From Tetradesmus obliquus (Eukaryota; Chlorophyta; Chlorophyceae; Sphaeropleales; Scenedesmaceae), in assembly GCA_030272155.1 (NCBI GenBank), contig CP126204.1, positions 2,719,501 to 2,783,500 of the forward strand: a stretch of DNA of 64,000 bases, given 5' to 3'. Shown here piece after piece: positions 1 through 64,000 of the stretch; positions within the stretch are counted from its first letter, which is position 1, and each line of letters opens with the position of its first letter. The notes below the pieces were generated by a model. The model made no database searches and was not told the origin of the DNA. It worked only from the letters and a program-made list of their open reading frames with translations. The translations under genes were made by a program, and so were the position numbers.

Positions 1-826
1 TCACGTCAGTATCGTGATATTACATAAGTCTTTTGGCTAGATGGAGGGTGTCCCTGTGTGTTGCAGCTGGTGCACAAGGCGCGTGAAATATTCACAGATT
101 GAAGTTGGGTGTACTTGTGTAGCAGCTAATCGCGACTGCTACTGTAGCGAGTTGCATGCTGTACATCACCAGTTCAGCATGTATGCAATGCGTACCATGC
201 TAACAGCGCTGCTGACAGAAGAAAAAACAGCGCTGCTGACAGCGCACCTGTGGTACATCCAAACATGCGCAATCACACATATGCGCTGAAATTTTGCAGC
301 TGCAGTGATCATGCAGTGCATAGGGCAGACGCTGCCAGGGGCCGGGCCTTGAGCTTGGAATGATTGCAATCATCCCCAGCCCGCGGCTGGCAGCGGCCCG
401 CCGGGTGCAGGCCGCACTGCCGCTTTGCTAGCAGCTTTGTGCCTGCCAGAGAAGGAGTGTAAACTGACGAATTCTAGACAAAGCCAGGATCCCAAAGGAC
501 GCTGGTCATGCACAGCTGCGCACCTTCAAGCAATGCTGTGTGTATAGCGCACAGCTGCCAGCACGAGCTTTGTTGTGGCCAGGGAGGCTCTTGCCAGCAG
601 CACTGCTCCTGCAACTTGCCTCCCAGCCCTGCAATGTTGCTGATGCGAGGCGCACTTCCAACTTGGTGCTGAGCAGCAGCCTGCTGAGCAGAATCCAAAC
701 CCATCAACACTCAGCTATGAAAGCACAGCTATAAAAAACTCTGCAATCTCCATGTTCACAGCAGTCGACTTGGCTTGAGCTGAGCGTTGGGTGCTCCGCC
801 CTGCGCGCCTCAATCAAGTGCGAGTC

Positions 827-872
<46 letters not shown>

Positions 873-1438
873 CTGTTGCTGCAGAGCTGCTGCTGCTGGT
901 GGTAGGGGGATGTACAGGATGTATCAGGCATGCATGGTGCCGCTGTTGGTCCTCATTGTCTGTGAAGAGCTTGATAAAGCTAGACGCTGAAGTTGAACAC
1001 ACGATCTTTGAGTTCTTCTGTGTGCCTTCCCTCGAAACTGCATCTCATTCCGCATCACAACGCAAACTCTGGACCATCAAAAGCTCTCAGCAAAGGCTGA
1101 TCTAAGAGAAACACCTTCGAAGAAACAACTGTGAGTTGTAGTTTCACGCACAAGCAGGGTCCTGCTCACGGTGATTCTTAGAAGCGATATCAAATCCGCA
1201 CGTGCGTCCTTGCATGGGGGCGTCAACAGAGTGACGTCCGCTGTACCTGCTGATCATGCCTATTTAGTCTCTTGCAATTTTTTTGTTCCAGCCCAACACT
1301 TACCAGCATCTTCGTATGACAACGACGCAGTGACACCCACAGGCAGTGACACCTATATCAAGCTCCTTCGCCGCGAGTTCGCACGTTTCAGCCGCTTATT
1401 TTATTCTTCATCAGCGTACCTGCCGTCTTGAATACAGA
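1..1438. other. Upstream region without a supported gene
   Basis: No convincing coding exon was found. The stretch holds a CTG microsatellite near 828-870, a doubled 16-bp palindromic motif (ACAGCGCTGCTGACAG) near 204-245, and a TATAAAAAA string near 730. The part next to the start codon at 1439 is presumably the promoter and 5' UTR of the repeat protein gene, but no core element can be assigned with confidence. An upstream gene could end in the first kilobase; I cannot see it. Confidence 0.4.
828..870 (+). repeat. CTG trinucleotide microsatellite
   Basis: About 14 consecutive CTG units followed by CTTCTGTTGCTGCAG. The CTGCAG end resembles the (CTG)n acceptor tracts of proven introns in this window, but no exon could be assigned downstream. 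Confidence 0.8.
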
Positions 1439-4400
1439 ATGAAGGCCCCTGTGGTCGCCATCGTGCTGGTGGCACTCCTCGGAGTAGCCACGGCGTAAGT
1501 GCACCTCTTAGCTATTCGTTGTATACTGTTATAATTTTACGTTGCTGCTAAGAGGATGTTCGAGCTGCATGGACGTAACTCGTGCCGGAACATGACTGGG
1601 AGGACCGAGTCGCCCGAGGTCTCTAGGAGCGTCTGCAGATCGGCAACCAATGCGCAGAGATCGTAACGATCTGGATGTTTATGCTCTTTGCAGGGGTACT
1701 TTCGCGGCAGCGCCCTCCGGCCAGGCTGCCAAGCCCGCAGCAGCAGCAAAGCCTGCTGCTGCAGTGGCCCCTACCAAGCCTGCAGCCAAGCCTGCCACCA
1801 AGCCAGTCATCACCATTGCCATCACCAAGCCTGCAGCAGCTACAACCAAGGCCCCAGCTGCTGCTGCTGCTCCCGGCAAGACTGCTGCTGCAGGGGCTCA
1901 GCCCGCTCCTGCTCAGGCAGGCACTGGCGCCCGTGCCGGTATCGGCCAGTTTGCTTTCCTGGCACCTGATAGGCCACCCCTCAGGCCCAATGACTTCCAG
2001 ACCGGCAAGAAGTGAGCCAGCAGAGCTGTGCACTGCATGGCAGCTTCTGACAATAGATAGCGATAGGGGCCGCAACAGTGCTCATGGGGCAATGCCGCGG
2101 CAGACATTGACTTCTGGTGACCATGAAATGTGCAAATGTTTAGTAAACAGTGAAGTGCGCAATCTTGAATGCCACTTCTGAGAGCGCATTTGACAACGAA
2201 CACAAAGAAATCCTTGAATATGTTGCTGGCCGCCTAGCAGTCTTGGTTGTGCCCTATTCCACACAGCAGATTCTGTGGTTCTAACACATTTGCCGCGAAA
2301 CTATTTGCGCTGCTCCTGCAGGCTGCTCAACATGCCCACCCTGACCATCACCAAGCCCGCAGCAGCAGCAGCCAAGCCTGCTGCCAAGCCTGCCGCCAAG
2401 CCAGTGATCACCATTGCCTTCACTAAGCCTGCAGCAGCCACAACCAAGCCCGCAGCTGCTGCTGCTGCTCCCGGCAGGGCTGCAGCTGCAGGGGCCCAGC
2501 CTGCTCCTGCTCAGGCAGGCACTGGTGCCCGTGCCGGCATCGGCCAGTTTGACTTCCTGGCACCTGACACCCCACCCCTCAGGGCCAATGATTTCAGTGT
2601 TGGCAAGAAGTGAGTCAGCACAGCTGTCCTGCGCATGGCAGCTCCTGACAATAGATAGCGATAGGGGTCGCATCAGTGTGCTCATGGGGCAATGCCGCGG
2701 CAAACATTCGTTTGTGGTGACCATGTGATGTGCACCAGCTGGCACGTGTTCAGTGTCAATCTTGCGCAATCTTAAATGTAACAAACGAGAGCACATTTGA
2801 CAACAAACGCAAAGAGTTCCTGGCAGATGTTGCTGGCCGCCCAGCAGTCTTGGTTTGTGCCCTACCCCACACAGCAGGTTCTGCGGTTCCAACACATTTG
2901 CCGCAAAACTGTTTGCGCTGCGCCTGCAGGCTGCTCAACATGCCCACCCTGACCATGGCCAAGCCCGCAGTAGCAGCAGCCAAGCCTGCCGCCAAGCCAG
3001 TGATCACCATTGCCGTCACCAAGCCTGCAGCAGCCACAACCAAGCCTGCAGCAGCAGCTGCTGCTGCTCCTGGCAAGACTGCTGCTGCAGGGGCTCAGCC
3101 CGCTCCTGCTCAGGCAGGCACTGGTGCCCGTGCCGGCATCGGCCGGTTTGCTTTCCTGGCACCTGATAGGCCACCCCTCAGGCCCAATGACTTCCAGACC
3201 GGCAAGAAGTGAGCCAGCAGAGCTGTGCACTGCATGGCAGCTTCTGACAATAGATAGCGATAGGGATCGCATCAGTGTACTCATGGGGCAATGCCGCGAC
3301 AGACATTTGCTTCTGGTGACGATGTGATCTGCACCAGCTGGCACGTGTTCAGTGTCAGTCTTGCGCAATCTTAAATGTAACAAACGAGAGCGCATTTGAC
3401 AACAAACACAAGAAATCCTTGAATATGTTGCTGGCCGCCTAGCAGTCTTGGTTGTGCCCTATTCCACACAGCAGATTCTGCGGTTCTAACACATTTGTCG
3501 CGAAACTGTTTGCGCTGCGCCTGCAGGCTGCTCAACATGCCCACCCTGACCATCACCAAGCCCACAGCAGCAGCAGCCAAGCCTGCTGCCAAGCCTGCCG
3601 CCAAGCCAGTGATCACCATTGCCTTCACCAAGCCTGCAGCAGCCACAACCAAGCCCGCAGCTGCTGCTGCTGCTCCCGGCAGGGCTGCAGCTGCAGGGGC
3701 CCAGCCTGCTCCTGCTCAGGCAGGCACTGGTGCCCGTGCCGGTATCGGTCAATTTGACTTCCTGGCACCCGACACCCCACCCGCCAACCCCCGCAACTTC
3801 CAGACCGGCAAGAAGTGAGTGCAGGGAACACTGCTGTGCATGCAGAGTGATATATGTTTATATGGGTGGCAACAGATCAAGTAGTGCAGCGCACTCCTCG
3901 TGTTTGCGCCGTGAGGTGCTTTGTGCAAAACACAAGAACGATTGCTGCATGTGCACATCACTGGTTGCAGTGTGCTCTGTGTTGTGCAGCAACTGTTGTG
4001 CATTTACTTGAGCAAACAGCTTGCTGTGAAGTCTGTAACGCACCTTGCTGCTACATGCTTGAATCATCAACATCATGTTACACGTCAAGCCATACATGCT
4101 TGAATGTGTGGTTTAGTATAAGTCAATCAGCAATTATCTGCTGCCATTGGCGTTCTTACACACGCGCTGCACCGCAACTTCGGCACCGCACTTGCAGGCT
4201 GCTTGCTGCCGTTGCCCCTACCAAGCCCGCAGCCAAGCCCGCAGCCAAGCCCGCCACCATCCCTGCTGCCAAGCCGGCAGCCAAGCCTGCAGCCAAGCCT
4301 GCTGCTCCTGGCGGCAGGACTGCACCCGCTGGTGCCAAGCCTGCTCCTGCTCAGGCAGGCACTGGCGCCCGTGCCGGCATCGGCCAGTTTGACTTCCTGG

Positions 4401-5607
4401 CACCTGACACCCCACCCGCCAGGGCCAATGATTTCACTGTTGGCAAGAGGTGAGTCAGCACAGCTGTCCTGCGCGGAGCAGCTTCTGGCAACAATGCCAT
4501 GTGTAGCGGCTGACTAACGGCTGATGAGGTCCATCAACACTGTTGGTTTGAAACCAGTAAACATCAAACCACATCCAGTGTCATCGTGTGTGCAAGCTTG
4601 GGCAGAAACCTGTGGAGTGTGTTGTCAAAACCAAACAAACAGATTTCCAGGAGTTCCCTGCTGCTAGCAGTGTTGGTTATGCTCTCTACCCCAGTTGTAG
4701 GAGACTGCTGTTCCAAATCAAGCGCTGAAACCCAAACAAATGTTTGTGCTGCACCTGCAGGCTGCTGGCCGCTGTTGCACCTACCAAGCCCGCAGCCAAG
4801 CCCGCAGCCAAGCCAATGACCACCCCTGCTGCCAAGCCTGCAGCCAAGCCTGCTGCCAAGCCTGTTGCTGGCGGCAGGACTGCACCCGCTGGTGCCAAGC
4901 CCGCTCCTGCTCAGGCAGGCACTGGCGCCCGTGCCGGTATCGGCCAGTTTGCTTTCCTGGCACCTGACACCCCACCCCTCAGGGCCAATGATTTCAGTGT
5001 CGGCAAGAAGTGAGTCAGCACAGCTGTCCTGCGCATAGCAGCTTCTGGCAACAATGCAATGTGTAGCGGCTGACTAACGGCTGATGAGGCTCATCAACAG
5101 ATCAGTAACATCAAACCACCTCCATTAGCATCGTGTGTGTGCAAGCTTGGGCAGAACCCTACGGAGCGTGTTGTGAAAACCAAACAAACAGATTTCCTGG
5201 AGTTTCCTGCTGCTAGCAGTGTTAGTTGTGCTCTCTATTCCAATTGTAGGATACTGTTGTTCCAATTCATGCATTGCAACCAATGTTTGCGCTGCCCCTG
5301 CAGGCTGTTCCAATTCATGCACTGCAACAAATGTTTGCGCTGCCCCTGCAGGCTGCTGGCCGCTGTTGCACCTACCAAGCCCGCAGCCAAGCCCGCAGCC
5401 AAGCCAATGACCACCCCTGCTGCCAAGCCCGCAGCCAAGCCCGCAGCCAAGCCTGCTGTTGCTGGCGGCAGGACTGCACCCGCTGGTGCCAAGCCCGCTC
5501 CTGCTCAGGCAGGCACTGGTGCCCGTGCCGGTATCGGCCAGTTTGCTTTCCTGGCACCTGACACCCCACCCCTCAGGGCCAATGATTTCAGTGTCGGCAA
5601 GAAGTGA
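1439..5607 (+). CDS. Secreted Ala/Lys/Pro-rich protein made of seven tandem exon repeats
   Basis: I do not recognise the family. Exon 1 (1439-1494) encodes a signal peptide, MKAPVVAIVLVALLGVATA, and ends in phase 2 at a GTAAGT donor. Seven further exons follow: 1694-2011, 2322-2609, 2930-3208, 3527-3814, 4198-4449, 4761-5009 and 5352-5607. Each begins after CTGCAG or TTGCAG, and each is phase 2 on both sides, so any number can be joined in frame. The model gives about 661 residues. Each repeat has a variable AKPAAKP-type linker followed by a conserved block of about 36 residues containing APAQAGTGARAGIGQF, FLAPD and NDF..GKK. Cysteine is absent from the repeats. Units 1-4 carry a VITIA segment after the linker; units 5-7 carry GGRTAPAGAKP instead. 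A basic Ala/Pro-rich secreted protein suggests the cell wall or extracellular matrix, but that is inference. The last unit is taken as terminal because its frame runs straight into TGA; a further 3' exon cannot be excluded. Confidence 0.75.
1694..5607 (+). repeat. Roughly 600-bp tandem repeat of exon plus intron (seven units)
   Basis: The spacing of exon starts is 628, 608, 597, 671, 563 and 591 bp, and the introns are duplicated along with the exons. For example, the segment after the donor containing CAATAGATAGCGATAGGG recurs after units 1, 2 and 3. Units 2 and 4 are nearly identical over exon and flanks, which suggests recent duplication or gene conversion. Units 5-7 form a second subfamily with a shorter linker. 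All seven donors read AAGAA followed by GTGAGT, GTGAGC or equivalent, so each exon meets an in-frame TGA two codons into the site if it is not spliced. Confidence 0.85.
5304..5351 (+). other. Optional in-frame 48-nt extension of repeat exon 7
   Basis: The segment before the last exon is duplicated, giving two CCCTGCAG acceptors 48 nt apart, ending at 5303 and 5351. Use of the first would add 16 residues rich in Cys and Phe without changing frame. Which acceptor is used cannot be decided from sequence. Confidence 0.5.
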
Positions 5608-7229
5608 GTCAGCACAGTTGTTCTTCGAAAGTAACAGTTTTGACACATGTGACATGGGGAGGCAGCAGCGTGGTGCGAGCATGGCATGCGTTATTATGCT
5701 GATGGTGTTGACATGCATGCAGCAGCAGCCTGTTTCCTTCCAGTCCCGCTCTGGACCTGTCAAGACCGATTCTGGGGGTCTATTGAAAGGAATGGCTGTG
5801 CCAGTACGGGCCTGCTGTCAAGTTGCTGCTGCAGTGGTATGTTTGGCTGGCTCTTGTGCTGTGCCAATGGCTGTTGCAGCTGAGTTTCAATTGCTTTGTG
5901 AGTTGCAGCGGCAGCAGCATTGCTCCAAAGGGGAAGGCGAGGCAGCACACGTGTGATTCCATGTTGCCATCTGGTATGCTCACATGCCTTGCCAGGTGAA
6001 ATTTCACGAGCAAACTTGGAAATTTGCGGGAGCGGCTGTAGGGCGGTGCTGCAAGCATCGCCTTGCTACGCAGGTGGCATAATCCTGCATCCTAATTTTT
6101 TTCGGCAAATGCAGCGAAGCAGAGGCGACTGCAGCATCCGTTGTGATAGACTACACCATGTACAGCTGGCATCTGCTGCTTTGCCACTTGCAATCTGCAG
6201 CAGCTGTTGCATCACAATTGCTGGGTGGATGGCTCAGGGGGCGTTTGACCACTATTTCATGGCCTTACCTGGCTGTCCGCACACATGCGCTGCGTGGCAG
6301 GCGGGCATTTTATTGTCACAGACCATGTCACGACGGGAACACTGCTGCAGGTGCATGGCCGTAGCTAAGGTGCTGCATTGTGCTCGTGCTGCGCCTGCAA
6401 ATGCATGTACATTGGTGTACTCCGTTTGGAGTCCTGGATAGAGCAGGCAGCAGCCGTATGGCTGTGGGTGCCTGCCAGAGCTTCCTCCCACAGTGTTGGT
6501 GCACATTTACAGCACATGGTTTGGTGCTGCAGCAAGCTGTCACGCATGCGCTCTTAGGGGTAGTCGCAAGCGCAGTCGCACGACGGAATTTTATTTTATC
6601 ACACTGTTATTTCGGGGTCGCTGCACATCTCCACAGTGGTGCAGGCAGGGAGAGTGCAGCTCAAACCGCTCGCTCGGCGGCAGGGCTCAGCGGAGTTCCG
6701 CCCTGTAAAGTACTGCAAAATATCGTTCAAGCAATACAAATACGAGCCCCGCCGTCTATCAAGACGTCATCGGCGCTTTCGATCTTGTTCATTATGCGAG
6801 CGTGTGCAATGACAGGGTTCGACCCAAACGTTGAAAACCGAGCTCTGCAGGGTGCCCGGCACCCGCTTGGGCAAGTGCAACGCACAGGCACCGGGCGTGC
6901 GCCAGGAACAACATATCGTGTCAAACTTTGCTCGCATTACGCCAAAAAAGTAACTGCTACAGCAGCCAAGCAGCAGGCAGTAGTGAAACATGCAGTACTT
7001 TCATGTCAGCACATCTAGCGGCAGGCTGCTGCGCGACACTGCTTTAAGCAGCAGCTGACTCAGTCGGCAGTCTGGCAGACCACTCCTCAGTTCAGCAGAG
7101 TTGCAGACTGCTGAGACTCAGAAGCCGTGAAGACGCCACTCGTAGTGTTGCACAGAATGTGAAGCAGAGACCAGCAAGCATTCCATAATAAACGGCTCCT
7201 GCATTCAGAACATGTTTACAGAGAGTTTG
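5608..7229. other. 3' flank of the repeat protein gene, no supported gene
   Basis: The stretch between the last codon of the repeat protein and the convergent ABCG gene has only short or frame-broken ORFs and no exon with matching splice phases. A TGTAA string lies at 6704-6708. It is most likely 3' UTR plus intergenic DNA. Confidence 0.4.
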
Positions 7230-7240
7230 TGTAATTTACA
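7230..7240. terminator. Near-palindromic poly(A) signal pair between convergent genes
   Basis: TGTAA on the plus strand (7230-7234) is followed one base later by TTACA (7236-7240), which is TGTAA on the minus strand. TGTAA is the usual polyadenylation signal of green algal nuclear genes. The position between two convergent genes would allow use from either side. Distances to the stop codons (about 1.6 kb and 0.75 kb) are long, so this is tentative. Confidence 0.35.
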
Positions 7241-7686
7241 GTGCGGCCTGCTCTGTACAACCTGCTGTCACATGTGACGGCAAGTTGCATCGAGCACCAC
7301 AAGCACAAGTAAGACCAAACAACAGCAGGCCAAGGTTCCTGTTCCATATCCGATCAAAACATGCAACCTGCATTACAGGCTGCAGCAGCACATATCATGC
7401 GATTGTCACGAAAAGGAGCAAGAACATGTCAGCAGTGACGAAGCTCGAAAAACACAGCAACGGGCGGCATCAAAGCGGCTGGTGCAGGCGGCAACCTAGT
7501 GCTTAAATCAACATAAGCACTGCAGCGATTCGTGCAGGGCATTGCGCATACATTGCATGCCTCCGCACTGCAGCAGGTGGCAGCTGGCGCAAGGACATTA
7601 GTCAGTCAAAGCATTCCAAAATATCAACAATGGTATAGCCAAACAAACCAAAGCTATGCTGCTCAGATGCCTTGCTGCTACCAACC

Positions 7687-7691
7687 TTACA
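7687..7691 (-). terminator. Probable poly(A) signal of the ABCG gene
   Basis: TGTAA on the minus strand, 292 nt beyond the ABCG stop codon at 7984-7986. The distance fits a normal algal 3' UTR. Confidence 0.45.
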
Positions 7692-7983
7692 GTACACCAC
7701 AACACAACAGCCGGCAGCATTTGCTACAATGCTTGAAGGTGCGCAGCTTTGCAATTTGCATGCTAGGTAGCATTAACAGTCTATAGACTGTTAATCTTAA
7801 CAACCGCCGGCAGCGTTTGCTACCGGCGTCACCTCCGCTGTTGCAGCAGGCGGCACTCCAATTGCAACAATGCCCACTGCGAGGACTTGCCGGCGTGACT
7901 TTGAACCACACCAGCAGCCACAGCAGCAGCCGGCACATCAGCAGCAGCACCTGCAGCTGCCGCCACGTGCAGCTGCCTGTCAT

Positions 7984-10900
7984 TCACTCAGACGCCTTGC
8001 GCCGCACTTTGAACCACACCAGCAGCCACAGCAGCAGCCGGCACATCAGCCCGAGGCCCCCTAGAAGCGCAAACGCCAGGATCTGCTGCGGCCTGCAGTT
8101 TGCATGCAAGTACTCTGGGTGGTTGTAGTACTGCCAGAGTTGCGTCATCGCAGCAGCAGCCGCTGCATCTGGTAGGCCGTCGCTGTTGCTCGCGCGCGCC
8201 GCGGCGTAAGCGTCCGCTGCTGCTGCTGCCATTGCGTCAGCGCGCTGCACGCTACTCATGCGCCACCAGTCCTGACCTGCTGTGGCATTGGAGGTGGTGA
8301 AGTTGAGCCCTACATTACAACAGGCATTGTGCGAGCAGAATGGAGCGCGGCAGAAGCAGCTTGGTTAATGGTTAATCTTGGTAGAACCTGCGCCACAAGT
8401 CCTGGCCGGCTGTGGCATTGCAGCAGCATGAATGGCACGCGTAAAGCACAGTCGGCAGCGGTCCCGTTGGTATCTAGGTTACACCTCACAAGGTGTTGTG
8501 AAGCTGAGCGGCGCAATGTCATATGCAGCAGCAGCCATTGTGTGTGCACAGCACAAACGGCATTGGCCGAGCCCCACACTTGGCCTTCTGTGGCTTTGGA
8601 GGTTTTGGAGCTGAGCCCTGCTGTGCAGGGGGCTATTGTTGAAGCCCGAAGCTGCTGAAAGTGCTGGCAAACAGTGCTGCCACCCCAGCAGCCATAGCCG
8701 TGCCCCTCACCGTTCCCTGCTGTCAGGCGTGTGGAGTCGTGGCTCTGCAGCGTCTGCAGCATCTCAGGATCAAGCCCACAGAAGCCCAAGCCTGCAGGAA
8801 GCATCAAAACCACAGATGTTTGAGATGTTGTTTAGGGTTTAGGGTTTTGCAGCAGCAGCAGCAGCAGCAGCAGCGTCTGCAGCATCTCTGGGTCCAGCCC
8901 ACAAAAGCCCAAGCCTGCAGATCAGACCAAGACAGAAGTAACAGAGGGTCAGGGTGTGATTCTTCCCTTTTGCAGCAGCAGCAGCAGCAGCCTGGTGAGC
9001 ATGCTTTCACTTTAGATTCATGTCCAGTGCCAGCTGCAGGTGCGTGCTTGCTTTGACTGTGTTATGCTAGCGTGACCTCGACCCAAAATGTGTGACACCG
9101 TACCTCCCAGGAAGGCGGCGACTGCTGGGGCTCGCTGGTTGTGTGTTGGAGTGAGCCAGCTGATATATACGGCCTGCAGGCCCCACCTGAGCATGACAAG
9201 AAACACAGCAGCAACAGAGACAGAGCTGCGTCAGCATGGGCACTACTGCATGGTGCGATGTGCATTGGGATGATCCAGCTGAAGGACCCGGCTTGCAGGC
9301 CCCACCTGGCAATGACAAGAACAAAAGGCAGCAACAAAGACATTGCTGTGTCAGCATGAGCACTACTGAATGGCAGGATGGTTGTTGGAGTGAGCCAGCT
9401 GATGTACACGGCCTGCAGACCCTGCCTGGAAGAGGCAGCGGCATATAACACAAATAACACAAAAACAACACATGTCAGATGCCATGCCGCAAACAGCACA
9501 GATGGCGCTGAGCCAGCTGATGTACACGGCCTGCAGGCCCCACCTGGGCACGCAGCGGCAAATAACACAAATGACACATGTTACGTAACATGCCGCCAAC
9601 AGCACAGATGACGCTGAGCCAGCTGATGTACACGGATGGCAGCAAGCTCACAGGCAGCAGAAGCTGGTTTTGGTTTGAAATGAATTCCAGTTTGCACTGC
9701 GTGTTAGATCTCCTCACCGCGTGTAGCTGATGCCGTTGAGCCATGTCAGCGGGTGCGCCTTGGCGAGGGTCCACAGCCGGGGGGCGATGCCGTTGGCCAC
9801 GCCGCCCAGGATCATGGCAGCAGCCAGGCCCGCGATCAGGCTGTTGCGGGGCGACACTGCCATGGACACCTGCAGCAGAATTGATCGTCACTTAGAACCC
9901 CGGAATGAGACAAAGACACGGAGTGTCACAGTTGTGCCACCCAGAATCATATGGCAGCAGCCAGGCCCGCGATCAGGCTATTATGGGGGGATACCGCCAT
10001 TGACACCTGCAGAAACAGTTGGTGTGAACGCAACTTCCTGCTATGACACACAACAGAGACGGCCGCAACGCAGAGCACACTACTGCTGAGCAGCTCCCGA
10101 AGCTGTTGTGCACTACACAAGGCTGTTTGTTTATGCAGTACTACTGCACTTGATGGTATCAAGAGAAGCCACAAGCACAGCTGCGCTCTGCCACTCACCA
10201 GGTAGCCAGCGCCAGAGCTGTACCAGCTGTACCAGCCTTTGTGCCAGCGCCAGAGCTGTATCAGCTGTACCAGCTGTACCAGCTGTACCATGCAGTACTA
10301 CTGTACCGGCCGATCGCCACCAGTGCCATGTAGTACGCGCCAGCAGGCACCGCTGCACCCTATTTCACATTTTGAAAACTTACTTCAGTTCAAAAACTTA
10401 AATCCCAATCTAACTCACCAGGTAGCCAGCGCCGGAGCAGTACCAGCCAACTGCCATGGCATGAGTGCCGTTTAGTACGCACCAGCAGGCACACGTGCAC
10501 CCTGTTCCACATTTTAACCAACTGAAACCATTTCAAAAACTAAAGCCCATTTCAAAACTCAAACCCCAAACCGACTCACCAGGTAGCCAGCGCCAGAGCA
10601 GTACCAGCCGATCGCCACCAGTGCCATGTAGTAGACCCCAGCAGGCAACCCTGCACCCTATTTCATGTTTCAAAAACATAAATACTATTACTGATTATTT
10701 GATGAACCCCAGACTGACTCACCAGGTATCCCACACCAGAGAAAAACAGGCCAACCGCCAACAGCGCCATGTAGCACGCACCAGCAGGGACCGCTGCACC
10801 CTCTTTCACATTTTGAAAACTTAAATCAATTCAAAGTCTCAAATCCCAAACTAACTCACCAGGTAGCCCACGCCAGAGCAGTACCAGCCAACCGCCACCA

Positions 10901-11923
10901 GTGCCATGTAGTACGCGCCAGCAGGCACGGGAGACAGCGTCAGCACGTACAGCCACGCAAAGAACAGCGCCGGGTGCAGCAGCAGGCCCAGGCAGTCGAA
11001 GATCTGGTGCCCAAACACCCAAGCGATCACGCTCACACCACCCTGCGGCAGCAGCAGCAGCAGCGGCAGCAGCAGTGTTAGCAGCAGCAGTGCTAGCAGG
11101 CCCAGGCAGTCAAAGATCTAGTGCCCAAACACCCGAGGAATGACGCTCAGACCGCCCTGTGGTGGCAGCAGCAGCGAAACAGACAAGCACAGCGGTAAGA
11201 GCAGGCGCAGCCGCACGAGACGAGCCACATGTCGCGTGACAAAAGCACGTGCATGCACCGCCGCAACTCGAACAAGCGCATGCTTATTGCAGGAACAGCA
11301 AGGCAACAGCAGTAGCTAGGGCCCTGGCATCAGGCCGCTACACTCGCAGCACATAATGCGCACAGCTCCTCTGACCATGCTCCTGCTGCAGGAAGAGCTG
11401 CCGCTCCGTGCCGTAGCGGTCGAAAGCGACACTGTCCTAACACGCAGCCCACAGGATTAGTGCATGCTTGTGCCTCACAGGGGCATCCTAGCCGCACCCA
11501 GATGATGGTGAGGGCATCACTCCATGCCAGCCCTGCGCTCACCATGCTCTCCTGCAGGAGGGGGTGCCGCTCCGTGCCATAACTATGAACAGTGCCCCAA
11601 AACCACTCATGTTTCAAGCGCAGCGCCATACACACACGACCAGAGCACACCCCTCAGCTCACCATGCTCTCCTGCTGCAGGAAGAGGTACCGCTCCGTGC
11701 CGTAACTATGAACAGTGCCCCAAAACCACAAACGATTCAAGCGCAGCACCATAGACACACGACCAGGGCACAGCACCTGCGCTCACCATGCTCTCCTGCT
11801 GCAGGAAGAGGTGCCGCTCCGTGCCGTAGCTGTTGATGCTGCGCGCCAGCATCATGCAGCCGTACGCCAGCTGCGTGATCAGCATCCACAGCAGCGACAG
11901 CTGCGGGTTGTTGTTGCGGCCCT

Positions 11924-11969
<46 letters not shown>

Positions 11970-14900
11970 CAAACACAGTGGGTCAGTCTTGACAGCCGCT
12001 GCAGCACGGTTTCCGGCCTGTCTGCTGCCAAGGCCATGTTGGCTGTGGTAGTACTGCACTGCTGGTGCACAGCCCTTACTTACAAATGGGCTGCAAAGGT
12101 TCTCAACATCCAACAACTGGTAGATACAGTGCAGCTTGGCACAACCGAGTGTTTTTTTTAAATCCAACTGACCTGCGCCACTCCCACCGCAATGCCCAGC
12201 AGCGCCGTCAGCAGCAGGTCGGTCATCATTACCAGTGTCATTATCATACCCAGCAGTAGCAGTAGAAGCAGGGTTTTACGTATGTTATGTTAACTAAACC
12301 GCCCGTACCTGCGCCACGCCCACCGCAATGCCCAGCAGCGCCGTCAGCAGCAGGTCTGTCATCAGCGCCGCGCGCGACGACACCCACTTGCGCGCACTGC
12401 GCAGGATGATCAGCTTCACCTGGTGCGCCAGCGAGGATAATCAGCAGGATAGTCAGGATAATGGCAGGATAACGGCAGGACGATGGCAAGGTAATGGCAG
12501 GACAATGGCTGGACAATGGCAGGACAATGGCAGGATATTCAGGACGATCCGGATAAGCAGGGTAAGCAAGATATCCGCATGATGATCAGCTTCACCTGGT
12601 GCGCCAGCAAGGATAATCAGCAGGATAGTCAGGATAATGGCAGGACGATGGCAAGATAATGGCAGGATAATCAGGAGGATCCAGATAATCAGGATGATCA
12701 CAATGACCGCAAAATGATCAGCTTCACCTGGTGCGCCAGGCTCGGCGGTCGCCGGCGCCGCACCGCTGCTGCTGCATTCGTGCATGCCACCTTCCTGGCG
12801 GCTGGGTCCAGTGGTGCTGCTTTGTGCAGTGCATCTGCCTCCTCATCATCTTGATGAAGATCTGGCAGCAGCAGTGGGTTCTTTTTGTGTCTGGCGAAGC
12901 TGCTGCTGCTGCTGTGGGCTGCTGCTGCGGCCTCGTGATCGGTGCTGCTCTCCTTGACCTGCTGCAGCCTGCCGACCACGTGCGTGGAAGTGTCCTGGCG
13001 CTCCGCCTCCTCCTGCAAGTGCACAAGGCATGGCAGGTGCGGGATCCATCACTTTTTTTTTTGAAAGTTGTTATGCTCGTACTGCAGTGGATTCGTGTGC
13101 ATGAGTCAGTGTGAGGAGTCCTGTTACTCAGCGTCCTCCTGCGCAAATGTACATCAACGAGGTATTGCAACACATGGGTCGGATGTGAGGTTGCTCTCCT
13201 TGACCTGCTGCAGCCTGCCGATCACAGTAGGTGAAGGGGTCCTGGCGCTCCGCCTCCTCCTGCAAGTGCAACATAAATGGCAGGCAGGTGCGTGATACCA
13301 TCAACAACATGTTGTGTGAATGGTTTGGATAATAACTTCGGTGAGTTTGTGTGCACGATCCAGCGCTAGGAATCCTGCCGCCCAGCCGCCTCCTGCGTGC
13401 ACGCACAGCAGAAGGGCATTGCAAAACATGGGTCAGCTTTGAGGTCGCTTTCCTTGACCTGCTGCAGCCTGCCGATCACAAGCGGGGAGGGGATGGCGCT
13501 CAGCCTCCTCCTGCAAAAGCACAAATTGGGATATTGCAACAGGCCCGCAGGTGCTGCATCATCAGGAACTCAGTCGCCTGGTTCAAGCACAGCGCTCGCG
13601 CCTCCTGCAGCAGCTTATCTGAATACGCAAACCATGCAATGCTGTATTTTGTAGCAGCTATCATGGCTACAGAAACACTCCAGCCCCACCTGCAGGTGCT
13701 GCATCATCAGGAAATCAGCCAGCTGGTCCAGGCACAGCGCGCAAGCCTTATCAAGCAACCATCCAGACATGTAAAGCTACTCTGGAAATCTGTTTCTTAA
13801 GTCACACAACGGCAGGTGCTGCATCATCAGGAAGTCTGGTTCAAGCACAGCGCGCGAGCCTCGTCCAGCAACTGCTTCACATTTCAACCGTACAGTTCTG
13901 CACATTTCACCATAAACTTCAGTTTCATATCTACCCACCTGCAGGTGCTGCATCATCAGGAAGTCTGCCAGCTGGTTCAGGCACAGCGCGCGAGCCTCAT
14001 CCAGCAACTGCTTCACATTTCAACCATACATTCCTGCACTTTTCACCATAAACTTCAGTTTCATATCTACCCACCTGCAGGTGCTGCATCATCAGGAAGT
14101 CTGCCAGCTGGTTCAGGCACAGCGCGCGAGCCTCAACACGCAACCCTTTACAAATGTTACGTTGAAAAAAGGTATGGTCTATCACAGGTCCCAGGTCACT
14201 CACCTGCAGGTGCTGCATCATCAGAAAATCCGCCAGCTGGTTCAGGCACAGCGCGCGGGCCTCATCCAGAGTAGCGCAGGGCCCCGCCAACGCCATCTGG
14301 CTGCACACCTGGCTGGCTGTGCGCAGCTGCCGAGCCTCTTTCAGCTGCTGCATGCCGCTTGCTGCACTCGCATTCGCAGCCAGCACCACCTTGCTTGCTG
14401 CCCGGAAGCGGCTCAACGCCTGCCTGTACTTTGCCACCTGTTGCATCGCCTCGCTGCTGCTCATGGCGGGTGCATCTGCAGCAGCAGGCGGCAGCGCTAC
14501 GCTTCGGCCAGCTGCTGCTGCTGCCGGCTGCTGCTGCTGCTGCTTTTGCTTAGTGCTGGTCTGGCGCAGTAGCGCATTGCGCTGCAGCCTTGCAGCAGCA
14601 CATGTCAGCATGCCTGGAGAGCATGCAGGCACATTCAGATTGGGGCAAGTGGAGCCGCCTGCCGCCTCGTTTGCTGCACACTCTGCTGCTGCTGCATCCA
14701 TTTCTGCAGAGCTGGCAGTTGCCAGTGTAGCGGCTGCCTCAGCAACCTTCGGGTCATCTGCTGCTGCCCTGAAGATCGCTGCTGCTGCCAGTTTGCACGT
14801 CGTGCTGTCGCCCGGCACGCCAGTTGCCTCACTCTGCTGCCGGCACTCAGCTTCTGCGGCGTGCAGTGCAGGCAGCGCTGCTGTTGCAGCAGCAAACGGC

Positions 14901-17045
14901 GAGGCCTCGGGTGCAGCAGCTGTGTCATCGTCCAGGCTCTCGTATGAGCTGTATGCAGCAAAAGTGGACGTGCGTGTCAGCGGCGATGCTGCCTGCTGTT
15001 CCGGCTGCTGCACTGCTGCCGTAGGGGGTGCGTCGTCACCCGCTGCTGCCGCTGCTGCTGCGGCCACGTGCTGCTGCTGCTGCTGCTTCACTGCCCCAGC
15101 AGCTTTGCCGTCTGCTGCAGCAGCTGCAGCAGCAGCAGCAGCGGCCGCCTGAGGTGTGCCGGCAGGTTTCGCCGGCATTCCTGTTGCTGTTGTTACTGCT
15201 GATGATGATGACGTAGTGCCTGCTGCTGCCCTCAGCTGTGCTTTGAGTGCTGCCATGAACTGGTCCTGTGTGATGGAGCTGCCTGGTGACATGCCAAAGT
15301 CGTCACACACGCCCGAAATGAACACAGCAAATTGCTCCTGTGCGGCACACAAACAGTAGCAAATGCAGACAGCAGGAACAGCAGAGCAGGCACAGAAAGA
15401 GCCAGTTCAGGTTGGCTGCAGCACAGGTGAACGTGCACTGGAATAAGGGTTGGTTGTTGAGTCCAGCCATGAACTGGTCCTGTGTAATGCAGCTGCCTGG
15501 TGGCATGCCAACTTTATCACACACGCCCGAAATGAACACAGCAAATTGCTCCTGCACGTTGCACAAAATGCGCAATGGCAGACAGCAGGAGCAGCAGAGC
15601 AGGCACAGAAAGAGCCAGTTCAGAACAACTGCAGCACAGATGATCATGCACTGCAATCAGGGTTGTTGAGTGCAGCCATGAACTGATCTTGAGGGATGGA
15701 GCTGCCTGGTGACATGCCAAAGTCGTCACACACGCCCGAGATGAACACAGCAAATTGCTCCTGCACGTTGCACAAACAATGCGCAATGGCAGACAGCAGG
15801 AACAGCAGAGCAGGCACAGAAAGAGCCAGTTCAGGTTGGCTGCAGCACAGGTGGACATGCACTGGAATCAGGGTTGGTTGTTGAGTCCAGCCATGAACTG
15901 GTCCTGTGTGATGGAGCTGCCTGGTGACATGCCAAAGTCGTCACACATGCCCAAAATGAACACAGCAAATTGCTCCTGTGCAGCACAAGGACATGAAAAG
16001 TGGCATTACAATCGTCACGCAAAGCAGGGCAGTTGCACAGGGGCACCAGACACAGCAGGCAGGCAGACATCTGTTCGCGCTGGTTGCGGCAGAAGGGAAC
16101 ATGCACCGCAACCAAGGTTGTGAGAGGTGTGCATTGAAGCTGCGCATAGGTGCTCCTACTGTGATGTTTCCAGCTTTGTTCAACGACAGTTCATAGCGTC
16201 AAATCCTAGCCACAACACATACCTCACTGTGAAGTTCCCAATGCACCAAAGCATGCAGCACCACAGCATGCAGCAAACCAACACAACATCCTTCCCGCCA
16301 CCTAGCTCAGCACAACCTGATTCAAACTTCCCGCCAACTTGGTCAAATTTCAAACACACTCACCTCCCCCAGCAGGCTCTTCACGCCCGCCTCGTCCCAG
16401 AACTTCATGAAGCCCTCGCAGCTCAGCACAGCCTGATTCAATGTTTCCCGCCGATTTGGCCCATTTTCAAAATTCATCACACTCACCTCTTCCAGCAGGG
16501 TTGTTCACTCCAGCCTCGTCCTAGGACTTCAGTAAGCCCTCGTAGCTCAGCACAGCCTGATTCAAAGTTTCCCGCCAACTTGGCCCATTTTCAAAATTCA
16601 AACACACTCACCTCGCCCAGCAGGCTCTTCACGCCCGCCTCGTCCCAGAACGTTAGGAAGCCCTCGTAGCTCAGCACGCTGCCCTTGTCATTTATGTTAT
16701 CGCCATCAGCATCGGCCAGCTGCTCCGCGAAGCTGTTATTTTTTCGAATGTCCCGCTTCGCATCCACGAGCAGGTGGAACCGCGACAGCAGCGCCTCCAA
16801 ATCCCGAGGCCTCCACGGCCAGTCCACGACCGGCGTGGAAGCCGGTGCCGGGATGTGCACCGGCACGCCGGTGGCGGTTGCCGCGTGCTGCAGCATGCCG
16901 GGATCGGACAGTGCCCGCTGCTCTTCCCGCAGCTGCCGGGCCACCCACACCTCGCCGCACTTGCTCCACATCGTGGACAGCTGCGAGGGAATGTAGTCTG
17001 TTGTTGCACAGTGCAGGCGGTTGAGGGGTTGAGGGGTTGGCGATT

Positions 17046-17111
<66 letters not shown>

Positions 17112-17476
17112 CCATCAGATGACACATGCAAGCTGGCACAGAGTATCTCATATGTAAGTGATGTGCGCAAGCCGGGATGCAAGAACGGCTGTTGATTGCT
17201 GACGGCAGGCATGTGCCCACATGCTGCAGTGGCAGATGGTGGCAGACAGTATACACTGTTGCCGCAAACAGAACAGTGTACACACTGTTGCTGCAAACAA
17301 AACAGTGTACACTGCCGCTGCAAACATGTTGCTGCACATCACATGGAGCGGCTAACGCGCATCAAACAGTGTGGGGCTGCACAGACAGACCTGCACAAAA
17401 ACAACTAATGTACAGCAGCTTGCTTGGCTACAGCTGAGGCGATGCACTGTGGTGCTGTGAATGCTGTAAGTGCCAC

Positions 17477-17509
<33 letters not shown>

Positions 17510-20500
17510 AGTCTCTCAGGCAGCACCAGTTAGCAGGGCAAACACTCACCAGGGTCCTGCGGGCGCGGCACGACGCCTGCGGCATCAATAACGAGAATGC
17601 AGAGATGCAAAGTGAAAAGCCAGACACCGCCAGGCTCAGAGAATACAAGCATGGCACTACACAGGTCAATGGTGTTGGTCACTATGCCTACTCATGCATG
17701 CATGATCGTTCACATTGCCATGCGTAATCCCTTTAGCCCAAAAGCAAAGCGGACAACAACCACATCACGTTGCTGACAGACCCACCTGCGATCACGTACA
17801 TCAAAAAGTCTGCCACGTTCTCTCCAGGTGGAATGTAGATGCCCAGGAAAGCAGCGTAGGCCAGCACCATGCTCAAGTGCATAACAAGCAAACAACATGT
17901 CACTAACATACTGCCACACCTGCAATGGCGTCCATCTGATAGTCTGCCACGTTCTCTCCAGGTGGGATGTAGAAGCCCAGGAAAGCAACGTAAGCCAACA
18001 AGCCGCAAAAGCGTGTGACAAGCAAATAACATGTCACTAACACACTAACACACCTGCAATGACGTCCATCAGAAAGTCTGCCACATTCTCCCCCGGTGGA
18101 ATGTAGAAGCCCAGGAACGCAGCGTAGGCCAGCGCCATGCACAAGTGCACGACAAGCAAATAACACGTCACTAACACACTAACACACCTGCAATGACGTC
18201 CATCAAAAAGTCTGCCACGTTCTCCCCCGGTGGAATGTAGAAGCCCAGGAACGCAGCGTAGGCCAACAAGCCGCAAAAGCGTGTGACAAGCAAATAACAT
18301 GTCACTAACACACCTGCAATGACCTCCATCAGAAAGTTTGCCACATTCTCCCCCGGTGGAATGTAGAAGCCCAGGAACGCAGCCTAGGCCAGCGCCATGC
18401 ACAAGTGCACGACAAGCAAATAACACGTCACTAACACACTAACACACCTGCAATGACGTCCATCAGAAAGTCTGCCACGTTCTCCCCCGGTGGAATGTAG
18501 AAGCCCAGGAACGCAGCGTAGGCCAACAAGCCGCAAAAGCGTGTGACAAGCAAATAACATGTCACTAACACACCTGCAATGACGTCCATCAGAAAGTCTG
18601 CCACATTCTCCCCCGGTGGAATGTAGAAGCCCAGGAACGCAGCGTAGGCCAGCGCCATGCGCTGCGGGCCCGCAAACACCACATGCCCACAGCTGCTGAG
18701 CAGCAGGCAGGTGTCAAACATGTTGAAGATGGAGCACCTGCGGCAGCAGCAGCAAAATTTTGCAGTACATACCTTAAATGTGTGCTGCACTGCACTGCCA
18801 AGGTATGCGTGCGCAGGCTGCAGCGCGCATCGTAAGCACAAATTGCCAGCGCACACACCCTGCTAACCTCGAACCTGCCACTCATCACACGCCGCACATT
18901 CATTTGGAGAGACTGCTGTGCAGCGCTGTCCACAGAAATCCACCGTGGCTGGTGCATCACCGCCAGCACGTTCATGCCGCGCTCGCTGCTGCTCTTCAGC
19001 CCGCCCACCAACCCCGCTGCTGCCGCCGCCTAAACCCTCGGCAAAGGCCACTCAAAACCCTACCCACCGTGGCTGGTGCATCACCGCCAGCACGTTCATG
19101 CCGCGCTCGCTGCTGCTCTTCAGCGCGCCCACCGCACCCCACTGCTGCCGCCACCTAAACCCTGGCCAAGGCTACCCCAAACCCCTACCCACCGTGGCTG
19201 GTGCATCACGGCCAGCACGTTCATGCCGCGCTCGCTGCTGCTCTTCAGCGCTCCCACCACATCGTATGCCACAGCAGCATCCAGCCCGCTGGTGGGCTCA
19301 TCCAGCCACAGCAGCGCAGGCTTGGCCACCAGCTCCACCCCTATGGCCACGCGCTTGCGCTGCCCGCCGCTGATCATGCGTGATCCTGAGCAGCCCACCA
19401 CCTGCATTTGTAAGATGTGTGACAAAGCAAGCAGAACATTGTACCTTGTAAGCAGTCCTTTGATTGCAGAAATTTCTGATTTGATGAGGCAGGAAAGGGT
19501 TGCAAAAGGCAAGCAGCGCAGGCTTGCCCACAAGCTCCACGCCAATAGCCACGCGCTTGCGCTGCCCTCCTGAGATCATGCGCGACCCGGAGCAGCCCAC
19601 CACCTGTAACGGCAGCATGTGGATCACCAAACGGTGCAGCAACCAAACACCAGGTGAGCAGCCGTTTTACAGTTGCAGGCATGTTGCTGTGTGTTGCATG
19701 TGCTTTGGTAGCAGCGCTGAGGCAGGCTTGGCCACAAGCTCCACCCCTATGGCCACGCGCTTGCGCTGCCCGCCGCTGATCATGCGCGAGCCAGAGCAGC
19801 CCACCACTTGCAGCATATACGTCATGGTGCATCATTGGTGGAAACATGCAGCTGATCTGAGGTAGCGGGCAATGTGACCGAACCGAAGCTATGTCGTAGA
19901 CGCAGTGCAGTGCTTTGTCTGGCGGTTTTGTGTTGCCACTTTGCAGTTGTTGCTGCCAGCTGCACTGCAATGGCCACGCGCTTGCGCTGCACGCCGCTGA
20001 TCATGCGCAAGTTGGAGCAGCCCACCATCCGGCCCACCACCCAGTGCATAGGCCTAGCTCACCACCCACCCCACCACCCAGCCCACCACCAGACGCCACT
20101 GTACCTGGTGCGCCACCTTGTTCAGTGCCATCAGCGCCATCACTTCCAGCACCATGCCAGACAACCAAAGCCCTCAACCCCAATCGTGTAACCATAGACT
20201 GAACCCTAAACCCACCTGGTGTGCCACCTTGTTCAGCGCCATGAGCGCCACACCAGACAACCAAAGCCCTTAACCCCAATCGTGAAACCTTGGACCCTGA
20301 ACCCTAAACCCACCTGGTGCGCCACCTTGTTCAGCGCCATCAGCGCCATCACTTCCAGCACCACGCCAGACAACCAAAGCCCTCAACCTCAATCGTGAAA
20401 CCTTTGACCCTGAACCCTAAACCCACCTGGTGGGCAACCTTGCTCAGCGCCATCAGCGCCATCACCTCCAGCACCACCCCAAACAACCAAAGCCCTCAAC

Positions 20501-21954
20501 CCCAATCGTGTAACCATAGACTGAACGCTAAACCCACCTGGTATGCCACCTTGTTCAGTGCCATCAGCGCCACCCCAGACAACCAAGGCCCTCAACCCCA
20601 ATCATTACACCATATCCCCCAAACCCTGAACCCACCTGGTGGGCCACCTTGTTTAGAGCCATGAGCGCCATCACCTCCAGCACCACCCCAGGCAACCAAA
20701 GCCCTCAACCCAACCGCCAAACCATAGACCCTGAACCCTAAACCCACCTGGTGGGCCACCTTGTTCAGTGCCATCAGCGCCATCACCTCCAGCACCACGC
20801 CAGACACCTGGCCGCGCCGCAGCCGTCGCTGCCGCCGCTTGGCGGCCCACGCGTCGCACAGGTCGGCTGCAGCGTTGTGAGCAGCGCTGTATGGCAGCCG
20901 CAGCCGGCACGCAATCTCCAGGTTCTCCAGCACCTGCATGTGCAAGTGAAGTGTTGAAGTCTAGGGTTTGGGGTTTTGAGGTTGCTTTGTGTGAGAATGA
21001 TAGGCGTGTCTGTATGGCAGCCGCAGCCTGCAGGCCATCTCCAGGTTCTTTAACACCTGCATGTACAAGTGAAGTGTTGAAGTCTAGGGTTTGGGGTTTT
21101 GAGTTTGGTGTGTGTGTGAGATTAATAGGCGCCTCTGTTCGGCAGGCGCAGCCGGCATGCTATTTCCAGGTTCTTTAACACCTGGGTGTAGGGTTCAAAC
21201 TTCAGCGTTTCAGCATGGTTGGAAAAACTGGGCAGCGCTGTATGGCAGCCGCAGCCGGCACACAATATCCAGGTTCTCCAGCACCTGCCATGACACGGGT
21301 CTGGGATTTGGGGGTATGGGTTGTTGGGTCGGGTTTGTTTGATGGTCGGACGGTTGGACGAACTGCGGCACGTAGCACCTGCGGAACGTAGCCCATCATG
21401 TCGCAGACAGGTCACACTGTGCTGCAGGACCCATGGGCGCTGCTTAGATCAAAACAGCCAGTTTTCCTCACTAGGTCGATCAATGCATTGAATAAGGCAT
21501 GTACATCATATGCAACATCATATGTCACATAATGACTTATGTTATAACCACTCACCGTGAGGCTCTCATGCAGCAGGTCAAACTGCGGCACGTAACCCGT
21601 CATGTGCGCCAGGTCACACTTTGCCTGCGCCAGCCGCCCTGTGTGGCCACACACCGCCAGCGCACTCTCACTCTTGTAGCTGTCAGCCGCCGAGCTGGCC
21701 AAAACCCTGATGTCGCCCAAAACCCTGTTGGAGGGCAGCCGCCGCGCCAGGGCTTTGCAGAGCGAGGTTTTGCCACAGCCTGAGGGGCCCATGATGGCGT
21801 GCAGCTGAGAGTGGGCGAAGCGGCCAGACACACCTGCAGCAGCAGCAGCAGCAGCAGCAGCAGCGGCAGCAGCAGCAGTAACAGCAGCAGCAGCGTGAGG
21901 GGCCCATGATGGCGTGCAGCTGCGAGTGCATGAAACGGCCAGATACACCTGCAC

Positions 21955-21986
<32 letters not shown>

Positions 21987-22072
21987 GCAGCGGCAGCAGC
22001 AGCAGCAACAGCCTGAGGGGCCCATGATGGCGTGCAGCTGCGAGTGGGCGCAGCGGCCAGACACACCTGCAC

Positions 22073-22120
<48 letters not shown>

Positions 22121-22288
22121 GAGGGGCCCATTATGGCAACCAGCTGCCAGTGAACAAAGCGGCCAGACACTCCTGCAGCAGCAGCAGCAGCAGCAGCAAC
22201 AGCCTGAGGGGCCCATGATGGCGTGCAGCTGAAAGTGGGCGAAGCGGCCAGACACACCTGCAGCAGCAGCAGCAGCAGCAGCAGCAGC

Positions 22289-22323
<35 letters not shown>

Positions 22324-22462
22324 GAGGGACCGATGATGGCGTGCAGCTGCGAGTGGGCGAAGGGGCCAGACACACCTGCAGCAACTGCAGCAGCAGCAGC
22401 AGCAGCTTGAGGTGCCCATGATGGCGTGCAGCTGAGAGTGGGCGAAGCGGCCAGACACACCT

Positions 22463-22493
<31 letters not shown>

Positions 22494-24307
22494 CCTGAGG
22501 GGCCCAATATGGCAACCAGCTGCCCGTGAACAAAGCGGCCAAACACGCCTGCACAAGCAGCAGCAGCAGCAGCCTGAGGGGCCCAATATGGCAACCAGCT
22601 GCCAGTGAACAAAGCGGCCAAACACGCCTGCACAAGCAGCAGCAGCAGCAGCCTGAGGGGCCCATGATGGCGTGCAGCTGAGAGCGGGCGAAGCGGCCAT
22701 ATACGTCTGCGGAATCAGCAGCAGCATGAGAGGCACATGATGGCATGCAGCTGACAGTGGGTAAAGCGTCCAGACACGCCTGCACCAAGATAGACATACA
22801 ACAATGCACCCTGTAATTATTATGCACACTGTAATTATTATTCCAGCAGCCTGCATCAGACAGCGACAGAAACTTGAAGCCGCGGGGCATGGGTGCGGTT
22901 GACATGAACGACTGTTCTCACCTGGGATGATGAATTTGGTTCCCGCTGCTGCAGCAGCATCCAGCTGCTCATCCAGCTCATCCTGCGGCTGCTGCTGCTG
23001 TGGTAAGTACAGCACCCAAAACAGACAATAACAGTGGCGCACAACTCACCTGGGATGATGAACTTTGCTCCTGCTGCTGCAGCAGCATCTAGCTGCTCAT
23101 CCAGCTCAGCCAACTCATCCAGCAGCGCTAGCCGCTACCTCACCCCACTGGACAGCAAACGCCCACTGCACAAGCAAACCCAGTTCTTCAGCTGCTGTTG
23201 CTGCTGCTGGTTGCTGCTGCTGGTGCTGCCAATTGTAAACAACATATGCGCGTTGTTTCACATGCTAATATGCGATGTGCGTCTCACCTGGGATGATGAA
23301 TTTGGTTCCCGCTGCTGCAGCAGCATCCAGCTGCTCATCCAGCTCATCCTGCGGCTGCTGCTGCTGTGGTAAGTACAGCACCCAAAACAGACAATAACAG
23401 TGGCGCACAACTCACCTGGGATGATGAACTTTGCTCCTGCTGCTGCAGCAGCATCTAGCTGCTCATCCAGCTCAGCCAACTTTTCAGCAGCGCTAGCCGC
23501 TACCTCACCCCACTGGACAGCAAACGCCCACTGCACAAGCAAACCCAGTTCTTCAGCTGCTGTTGCTGCTGCTGGCTGCTGCTGCTGGTGCTGCCGATTG
23601 TAAACAACATATGCGCGTTGTTTCACATGCTAATATGCGATGTGCGTCTCACCTGGGATGATGAATTTGGTTCCCGCTGCTGCAGCAGCATCCAACTGCT
23701 CATCCAGCTCATCCAACTCATCCTGTAGCGCTCGCTGCTACCTCACCCCACTGGACAACAAAAGCCCACTGCACAAGCAAGCCCAGTTCACCTCAGCTGC
23801 TGTTGCTGCTGCTGCTGCTGGTGCTGCTGGTGCTGCCGATTGTAGATAACATGTTGTTCCACACGTAAAACACAGTGTTCGTCTCACCTGGGATGATGAA
23901 TTTGGCTCCTGCTGCTGCAGCAGCATCTAGCTGCTTATCCAGCTCCGCCAACTCATCCTGCAGCGCTAGCCGCTCCTTCATAGACCGCCGCATGCTGCGG
24001 TCTTTGCTGCTGCTGCTGCTGCTAACCTGCCCCTTGCCTCCTTCTTTAGCTGAACCCTTGGCAGCTTCTCTGGCATGGGCGCTGCTGCTGCTGCTGTCAA
24101 GAAGGTTCGCTGATGTTTTGCCGCCGCTGCCGCGGCAGCAGGCTGCACGCTGTACTGTATCAACCACCCACTGGCCAAAACCATCGCGGTCAACGCCCCT
24201 GTCTGACACCCAGACTTCTTTGAAAACCAGCGTGAGCCTCGGATTGATTGTGTACTCATTGTCTGCCTCGGCAGCTTCCAGGGAGTCAAGGCTGGCCAAC
24301 AGCAGCA

Positions 24308-24363
<56 letters not shown>

Positions 24364-27300
24364 AGGGGAGTGACGTCAGGTGCAGCAGCGCCAGATCCAG
24401 ACCCAGAGCCGTCACTGCTGCCGCTGATAGTGACAACTGTGTGGCTGCCTGCCTTGACTGCGCCAGATGCTGCTGCGCCGTTGCCGGCGTCACCGGGTGA
24501 CACCGGTGACGCCGTGTCACCGGCGCCGAGTGACGCCCGCGAAGTGCGCGCGGTGCCGCTGAGCCTGCCGCTGAACTTCATGGTGATCTCGCTCTTCTTC
24601 TCGGCGAGTTCACGCTTGAATGCGTGGGCCCATGCCCAGAGAATAAACTTCTTCCCGGTGTGAATTGGTGCGGCTGCCAGCTGGGACGCTTTGTCTGTCA
24701 GGTAGTGACGGTGGGCCCCGGTGGGCTGCGACTGCTGCCAGTTCACACGGTGAACTTCATAGGAAGATCCGTGCGTGCCCACCATCTGGAGGCAGCAAGG
24801 GATGCAGGAGAAGCTCATCAATTACATGGAAGTTTACTGCAGGGAAGCAATGGCTGCCACCTCAAACTACGCTTCCAAATGTTTACAAACCGCTTTCAAA
24901 ACCCACGGCCCCGTCCAGCTGCATCATCTCATCCTCCTGCGCGTCACCTCCTAACCCCACAGCCCCCTGAGCCGCCAGCCCTAAGCCCTAAGACTAACCT
25001 GCAGCTCACCTTGAACCCCACAGCCCCGATCAGCTGCATGATCTGCTCCTGTCAGCTCCGCCCCGCCACCCTCACAAACTCTAGTACAGCCATCATCACC
25101 AGCAGCAGCATCTAACACCCTTACCAAATGCACATCACTGACAATCACCCCGGACATAGGAAAATTCATTGCTGGTATCCTGAGTTCTTCGATACACCGT
25201 TATACACACTGTGACCACTCACCTTGAACCCCACAGCCCCGATGAGCTGCATGATCTCATCCTCCTGTGTGTGCCCCTGCCTCGTCCTTCGCCCCGCCAC
25301 CCTCACGTACTCCAACACAGCCATCAGCAACAGCAGCATCAGCAGCATCAGCGCCAGCCCCAGCCAAGACCAGTCAGGAAAGTCCAAGCCTTGATCGATG
25401 CAGCCGGCCAGGATGGGGCAGCGCACAGGGAAAGACATGAAGCCTGCCAAACAGCATCAGCAGCAGCAGCAGCAGCAGCAGCAGCGGCAGCGGCAGCAGC
25501 AGCAGCATTAGGTGCCAACGCCAGCCAGGATCAGTCTGGAAAATCCACAGCACAGGGAAGGATGTGAAGCCTGCTCGCATGAAGCCATAGAAAAGAGCAA
25601 GGTGTGTGTGATGCCAGGTGTGAAGATGAACACGGCCAAGGCTTACACTCGTGGCAGAGAAACATATGCCTTGCACGTTGCCTTGCACTGATCAAACATG
25701 CATGGCTGAGTCGTGGCTGCTGATGCATGTAAAAGGACAAGTTTTCAACACGCGATAACAGTTCAAGTACAGTTTGTAAAGTTTTACCGGGCACGCGCGC
25801 CAAGCCTGCTGGCTGGACAGGCAGGCAGCAGCTGTTAACACTAGAAAATAGCGGCTGGTAGTGGCTTCAAGACATGAGCCGGGGACGTTTGCAGGAGGGT
25901 GAAGCCAAGCTTGCACAGCAGTAGTGTCATGTCGTGCTGCAACACTACCACTGGCATTGCTGTCAAAGTCCTGCCCTGGCACAAATAGAGCAAGCTGCTT
26001 AAGGCACTCACCAGGACTGTTGAGCAACGTATTCGAAGTACCACAAAGAGGAAGCAGCAGCAGCAGCAGTGACAGTAGCAGTGACAGCAACAGCAGCGGC
26101 AGCAGCAGTGTTGTCAACCAGTGCGCTTTGGTTGGAATTGCCATCAAGTACAATGCAGGAGCCGTCATCAGACGATCAAGCGCCCCCAGTTGGTGACACA
26201 AGCAAGTGCATATAAGTTTTAAATTTAAATTATAAATTTCAGTTTTAATTTAGCCAAACATACCAGTGTCGCCGTATGGGGCACCACCTCATCAGAGCTG
26301 AGGCAGTACAACTTCAACAGCAGTGGGCAGTACAGCTTTGTGTTTCACAGTGTACCGCTTTGCCCAGGCACGCCCGCACGCACCCGTACTGCCCTCTACG
26401 GCACAGCACCACCTTGTCAGGGGTAGTGCAGTAGTCATAAGCAGTACTGGGCAGTACAGCTGCTCCGTGTCTACGATGTAATGCCTGTCAAACTACGCAT
26501 CAGTAGTATCACCACATCCTCAGGGGTGGGGCAGTACAACCTAATCATGAGTGGGCAGGACAAGTGCTCCACGTGTCAAAGTGTACCGCTTTTCAACGGG
26601 TTATACACACAAGCAAGGTTAAAATTGGCCCCACGCACAAGTAGTGACCTATGGGGCAAATCACCACATCCTCAGGGGTGGGGCAGTACAAGCCATTAGT
26701 TGATATGTACTTTACTAAAGACCTCAATCCTGCACGCACCAGTAGTGCCCTATGGGGCATATCACCACATCCTCAGGGGTGGGGCAGAACAACCTAATCA
26801 TGAGTGGGCAGGACAAGTGCTCCACGTGTCAAAGTGTACCGCTTTTCAACGGGTTATACACACAAGCAAGGTTAAAATTGGCCCCACGCACCAGTAGTGC
26901 CCTATGGGGCATGTCACCACATCTTCGGGGCTGGGGCAGTAGGAGCCAGGAGGGCAGCCCTGCAGCGGGTTGGTTGCATTTGCTGGGCAGCTGTTGCCCC
27001 CCAAGTTGTGCCCAGCATTCACCAGGGACTCCAGCAGAGATTGCGGCTCAGATCTGACAGTGCGAAAGGGATTCCACACCAGTAAACCCTGCGGCAGACG
27101 GCATCAGTGACCCCTGAGTGACACACTGGTAGAACCAAGGTAGCTCCAGCAGAGATTGCGGCTCAGATCTGACAGTGCGGAAGGGATTCCACACCAGTAA
27201 ACCCTGCGGCAGACGGCACCAGTGAACCCTGAGTGACACACTGGTAGAACCAAGGTTGCTCCAGCAGGGAGTGCTCATCAGATGTAACCGTGCGGAAAGG

Positions 27301-27780
27301 GTTTGACACTGATCAACCATGCAAGAATGAAAGCAAACTCATGCTGCCGACACGTGGTGCATGAACAAAATCCAGTCAAGGCAGCAGCAGCAGCAGACGA
27401 TGCAGCAGGTGTGCAGCATGCTGCCGGTCACAGGTCTGGTGGCACACCCCATTGCAGCTGCAGAGCAGTACACAGCTGTGGCTGCAGCTGCTGCTGTGTG
27501 GCCTGTAGATGACATACACACATGCATGCCTGATGCTTCAGGACGGCAAGAGTGTCAAACAAAGCGCATGGTGCTGTTCACTGTGAGGTTGCAGTTCTGG
27601 CTGTTGATGCTGCACCCGGTTGGAATGCCTGTTCAAGTTTTAGGGTTCTAGTTTCAAACCGCTGCAGCAGCACTCACTGTGAGGTTGCAGTTCTGGCTGT
27701 TGATGCTGCCCTCAGGGCAGAAGCGGCCCGGCTCACACGGCTGCACCGCTGAGGGGGTGGGGCAGTACGCGCCCTGCGGC

Positions 27781-27842
<62 letters not shown>

Positions 27843-28543
27843 CAACAGCAGCAGCATGTGTAGTCTGTCTGATCACCAGAGTGACAGCGGGAGATAGTTT
27901 GTGCACGCAGGTGCTGTGGCTGGCGCGCCAGCAGCAACCACCATCATGTACATGTGCTATAAATAAGCAACACACTCCAACTCCTGTGGACCTTACAAGT
28001 GTCTGCTAGCAAGCAAAGGCTGAGCCACCGCCTCACCTCAGGGCACGCGCTGAAGCCTCTGCAGGCTCTTGCGGAGCCCACAATCTGGCCCAGGCTGCAG
28101 CTGCAACTCAGCTCACACTACTGCCGCACAACAAACCTATCTCAAACTTGTACTGCTGCTGCCGCTGCACCTCAGGGAGGCGCCTGCCTTGATCTGTGCT
28201 GTTTCTTTCGTGCTAGGCCTGTTACGGTGCTGCTGCCAATTAAAACTACTGGTTTTGGTGCTGCTACAGCCTCACCTCAGGGCAGGCGCTGAAGCCCCTG
28301 CATGCTCTTGCGGAGCCCACAATCTGTCCCAGGCTGCCTTCTTTGCCGCTGGGGTTGGCTGTCAGCGGCTGCAGCGCACAGGTGGATAGGCTCAGCAGGG
28401 AGGCTTCTTGGGTGCCTGGGGGGCAGTACTCGCCTGCAAGGGATTGAAAGCAGCAGCAGCAGCAGCAGCAGCAGATATTCACATGCTCAGCAGGGAGGCT
28501 TCTTGGGTGCCCGGGGGGCAGTACTCGCCTGCACAGGATTGAA

Positions 28544-28620
<77 letters not shown>

Positions 28621-29772
28621 ACATATACATGCTCAGCAGGGAGGCTTCTTTGGTGCCTGGTTGGCAGTACTCGCTTGTCTGCAGAAGCCGGCAGCAGCAG
28701 CAGCTGCAGCGAAAAAGTGTGTAGAGAGGGGATGCCCCTGCGGGCCAGCGCAGCCTGCACCCCACACACCGGCCCCACTCACACGCCGAACATCAGGCAG
28801 TGCTTGCATGTCTGCAGCAACGCTCACCTAGCTGGCATGGGATGCAGATGCTTCCCTGCCTTACCCAACCCCACCACAACCCGCCCCGCCCAACCCCGAC
28901 CCGCCCCGCCCCAAACACACACTGAGCATCAGGCCGTGCTTGCATGTCTGCAGCAATGCTCACCCAGCTGGCAAGGGAGGCACCCAGCTGGCAAGGGATG
29001 CACCCCTCCACCCTACTCCACCCCACCGCCGCCACACTTGCAGTGAGCATTAGGCAGATGTTGACAGTTGGGGTTTAGGCCGTGCTGCATGTCTGCGGCC
29101 CCGCTCACCTAGCTGGCATGGGATGCAGATGCCCCTGCGGGCCAGCGCAGCCTGCAGCCCACCCACTGGCCCCACCCACACACCAAGCATCAGGCAGTGC
29201 TGCATGTTTGCAGCGACGCTCACCTAGCTGGCATGAGATGCAGATGCTCTGCTCCCCTGTCCCACCCCACCCCACCCCGCACCACCCCAGCCCATCACAA
29301 AGATACACTGAGCATCAGGCTGTGCTGCATGTCGGCAGCGATGCTCACCTAGCTGGCACGGAATGCAGATGCCCCTGCGCGCCAGTGCAGCCTGCAGCCC
29401 AGTCGGCTCAAAGCTGAACTCCTCAGCCAGAGTCATATTTGCGCTGCTGCTGCTGTTGCTGCGCAAGCTGGCCTTGTCTGCTGCTGCTGGCGGCGGCTGC
29501 CACCCGACAGATACCAGGTATGCAGCAGCAGATGGGCTGCACCTGAACCCTGCGGGACACACGTTGTACTTTGCTGCTTTGCGCATTGCTGCGATGGCTT
29601 GGCCGGCTCGGGTTTCAGATAAGGGGCCGCTGCGCTGCGGGCCGTCTGCCATATGCATGGTGCAGGGGCAACCTGGGGCAGAGAGAAACACACTCTTTGC
29701 AGGACATTCTGCTGCCGCATCTGCTGCTGCTGCTGCTGTTGCTTGCAGGGGACGCGATGGCGTGCTGCGCGG

Positions 29773-29810
<38 letters not shown>

Positions 29811-30126
29811 TTGCTCCAGCTGTGCTGGCAGTAGCAGTAGGTGCTGTAGACGTGGCAGCAGTGCCTGCTGCATACTTCACAGCAGCAGCTGCTGCGTTGG
29901 TTGTGGGGTTTGGTGGTACTGCAGGCAGCTGCTGGGTGCCTCTGACAGCAGCAGCAGAGCCTAGTGACGCCGCTGTTGCTGCCCCTGCTGGGCCAGCCTG
30001 CTGCTGCTGCAGGAGTGTCCTATGTCCCGCTAAGTTATCATGTCTTTGTGTAACGTCTCCACGAACAGTAGCTGCTGCTAGGAGGAGCACTATCACCGCT
30101 AGGTTTGTCAATAGGCCCCAAGCCAT
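7984..30126 (-). CDS. ABCG-family half-size ABC transporter, ABCG24/28 type
   Basis: An ATP-driven exporter subunit for which the cargo cannot be told. Exons by phase-matched GT-AG junctions: 30126-29349, 28433-28276, 27773-27678, 27088-26892, one or more unresolved, 25443-25223, 24785-23888, 21833-21556, 20933-20748, 19401-19193, 18737-18574, 17576-17550, 16997-16612, 15337-14204, 13012-12728, 12419-12309, 11921-11787, 11042-10860, 9869-9718, 9186-9104, 8791-8711 and 8276-7984. They encode about 2,020 residues. Order of domains: signal peptide (MAWGLLTNLAVIVLLLAAA), Ala-rich region, Cys-rich ectodomain, one membrane segment, polyGln linker, nucleotide-binding domain, EF-hand-like plus low-complexity linker, six membrane segments. 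Signal peptide, Cys-rich ectodomain, NBD and TMD in that order is the plant ABCG24/28 architecture; at about 2,000 residues it is much longer because of low-complexity inserts. Half-transporters act as dimers. One exon between 26892 and 25443 (phase 2 in, phase 1 out) was not found. Coding sequence is about 27% of the locus; the rest is mostly exon echoes. Confidence 0.88.
8875..8930 (-). repeat. Acceptor echo of ABCG exon 8791-8711
   Basis: A copy of the acceptor plus the start of the GLGFCGLDPEMLQ exon, lying upstream (in sense) of the real exon, ending in CTGCAG units rather than a donor. Confidence 0.75.
9260..9650 (-). repeat. Acceptor echoes of ABCG exon 9186-9104
   Basis: Three further copies of the acceptor plus WGLQAVYISWL-type segment occur near 9265-9310, 9386-9430 and 9505-9547, with a partial fourth at 9612-9640. 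They differ by substitutions. The copy at 9186 is chosen as real because only it is followed by a phase-1 donor (GAG, GTACGG) that joins the next exon in frame. Confidence 0.75.
9945..10010 (-). repeat. Acceptor echo of ABCG exon 9869-9718
   Basis: A second copy of CTGCAG plus the VSMAVSP..SLIAGLAAA-coding start lies upstream in sense and has a damaged continuation. Confidence 0.75.
10190..10790 (-). repeat. Donor echoes of ABCG exon 11042-10860
   Basis: At least four copies of the exon's last part plus its CTG-GTGAG donor lie downstream of the real exon, near 10196, 10416, 10577 and 10719, with extra internal slippage of a 12-bp unit (GTACCAGCT) at 10222-10295. None has an acceptor. Confidence 0.75.
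11355..11745 (-). repeat. Donor echoes of ABCG exon 11921-11787
   Basis: Three downstream copies of the GTERH..LQESM-coding end with donor or near-donor occur near 11360-11420, 11525-11580 and 11655-11705. Confidence 0.7.
12178..12230 (-). repeat. Donor echo of ABCG exon 12419-12309
   Basis: One downstream copy of the LLLTALLGIAVGVAQ-coding end with a GTCAGT donor. Confidence 0.7.
12436..12720. repeat. Minisatellite of AATGGCAGGA / GATAATCAG units
   Basis: Imperfect tandem units of about 10-20 bp (for example GGCAGGACAATGGCAGGATA) fill the intron between ABCG exons 13012-12728 and 12419-12309. A second copy of the exon-junction sequence CTTCACCTGGTGCGCCAG lies inside, near 12590-12607. Confidence 0.8.
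13195..13520 (-). repeat. Acceptor echoes of ABCG exon 13012-12728
   Basis: Two upstream copies of TTGCAG plus the EEAER..RLQQVKE-coding start occur near 13200-13275 and 13443-13515, each diverging after about 70 bp. Confidence 0.75.
13530..14135 (-). repeat. Donor echoes of ABCG exon 15337-14204
   Basis: Five downstream copies of the LNQLADFLMMQHLQ-coding end with its CAG-GTG donor occur near 13545, 13690, 13815, 13940 and 14070. The last two share a 127-bp higher-order unit. Confidence 0.8.
15470..15985 (-). repeat. Acceptor echoes of ABCG exon 15337-14204
   Basis: Three upstream copies of the acceptor plus EQFAVFISGVC..DQFMA-coding start occur near 15470-15560, 15675-15765 and 15890-15980. 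They retain reading frame over roughly 90 bp and then diverge. Confidence 0.8.
16360..16560 (-). repeat. Donor echoes of ABCG exon 16997-16612
   Basis: Two downstream copies of the EAGVKSLLGE-coding end and GAG-GTGAG donor, near 16363-16425 and 16487-16545. Confidence 0.7.
17047..17111 (-). repeat. CAG/CTG microsatellite in an ABCG intron
   Basis: About 21 uninterrupted CAG units on the plus strand (CTG in the sense of the gene), about 50 nt upstream of the acceptor of exon 16997-16612. Confidence 0.9.
17785..18530 (-). repeat. Six donor echoes of ABCG exon 18737-18574
   Basis: Copies of the AYAAFLGFYIPPGENVADF-coding end with the GCAG-GTG donor occur near 17785, 17930, 18055, 18190, 18310 and 18440, spaced 120-145 bp apart. 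The reading frame is kept in most. They lie downstream of the real exon and have no acceptor. Confidence 0.85.
18945..19120 (-). repeat. Donor echoes of ABCG exon 19401-19193
   Basis: Two downstream copies of the SSSERGMNVLAVMHQP-coding end with donor, near 18945-19015 and 19065-19120; they include the H-loop histidine codon. Confidence 0.8.
19500..20040 (-). repeat. Acceptor echoes of ABCG exon 19401-19193
   Basis: Three upstream copies of the acceptor plus the segment coding GCSGSRMISGGQRKRVAIGV occur near 19510-19605, 19728-19810 and 19970-20030. The ABC signature motif is therefore present four times in the gene, but only one copy continues into Walker B. Confidence 0.85.
20100..20695 (-). 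repeat. Six donor echoes of ABCG exon 20933-20748
   Basis: Copies of the EVMALMALNKVAHQ-coding end with the CAG-GTGGG donor occur near 20103, 20215, 20312, 20427, 20538 and 20636. Some lack the internal VMALMAL part. Confidence 0.8.
21000..21295 (-). repeat. Acceptor echoes of ABCG exon 20933-20748
   Basis: Three upstream copies of CAG plus the VL.NLEIACRLRLP-coding start occur near 21010-21062, 21125-21185 and 21240-21290. Confidence 0.8.
21897..22790 (-). repeat. Ten-copy echo array of the exon start that leads into Walker A
   Basis: Ten copies of a roughly 60-bp segment coding VSGRFAHSQLHAIMGPSG (or the variant FVHWQLVAILGPSG) alternate with (CTG)3-17 tracts upstream of the true exon at 21833. 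Each copy has a CTGCAG-type acceptor. None continues into the GKTS of Walker A, and none has a donor. Copies start near 21900, 22013, 22119, 22204, 22321, 22407, 22496, 22576, 22654 and 22727. The HWQLVAI variant (22119, 22496, 22576) forms a separate subfamily. Confidence 0.9.
22918..23716 (-). repeat. Donor echoes of ABCG exon 24785-23888, in a 365-bp higher-order repeat
   Basis: Five copies of the ELDEQLDAAAAAGAKFIIPG-coding end with its CCAG-GTGAG donor lie downstream of the real exon. The block 22918-23283 is repeated almost perfectly at 23284-23646, so echoes are themselves being amplified in larger units. Confidence 0.85.
24302..24362 (-). repeat. Coding CAG tract (polyGln) in ABCG
   Basis: Within exon 24785-23888 the sense strand reads about 18 CAG codons followed by four Leu codons. 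The tract lies in the cytosolic linker before the nucleotide-binding domain. Confidence 0.9.
26270..26860 (-). repeat. Donor echoes of ABCG exon 27088-26892
   Basis: At least four copies of the YCP.PEDVV.CPIGHY-coding end with GTGCGT-type donor lie downstream. A unit of about 254 bp starting near 26509 recurs at 26763 almost unchanged. Confidence 0.75.
27110..27300 (-). repeat. Acceptor echoes of ABCG exon 27088-26892
   Basis: Upstream copies of the GGTTTACTGGTGTGGAATCC start, one nearly perfect (27130-27200) and one degenerate (27240-27310). Confidence 0.7.
27780..27840 (-). repeat. (CTG)n abutting the acceptor of ABCG exon 27773-27678
   Basis: About 20 CTG units in sense, separated from the AG acceptor only by CCGC. 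It is one of the clearest cases of a microsatellite in the place of the pyrimidine tract. Confidence 0.85.
28480..28690 (-). repeat. Acceptor echoes of ABCG exon 28433-28276 with CTG tract
   Basis: Two upstream copies of the GEYCPPGTQEASLLS-coding start (28480-28535 and 28628-28685) are separated by a CAG tract at 28544-28620. A donor echo of the same exon's end lies near 28030-28110. Confidence 0.8.
28725..29250 (-). repeat. Donor echoes of ABCG exon 1
   Basis: Copies of the LQAALARRGICIPCQLG-coding end with TAG-GTGAG donor lie downstream near 29105-29155 and 29219-29245, with shorter ones near 28828 and 28958 and a further partial copy near 28730. Confidence 0.75.
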
Positions 30127-30481
30127 CCTTGCTTCTATCGCTCCCTCATTTCCGCGGAATGTTTAGAGATGTTTAAGATTATATTTCTGAGCACATTGCG
30201 ACCGTAGTTGACTGCGGCAACACGAACTCGGAAGAAGGCTTCTAGCCAGTTCACACTCCGGTGCTTCGTGACAACAACACATGTAAGGGTGCAAACGAAG
30301 CCCGAGAAGCACTTTATGCAAACAAACATCTTTTAAGACGTTGCTGATGTCCATCGATCAACGAGCGTGCTACCATCATACCATTGGCACCCGACTGAAC
30401 TTGGAAGGGCTTCGAAGCACCGTTGCTCGCAAGTAGCGTTTTCAACCAGCTGTTTAGCTACTTTAAACTGTCCGGTAGCAG
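30127..30481. promoter_or_regulatory. Head-to-head intergenic region of ABCG and protease 1
   Basis: Only 355 bp separate the ABCG start codon (minus strand) from the protease start codon (plus strand), so both promoters and 5' UTRs must lie here. The part near the protease is similar to the region upstream of the second protease (shared motifs include GGCACCCGACT and GTTCACAC), so it was duplicated with the gene. No core promoter motif is clear. Confidence 0.6.
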
Positions 30482-30859
30482 ATGATCGGAGGTGAGGAAT
30501 GTTCCGGGCAGCTCAGCAGCACGCTGCTGTGCCTGCAGCTGCAGCTGGCCTAGCAAGAGTCTTCATGCAGCGCTCTGCACTCCTGCGGGACTCACAGTGC
30601 TCAAAACAGCAATGCATGGACGCCACCTGCTAACACAGAGAGCCCAGACTGCCGCGGCACACATCGCATCAGTAATCCTGCTGCTGCTGTCACTGCCCAA
30701 ACGCACCATCACTGCTGCTGCTGCTGCCGCCTCAAACAGACGCCCACACAGCCAAACCAAAACTACAGATCACCTGCTCACTCAGAGTGCCCAGACTGCC
30801 GCGGCAGACATCGCATCAGTAGCCCTGCTGCTGCTGTCACTGCCCAAACGCACCATCAC

Positions 30860-30902
<43 letters not shown>

Positions 30903-31593
30903 GCATCATCGCAGACGGCACCAAAGCCAAGCGGCTGCGCAAGGCCGCCATCGTCGGCGCCATTGCGCTGTTCATGCTGGCACTGGGCATCATCACCGGC
31001 TTTTTCATCTCAAAAGCAATCGGCTTAAACCTCATACTGCAACAGCAATCCAAAGAGCGCAGCAACCAGCTGCAGGAAGGTGGCTCCCTGCCTGATGGCA
31101 GCGGGGCGGCTGCAGTAGCGGGGTTTAGGAGAGGCGTGGCTGACGATGTGGTTTTGGCAAAACTCCGGCAGTGGCCAGACCCCTCCAGCCCCCAGGCACT
31201 GCAGCTGCTGCAGGACCCTGCCGGCCCAGACGGTGAGCGCGGCAGCAGCAGCACAGCAGGCTGTTGAGCTTGATGTTGCAGCGACTTTTTGATTTGGACG
31301 CGGAGACATGTGAGCTGCAGCTGCAGTTGCGGCTGCTGTGGGGCCCTGCTGACCCAGACGGTGAGTGCTACCCACACAGCAGTAGCAGGGCAGGGCATTA
31401 CAGGTAACTGTAGGTGTTCAGATGGTTTGGTTGATTGCTTACAGCTGGAGCTATGGGCTGTAGGGGATATGGGCTATACACGAGGATGCTGATGTGTGGG
31501 GTTGAGGTGGGTTGAGCTTTGAGCCATGCAGCAGCGTGAACAGCGGGCATGGGCGCAGCAGGCTGCCAAAGCATTGGCTGCAAAGCGCAGGCG

Positions 31594-31636
<43 letters not shown>

Positions 31637-34600
31637 TGAACGCAGGCCATAGCTGCTGATGTGTCAGCCCTCCACCTCACGGTGTAGCTCTCACATGCTT
31701 GCAGCAGCTGTGACACGCCATTGCTCATCACTTGCTAGCACTGCTGCTACCATTCATTGCATAGCAAACCCTAGTCCTAACCAACTCTTGACACACTGCA
31801 TGCTGCTGTACTTTTTTCCCTGCCTGCCTGTGCAGACCTCCTCACTGCGATGTACACGTGGGCAAATGACACGCTGCACATTTCGGAGCAGCTGACCGAA
31901 GCTTTCCTGCAACGCCTGCTGGACCAGATGGGCGAAAGCGAGACCCACAGCGGTCAAACCATGTTATTACCACCCGGCACAAATGCCACGGAGCTCATGG
32001 AGATGTTCATGTCGCTGGCGAAGGACGTGCTGGCGTATCTGCGAGATTCGCGGAGCACCGCGCTGCTGCAGATGCTTCGGGACTTTTCCAGGCGAGGGGC
32101 CATTTCGATGAGCGACACCGACCCGGATGTCCTGCAAGCAGAACTCGATAAGTTGCTGAACAAAACAAACTTGAACCATTGGTATGGCTCGACTACGAGG
32201 AAAGATACTGTGGAGACGCAGACCAGGCCTTGGAGGACTACTGCAGCTGCTGCTGCAGCACAGGTGAGCTGCTTGTGGGGCTGCTGTTACAGCATCACAT
32301 CATTACCTTCAATCAGGCTGCGGTTATGAGGTGGTGTTATAATCTGCCTGTGGCTGCAGAAGCAGGGCTGAAAGCTTGTTATGTCTCGTGAAGGGGCTTT
32401 GGTCAATATTTATAGTCCGATGTTTGACTGCCGGGCGAATCAGCACCTGCCCCACGCATCCCTCTGTGCACTTCTGACATGGATTGCATTGGTGTCCATG
32501 CAGGGTTCTCCTCAGCTGCTACAAGGGAGTGCTATTGCCGGCAGGCGAATGCTGCTATCAGCTTCACATGGCAATCAAGCAGCAGCAGCACCACACACCA
32601 GGCACCTACAAGCAACCGCCACCATCCCAGTGATCTCTTTGGACGTGGCAAAGAAGACATCTGTCATTCCAACCGCCAGTCCGTTACTAACGTTAAATGA
32701 CATGTTATGTGCGGTTGAATCCTTCAGCCCCACTGGACTCAAAAGCATGCTGATGCCGACAGCAGCAGAACTAACAGCTGCTGGGGTAACTGCAACTGAT
32801 GCAAGTGGCAAAGCAATTTCCTGTGCGCCACGGCCAAAAGTGGGGACATTCAACCATGGTGGCGTTACCTTCAAGCCTGTTGTCATCCCCGTGGTGTTTC
32901 ACTGTGAGTGACAGTGTTACTGCCAGTTTTGATGACGGTCATATGACAGTTATGACAGTTGGGTTGATGCTGCGCTGATGTGGCGGCTCGTCATGACAGC
33001 ATCACAGCACCCCGCAGGGCAGCAGTCAGGTGCAGGTACAACTCCAGCATTGCAGGCTGCTGTAATATTCACCACGTTTGACATCAATAATGTTAAATAC
33101 ATCAGTAGACCACCTCTGAAGGCCTGTGACAGCTGTGCCACGATATGCAGAAATAATCAAACCCAGGGCAGGCCCGCTACTCATGCAGGGGGAAGCTGCT
33201 GCAGGTCTACCAGCCAATGTGTCACATTTCAAAATTTCAAATTCAAATTCAAGCAGTCCCCATAAGGTTTATCTTTCTCCTGCTGCACCGCAGGCCAGCG
33301 CTTCATGCAAGGGGACGTGCTGCAGCCGCCCATATGGAAGCCCCAGGATGCGGCGCAGAACCTGATTGATGTCACTAACAGATTCTACCAGGGCACAGGC
33401 ATACAGTGAGTCACCTGAAATGCCTTGGATGTGTCATATGCTGTTGTGCCACCAAGCTTTATGCATGCACAGTGATGCCTAAGCCATGGTGATTGCGTTT
33501 GCATGGGGCAGACATTTGACGCCAAGCCATGCACACATCAGGCAGCATGCAACGCAACAGCAGCTGGTCTTGAAGGATTACATTTGCAAGCAGCAGCTGG
33601 TCAAAGTACATTTGCAGCAAACAGCAGCTGGTCAAAGTAAGTGGCAGCAAACGGCAGCTGGTCAAATCACATGAATAAATAGCACGGTATGGCTCCATAC
33701 TCGCCGCCTGCAAACAGCTCCCTTGCCTCTACAGCTGCCTAGGCCATCTGCTGCAGCTCTGCTGCTTTTAGGCGACACCACTATGCCCCGCAGTTTGGTT
33801 GCAGAAGTTGCTGCGCCTGGTCCTGCTACAGCCGATATCAGTCTCAGGGAGACGGAACACATGCACAAGACCAGCGCTGGCAGGGTCATCCACTGCCGTG
33901 AATGCTCACGTACTGCTGCTGCTGCTGCCGCCGCAGGTTCAAGCTGCAGGAGGTGCGGTCTGACGTGAAGCAGCACCCCTACCTGCTGCTGTCCACGCTT
34001 GATGACTGGCAGTCCTGCACAGGCAACCCCAGCCAGGAGGCGGCGGGCTTCCCCTGCCTGCAGGTGGGGCGGGGTTTGGGGTTTGCATTTTAAGTTGAAG
34101 TTTGAAATTAGTGCACATGAAGGTTTTCAAACCGCCCTTCACCGGCAGTTTTAGTCGAGAGGCTGCAGGCTCCCCTTGCCTGCAGGTGGGGCGGGGTTGG
34201 GACCAGCTAAATCTTAGGGGTGTTGTACGTGAGAGTTTGTGAAATGTCCTGCACAGGCAATTCCAGTTGAAAGGCGGCAGGCGTCCCTGCCTGCAGATGT
34301 GTATGACTTGAGCACACCTTCTTAACTGTTTCAGCAAGCAATTTGCTGCACATCACAACAAGAGTACCAACCTCACAATAATGGCACGAAGGCAAGAGAC
34401 TGCAGAGTTGATGCTGTGACAAACAGCACATGCCATGGCTATGCAGGTCCTCATATTTTGCTGCTGCTGTTGCTGCTGCTGCTTTTGCTGCTGCTGCTGC
34501 TTGCAGGAGACAGCAAAGTTTCCAGATGTAGCGGCGCTGGCAGAGAAGCATGTGGTCAATGTTCTGATTGGCGGCAGCCAGACCTCGCTGTTCTGCAACA

Positions 34601-34897
34601 CCACAGCACCCAACTCGATTTGCAGCACACTGTACTTCGGCTACACTGGTGAGCGGTGATTTACTTTGTGATTTTATGGGGAGGTGCTTTGTGATTTTAT
34701 GGGGAGGTGCAGGAATTGGAGGCAGGTGTGGCCATTTCAAATTTAATTGGTTTCTCTTGTGTTACCGCCACAAGGCTATTTATTTTTTCTGAAACATCTC
34801 CACACATCAAAGACCAGACGCTGCTGATGGAGCTGGGGAAACACCTGCACCAGTCGCTCACTGGCTCACACAAGCATCCACAACATCCTATCACTTG

Positions 34898-34960
<63 letters not shown>

Positions 34961-36466
34961 AGGCTCCATCGGCCCCTGGTTCACCAAGGCCTCAGCCACC
35001 TGGCGTGAGGGGCTGAGCGAAGAAAACTGGATCGTGATGACGTGGGACTTCTTTGCACCAGAAGTAGCCAACAGCAAGCGCTTTTGGGACGGCGGCGCTG
35101 TTACGCTGGCGCACGAGCTGGGGCACTACCTGGTGAGGGTTCAGGGTTTGGTGTGTAAGGACATGTGGTTTTGGTGAAGGTTCCAGGGTTTTGCCGCTGC
35201 ATTGCCTTCTTTCTTGCAAACTGCCAGGGTGTGATGCACAGGCACGAGGGAGTCACCGCCTGTGAGGGCGAAGGCCTCAGACGGCCAATAAGCTGATGTT
35301 GTTTTGGGCACCTGGAATTGCTGACTCACTCCAATGTGAGAGTGGGCATGTTACATGCTGTCATCTTACATGTTACACGTGGGTCCTGGGATGATCTTAG
35401 CTCTTTCTCATTGAATTGTATGACTGTACCGCCTGCCGTCTTTCCCAGGGTGTGATGCACACGCACGAGGGAGCCACGGCCTGTGAGGGTGAAGGGCTCA
35501 CAAAGGCAGATGCAGTGCCAGACACGCCAGCTAGCAAATGCCGTGGCCCTGCTGAGCTCAGCATTGGGCGGTAGTGTTGAGTACCATTCACTGTGTTTCG
35601 TGCTGACCCGCCTGCCGCCTGCTGCCTGCCTGCCTGCCGTCTTTCCCAGGGTGTGATGCATACGCATGAGGGAGCCACCGCATGTGAGGGCGAAGGCCTG
35701 ACCAAAGCAGATGCAGTGCCAGACACGCCAGTGAACCGCCAGGTGGAGCAGTGGGCAGCAGAGAACAATTTGGCGGCAAACCTAGCACGGTGGTGCTCGG
35801 ATTTCAGGAATGGCAAGCAGCCACATCCCAAGGAGCTGCTGGACTACAACAGCTGCAAGGCTGACGGCACCACAGACAATGTGAGTGAATTGCAATGATG
35901 TATGTTTGTGTGTGCTGGCAAAGGGCACATATCTGTGCAGCGCAGATTTTGCAGCTTTGTGTATGTGAGTCTCACGATGATGCAGAATCAGAACTGGAAG
36001 TGTGCGCTGCCAGCATGTTGATTGTGCATATGGCACGCAGCCGAAGGAGCTGCTGGACTACAACAGCTGCAGGACAGACAAAACAGCCGACAATGTAAGT
36101 GGATTTGGCGTGTTGTAACTTGCGTGGTTTGGTGAAGAGCAGGCATTTGCGCAGCCTGGCGCTGCCAGCTTATGCATGACTCCTGACAGCTTGCACAACA
36201 CAAGTAGTTCACTTCATGATTTTCAATGTATGAACGCGGGCTGCTTCACCCAAGCGTGCCGTAATCGTTCCATCCGAGTAGGATACAGCCTTTCAGCGCC
36301 AGAGCCAGCTTCAGCCCTGCTTACATGTGGTGAAACAGAAACTCTCCCCTCACAACAGATTTGCTTGTTTGCATGTAGAGGAGGTTGGCCATGCACATGG
36401 CAAGCCGCTGAATGAGCTTGTGGAGTACACCATAGCTGCACAATGACATAGGCAGCGCTGTTTACA

Positions 36467-36506
<40 letters not shown>

Positions 36507-36634
36507 AGGTGTTCAACCTGATGTCCTACCTGCCCAATGCGTGCAACATGATGATCTCACCCAACCAGGTGGCACGCCTGCAGTGGGCAGTGGCCACGTT
36601 CAGGCCACAGATGATGGCTGCCTATGCCGCATGA
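30482..36634 (+). CDS. M43/pappalysin-like zinc metalloprotease, type II membrane protein (copy 1)
   Basis: Ten exons join in frame to 687 residues: 30482-30491, 30915-31232, 31836-32263, 32504-32903, 33294-33405, 33937-34063, 34507-34648, 34963-35132, 35650-35880 and 36509-36634. The first holds only ATG-ATC-GGA-G, and the second copy has the same arrangement. Basic residues KAKRLRK precede one membrane segment (AAIVGAIALFMLALGIITGF, residues about 12-31), which suggests a membrane-anchored enzyme with an outside C-terminal domain. The zinc site HELGHYLGVMH (about 563-573) fits HExxHxxGxxH; downstream are CEGEG, VPDTP and the Met-turn NLMSYLP (about 649-655), which together fit family M43. 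Residues about 110-350 are a probable prodomain or luminal domain without a recognised match. An intron splits the zinc motif between Leu and Gly. Substrate unknown; remodelling of wall or surface proteins is plausible. Confidence 0.88.
30644..30900 (+). repeat. Tandem 135-bp repeat in intron 1 of protease 1
   Basis: The segment beginning AGACTGCCGCGGCA occurs at about 30646 and 30793. The first copy includes AACAG-ACGCCCACAC, an echo of the exon-2 start that resembles exon 2 of the second protease more than that of this gene. The second copy runs into the (CTG)n tract before the true acceptor at 30914. Confidence 0.7.
31325..31366 (+). repeat. Donor echo of protease 1 exon 2
   Basis: A copy of the CCTGC..ACCCAGACG-GTGAG end of exon 2, about 130 bp downstream of the real donor. 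Confidence 0.65.
34140..34305 (+). repeat. Donor echoes of protease 1 exon 6
   Basis: Two degraded copies of the AAGFPCLQ-coding end (34155-34190 and 34250-34300), the first with an intact CAG-GTGGGG donor. Confidence 0.7.
34901..34962 (+). repeat. (CTG)n acceptor tract of protease 1 exon 8
   Basis: About 19 CTG units run directly into the CTGCAG acceptor. At the homologous acceptor of the second protease (51528-51553) the pure run is about seven units, preceded by a CCG tract, so the tract length varies between paralogues. Confidence 0.9.
35228..35570 (+). repeat. Acceptor echoes of protease 1 exon 9
   Basis: Two upstream copies of CCAG plus the GVMHTHEGATACEGEG-coding start, at about 35228-35290 and 35449-35560. 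The second extends through VPDTP before diverging. They carry the third zinc-ligand histidine codon but lack a donor. Confidence 0.85.
36038..36100 (+). repeat. Donor echo of protease 1 exon 9
   Basis: A copy of the KELLDYNSC..T.DN-coding end followed by a GTAAGT donor, about 160 bp beyond the real donor at 35881. Confidence 0.8.
36469..36508 (+). repeat. (CTG)n acceptor tract of protease 1 exon 10
   Basis: About 12 CTG units end in CTGCAG at the acceptor of the last exon. The homologous tract in copy 2 (52701-52737) is interrupted by CCG and CTA. Confidence 0.85.
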
Positions 36635-37280
36635 CACTGTTAATGGCAGAATAACGATGTCTCTTTTGACGTGACTGTGTTTTGCCTGTGTGCAGCATGC
36701 GCTTGCTTGACCAGAAACTCAACCATGGGCTCCACCTGTAGATTAGCCAGGCTACACTTGCAGCAATGCGAGTGCCACTTGTGAATAAATTGATATTGCC
36801 TGGTGTGTGTGTGTGTGTATGTATGTGTTTACAGAGCCTCTGACTTTCTGCATGCACACCAACCTGCCGCTGACCCTCTCAGTGCTTTTTGTGTGGTACT
36901 CCTGTTGTTTCAAAGAGGATCGTTACATGTGGGTCCTGGCACCATCTTAGTTTGTGTGCGCCACCACAGGTTGAACACAAGGTCTGAAACCAGAAGAGGA
37001 GTTTTGTGTGTCCTTGTGTAGACATTTGCAGTGTCCTGCTTGGCCAGCGTGCGGACAGTAGCAGTGTGCTGCAGCTAGCAATATTGCAAGTGCGTGCATG
37101 CGTCAGCTAGGGAAAGTGCAGGCTTTGACTTAGGCTTTGACTTAGTTGGTGTGTTGAGCGTGATGGCCCCAGGGCTCCTGCCTCTCCTCAAAAGTTGACC
37201 ATGAGTGACAAATTGACATTGGGTGACATATGGTACACTTACGGTACACATAAGGTACATGTGGGCCACGACTGTTGAGC
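36635..37280. other. 3' flank of protease 1, no gene
   Basis: Only short ORFs. A TG/TATG microsatellite lies at 36801-36826, and GGCTTTGACTTA occurs twice in tandem near 37126-37145. The string GTTACATGTGGGTCCTGG near 36922 also occurs near 51283 and, less perfectly, near 35373, so it is probably part of an old dispersed repeat. Confidence 0.5.
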
Positions 37281-37753
37281 AAATTTACAACAGGCCATGC
37301 ATGGTCAATAGGACAATCAACTTTGAATGACAGTGGTACGAAACGGTAAAGCAGGCATACACATTCCCCCATTACATGCAATTTACACTACTGCCACTCC
37401 TGCTTCTTGCGAGGAAAACTTCAACTTCAATCTGAGCTACGGTGTCAACCAAGTGGCGTCACTGACAAGGTGTCACTACCCAGGCTACCAAGGACTACAA
37501 GAGGATGGAAGGCTGTCAGTGCCGTTGCCCCCGAAGGGCATCGTGGCTCTTCGGGACGGCGCTGACCAGGTGTTATTATGGTTGCAGGTAATACTAGACG
37601 ACGTAGGAGCAGAAGCAGGAGCTGCACATGCTAATCTGAGGTTCAGCAGCCACGGTGGCCTTTCGGGGGACCACTTCTTGCCATGTGAGTGCGCATTATG
37701 TTGCATGATGCTGATGCTTGTAATGAATGCAATTCGGCAACTTTCCTTATATG
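37281..37753 (+). repeat. Left pseudo-LTR of the Penelope-like element
   Basis: Intact 473-bp copy beginning AAATTTACAACAGG and ending CTTTCCTTATATG. It serves as the empty-site reference for the insertion in the right copy. Confidence 0.88.
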
Positions 37754-38392
37754 GTACCAAGCGCTACACCTGTAAGTTTTCTGGTGGGCGCCCCACGGCT
37801 TCGCAGTCCCTGCTGTGGCCTGAGGCTGTTTGTGGGGCAGTTTCTGTATGTGTGTTCCGAAGCCGTTACCGGTACTTGTCATTCGACACGTAGCACGTAT
37901 CTGTGACCGCGCAGTAGCACAGGCCTCCAGCAGCCCACCTCGGTGTCGGACTATTGCAGCGACTTCCCTTCAGGTAACATCAACAGCAGCTCGAAACAGA
38001 TAATTTCAGTGACAGACACAGCAATGAGGTGCCTCCTGGGTCATACACACATGCACTTCCCCACATAGCTTCACCTCGCCTCGGCTTTGCTACGACGTTA
38101 TTTTAATTCGTTCGATCCTTACACCTTCGTTTTACTGGTGTTTTGTGCTCACAGCTTCCCGCACCACAGGCTTGGCCAGCTTTACAGTCCAAACCCCAGA
38201 AGGCAGCTGCCATAGCCACAGCAGCAGCTGCAAGTACTGCCCAACGTGTCACAGCAACATTTTGGCGGCAGTTTCGTGCACGATACTACAGTCATACATT
38301 AATACAGTACGCTCAGCGTGGCTGGGCTGTCATCCAGCGTGTACAGCATCGGATACAACAGCAGCTGTCTGCCAGCCTAAACAGGTTACAGC

Positions 38393-38959
38393 ATGCACTT
38401 TCCGCTGTCAACTCCAGCAGCAGCAGACAAACCACAAGACTATTATAGACTGGACGCACCGGATAAGGCGATCACAGCAGACCATTTCAACCACTGGGAC
38501 TACGACCACATCGATCAGACCCGGCGGGTGCGCAACAGCTACTTCGCAGCATTAGAGGACTATGTGCTGCTGGCAGGCGGTCTGCAGCCCATGATTCACC
38601 CAGGTGGATGCATAGAGTTTGAGCCAGCGCCTCCAGAGAATGTGGAGTGGATGCTGAGGGTACATGCAACGTACCTGCGCTACTGGCGCGTGCAGCACAG
38701 ACATTTTGTGTTACACATGAGCTATTGCATCAGCATACTGCACAACAGCGCAGACTGTGACTTCAACCACAGCCACTGCCACTCAGTACTTGTGAAGCAG
38801 CTGCAATGCGTGCTGGAAGACCTCAGCTTTAGCAACTGGCTTGTGCAGCCCCCCATGTCTGCCACACAGACAGCAGCGCACCTTGCTATCAGCATCACGC
38901 AGCAGTTAGTGGCATGGGGGCTGGATGTTGGACCGCCCATTGACATCTACAGTGACTAG
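38393..38959 (+). CDS. ORF of unknown function in the Penelope-like element
   Basis: A 188-residue ORF with a proper ATG, no low-complexity stretch, and balanced composition. It reads FNHWDYDHIDQTRRVRNSYF near the start, MLRVHATYLRYW in the middle and a Cys/His cluster (CDFNHSHCH). It lies between the left pseudo-LTR and the nuclease ORF. I do not recognise it. It could be an accessory protein of the element or the 5' part of the polyprotein separated by an intron or frame damage. Confidence 0.45.
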   Translation: MHFPLSTPAAADKPQDYYRLDAPDKAITADHFNHWDYDHIDQTRRVRNSYFAALEDYVLLAGGLQPMIHPGGCIEFEPAPPENVEWMLRVHATYLRYWRVQHRHFVLHMSYCISILHNSADCDFNHSHCHSVLVKQLQCVLEDLSFSNWLVQPPMSATQTAAHLAISITQQLVAWGLDVGPPIDIYSD

Positions 38960-39059
38960 AGCAGCCGGAGCACCTACATCGACTGCCACACAGTCAGTGT
39001 GCGGGCTGACACAGCAGGACCCAGAACAACAACATCTACCTGCCATATGCAGTGGCGGC

Positions 39060-39118
39060 AGCAGCAGCAACAGCAGCAGCAACAACAACAGCAACAGCAG
39101 CGACAGCAGCGGCGATGT
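39060..39118 (+). repeat. CAG/CAA low-complexity stretch inside the retroelement
   Basis: Mixed CAG and CAA units between the first ORF and the nuclease ORF. Confidence 0.7.
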
Positions 39119-39501
39119 TGTTTTGTGGTGCTTTACATTTTGATGTGGTGTTATCATGGTATGCGTCTGTTCGGGGGGAGGGTGGCGGGCAGGTTGGGCG
39201 TGTGGTGTGGCCTGCTTTGAGAGGAGCAAACACCGGAAGGTGGGGCGTTCGAAAGTACACGTTGCTGGGCGATGTTTTTTGTGAATGTTTTGTGTGCACA
39301 CATACACAGCCTACATGTCGTCACAGCATCGGGTTTGGGAGGAAGGGCTTGGAGACTAGCAGTGTTGGTGAAAACCAACACTGAGTGGTTCTGTGCAGTT
39401 TTTTTGGGTGTTGAGTGGGATTTGCTGGCTGGTGTACCTGGCACACCTGTTGGTGTAGCAGGTACTACCAAGTTAGTAGTGCGGAAAAGAAATCCTGCAG
39501 G

Positions 39502-40425
39502 ATGGTGCAGATACCAGGTGGCCCAGAGCAGCACAGGCTGCCTGGGGTTTATGAGCTTGCCGACGGTACTTGGCACTGCCATGATGTGAAGGCAGAATTT
39601 GCACAACAGTTTTTCCATCGCAGCAAAACAGTACATAGCACTCACATGCAGCAACAGACTATTGCACCATACCTTGCTATGGTCCTGCGCTGTAGAGATT
39701 CAGTGCTCGCAGAGTTGGGGTTGCATGCAAGTGGGTTACAGCTGCAGGCGGCATATCACCGGCTGGACCGGCCAAACAGTACATTGTGGCGCAAAGGAGT
39801 GTATCTTTTTGTGCACACCAACCTACAGAAGGTTTATGTGGGTTCTTGGTACAAGTCTGTTGAGTCCCTCATGTTCACACGTTTGCGGACGCATCTCACT
39901 ACTGCCAATGCCTGCTGCAAGCAGCCCAGCAGACCGTGGGGGCAGGGTGGGGACGACTCACAACCACGACTGCTGTATCAGCACTGGATTGTGAATGGGT
40001 TGACGGATTGGCACATGTTCCCTTTACAGCTGTTCGCATCAGACGAAGACACTGACTTTGTGCTGCAGTGCGAACAGCAGTGGATTGATCGTTATCAGGC
40101 TATGGCACCGATGGGCTTCAACACGGTGTCCGCACAGAAGAAGACTGCGTTCAGGCATACATCGCAGGTCATTCCTCTGGCTGTGGCACGAGTGTTCGAC
40201 TCCCGCAACATGTGCAGGAGGGTTGGCATCTGCTACAAAGCATATGGCAAGAAGCATCTGACTGGTGAAAATTACACGGCTTTCTTTGACAGGTATCAGA
40301 GAAAAACTCTTGTCCGCATGAGTTGTTTTTTACGCGTGGGCGTGGATTATCAGGGTGGAACATTAGCAGATGACAGAGGCCGTAGCTGCTGCACGATGGT
40401 ACAGAGACCTTGGTTTGGTACCTGA
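39502..40425 (+). CDS. GIY-YIG endonuclease ORF of the Penelope-like element
   Basis: An ORF of 307 residues from the first in-frame ATG; the frame is open from about 39415. The nuclease core reads GVYLFVHTNLQKVYVGSW (GVY...YVG), then RLRTHL with the catalytic Arg, CEQQWID with the metal-binding Glu, and GFNT at the end. It would nick target DNA to prime reverse transcription. The frame closes at 40423-40425, and the RT frame starts at ATG 40370 in the next frame, so the two ORFs overlap by 56 nt. Either a frameshift, reinitiation or a mutation explains the break. Confidence 0.8.
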   Translation: MVQIPGGPEQHRLPGVYELADGTWHCHDVKAEFAQQFFHRSKTVHSTHMQQQTIAPYLAMVLRCRDSVLAELGLHASGLQLQAAYHRLDRPNSTLWRKGVYLFVHTNLQKVYVGSWYKSVESLMFTRLRTHLTTANACCKQPSRPWGQGGDDSQPRLLYQHWIVNGLTDWHMFPLQLFASDEDTDFVLQCEQQWIDRYQAMAPMGFNTVSAQKKTAFRHTSQVIPLAVARVFDSRNMCRRVGICYKAYGKKHLTGENYTAFFDRYQRKTLVRMSCFLRVGVDYQGGTLADDRGRSCCTMVQRPWFGT

Positions 40426-42592
40426 AGGGACAGGTGATCACATTGTCACCTGTACACCTGTTGTTTTGAAAGACGCATCTGCTGACCTGTACACCCTATA
40501 TACTATGGGGTGCAAGCACAGACCATGCGCATGTGCTGTGGTGATGAGTCAGGCGGTGAAAGCAGAGATTTTAGCAAATGTGCGAGCAGGCGCACAGCTC
40601 TTCGCACACAACACCGGCAACATCCATGGCAGCGTTCCAGGGATGGCACCATGGGTGACCGGGCTTGTGAATCATGTGGACCGCCAGCTGCACTCTCCAA
40701 AGTTTGCAGACGGCACCAGATTCACTGGTGCCAATAAACCACATGCACCTGGTACGGTCTTTCCGGCATGGCATGATGAGTTTGGCTCTTACATACGACA
40801 ACTGCACAAACGCTTCATAGTTACTGTGGCAGACAAGCTGTCAAACAACTATGTGGTTTGCTGCAAGAAATTCTATGTGGAGAGTCTGCTGCAGGACCTC
40901 CGTAGTCAGTTTTTTACAGTGGTTTTGAGCACAGATACTCAAACTGCGGTGCAGGTGGTGACTGACTTACTACTGCAGGCAGTCAACACATTGGCACCAA
41001 ACGTCTACTGCGTGTATGACACTAATGACATGACTCGAGCACAGCGTATGGCAGCAAAACTGCAAGTTTTGCCATATGCTAAAGCGTTGGTGAAGTTACA
41101 CAAAAGGCCTCTGCAAATGCGGTTTCTGGCATGCAGTGGCGACAACGGCCTAAAACCCGTAGCACTCTGGCTCACGAGCCTCTTCAGAGCTATCAACGTT
41201 GATCTGACCAGAGAGTGGCGTTTCCAGTTGAGACGATGTGGTGTACCTTGGTGGATGGATGATCCTTTTTACATTACACGGTCTGCCAAAATTCCGGAAG
41301 CACAGGGTGCCTTCAATGGCACCCGGTTTACGGAGGAGAAATTCGTAGCAAGTGGTGGTTGGCAGGGTTGGGATTTTGCGAGGTTGTACACAAACATCCC
41401 ACAGCAGGATCTGATAGATAAACTACACTGGATCCTGCGACATTTGGTTTGGGGCAAACACACAGCCGACACGCAGTTATTTAAGGTCTATCGTGATAAG
41501 TATCAGCAATCACAATGGCTTGATGTGGGTGACACTTTGGATTCAATAGTATTTGATTACGGCAGAGTTGCCAGGGGTGGTGACGACGGAAAGTGCATGA
41601 AGACAGACAGGCTTGGCATGGAGAGCTCCGGCCAACAGTTTTACCTGTTTGACTTGCAGGAAGCATGCAACATGGTCACACTGCTGATACAGAATGCGTA
41701 TGTGACGTTTGCTGACGCAGTATATCACCAAACACAGGGAATACCCATGGGTATCAACCCAGCTGTTTTCATGGCCAATTACTACCTTTATTATTATGAG
41801 TACCAGTTTATATATCGCATGTACAAGATCCTGCAGGAAACGCCTGCGGTTCCTGGTGGTGAGATACATGCAACATTTGGGTTTGAACCTACACAAGCTG
41901 GTACCCCGGCATGGGTTACCAGCCGAGTGGAAGATGCCGCGTTTGATGGCAATATGGTTATGCATGTTTTACAACACTTCCGCTTCACTTTTCGATTTGT
42001 GGACGACCTGTCAGCAGCGTGCAATCCTTTCATAAAGTACTTGTTGTTTGAAACTGATAGCATTCTTGGCGGCCTGTTGAAGGGCATCTACCCTGCCAAC
42101 GGTTTATCACTGGAACGCACACAGGCTGATATGTGGTTTTTTCCTACGTTAGATGTGCGCGTGATTACAATTATATATGAGATGCTAGATGACATCACGG
42201 GCCTCATGCAGCGATATGTGAAGTCACACACTGAGCTTTATGATAAAAGACGGGAGAAATGTTGCGACGGCATACCCATCGCTCAATACACGCATGTGTC
42301 GAGCAATGTTGGGTATAACGTCAGTAACAGCATTTTAATGGGCCAACTACATAGATACAGAGAATTGATACAAGATAGGGATAATTTTGTCACAGAGTGT
42401 GGATTGTTGCTAGCGCGCATGCATCTCAATGGCTACCCACTACCTGGGTTGCGTAGGAAACTTCTGCATTTCCTGCGTTTACACCCAGACATGTACGGAG
42501 CGGTGCATCCAAAATCCCTGTATGAGGATATCATGCAGAAGTTTTGGGGGTTATTTCCTGAAGAATTTACGGCCGAGCCCGCATCACTATGA
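40370..42592 (+). CDS. Reverse transcriptase of the Penelope-like element
   Basis: A 740-residue uninterrupted ORF. Motifs in order: VKLHKRPLQMRFLACSGD, DFARLYTNIPQQD (motif A region), QGIPMGINPAVFMANYY (motif B), FRFVDDL (motif C with the catalytic Asp pair) and WFFPTLDVRV (motifs D/E). Spacing and the YTNIP signature are those of Penelope-like and related RTs rather than LINE or LTR elements. The C-terminal region is helical and ends LLHFLRLHPDMYG before a short tail. The absence of stops or frameshifts in 2.2 kb suggests a recently active copy. Confidence 0.9.
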   Translation: MTEAVAAARWYRDLGLVPEGTGDHIVTCTPVVLKDASADLYTLYTMGCKHRPCACAVVMSQAVKAEILANVRAGAQLFAHNTGNIHGSVPGMAPWVTGLVNHVDRQLHSPKFADGTRFTGANKPHAPGTVFPAWHDEFGSYIRQLHKRFIVTVADKLSNNYVVCCKKFYVESLLQDLRSQFFTVVLSTDTQTAVQVVTDLLLQAVNTLAPNVYCVYDTNDMTRAQRMAAKLQVLPYAKALVKLHKRPLQMRFLACSGDNGLKPVALWLTSLFRAINVDLTREWRFQLRRCGVPWWMDDPFYITRSAKIPEAQGAFNGTRFTEEKFVASGGWQGWDFARLYTNIPQQDLIDKLHWILRHLVWGKHTADTQLFKVYRDKYQQSQWLDVGDTLDSIVFDYGRVARGGDDGKCMKTDRLGMESSGQQFYLFDLQEACNMVTLLIQNAYVTFADAVYHQTQGIPMGINPAVFMANYYLYYYEYQFIYRMYKILQETPAVPGGEIHATFGFEPTQAGTPAWVTSRVEDAAFDGNMVMHVLQHFRFTFRFVDDLSAACNPFIKYLLFETDSILGGLLKGIYPANGLSLERTQADMWFFPTLDVRVITIIYEMLDDITGLMQRYVKSHTELYDKRREKCCDGIPIAQYTHVSSNVGYNVSNSILMGQLHRYRELIQDRDNFVTECGLLLARMHLNGYPLPGLRRKLLHFLRLHPDMYGAVHPKSLYEDIMQKFWGLFPEEFTAEPASL

Positions 42593-43057
42593 TACGGCAG
42601 GCGGGATTGCTTTGATTGTATAACAATAACTGACGTGATTGTGTTTGAGGTTAATACACTTAACTCTATGTATTATGCACAATCATATATGTGGATATGA
42701 TACTACTCACAAACATTTCACATCAACAAAAACAAAAACTGTCATAGCCGACCATCACAACATCATCCAGTTAACATGACGTGGTTAGATACTCACCAAA
42801 GGCAACTCACCATACAATGTACGTGATATTTATTTCACACCTACACTTTACACCTTACATTCTACCTGTACTGACGCACTCATGACCTAGGAGTTACTGT
42901 TATATAATACGGAACTACCACATGCCTATACTGTCGGGGGAAGAGTAGGTGCTCATACACCAAGGAGGTATCCTCACTGCATATAACACATCCCATACGA
43001 TCACTCGCACGTGACGATGGGGAGCGCTGAGCGCCCGTCGTCTGATAAAGGACGACA
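42593..43057 (+). other. 3' untranslated part of the retroelement
   Basis: AT-richer non-coding sequence between the RT stop codon and the right pseudo-LTR. It ends with a short hairpin, GTCGTC-TGATAAAG-GACGAC, at 43037-43056, immediately before the pseudo-LTR. Confidence 0.6.
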
Positions 43058-43360
43058 AAATTTACAACAGGCCATGCATGGTCAATAGGACAATCAACTT
43101 TGAATGACAGTGGTACGAAACGGTAAAGCAGGCATACACATTCCCCCATTACATGCAATTTACACTACTGCCACTCCTGCTTCTTGCGAGGAAAACTTCA
43201 ACTTCAATCTGAGCTACGGTGTCAACCAAGTGGCGTCACTGACAAGGTGTCACTACCCAGGCTACCAAGGACTACAAGAGGATGGAAGGCTGTCAGTGCC
43301 GTTGCCCCCGAAGGGCATCGTGGCTCTTCGGGACGGCGCTGACCAGGTGTTATTATGGTT

Positions 43361-43410
43361 AACCACTATGGTCACCGAGATGTCCAGCTGCATGTCCAGG
43401 CATGTCCAGT
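43361..43410 (+). repeat. Left terminal inverted repeat
   Basis: 50 bp, perfect inverse of 46034-46083; includes three TGTCCAG motifs. Confidence 0.9.
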
Positions 43411-46033
43411 GGCACCAAATCGTGTCCAGTTGGTGGGTTTGCATGTCCAGTTGCAGGTCCACTGGACTGGCAGTCTGCCTGCAACTGGACATGTGCTGCT
43501 GCTGATGCGTTGTACGGCACGATACCCAGCTGAAACGCCGCAAGTAGGTGTTGTTGCATGTATGCCGCTGACACTGTGTCGCTGAACAGCAGCACGTCAG
43601 CTGGCCAGCCCATGGGCTTGCTGTAGGGTTTGTCGATATCACGTCAACACCGGCTTGATATTCACGCCAAAGCGTGCGATAAAGCAAAGAATCATCATAT
43701 ATAGCAGCATTTATGGTGTCTTATGGCACGACAGCGCCTCAAGACGAAGATCAGCATGTCACTACAGCATTGCACGACTTTCTTCCGCTGCCGAAGCAGC
43801 AGCCTTCCAAACACATCGTTTAGTTCTATTACAGTAAGTTTAGTGGCCCGTATAGCCCCATTGCGCGCTGCTGCAAGGTGTGTCACTTGTTAAAATACAA
43901 AATGGTCAGATGGCATACGCTCGTGAACTGTTCGTCTACTGGTAAGCAAACAGCTGCAAACGATGATCAATATGATTACTGCTGAAGCATTACAGCGATC
44001 GCACCTGTGTCGCGCACTGCTGCTGCGTTGCATATGGTGCACGCGGCTGAAACAGACTGCAAGCTCGTGTCCACTGGCAGAGACCATCGCTGAAAGCGTT
44101 AATGAATGACAACAGATCAATGCGGTTATTGGGCGTTTGTGAGGCTGCAGACGCCTGCTCATTGAGCAGCAGCAGTCCTTGAAGCACTATGCAGCTGCAA
44201 GGTTGATCCTGCAGGATTTCAATGCTGTAGAAAGCGCATGGAGCTGCTACTGCTTATCTTGATACTTTGATGACATGGTGAGCGACTCTTACCCAGATCA
44301 GCAGCGGCTGAAACGACAGCACCCAGCCCTGCAGCTGCTAGGGCGCCCAGCTCACAGCAGCAGCAGCAGCAGCAGCTACAGTTGCAGCAGTGCAGCAGTA
44401 CTGTCGCAGGAATGATCACACCATCACCAGATCAAGATCAGTTTCAGGTACAGCAGCATCAGCCGTGCTATGTCAGCTGTAGAGGCTGGGTGCATGCAGG
44501 TTGTCCACAGGTGCAGTTGTGTGTCACCTGCGTGGCTGCTGCTGCTGTGTGCAGGCTCCTGTCAGCTGCCCGTCTCCCAGCATCACAGGTAGGTCAGAAT
44601 AACGAAAACGTTAGAACATAACAGGTAGCAGGTTACAGCTGCTGCTACTGCTGCTGCTGCTGTGAAGTGACAGCTCTCCCAATCAAGAGCATGCCACTTG
44701 CTGCAGGGCTTGTCGTGATAATTCTTGGCAACGCGTGCATGAACATACGCACGCAGCAGACAGCATGCCCAGCAGGCCAGCAGTTGCATAATGTGGAACG
44801 TGCTTGCGACGCACTTCACACACACCATACTTGCTCGCAATGCCCTCCATGTGGTGTGCGCGCCACCCATCCAGCTTCTACTTCCTGCGTGCATGGGTCC
44901 TACTTGATTGCAGTCAGCATGGCGCCACTGTATCTAATGCAGCAGCAGACAGCCTGCTTGGAGACCACCATTGTGATACATTGACATGAGACCTCTGTTG
45001 GTGCGCAGACCTTCCCTATAGAGACACAGGGGCCGACTTTCCGGCAGCGTGGCATGGCTGATGCACTTCCTGGTGAGCTTGAGCGGTGTGGCATTGCTAG
45101 CAGTCTGCCTCATATGTGCGATTCAGTGGCAGCGATTATGTTGGCGCAAATGCTGCTGCTCTGTAGTGTTGCATGTAGTGGTGCGTGGCGGGCGCCAATC
45201 AACGCGCAAACGCCGGTTGGCCCAGACCTTGATTGAGATAACGCCAACCTCAACAAGTGCCACATCCTAAGCTGCAGCATGCAAATGTAAGTGCCGCTGC
45301 TCTGTTTCTGCTGCACTGCTGCAGGGGTGTTCTTTGAAACAACCGCTACACATGTACAATGCAGGCAGTGGCAGCCTGCCAACTTGCAGTTGATGCCGGC
45401 TACGCAGACACCAGTGCGCGATCAGCAGCTGCTGGAACTTGTATGTTTTCGTTGGCAGATGGTGGCATGCAGCGGTAGTGGCAGCTGGTGCGTTGCTGTG
45501 CTGGCGCTGCCTGCAACAGGATGCACAGTGAATGCAGTTGGCATAGGCATCATCTGTACAAGTGTAGAGACGCAATCTTGTCAATGCAGTTCTTGGCAGC
45601 TGTTCCGCGTGGTGTCCTCACTGCTTATGTTGTGATTGCAGCAGCTGGGTGCCTTTGCTGTCATGCAGCAGCTGCGTGCTGTTGTTGTGATTGCAGCAGC
45701 TGCCAGATTCTGTTTGTATTGCAGCAGCTACATGCTGATTGTGTTACAGCCCATGGGTCACTTGCCCACTTGGCAGTTGCAGCTGCAGTGACTTGGTACC
45801 AGGGGGTCGAGGGCGCCAACCCAAGCACCTCGACATTGCTGTCCTGCCGCGAACACTTGTTTACTGCATCAAATACGTTTGATATAACGGTAATAGGCAG
45901 TTGATGAAAGTCCAATTGCCGTGTCCAGTATCGTGTCCAGTCACCTACTCGATGTCCAGCAGCATGCTGGACATGGCCATGTCCAGTCTCACACTGGACA
46001 TGCCACATGGCATGTCCAGTTGCACACCATGCA

Positions 46034-46083
46034 ACTGGACATGCCTGGACATGCAGCTGGACATCTCGGTGACCATAGTGGTT
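46034..46083 (-). repeat. Right terminal inverted repeat
   Basis: 50 bp, perfect inverse of 43361-43410; preceded by a dense run of CTGGACA/TGTCCAG repeats from about 45910. Confidence 0.9.
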
Positions 46084-46253
46084 GCAGGTAATACTAGACG
46101 ACGTAGGAGCAGAAGCAGGAGCTGCACATGCTAATCTGAGGTTCAGCAGCCACGGTGGCCTTTCGGGGGACCACTTCTTGCCATGTGAGTGCGCATTATG
46201 TTGCATGATGCTGATGCTTGTAATGAATGCAATTCGGCAACTTTCCTTATATG

Positions 46254-46634
46254 AGCAGTCTCACCGCTGGATTTTCAAAGCTCACAAGCCACCCCAGTTG
46301 CCATAAATAATGCTTGTTTTGCTAACCTCGTATAAAATGTTAAAAATGCAGTACAACTCCGAGACAGTGAGACACGGCGCCAACACGGACTAGAAGTAGG
46401 CAAGTTCACACCTGGCCCTTTCGTGACACAACCTGTGTAAGGACACATAGCGGAGCAAACACTTTTAATGCTAGCCGAAAACACTTACATGCCTTTGCTT
46501 TTGCGTGTCGATCAAAGACTGTGCTGCAATCATGCCATCGGCACCCGACTAAACTTTGGGCCTCCAGGCACCGCTGCTCGCAAGTAGCTTGTTTTACACA
46601 ACCTTGAGGTTAATTTTCACGTCTCCCACAGCAG
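46254..46634 (+). promoter_or_regulatory. Upstream region of protease 2
   Basis: 381 bp between the end of the retroelement and the start codon. It resembles 30150-30481 in front of protease 1, so the promoter was copied with the gene. The ABCG start that lies on the other side of copy 1 is absent here. Confidence 0.55.
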
Positions 46635-46857
46635 ATGATTGGAGGTGAGGAAACTTCCGGGCAGCTGAGCAGCACACTGCTGTGCTCTGCATGCTGCTGC
46701 TCGCTGCACTCCTGGGATCGCCAAAGCCCTGAAGACAACGACACCTAAACGGCACCCTGCTGACTCAAATTGCCCAGACTGCTGCGGCACACTCTTGCCG
46801 CGGAAGCCCTGCTCTCACCGCCCAAATACTGCTGCTGCTGCTGCTGCTGCTGCTGCC

Positions 46858-46911
<54 letters not shown>

Positions 46912-49459
46912 GCCTCCTCAAAGCAGACGCCCATACCTCCAAGCGGCTGCGCAAGGCCGCCATAGTCGGCGCCATCGCGCTGTTCATGTTAGCAATCGGC
47001 ATCGTCGCCGGCTATTTCATTTCCAGATCATTCGGATACCATTTAGCCAGTCGCCAGCAGGCCGCGGAGCGAAACAAGCACGCAGAGAGCGCGGCTGCAG
47101 CGGCGGGGTTCAGAAGAGGCGCTGGAGATGCGGATATTGCAAAACTCAGGCAGTGGCCGGAGCCCTCCAGCCCCCCGGCACTGCAGCTGCTGCAGGACCC
47201 TGCCGGCCCAGACGGTGAGCGTGGCAGCAGCTTTGCTTTGCTTGAGATGCACTGGTACGCATCCACCGTAGTCCTCAGGACTCAGTGGGTGCCTAAACAC
47301 GTGCTTATACATCGGCAGCGCGGCAGTGCGTTGAGCAGGTTATTGAGGTGCCATGTTAAGAGAATGCGAGTGTTACTGCAGCTGCTGCAAGGCCTTGGCT
47401 GGACGGTCAGGGCAGCACAGCACTGGTGGCAGGACTGTATTTTCTATGTTCAACAGCCACAGGCATCTACATTCCCAGAGGTATGAGGTGAGGCGTTGAC
47501 AAGTCGTTTACAAAGTTTTCAGCATGCCAAGCAGATGGATGCGGTGTGTTTTGGAGTTGCCATGCGCCAGTGGTGACGACGGGCTTCCATGCAGCAGGCT
47601 GCCAAGCATGGGCTGCAAGGCCAGGCGGCAGCAGCAGCAGCAGCAGCAGCAGCAGTGATGGTGGCTGCTACCGTGTCAGCAGCCCATCTGAAGGCACAGC
47701 TGTGGCAAGCTTGCAGCAGCCGTGATAACTGCTGTGCTCATCTGTTGCCAGCTCTTGAGCTGTTTTACACAAACAGGTTGTGTAGGTTTTCCAATGCTGC
47801 AGCAGCCAGTGACTTGTGCTGTTGTTGCCTTTGTTGTTGAGCGGGCTGCTGATTGGCACAGTAATGCATGGCAATGTTTGAGGCTGCTGCTGCTGCTGCT
47901 GCCGCACTACTGCTGCACTGCCGCTGCTGACTTTGCTGGGCCATACCCATGATCCCACCCTGCTTCAAACCAAACACCTTGCCTGCTGCTGCACAATTTT
48001 TTATGCCTCCGCAGACATGCTCACTGCAATGTACACATTGGCAAATGATACGCTGCTCATCACCGAGCGGCTGACAGAAGTCTTCCTACAGCGCCTGCTG
48101 CAGCAGATAGACGAGGGCGAAGCCGACAGCGGTCAAACCATGTTACTAACACCCGGCACGAATGTCACGGCGCTGCTGGAGACGCTCGTTCCGTGTGCGA
48201 GAGACATGCTGCCGTATTTGCGGGACTGCAAGAGCGACGCTCTGCTGCAGATGCTGCGAGACTTTGCGAGGCGAGGCGAGATTTCAACGAGTGACATCGA
48301 TCCGGCTGTCCTGCAAGACGAACTTGATAAGTTGATCAATGTGACAAGGCTCAATGTTTGGTATGGCTCAACAACAAAGAAGGACACGGAGGAGACGCAG
48401 ACCAGGCCATGGACCCAGGTGCGCTGCACAAGTCAGTCAGACATGCCATGGCATGATCAGCTGAATGGACGGGGTATCAGCGAATTAATCAGTTCTGTTG
48501 TATGGTGTCATGGACAGCAGCAGCCCAGGTGTGCTGCACACGTCAGTCGAGATGTCAGGGACCTTCTTTGTTCTGTTGTGTGTTGTGATTGTTTGGACAA
48601 GGGTGCGCACCTGCTGCCTGGAGCGGGAACACTGTTCTGTAAGTGGGTTCAGGCCATGTTGTGGTTTGAGTCACCCGCTGCACTGCCAGCAAGTGAATGC
48701 CGGCATCCCCGTGTGCCTGTCCAGCACCCCGGGCGGCTTTCTGTGTTCCAGATTGTCACTACATGGCTTACTCGACTCTGTCCAATGTTTGACTGCTGGT
48801 CTAATCTGTCCAATGTTTGCAGGCGGGTGAGGCAACACCTTCTTCACTTGCCTCTCCTTTGCATACTAAAAACATTGTGTCTGTGTCACTGCAGAGCTCC
48901 CTGCAGCTGCTGCTTATGAGCCTAACAATAAGTTATGCTACAACCTTGCTGCTCACTGCTCACCTGCTCACTTTCTGTGTTCATCTTGGTGTCACTGCAG
49001 AGCTCCCCGCAGCTACTACAAGGCAGTACAAATGCTGGCAGGCGCAGGCGCATGCTGTCACTTTCACCAGCCAGCCCACCTGCAGCAGCAGCAGCAGGTC
49101 CCCACACCAGGCACCTATCAGCAACCGCCACCATCCCAGTGATCCCAATTGACGTGGCAGCCAAGGAGTCTGTCATCCCAACCGCCAGTCCGTTACTAAC
49201 ATTAAATGACATGTTATGTGCTGCGGAGCCCTTCAGCCCCACTGGACTCAAAGGCATGCTGATGCCGACAGCAGCAGAGTTGCAAACAGCTGGGGTGGCT
49301 GCTACTGCTGCCAGTGGCAAACAAATCACGTGTGCGCCACAGCCCAAATCTGGGACATTCAATCACGGTGGTGTTGCCTTCAAGCCTGTTGTCATCCCTG
49401 TGGTGTTCCACTGTGAGTGACACTGTTACCGACAGTTGCAGCGTTACTGTTGATCATTG

Positions 49460-49490
<31 letters not shown>

Positions 49491-49947
49491 CATCATTTTT
49501 ATATAATATCTACACGTATCAGCTGAACATGTCCTTTTGTGCTGCCCCGCAGGCCAGCGCTTCATGCAAGGGGACGTGCTGCAGCCGCCCATATGGAAGC
49601 CTCAGGAGGCGGGGCAGAACCTTATCGATGTTACTAACAAGCTGTACAAAGGAACAGGCATACAGTGAGTCGTCTGAAATCATCATGCGCTGCTGTTATG
49701 ATGCCATCATCAAGCAAGAACTTATATTTATATCTTGGTGCGGATGCTAATGATTGGCGTTGAGGGGGAGGACCCGGGCTGCATCATGAGGCCAGTGCCC
49801 ACCATACAGCACTGGCATTCAGAGAGAAAGATTTGACAAGTAGCATTTGAAACCTGAAACGCTGGCCCATCCGTTGCCGCTCAATCCAGTACAATGATGG
49901 CTGAGCCGTTGGGTTTAGGCAATACCTGCGGTGTAGTGCAATCTGCG

Positions 49948-50017
<70 letters not shown>

Positions 50018-52863
50018 GCTGCTGCTCAGGTTCAAGTTTGTTGCAGGAGGTTTACACGGATGAGCAGACGCACCCCTGCCTGCTCAGCACTACATCTGGT
50101 TAAGCCCAAAACCCCTGCACCTTGAGCCCTGCTTCTAACCCAAACCCTGCCGCCGCAGGTTCAAGCTGCAGGAGGTGCGGTCTGACGTGAAGGCGCACCC
50201 CTACCTGCTGCTGTCCACGCTTGATGACTGGCAGTCCTGCACAGGCAACCCCAGCCAGGAGGCGGCGGGCTTCCCCTGCCTGCAGGTGGGGCGGGGTTTG
50301 GGGTTTACGATTGTTACGTTCAGGGTGAGCGTTGGTAGCCCGGCTGTACACGTGCTGCACAACCGCAGCCAGGAGGCGGCGGGCTTCCCCTGCCTGCAGG
50401 TGGGGCAGGGTTTGGGGTTTGGTTTTCCATGTCTAGGGTTGAGAGTGTTTAGCCGGGCTCATAGGCAATCCAGTCAAAAGGCAGCAGGTACAAATGAGTC
50501 TGCTGTTGCTGCTGCTGCCTGCAGGAGACCAAAAGCCTCCAGAAGTTGTGAGTGCTGGCTGAGCAGCATGCAGTCAACTCTACAGCCTGTGCACTGCTGC
50601 TGCTGCTGCTTGCAGGAGACAACAAGGTTCCCAGAGGTTTAAGCGCTTGCAGAGCAGCACGTGGTCAGCATGATCAAAGCAACACACCCTAAGCCATATG
50701 CCCTGCTGCTGCTGCTGCTGCGTGCTGCTGCTGCCTGCAGTAAAGAGCAAAGTTTCCAGAAGTTTCTGCGCTTGCAGAGCAGCACGTGGTTGACAGTACC
50801 AACATAACACACCCTAAGCCGTATGCCCTGCTGCTGCTGCCTGCAGGAAACCGCACAGTTCCCAGAGGTTTCTGCGCTTGCAGAGCAGCACGTGGTTGAC
50901 ATGACCAATGTAACACTCCCTAAGCCGCATGCCCTGCTGCTGTTAAGGTTGCCTGCAGGAAATCTCCCAGAGGTTTCAACGTTTGCAGAGCAGCACGTAG
51001 TCAACATATTACTTGACGGCAGCCAGACCCCAAACCCTATTCGTTGCTGCTGCTGCTGCTGCTGTTGCTCGCAGGATACCGCAAAGTTTCCAGAAGTTTC
51101 TGCGCTTGCAGAAAAGCATGTGGTCAATGTTTTCATTGGAGGCAGCCAGACCTCGCTGTTTTGCGACACTACAGCAGCAGACAAGGTCTGCAGCACACTG
51201 TACTTTGGCTACACAGGTGCGGCGGGTTATGGAGAATGTTCAGGAGTTTGAGGCAGGTTTAGAGTTTGAGAGAGAGAGGATAGTTACATGTGGGTCCTGG
51301 CAGAGTTTGATTCATATGTGCTCTTTTGCTGACCAAGATACTCGCGGCCCGCATCGCTGTGTGCAGCGGTACATGTGCGGCGGGATGCAGGGTTTGAGAG
51401 TTGCTGCTACTGTCCTGAGGCAGGGTTTGTGCCGCAAGTCAGGAGCGCAGTTCAGCTACATATAGCGCACTCAACACCCGAATTGTGTTGTTTGCCGCCG
51501 CCGCCGCTCCGCCGCCGCCGCCACTGCTGCTGCTGCTGCTGCTGCTGCTGCAGGCTCCATCGGCCCCTGGTTCACCAAGGCCTCGTCAACTTGGCGCGAG
51601 GGGCTGAGCGAGGAGAACTGGATTGTGATGACGTGGGACTTCTTCGCACCAGAAGTAGCCAACAGCAAGCGCTTTTGGAATGGTGGGGCAGTCACACTGG
51701 CACACGAGCTGGGGCACTACCTGGTGAGCTGCAGGGCTTAGGAGGTAGCAGGGTTTTGAGTATTTAGGGTTGCAAGCAAGGTAGCAAACAGCAAGCGCTT
51801 CTGGAACGGCGGCGCTGTTGCACTGGCACACGAGCTGGGGCACTACCTGGTGAGGGTTTGGGGTTTGGGGTGCAATTTTGCCCTGTGCATTTCATAGCCT
51901 GCACAGCCTTGGCGGCTGGCCCTGCCAGGCACACACCTTGACTACAAAGTATATCTGCTGCTGATTCACCTGCCTTCTTTTGATGCCTGGTTGCACGCAG
52001 GGTGTGATGCACACGCACGAGGGAGCCACAGCCTGTGAGGGCGAGGGCCTCACAAAAGCAGATGCAGTGCCTGACACGCCAGCTAGCAAACGCCGTGGGT
52101 GCGCGCTCACTTTCTGTTGCCCGCGCAGATTTGATTCTGCCCCTGCTGAGCTCAGCATTGGCGGTAGTGTTGACTACCATTGACTGTCTTTCGTGCTAAA
52201 CCGCCTGCCGCCTACCTGCCGTCTTGCGCAGGGTGTGATGCACACGCATGAAGGAGCCACAGCCTGTGAGGGTGAAGGGCTGACAAAGGCAGATGCAGTG
52301 CCAGACACACCCGTGAACCGCCAGGTGGAGCAGTGGGCGGCAGAGAACAACCTTGCTGCTGCACTTGCGGGCTGGTGCTCCGACTTCAGGAACGGCAAGA
52401 GCCCGCAGCCAAAAGCACTGCTGGACTATAACAGCTGCAAGGCTGATGGCACCACAGACAATGTGAGTGGGCTAAATTAATTGTTACAAGTTAAGGTCCT
52501 TATATTTGCGGATGGTATGTAGTGCAATTACAGATTCATGCAGCTCGGCGCGGCTAGCTTGCGGTAGGCAGGTTCGGTGCTTTGCATAAAGAAGCTATTA
52601 CGCGCGCAAAGCAAGCACAGCTGAATGCGGCATACATTGCCTGCACAGCGAGCACCTGTGCACTGCCTATGCAGCATCGCCGATGTTGTCTCACGCCACT
52701 GCTGCCGCTGCTGCTACTGCTGCTGCTGCTGCTGCAGGTGTTCAACCTGATGTCGTACCTGCCCAACGCGTGCAACATGATGCTGTCACCCAACCAGGTG
52801 GCACGCCTGCAGTGGGCGGTGGCCACATTCAGGCCACAGATGATGGCTGCATACGCCGCATGA
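46635..52863 (+). CDS. M43/pappalysin-like zinc metalloprotease, type II membrane protein (copy 2)
   Basis: Tandem paralogue of the gene at 30482. Ten exons in frame give 673 residues: 46635-46644, 46927-47214, 48015-48418, 49001-49412, 49553-49664, 50159-50285, 51075-51216, 51554-51723, 52232-52462 and 52738-52863. All intron positions and phases match copy 1, and six exons (1, 5, 6, 7, 8, 9 and likewise 10) have identical length. The membrane segment is AAIVGAIALFMLAIGIVAGYF after SKRLRK; the zinc motif HELGHYLGVMH lies at about 549-559, and VPDTP and NLMSYLP follow. All catalytic residues are kept. Differences are mostly conservative substitutions and small length changes in exons 2-4, so both copies look functional. 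Introns differ strongly in echo content. Confidence 0.88.
46832..46911 (+). repeat. (CTG)n tract before protease 2 exon 2
   Basis: About 26 CTG units, interrupted once by CCT, precede the acceptor at 46926. The matching tract of protease 1 (30860-30900) has about 13 units. Confidence 0.85.
49450..49505 (+). repeat. ATT/ATC microsatellite in protease 2 intron 4
   Basis: Repeated TTATTA and ATC units; absent from intron 4 of protease 1. Confidence 0.8.
49945..50060 (+). repeat. (CTG)n tract and acceptor echo of protease 2 exon 6
   Basis: A CTG tract of about 25 units (49950-50027) ends in CTCAG followed by GTTCAAG, a short copy of the exon-6 start that loses similarity after about 10 codons. 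The true acceptor is at 50158. Confidence 0.75.
50340..50415 (+). repeat. Donor echo of protease 2 exon 6
   Basis: A near-perfect copy of the SQEAAGFPCLQ-coding end with CAG-GTGGGG donor, about 115 bp downstream of the real one. Confidence 0.8.
50515..51005 (+). repeat. Five acceptor echoes of protease 2 exon 7
   Basis: Copies of CTGCAG or TTGCAG plus the ETA.FPEVSALAEQHVV-coding start occur near 50520, 50613, 50738, 50843 and 50953, upstream of the real exon at 51075. Intron 6 of protease 1 has no such array, so it arose after the gene duplication or was lost there. Confidence 0.85.
51780..51860 (+). repeat. Donor echo of protease 2 exon 8 carrying the zinc motif
   Basis: About 70 bp coding VANSKRFWNGG and ALAHELGHYL recur 60 bp downstream of the real exon with an intact CTG-GTGAGG donor. 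Protease 1 has no equivalent. Confidence 0.85.
52000..52095 (+). repeat. Acceptor echo of protease 2 exon 9
   Basis: One upstream copy of GCAG plus the GVMHTHEGATACEGEG..VPDTP-coding start, then PASKRR. It resembles the second echo of protease 1 (35449-35560), so this one predates the gene duplication. Confidence 0.85.
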
Positions 52864-52891
52864 CACACTGTTATAACATTGTTGTGTAGGA

Positions 52892-52896
52892 TGTAA
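52892..52896 (+). terminator. Possible poly(A) signal of protease 2
   Basis: TGTAA 28 nt after the stop codon. This is close for an algal 3' UTR, and a later signal (near 53799) is possible. Confidence 0.3.
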
Positions 52897-54563
52897 CACG
52901 TCAAATATGTGGGATGTGACACTGCAGCCAACTCCTGACCACCTGTTCAGGTGGTGAGGCTGCAGTGGGCGACGGCCACATTCAGGCCCACAGTGTCAAT
53001 GCTGGCCGCCTTCTCTGTATGACACTGTTACAAAAGTGTAAAATGACACTTTTATGCATGGTAAACGCACAACTGCCGTGTCCACATATGGTGTTACTTG
53101 TGAGCATACATTGTTCTGTGCGTGTGGGATATGATGACATCACATGCAGTGGTTGTGTGAGCAACTCAGCAACAGTTGCTGTGTGTGGGAAAGCCGAGGC
53201 TGCGGCTCGTCAGCAATGCAGATGGACACAGAAAGTTAGATAACAGTGACATGACTCCCTCTGCGACTGTTTACCCTCTCAGTGTTGGCCTTTTGGCACG
53301 TGTAGTGCTGCGTCAGCCTTTCCGTGTTCAGGGTTGAATCAGCCTCTCAATGTTGGCTTATCGGCACGTGTAGTGCTGTGTCTGAAGTGATTTAATCAGC
53401 AGTGATCCTGCAGCTTGCGCTGTGGTGTGCATGTGTCTGCAGGGAACATCCTGACTGCGACTAACATAGTGTGCACTTAAACTGCCAACGCCTTGTTCCG
53501 GCTGCTGCTTGAAACAATTGGTTCATAGTTGCAACTATACCTGCGCATGCACATCCAAGGCTGTTTGCACTATACCTGCGCATGCACATCCAAGGCTGTT
53601 TGCACACATGTACCATATATGATACAATATGCCTTTCAAGCATCTGGCAGGCCTCGTCATGCACGCTCAGCAACATTCACCCATCTTGCGTCGCTGTGGC
53701 CTACATCCTCACGATTTGATTTTGTTACAGTAACATGATGTTGATGCATCTGGCAGCTGTGCAAGCTGGCACCTGGTGCCGCTGGCTGCCTGGTCAATGT
53801 AACAGGACACATTGTTTGCGGTTTTCTCAGCCGCCGACGTGTGATTCAAGCTGCCAATGTTTGTGGACCTCAGGGCCACCTGCGGCGTTATGTGTGTTTT
53901 TGTCCATTTAGGTTATGTGTTGTTTTTGCAGTAAGGGGCGCACACGCTTGCTCTTGAGCAAGCATGCCATTCAACACACATGTAGCTTCCAACCTGATGT
54001 TGGGGCTTCAGCACATGCTGCACAACACGACACGCCAATCTCACACATTTGAGTGTTACACAGCCTTGCAATGACAGCAAGCAGTGCCAGCACGAAGCGC
54101 TACAGCTGCCGTCTACCCCTGCTGCTCAATTTCAAGCAGGCTACCTCCACCACCACCACCACCAGCAGCAGCAGCAGCAGCACGATGCAGCTGTTTCCTG
54201 CCCATGCAGTGCTCCAAGCTGCGGGGCAGCACCAGCCCCCAGCCTAAACGCCAGCTGGCGCCTGCAGGCTGGGCTGCTGCTGCTGCTGTTGCTACTGCTG
54301 CTGCTGCCTCTGCCAACCGACATGCTGATCACCACTGGCTTGGCGAAGGCTTCAAGTGGTTGCGTCCTGCCGGGACTGTGCTTCCTTGCATCAACCGCCT
54401 GTGGCAGCAGCAGACGCAGCAGCGATAGCAGCAGTAGCAGCAGCAGCAGCAACCAGGCCACCCAAAGTAAGATGCAGCCACCTTCAAGGGTCGATACATG
54501 CTACCTGCAGATGCGAAGAAAGGGCAAGCTGGCATCAGCTGCTGCATTGCAGTGCATGTCCTG

Positions 54564-54647
<84 letters not shown>

Positions 54648-54665
54648 ATTGCAGTGCATGTCCTG

Positions 54666-54704
<39 letters not shown>

Positions 54705-54895
54705 CTGACCCAGAAGCCGAAGGGACAACAGTGCTGTGTCACAGCAGCGCAGGATGCAGATTGCGCAAGCAACACCACGCCTAGCACATACCTGTCATAA
54801 TAACCGTGTTATGACGATCGCCCCCTGCCTGGCCAGCTTCCTTGCTGCCTGCCTGGCAGCCTCCATCAGACCACGCCAGTCGCCACCAGGACACA

Positions 54896-54927
<32 letters not shown>

Positions 54928-55377
54928 GTGACCTCAATGTGATGTGCATGCAATATAGGGTTAATAGACATGCCTGGCAGCTATGCATAGCAGTAGCAGA
55001 GCGCTTGCAATCCTGACACAAATGCACTGAGTGGCATGTGTGCAGACACAGCACTGCCCACACTCCAAATCCGCAACTGCATGCGTCAACAACTGTAATT
55101 CGTCACGCTGAGTCGGCTGCTTCGCCTGCTCATCTTGATGCTGCTGCTAGCTCATGAAAACTCACCTGATCTCGTCGTAGCTGCTTCAGTTTGGCTCCTG
55201 CCAACTACTGCTGAGCTTCAAATCTGAGCAGGTAGCGCCAGGATGACATCATACAGCAGGAGGGCAGAGGACTGGGCTGTGCTGTCTTGAGCTCCTGATG
55301 CAGCTGCTGATAATCAAGACACAGAGCTATGACTGAAAACCACACCAGCAGCATCTACTGCTCCAACAACAGCAATG
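52897..55377. other. Intergenic region between protease 2 and the helical-repeat gene
   Basis: No gene could be supported. It holds a tandem duplicate of about 67 bp (around 53275-53385, CTCTCAGTGTTGGC versus CTCTCAATGTTGGC), a perfect 36-bp tandem duplicate at about 53533-53603 (TATACCTGCGCATGCACATC), and long CTG tracts at 54567-54703. One plus-strand frame near 54310-54428 reads HHWLGEGFKWLRPAGT and looks protein-like, but it has no start or splice context. Confidence 0.45.
54567..54703 (+). repeat. Double CTG microsatellite
   Basis: Two tracts of about 26 and 13 CTG units separated by a copy of CATTGCAGTGCATGTCCTGT, which also stands before the first tract, so the whole is a duplicated unit with expanded repeats. 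Confidence 0.9.
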
Positions 55378-55660
55378 TCACCCTGAAGATGACAGCTGCA
55401 GGCTGCACCGCTGCTGCTGCTGCTTTGATGCGGCTCGCTCTGCTGCCATGTGCTTGGGCCAGTGAGACAGCTTGCTCTGCAGCCACTCCGGCATCAGCAC
55501 CACCAAGCAAGCCATGCTGTATGCCTCAGCAGCAGCAGCATCCAGCTCCTGCAGTGAGGCCACAGCAGACTGCTGCTGCTGCTGCTGCTGCCAGCTGCTG
55601 CTGCTGCTGTAGCCAAACATCGCCTGCAGCTGCTGGCCTGCCTCCCTGTTCTCCTGAGCC

Positions 55661-55701
<41 letters not shown>

Positions 55702-57182
55702 AGACTGAGCTGCTGCGCTGCTGCTAGATGAGTAGGCTGCCGCTCCTCGCAGCAGAACCATGCGGCCGCCAGCAACTGCACCAACACCCCAACCGCTGCT
55801 GCTGCTGCTGCTGCTGCTGTACTTGACAACCCTGCCACCTCCTTGTGGCCCCTGCTGCAGCTGCCGCCGCCCAAACGGCACAATGCTGCTGCTGCTGCTG
55901 CTGCTACGCTGCAGCTTCTGCAATGCTGTCAGCACCTCCAGAAGCCCGCCAGATTCAAACTGCCCCAAATTCGAATTCACAGCAGCCGTCAGCGCCCGCA
56001 GCCACATGCCCGGCGGCCGCAGCCGCAGCTTGGCCACTGCTGCTGCAGTGGTCAGCAGCTGCTGCGCGTCACATTTGTCCAAGGTTTGACCGGACTTTGA
56101 CCAGAATGCGGACAGCCAGAGCGGGCTCGGGGTTGTGTCGAGTTCGGCTAAACCCCAGATCACTTGGGAGATCTGGCCGGGTGTGAAGTGCGGCAGCTGC
56201 TGGTAGCTGCTGCTGAGCAGCTGCAGCAGCCAGGGCCGGGGAGGGGTGTGCTGCAGCGTGCCGAGTGCCCATAGGGTTGCTGACAGCTGCTTTGGAGGGA
56301 AGTGAGGCAGCTGGGGCCCTGCTGCTGTCAGCAGGCGGTCCAGCCACCTGCCAAGTAACAAAGAACAGCACAGTCAGCAGCAGCAGGCATCAGCTTCCGC
56401 AGCTCCATTTGACCTGTGCAGTGTGCTACAAGGCGATGGTGGGAAGTGCGGCAGCTGGGGGCCTGCTGCTGTCAGCAGGCGGTCCAGCCACCTGCAGAGA
56501 AACAGAGAGAGCACAAGGAGCCGCAGGGGAACAGCGGTCAACTACAGCAACAACACTGTTGCGTGCTTACGTGTCACTGAAGCACGAACGGCCACTGAGC
56601 ACTGCCATGAAAAAACATCACGGCTTGAAACATGCAGCGACAATTGCAACAGCGCCTGACGCCTATGCCGACCACTCCACTCAAACGGTTGAGTGCAACA
56701 TGCAGACTCTGTGTCGACAACAAGCACCCACCTGGCGTCCACCTTGCCCTGCCTTGCCACTGCCAGTGCCGTCAGCATATCCGCAACCTCGTGTGACCGC
56801 ACAAGTGTGACAGCTGTCAACAGCGATGCAACGCCCTTCAAACCCAGACGTAACAACAAGCACACACCTAGCGTCCACCTTGCCCGCCTTGGTGCAAGTG
56901 CTGTTAGCACATCCGCAACCTCGCATGACCGCACTAGTGTGGCAGCTGTCGACAGCGATGCAACAACATTCAAACCCAGATGTAACAACAAGCACACACC
57001 TGGCGTCCACTTTGCCCTGCCTTGCCACAGCCAATGCTGTCAGCACATCCGCAACCTCGTGTGACCGCAGCCGCTGCAGCTGCTGCTGGGCACCTAGGCA
57101 GGCCTGCCAGCGGGCCCACAGCCGGCCAGGCAGCTGCAGCTGCAAATGCGCGCAGCTGCGCACAGTGCTGGTCAGGTGGCCT

Positions 57183-57223
<41 letters not shown>

Positions 57224-58159
57224 CAGCAGCAGCAGCAGTGAAGCACGAGAGCGAGTTCACATTTGTTCCTCAAGGAGCATAGATGTCATTAGGTAACGGC
57301 TGACATTGTATGCGGAGCAACGCTACACCCGCTGCCACACGATCAGCCACCCATGTCACCACCCCTGAAACTGTCATAACTCATAACTAACAGTCATTGT
57401 CACCCATTACGCCTCACCTATCCGCCTAACCCGTCCAGCAGCACCAGCAGCCACCAGCTGCCGCACTCGCAGCCGCAGCCGCCACGCAATCCAATGCGGC
57501 GGCTGCAGCTGCAGAACAGCAGCAGCCCACAGCATCCTCGACAGCTGCTGATCTGAAAAGCCTTGGAACTCATCTCCTACTCGCTGCCAAAACACACCCA
57601 GCCATGCTTCTGAAGGGGCTTGCTGCAGCCGCGCAAAGCAGTACAATGCGGATGACAAGTGCGCTGCATCACATGACGCTAGTAGGTTTTGGGTTTTTGC
57701 CAGAATGTGGTGCCCAGCAGGCTGCGGCAGGGGGCAGCGCAGCTTTGCTGCTGCCCACAGCAGCTGACCGAACAGCTCCCCTGGTTGCAGCAGCGGCAGG
57801 TGCAGCAGCGACACACGCAGGCAGGCTTGTAGCCAGCGCCGCGCTGCTGCCAACAACTGCTGCTGCTGAGTCATCACCCCCCGTCCCTCACTACTGCTGC
57901 TAGGGGGCCGTGTGAGTTGCCCCGCCCTCCACATCACAGCAGCAAGCCCATACGCTGCATTGGCTAAGCCCTGAGCGCTGAACTGCGGCAGCAGCTGCTG
58001 CGCGCGCTGCAGCCAGGCTGCTAGCCACCCGGCTGGGGGCACATGGCGCAGCTTCGCGAGCGCATACACGGCCTGTGCTGTGTCGTGTGCGCTGCAGCGG
58101 TCAAAGCCTGCTGCGATTGCAGTGAACAGATCGTCCAGCAGAGCAGGACCAAGTACAAC

Positions 58160-58215
<56 letters not shown>

Positions 58216-58512
58216 GACTGCTGCTACTGCTGGTGGTGGTGGCTGTGTGTGGCATCTGCAGCTGACCTGACCGAAGCTGTGATAGTGCATATGCGAGCAT
58301 GCACAGCTGCCGAGGTTCAAAGCTGGCAAACCTTAAACCATGCGCTGCGTGGTGCAGCAGCAGCTGCAGCAGCTGCAGCAGCTGCGGCGACTGCTGCTGC
58401 TGCTGCTGCAGCAGCAGCAGCTTGGATAAGGCCCAGATGCAGCTGGCTACTGCTCTGGGCCTCATGCTGGGGATACAGCGCTGCAGGTCCGCCAGCAATG
58501 CAGATAGCAGCA

Positions 58513-58549
<37 letters not shown>

Positions 58550-58921
58550 TTGCTGCTGGTGGTGCTGCTGTTGTTGCCAGCTTGGTGATGATGACCTGAA
58601 GCTGCTTCCTGCAACGCTGTGTGTATTATTGCTGCTGCTGCTGCTGATGGAACCACTGCTCCTGCAGTTGACCAGCCTAGTGAGAAAGGCGGATATGTGT
58701 ATGTCATCAAGCGCCTGCCTGTTGCTGCTGTGCAGCTGCAGCAGCTCTACAGCTGAGGCATGCTTGATGCGCGTGGTCAGCTCATGTGTGCTTAAAGCCT
58801 GAACAGCAGAAGGGTTTAGGCTTTGCTGTTTGAAAAGCTGGCGCTGTGTACGATGGAAGTGCTGCAGGGGATGTCCCGTGGCAGCGCCAGCTGCTGCTGC
58901 CGTTGCTGCTGCTCTTGGCAT
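55378..58921 (-). CDS. OPR/FASTK-like helical-repeat protein, probably organellar
   Basis: Three exons (58921-57418, 57180-57000 and 56347-55378) join with phases 1 and 2 to 884 residues. The protein has helical repeats of about 35-40 residues with the pattern F.P.QLS..LWALA.L...P..W: for example RAVASCIWALSKL, PRQLCMLAYALSQL, HDTAQAVYALAKL, AQGLANAAYGLAAV, QLSRMLWAAAVLQL, KQLSATLWALGTL and GQISQVIWGLAEL. Such repeats are common in chlorophyte proteins related to octotricopeptide (OPR) and Tbc2-like or FASTK-like factors, which act in chloroplast or mitochondrial RNA processing and translation. No C-terminal RAP domain is evident. The N-terminus (MPRAAATAAAAGAATGHPLQ) is Ala/Thr-rich with few acidic residues, compatible with a transit peptide. 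PolySer and polyGln tracts interrupt the domain. The third exon's last 60 residues are low-complexity, so the 3' end is less certain. Confidence 0.72.
56440..56985 (-). repeat. Exon echoes in the helical-repeat gene
   Basis: Two donor echoes of exon 2 (56742-56805 and 56868-56935) repeat the HEVAD.LTALA..GKVDAR-coding end with GTG donors. One acceptor echo of exon 3 (about 56445-56493) repeats CAG plus the WLDRLLTAAGPQLPHF-coding start, upstream of the real acceptor at 56348. Confidence 0.85.
57181..57240 (-). repeat. (CTG)n acceptor tract of helical-repeat gene exon 2
   Basis: About 13 CTG units in sense run directly into the GCTGCAG acceptor of exon 57180-57000, with a further five units just beyond. 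Confidence 0.85.
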
Positions 58922-59805
58922 ATGACCTGCAGCAGTTCACACGCAGCAGTCAAACATGCACACAAACCGAAGCCTGTTTTGAATATTCCTGCATAAAAGA
59001 GAAACAGGGCTTGCTTCGAGGTCCAAAAGCGCTTGCTCGGCCTCCCCACGACACTTCGCCGCAAGCCCTGCTCCTGCAAGCAGGTCCCGCCCTCCAAAAC
59101 GGCTCGCACAGCCGTTCATGCATCCGACATACGTTTCAGCCGATCACTTCGCTTCTCGCTCCGTTGGCAGCCAGCCGAGTGATGAGCAGCTCCTGCTGGT
59201 CCACTGCTGCTGTTGTTACGGAGTTGATGCTGTATGCTTGCCTTTACGAATATGAGAAAGCCAACAACCCTTTACCAGCAGCCTATCCTCACCTGCACAG
59301 CTTTTGTACAATGCTATCTGACGAGAGTGACACTCTGGGTCTGATAACAAGCAGCAAGGCAGGGCTCAGGTCTCAACCGCAAGCAACTGCAGTATTCAAG
59401 GGTTATAACGTGCAACTGCACTGCTTGTTACAGTTGATGACCTTGCATTGCACTTTGCATATGGCTTTGCTTGACACCAACTGTAACAAGCATTCTTATG
59501 CTTACCACCCGCTTACCACACCCTTAACTGCACGCACCGCACCACACATGTTGTCTGTCAGTTACACCGCCACCACTCCCAGGGCAAAGGTCTCCACTAA
59601 CCTGGTCTCAACACAGCACCCGAGCGTCACGAGCACGTGTTTGATGCAACTTTTCAGGATGCTTCAACAGCCTGCTTTCATAAACCTGACTGCAATCTCT
59701 GTCAACAGCTGCACACCTCACGACAGCCGCCTGCCATGCTCATATGTAGGCCACTGGCATAAAAAAAAAACAATTAGGCTACTGGCATGCAAGCACAGGC
59801 AAGGT
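58922..59805. other. Region between the two right-hand minus-strand genes
   Basis: Presumed promoter and 5' UTR of the helical-repeat gene and 3' UTR of the LRR-like gene. A plus-strand frame is open across it but has no coding character. Confidence 0.5.
59562..59566 (-). terminator. Probable poly(A) signal of the LRR-like gene
   Basis: TGTAA on the minus strand, about 240 nt beyond the stop codon; another follows at 59428-59432. Confidence 0.4.
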
Positions 59806-59915
59806 TCAGGTCTCAACACACAGCTGTACCGCCCCGCAGCGGCGGCGTGCCATGCTGCAGGCATCACGCTCAGTCAGGGCAACCCCCTGCAGACCAAAGC
59901 AGCGCCTCAGCACCA

Positions 59916-59946
<31 letters not shown>

Positions 59947-60475
59947 GTGGTGGTGGTGCTGCTGCTGGTGCTGAGCTGGACATGTTAACACTGTCTCTGC
60001 AGATCCAGAGCTGCCACCCTGATCATCATCAGCTGCTGCTGCCGCTGCCGCTGCTGCTGCTGCCGCTGCCGCTGCTGCTGCTGCCGCTGCCGCTGCTGCT
60101 GCTGTTGCCGCTGCTACTGCTGCTGCTGCTGCTGCACAGGCAGCCATGTATTCCTCCACTACCTCTGCAGTGATGCAGCTGCAGCCATCAAGCACTATGC
60201 GTGGAATGCACGATAGCAGCGGCCGACTGCTGCTGCTGCTGCTGCTGTGGCAGGGTGCAGGGTAACCATCATCTTCATACACACCACTCAATGCTTCCCC
60301 AGCGGCAACAGCAGCTGACAGCTTGTCAGCCGCACACCTGCCAGCACCACTGCTGCTGTTGCTGCTGCTGCTGCTGCCATGCAAAGCAGGGGCCTCCTCT
60401 CCCAGCAGCAGCCAGCGCATGTGGCTAGGCGCACCGTCAGCATCTATCAGCACCAGCTCACGCAGCGGCACAAAC

Positions 60476-60523
<48 letters not shown>

Positions 60524-62498
60524 ACCTCCTGCAGCACTGCCAGCATCTCAGCCAGCTGCCCCACAAACCAGCTGGCCTCCCGCTGCTGCATTGCTTCAGG
60601 GCCCCATCCAGGCCCTTGAAAGCAGGGGCCCTTCAGCTCTAGCTTGTCTAAGCCTCGCTGCAGCAGCACGCGCCAGCACGCCAGCAGCAGCCGCCGCCGC
60701 CGCTGCAGCACGGCTGCTGCTGCTGCACGCACCTTGCTGATGCTGCGCGGCAGCCACCTGCTGCTGCTGCTGCTAGGATTGGCCTTTGATGATCGGCCCT
60801 TTTTCCCACTAGCCCCCTGTTGCAACACCCCCTGCTGCTGCTGCTGCTGCTGGTCGTCTTCTGCCAGCCATTCTGGTAGCATCTCAGCACCTGCTTTCTT
60901 CAGCCCCGCAGCCGCCTTCTTCCCTAGACACTCCCAAATCTCTCCCACATCAGGCATGCACAGCAGCAGCTGCCGCAAGCACGGCAGGCACTCCGGTCCC
61001 AAAAGATCTGCACTTAAATATCCCTGACACAGCAGCAGCCAATCTACTTCAAGCCTTACTAATGTACTGCCAGCCAGCAGCCGCCAGTGCACACTGTACA
61101 GCCCATGTGCCAGTGCGTCATCCCAGGTGGAGATTACCATCGGGGCGTCATCCGCGTCATCCGATGACGCGACACACGACTTGCTGCTGCTGCTGCTGCT
61201 GAGGAACGGCTCTGGTGCTGCCAGTGCTGACAGAGGCAGTGCCAGAGGCACCTGATAGGGCACTGCTACTGCCTTCAGGTACTCTGGTAGGTCTTCAGAA
61301 AAGAGCTGCAGTGCCCGCAGCTTTGACCGAGCTTTGACTTTGGGGTTGGTCAGGCAGTCTGCACAGGAAGATTGGCAGCACAGGTGAAAGGTGAGCAAAA
61401 CAGGACTCAGAGAATAGCTGCAGCGCCCGCAGCTATGAATGGGCTTCGACTTTTGTTTGGTCAAGCTGTCTGCACAAGAAAGCATCGAGCAGCACCACAT
61501 GTGTGTTGCGATGTCGGAGCATGCTACACACCGTTATGTTGACTGGGATCAAGGAGGCCAGCATTGATACAGCATAAGGTGGCGGCTAAAAATGTGGCAA
61601 GGGCACATGCACGAACAATGTTACTTGCAGGGGCATGTATGCCTGCATTGCTGTATGTTCGTCATTATCTCTTGTCATAATCTCGAGCAAACACACATTG
61701 TATTGATCACTTCGTCGACTGCTGACATGCGAATGGCAGATCTAGATGTCAACAGTGACAACACCCAGCAGACCCACCTGGGCAGCCAATGCGCAGGCAT
61801 GTCGGCGCCGGGGCCGTATGAGCCAGCTTGACATGTCTCAAGTCCAACCAAACTGGCAACAGCATAAACCATTGCACACAAAAACCCTAAAACCTGGCAA
61901 CACCTCACCTGGGCAGCCCATGCGCAGGCATGTCAGCGCCGGCGCCATATCCGCCAGCCTGCACCCAACATAGCAGCCAATGCTGCAAACCTCCAACACC
62001 CTCAACCCTGGCAGTGCCAGCGGCGGCCCCAGCAGTGCTGCTGCTGCTGCCACCACCTTCTGAACTTCCTCCTGCTGTGCTGCTGCCAGCCGCGCTGTTG
62101 CTGCTGCTGCAGCGTGCAGAGAAGCTGCTTCTGCAGCATCTGATGTTGCAGCCTGCTCAATTAGTTTTCTGCGGGAGGTCCAATACAAGTTGCCTGGCAG
62201 CTGCTGCTGCCGCTGCTGCAGCTGCTGCAGCTCTGCTGCTGCTGCTTCAGCGCTGGCTGCGGCAGCGGCAGCAGCAGCGTATGGCAGCAAGCCGGCAAAT
62301 GCAATGGAGTATGCTGCTGCTGTCGCTGCAATGATGGAGACAGAGATAGCGCCTTCGTCGTCTGGGCTAAGGCCATAGTTCTGCTTTGTGCCTGGGTTGT
62401 GGCAACCGTCTGCTGCTGCTGCTGCTGCTGATGCTGCTGCTGTTGCTGCTGCTGCAAGCTGTTGACTTGATGCTGCTGCATCTTCTACTGCTGCTGCA

Positions 62499-62536
<38 letters not shown>

Positions 62537-63738
62537 ATCGGCTGCAAGTTCTTGTGTTGGTGCTGTTGCCAGAGTCGTACAGTCAATGTCTGCTGCTGGC
62601 TCAGCAGCAGCAATAATGTCTTCGTTTTCAGGGCTGCGGCCAGGCTGCTGCTCAGTGCCTGTGTTGCAGCAGCCATCTGCTGCTCCTGCTGCACTGCCTG
62701 TCACTGCCGCAGCAGCACTACCAGCAATGCCTGCAGTCCTACACATCAGCGCAGCAGCAGCAACTAGCAGCCGCTGCGCTGCTGCCAATCCAACATACAC
62801 ATCAGCATCAGCAGCCGCCATCAAATGTCCAGCAGCAGCCAGTGCAGCAGCAGAAACGCAGCCGATTGCTGCTGCATGCATGTGCACGCCTGCTGCTGCG
62901 CCTGCCGCAACAGGCGGTGCCCCTGCTGCTGCTGCGCAGCTTGCTGCATAGTGTGCTGTTCTTATTGCATGTGCTCTTATTGTATCAACACACTGCCATG
63001 TTAGTAACAATTGATATAACGGCTTCCGGGAGAAAGGCGCTAGCAGGGACATCTGTGGCGGCTGGGGCTGCTGCTGCTGCTGCTGTTGCTGCTGCTGTTG
63101 CTGCTCCAGAAGTTGCTGCTGCTGTTGCACTAGTGCCGGCGGCAGCTGCTGGTCAATCCACTGCAGCTGCTGCTGCACCTGCTGCTGCTGCGCCAGCAGC
63201 TGCTGTTCACCTTGCTGCAGCAGCAAATCTTGCATCTGCAAGTCCTGCAACTGCTGGGCAGCAGCAGCTGCTGGTGCAGCAGCAGCAGCAGCATCTGCCG
63301 GTGCAGCAGCAGCAGCAGCAGCAGCATCTGCCGGTGCAGCAGCAGCAGGTGCAGCAGCAGCAGGTGCAGCATCAGCTGGTGCAGCATCAGCTGGTGCCTC
63401 ATCATCATCACCAGCAGCAGCAGCAGCTGGTGGTGCAGCAGCAGCTGCTGCCGCATTTCCTCCATGCACCCCCTGCTGCTGCCACCTGGCCGGCCGCACA
63501 TCTGAGATCCCTAGCAGCCGCAGCTTAGTGAGTCCGGTGTTTCCCGACAGCAGCAGCGGCTGCACAACATGCTGCCAAGACATGTGGTGGCTAGCTTGCA
63601 GCTGCTGCAGCTGTGGCAGCTGAGACAGCAGCATGCGGCTGCCTACACCTGACAGGCTGAGGTAGTGCTGCAGTGTGCCTGTGCTGTCAGACTTGTCAGC
63701 AGGTGCGACAGTGATGCTGCAAGTGAATACAGAGAAGT

Positions 63739-63780
<42 letters not shown>

Positions 63781-64000
63781 GACGGGTTGATTAGCATGCA
63801 TTTCGTTGTGAGGTACAGAGCAGCAAAGCAGCAACAGCTGTGGTAGCTGTTCCAGCAGCATGCGGCTGCCTACGCCAGAGAGGCTGAGGTAGTGCTGCAG
63901 TGTGCCGGTGCTGTCAGTCTCGTCAGCAGGTTCGACAGTGATGCTGCCGGTGCCAGTGGGTGGGTGGAGGGCAGCAGCAGCAGCATGGACAGCATTACTG
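59806..64000 (-). CDS. LRR-like protein with polyGln/polyAla tracts (5' part outside the window)
   Basis: Two exons can be fixed: 63716-61909 (phase 2 in, phase 1 out) and 61358-59806 (phase 1 in, ending at TGA), giving about 1,118 residues. The gene continues beyond 64000. Leucine-rich segments are LTKLRLLGISDVRP, LPGLRVLEVCSIGC, LTCLRMGCP, SKLRALQLFSEDLP, LDKLELKGPCF, LRELVLIDADG and PRIVLDGCSC. They look like degenerate LRR strands, as in plant-type cysteine-containing or F-box/AMN1-like LRRs, but no F-box or other domain is visible here. Long Ala, Gln and Ser/His tracts separate them. The C-terminal part ends in ERDACSMARRRCGAVQLC. No specific function can be named; a role in protein-protein interaction is the usual expectation. 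Confidence 0.6.
60476..60525 (-). repeat. Coding CAG tract (polyGln) in the LRR-like gene
   Basis: About 16 CAG codons in sense within exon 61358-59806. Confidence 0.85.
61405..61480 (-). repeat. Acceptor echo of the last LRR-like exon
   Basis: A diverged copy of GTGCAG plus the start of exon 61358-59806 (D.LTN.KVKARSKLRALQ-coding), now with substitutions that break the frame. Confidence 0.75.
61770..61840 (-). repeat. Donor echo of LRR-like exon 63716-61909
   Basis: A copy of the APALTCLRMGCP-coding end with a GTGGGT donor, about 130 bp downstream of the real donor at 61908. Confidence 0.8.
63737..63960 (-). repeat. CTG tract and acceptor echo of LRR-like exon 63716-61909
   Basis: A CAG tract at 63739-63779 lies just upstream in sense of the acceptor at 63717. 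Beyond it, 63865-63955 repeats GGCAG plus the ITVEPADETDSTGTLQHYLS-coding start and reads on for about 100 bp before diverging. Confidence 0.75.

Follow-up and report, generated by a model that had tools for sequence, protein, structure and literature searches.

One-sided partial exon copies in introns of Tetradesmus obliquus genes, possibly scars of failed repair on a diverged template

The window, by which we mean the whole stretch of 64,000 nucleotides that was analysed (C14:2719501-2783500), belongs to the genome of Tetradesmus obliquus (104.66 Mb, 17 contigs). Its minus strand carries, from 30126 to 7984, a gene coding for an ABCG transporter, whose introns hold partial copies of the adjacent exons, hereafter called echoes. 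Two paralogous metalloprotease genes, PROT1 and PROT2, lie on the plus strand, and the region from 53 to 64 kb, where helical-repeat and LRR-like genes lie for which no usable protein turned up, has six duplication clusters. The features are collected in Table 1. Two of the ABCG echoes lie beyond the 3' end of the gene (6992-6959 and 7942-7898). Elsewhere in the genome we considered two paralogues of ABCG, called C8 and C9; one exon 17 echo begins where C8 has an intron.

Table 1. Genes, exons and echoes in the window (positions count from its first letter).
Feature	Position	Strand	Basis or detail
ABCG gene	7984..30126	-	21 modelled coding exons
ABCG exons 1-7	30126-29349, 28433-28276, 27773-27678, 27088-26892, 25443-25223, 24785-23888, 21833-21556	-	spliced protein alignments and hand edits
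ABCG exons 8-14	20933-20748, 19401-19193, 18737-18574, 17576-17550, 16997-16612, 15337-14204, 13012-12728	-	spliced protein alignments and hand edits
ABCG exons 15-21	12419-12309, 11921-11787, 11042-10860, 9869-9718, 9186-9104, 8791-8711, 8309-7984	-	spliced protein alignments and hand edits
Exon 1 downstream echoes (exon end and donor)	28731..29247	-	echo scan
Exon 2 upstream echo (acceptor and exon start)	28485..28539	-	echo scan
Exon 2 downstream echo	28024..28098	-	20 codons: 4 synonymous, 0 amino-acid changes
Exon 3 downstream echo	27578..27613	-	36 bp identical; homology stops 4 bp beyond exon
Exon 4 upstream echo	27144..27303	-	echo scan
Exon 4 downstream echoes (5)	26241..26787	-	echo scan
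Exon 5 upstream echoes (2)	25514..25574	-	echo scan
Exon 5 downstream echoes (2)	24899..25093	-	echo scan
Exon 6 downstream echoes (6)	22916..23745	-	echo scan
Exon 7 upstream echoes (9), interleaved with CAG runs	21896..22774	-	echo scan
Exon 8 upstream echoes (3)	21010..21288	-	echo scan
Exon 8 downstream echoes (5)	20117..20694	-	echo scan
Exon 9 upstream echoes (3)	19512..20027	-	nearest, 30 codons: 9 synonymous, 1 amino-acid change
Exon 9 downstream echo	18969..19136	-	echo scan
Exon 10 downstream echo array (5)	17812..18525	-	echo scan
Exon 12 downstream echoes (2)	16303..16553	-	echo scan
Exon 13 upstream echoes (3)	15457..15987	-	echo scan
Exon 13 downstream echoes (3)	13544..14004	-	echo scan
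Exon 14 upstream echoes (2)	13192..13524	-	echo scan
Intron 14: echoes of the end of exon 14 and of the start of exon 15	12498..12671	-	spliced alignment and echo scan
Exon 15 downstream echo	12171..12228	-	18 codons: 2 synonymous, 0 amino-acid changes
Exon 16 downstream echoes (3)	11360..11707	-	echo scan
Exon 17 upstream echo	11095..11153	-	echo scan
Exon 17 downstream echoes (4)	10193..10791	-	echo scan
Exon 18 upstream echo	9936..10012	-	23 codons: 7 synonymous, 1 amino-acid change
Exon 19 upstream echoes (3)	9259..9550	-	echo scan
Exon 20 upstream echo	8882..8920	-	10 codons: 4 synonymous, 0 amino-acid changes
Exon 21 upstream echoes (2, weak)	8389..8619	-	echo scan
PROT1 metalloprotease gene	30974..36631	+	9 modelled exons, spliced protein alignment
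PROT1 echoes	31328-31368, 34159-34201, 34246-34299, 35224-35277, 35431-35530, 36038-36105	+	echo scan
PROT2 metalloprotease gene, PROT1 paralogue	46986..52857	+	9 modelled exons, spliced protein alignment
PROT2 echoes	48883-48911, 50360-50420, 50614-51029 (4), 51781-51854, 51996-52080	+	echo scan
PROT2 echo just past last exon	52948-53039	+	echo scan

Gene models were obtained with a splice-aware protein-to-DNA aligner written for this use. The protein P0001 (1254 amino acids), which is annotated in another T. obliquus assembly and matches a rough ABCG query at 84% over 70% of the query, aligns to 25252-7987 (minus strand) in 19 exons, while the 5' exons were modelled by spliced alignment of two further homologues. 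The exon model is identical to P0001 at 1231 of 1245 aligned residues; it was edited by hand in that the end of exon 1 was set, two annotated exons were merged into exon 6 and the start of exon 13 was placed at 15337. Codon bias in this DNA looked weak. The modelled set comprises 20 genes, namely ABCG, PROT1, PROT2 and a further 17, which come from four blocks of 50 kb chosen at round-number coordinates (two on C1, one each on C2 and C3). These 17 are the genes for which protein searches, with 31 main query pieces, returned a usable relative; echo content played no role in the choice of the pieces. Those that had no such relative (among them what we take to be a helical-repeat gene and a ClpP-like gene, and several others) were left out, as were one single-exon match and one match to another species. 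End exons that were tiny or doubtful were dropped: the first of LRR, 8 bp of VATPD, the last two of INT, and a possible 5-base exon which the ABCG model omits.

In the echo scan, each exon with 100 bp on either side was compared with its own gene extended by 1.5 kb at both ends, simple repeats being masked. The original prediction was that about 20 ABCG exons are accompanied by partial copies; we find them at 20 of the 21 modelled exons, with a total of 80 exon-derived copies, a few of which are weak. Thirty-nine lie downstream of their exon and carry the donor, 19 lie upstream and carry the acceptor, and the others (8 downstream, 14 upstream) have no splice site in the alignment; nine of the 14 site-less upstream copies derive from exon 7 and start at masked CAG runs. 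Among these 80 copies the scan detected no two-sided one, no donor upstream and no acceptor downstream, so the rule that upstream copies keep only the acceptor and downstream copies only the donor has no exception in this gene. As had also been foreseen for the protease genes, PROT1 and PROT2 conform to it. The same is true of the paralogues C9 (10 downstream with donor, 6 upstream with acceptor, 10 site-less) and C8 (9, 7 and 10, respectively, for 11 conserved exons), with no two-sided copy in either.

The 125 copies in the 20 genes comprise 52 downstream with a donor, 34 upstream with an acceptor, 14 downstream and 23 upstream without a site, and two nominally downstream with an acceptor. 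The latter two are weak matches (27 and 34 bp) in SERAC1, located kilobases away, and one has no AG. Two-sided copies, which had been considered as a possible counter-example if they proved as common as one-sided ones, amount to none of the 125; a duplicated or alternative exon would need both sites. As controls, the randomised introns of the same gene gave no match and the introns of another gene gave 3. After realignment, and excluding 14 copies that end more than 12 bp from the boundary, 53 of 57 donors and 48 of 51 acceptors retain their splice dinucleotide. It is confirmed that one-sided echoes are real and strongly non-random. Two simple origins are rejected: duplication of whole exons followed by truncation would have lost either side at random, and ABCG has no side violation; nor do echoes look like complete small exons with an inner partner site, the breakpoints having, by eye, no general AG or GT.

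Outside the window, copies occur at 16 of 119 exons and in 6 of the 17 block genes (two of these six, LRR and CHIT, have one weak match each), whereas the scan found no copy in the other 11. Local duplicates cover 29% of the window, versus 10.7, 0.4, 1.0 and 6.4% of the four blocks. Echoes are thus present in other genes of this genome, but the architecture is patchy, and to call it genome-wide in the strict sense, as had been suggested, is too strong.

The copies had been attributed to repeated tandem duplication with one breakpoint in an exon, and their anatomy agrees with this. Whenever a tandemly duplicated unit includes a single exon boundary, the copy is necessarily one-sided and on the side observed, so that one-sidedness is mostly a matter of geometry. 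Where the units fall is what geometry leaves unexplained. We placed units at random, using the observed unit lengths, introns capped at 280 bp and exon-internal units removed: 62% then cross one boundary, 33% are intron-only and 4% span a whole exon. Whole-exon units are about 6% as frequent as one-boundary units in this model, and none was observed among 50 (P 0.036); since they are rare by geometry, the fact that no two-sided copy turned up carries only mild weight. The scarcity of intron-only clusters is stronger evidence: 50 clusters in the modelled genes touch an exon and a single one is intron-only, where about a third would be expected (P 1e-8). The deficit is also seen in the block genes alone (1 of 15 intron-only, P 0.016), in C9 (11 exon-touching, 0 intron-only) and, with P between 5e-3 and 3e-4, in a conservative count restricted to those 17 nearest echoes in which 60 bp or more of intron can still be aligned. 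The five blocks together have 77 clusters: 51 are at modelled exons, 1 is intron-only, and the remaining 25, left unclassed, fall outside the gene models.

The distance from an exon to its nearest echo is 83-165 bp in 41 of 52 cases and 201-265 bp in the other 11, some of which may hide an undetected copy in between; some of these offsets are not multiples of three, and unit size peaks near 120 bp. In the 41 echoes with the shorter offset, the exon makes up 0.40 ± 0.15 of the unit (range 0.09-0.63, local alignment possibly trimming the exon part), whereas random placement predicts a flat distribution: units tend to extend to both sides of the splice site. The same boundaries are re-used in three paralogues; the breakpoints in exon 10, for instance, fall at exon positions 77-86 in ABCG, 72 and 110 in C9, and 73-75 in C8.

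These observations bear on the explanation that the gene simply duplicated short pieces of its own DNA, by fill-in and end-joining at staggered breaks or by slippage, and that the duplicates then evolved neutrally, exon-internal ones being purged while one-boundary and intronic ones persisted. Geometry makes the one-boundary class the commonest survivor, tandem arrays with aligned introns are what one would see, and both sequence-independent small tandem duplications and boundary-crossing ones are known from the systems described at the end. However, about one third of the clusters should then be intron-only (1 of 51 is, in the modelled genes) and the boundary should be uniformly distributed in the unit; a faster decay of introns would mask old intron-only pairs, not recent ones. 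This explanation is already strained, and we consider it rather unlikely. A self-templated mutational hotspot at exon-intron boundaries, linked to chromatin, transcription or R-loops, would fit with units bound to boundaries and with the same boundaries being struck in three paralogues, but it predicts neither the 11 block genes without copies nor the synonymous excess described below, and we find it quite improbable.

Echoes within an array are not independent, so the nearest echo per boundary was used to compare copies with exons, with bootstrapping by boundary. At 51 boundaries (911 codons), pN is 0.052 and pS 0.251, which gives dN/dS 0.18 (0.12-0.24); the block genes alone give 0.16 (0.07-0.31). 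In C9 and C8 the ratio is 0.16 and 0.22 with all echoes, 0.21 and 0.20 with the nearest only (upper limits 0.46 and 0.51). A simulated neutral copy beside a constrained exon, as expected of self-duplication, reaches 0.47 (0.38-0.58) with kappa 2 and no GC bias. An extreme simulation (kappa 6, GC bias 3) gives 0.24-0.38, but the spectrum measured in the intron parts (kappa 2.4, GC/AT 0.86) is too mild for mutation bias to be behind the excess.

Echoes decay much like junk. Of 60 amino-acid differences between exon and echo in four genes, 59 are such that a protein of another strain or source has the residue of the real exon; stops account for 11 of 235 changed codons, which is the neutral share, and the exon parts of 117 echoes contain 60 gap columns. 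Because the echo decays, the excess of synonymous difference must have pre-existed or arisen in the exon. Where introns align, the synonymous difference is 0.204 against 0.126 in the intron, the latter value being an underestimate restricted to the alignable part. The simplest reading is that exon and echo descend from versions which had already diverged under selection on the protein.

It may be, instead, that selection keeps the echoes, which would still be coding or would be needed for splicing as spare sites or as decoy or poison exons. Differences between neighbouring echoes are also mainly synonymous (dN/dS 0.33), and the exon 8 echoes of PROT1 and PROT2, which by eye seem to have a common exon-internal end, differ from their exons by synonymous changes only (9:0 and 9:0). 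The splice dinucleotides are kept in 101 of 108 copies and, in well-aligned copies (GT 40 of 41, AG 40 of 42), more often than one would expect from the rate on the intron side (P 5e-7 and 1e-5). However, this retention falls inside the range shown by exon positions of the same copies or slightly exceeds it, which is what constraint on the real site alone would produce. The stops, the gap columns and the amino-acid changes on the echo side also argue against selection, as do the offsets that are not multiples of three and the fact that most copies end, by eye, at exon points without evident partner site. We regard selection as improbable.

That echoes are harmless to splicing had been ascribed to exon definition. 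The PIP gene, 4698 bp long, has 7 copies, and P0050 (476 amino acids), a relative whose source contigs do not exceed 3035 bp, aligns without gaps and leaves out all 7. Since the alignment is gapless and the contigs are shorter than the gene, P0050 most likely comes from spliced RNA, and intact decoy splice sites seem to be tolerated. The one-sided rule, for its part, follows mostly from geometry and needs no exon definition. Echoes probably mislead gene annotation. In that of P0001, as aligned, a 31-bp piece fits the echo 15760-15730 and part of exon 13 is missed.

Two kinds of echo are distinguished by their intron flanks. In the first, exon and intron parts both align; in head-to-tail arrays of this kind the unit is homologous over its whole length. 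In the second, the exon part is 90-100% identical, yet the match stops within a few bases of the splice site (exon 3, 27613-27578; exon 15, 12228-12171; PIP exon 5). The alignment ends at most 15 bp past the splice site in 27 of the 51 nearest echoes, most exon parts being 85-100% identical; at least 3 of these 27 flanks (upstream of ABCG exons 2 and 7 and of SERAC1 exon 12) are shared triplet runs hidden by masking. Taken together, the unaligned flanks retain a weak similarity (Fisher P 7e-5), which in several cases does not exceed chance. PROT1 and PROT2 offer a comparison: their exons have pS 0.37 and most of their introns no longer align, so that in this genome a pair of diverged gene copies combines conserved exons with unaligned introns. 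Their exon 5 is 98% identical (pS 0) between neighbouring exons with pS 0.30 and 0.41, and exon-limited conversion between the two genes probably occurs.

As the best explanation we propose, tentatively, that an echo is the scar of failed homology-directed repair on a diverged template. A break would occur in or near an exon, and one broken end would find a homologous template that has diverged, whether another allele or a paralogue, and pair with it mainly through the exon because the introns of diverged copies do not match. Copying would run through the remainder of the exon and its splice site and a few tens of bases into the template intron; this tail, having no match to the other broken end, would be joined to it without homology. 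The copied exon end would become the real one, and the displaced original would stay in the intron with its splice site and decay; unequal exchange could later enlarge some echoes into arrays. The exon would remain intact, since the copy contiguous with its other end provides the first donor or the last acceptor. Units would be bound to exons because priming needs homology, which is mostly exonic, and because copying within the exon can re-anneal while copying past its end cannot. Failed repair would also cover the rarity of intron-only units and the lack of whole-exon ones, the splice site in the unit, the synonymous differences and the unaligned flanks.

It is important to note what does not fit. 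Repair alone does not account for why unit sizes peak near 120 bp, why only some genes have echoes or why the same boundaries recur in paralogues. The intron flanks of several echoes align in full at 90% or more, as in plain tandem duplication, and chance-level flanks beside exon parts 92-100% identical imply more divergence than expected of an allele. Proteins of other strains or sources differ by 0.8-2.3%, perhaps too little for a pS of 0.25; of the three strain-variable ABCG sites covered by echoes, the echo agrees with the other strain at one. As to the template, no second copy of COX15 was found among all 21 candidates scored, and no near-identical copy of ABCG among the 37 scored of 1189, the best other match being 79%. 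Present paralogues are thus not supported as the source for these two genes, whose template would be allelic. Since the divergence looks allelic, one may also think of an assembly artefact, such as two interwoven haplotypes, and PMC7955037 mentions scaffolds predicted as secondary haplotype in a related Scenedesmus assembly. Against this, the unit sizes are regular, the side rule is strict and the boundary-bound arrays have multiple copies of graded divergence, which makes an artefact very improbable indeed. Plain tandem duplication does not fully explain the echoes, and their mechanism may be either repair on a diverged template or an unusual form of self-duplication.

Whatever their origin, echoes are a readable and repeated mutational signature in ordinary genes, and they can lengthen introns. 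With about 80 copies, most of them with an intact splice site, around a conserved coding sequence, the ABCG gene is a natural test of how the spliceosome avoids decoy sites. If failed repair is the cause, intron growth is tied to heterozygosity and echoes provide a natural assay of failed repair between homologues. It is conceivable, more speculatively, that echoes form a fossil record of repair on diverged alleles, in which introns are recombination barriers lengthened by failed re-annealing and each echo preserves a former allele of its exon.

A term search of the genome paper of S. obliquus AS-6-11 (PMC7590803) returned no mention of intron, exon or tandem. The original prediction knew of no earlier account, and indeed we found no description of gene-wide one-sided exon copies among the matches listed from the openly licensed literature, which leaves most subscription papers outside. 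Internal duplication of genes and exons, involving exon-containing segments, was reportedly described by Gao and Lynch in 2009; it shares with our case duplicated exonic sequence within one gene, but echoes are one-sided intronic fragments. Exon-limited gene conversion between paralogues or alleles, where homology is confined to exons, yields mosaic exons and leaves no duplicated end; echoes would be its failed outcome. In intron gain of the type described by Rogers, the duplicated coding segment holds AG|GT and the new intron spans one AGGT to the next. Intron 14 (12727-12420) looks like this type, with CACCAG|GTGAAGCT at both ends, and C9 and C8 align across its site without an intron; it is the only one, the other echoes sitting inside introns with one existing splice site each.

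In potato RdRp (PMC4974935), a tandem duplication crosses one intron-exon boundary, carries the acceptor and creates a new intron in a single event. Echoes likewise look like short tandem duplications within a gene, but they record dozens of events, keep the coding sequence intact and lengthen existing introns. Fill-in by CST/Pol alpha-primase at break ends generates small tandem duplications, according to PMC8355091; these are head-to-tail, as are the echo arrays with aligned introns, and joined without needed homology, as would be the case for echoes, but they are self-templated and not tied to exons, whereas the echo clusters of the modelled genes are bound to exon boundaries and their copies differ synonymously.

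Intron 14 of ABCG, the ABC transporter gene, starts with GTGAAGCT and ends with CACCAG, and the flanking exons read identically across their junction, CACCAG being followed directly by GTGAAGCT. In two ABCG paralogues, C9 and C8, there is no intron at this site and the alignment runs straight across. From these sequence comparisons, intron 14 looks like a young intron that originated from a duplicated coding AG/GT.

The echoes (partial exon copies in introns, with at most one splice site) may feed intron gain as they form: in the C8 counterpart of ABCG exon 17, an intron divides the exon into 114 and 69 bp, and three of the four downstream echoes of exon 17 begin at exon position 114–115, which is this split point.

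Echoes may lead automatic annotation astray, since the protein annotated in another assembly lacks part of ABCG exon 13 and matches an echo copy. Two homologues each put an identical 5-base exon between ABCG exons 4 and 5, which may represent either a microexon or a patch introduced by the alignment.

PROT1 and PROT2, the two protease paralogues, are 98% identical in exon 5, where the synonymous difference (pS) is 0; the exons on either side have pS of 0.30 and 0.41. This pattern is probably due to conversion confined to the exon.

Coordinates of the features discussed
Feature	Sequence	Position	Strand
ABCG intron 14	window	12727-12420	-
ABCG exon 13	window	15337-14204	-
Echo matched by annotated protein	window	15760-15730	
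5-base exon	window	26016-26012	-
PROT1 exon 5	window	33937-34063	+
PROT2 exon 5	window	50159-50285	+
Larger tandem repeats	window	1774-5627	
Two long open frames	window	39414-42589	+
C8 counterpart of exon 17	L033+L034 joined	11324-12097	
Long frames, block B4	L024	613-4426; 7039-8560	
Duplication clusters, block B1	L010-L011 joined	18546-22989	

Elsewhere in the window, 12-bp minisatellites occur together with larger tandem repeats, which have an offset of about 563 bp and reach 1440 bp at 82%. The two long open frames lie in a lower-GC stretch (0.48 at 40-44 kb) where local duplication is nearly absent, in contrast to the neighbouring genes. Among the 50-kb comparison blocks outside the window, B1 has seven densely packed duplication clusters in what we take to be a candidate ClpP-like gene, and the long frames of B4 presumably resemble, by their motifs, retrotransposon reverse transcriptase and integrase.
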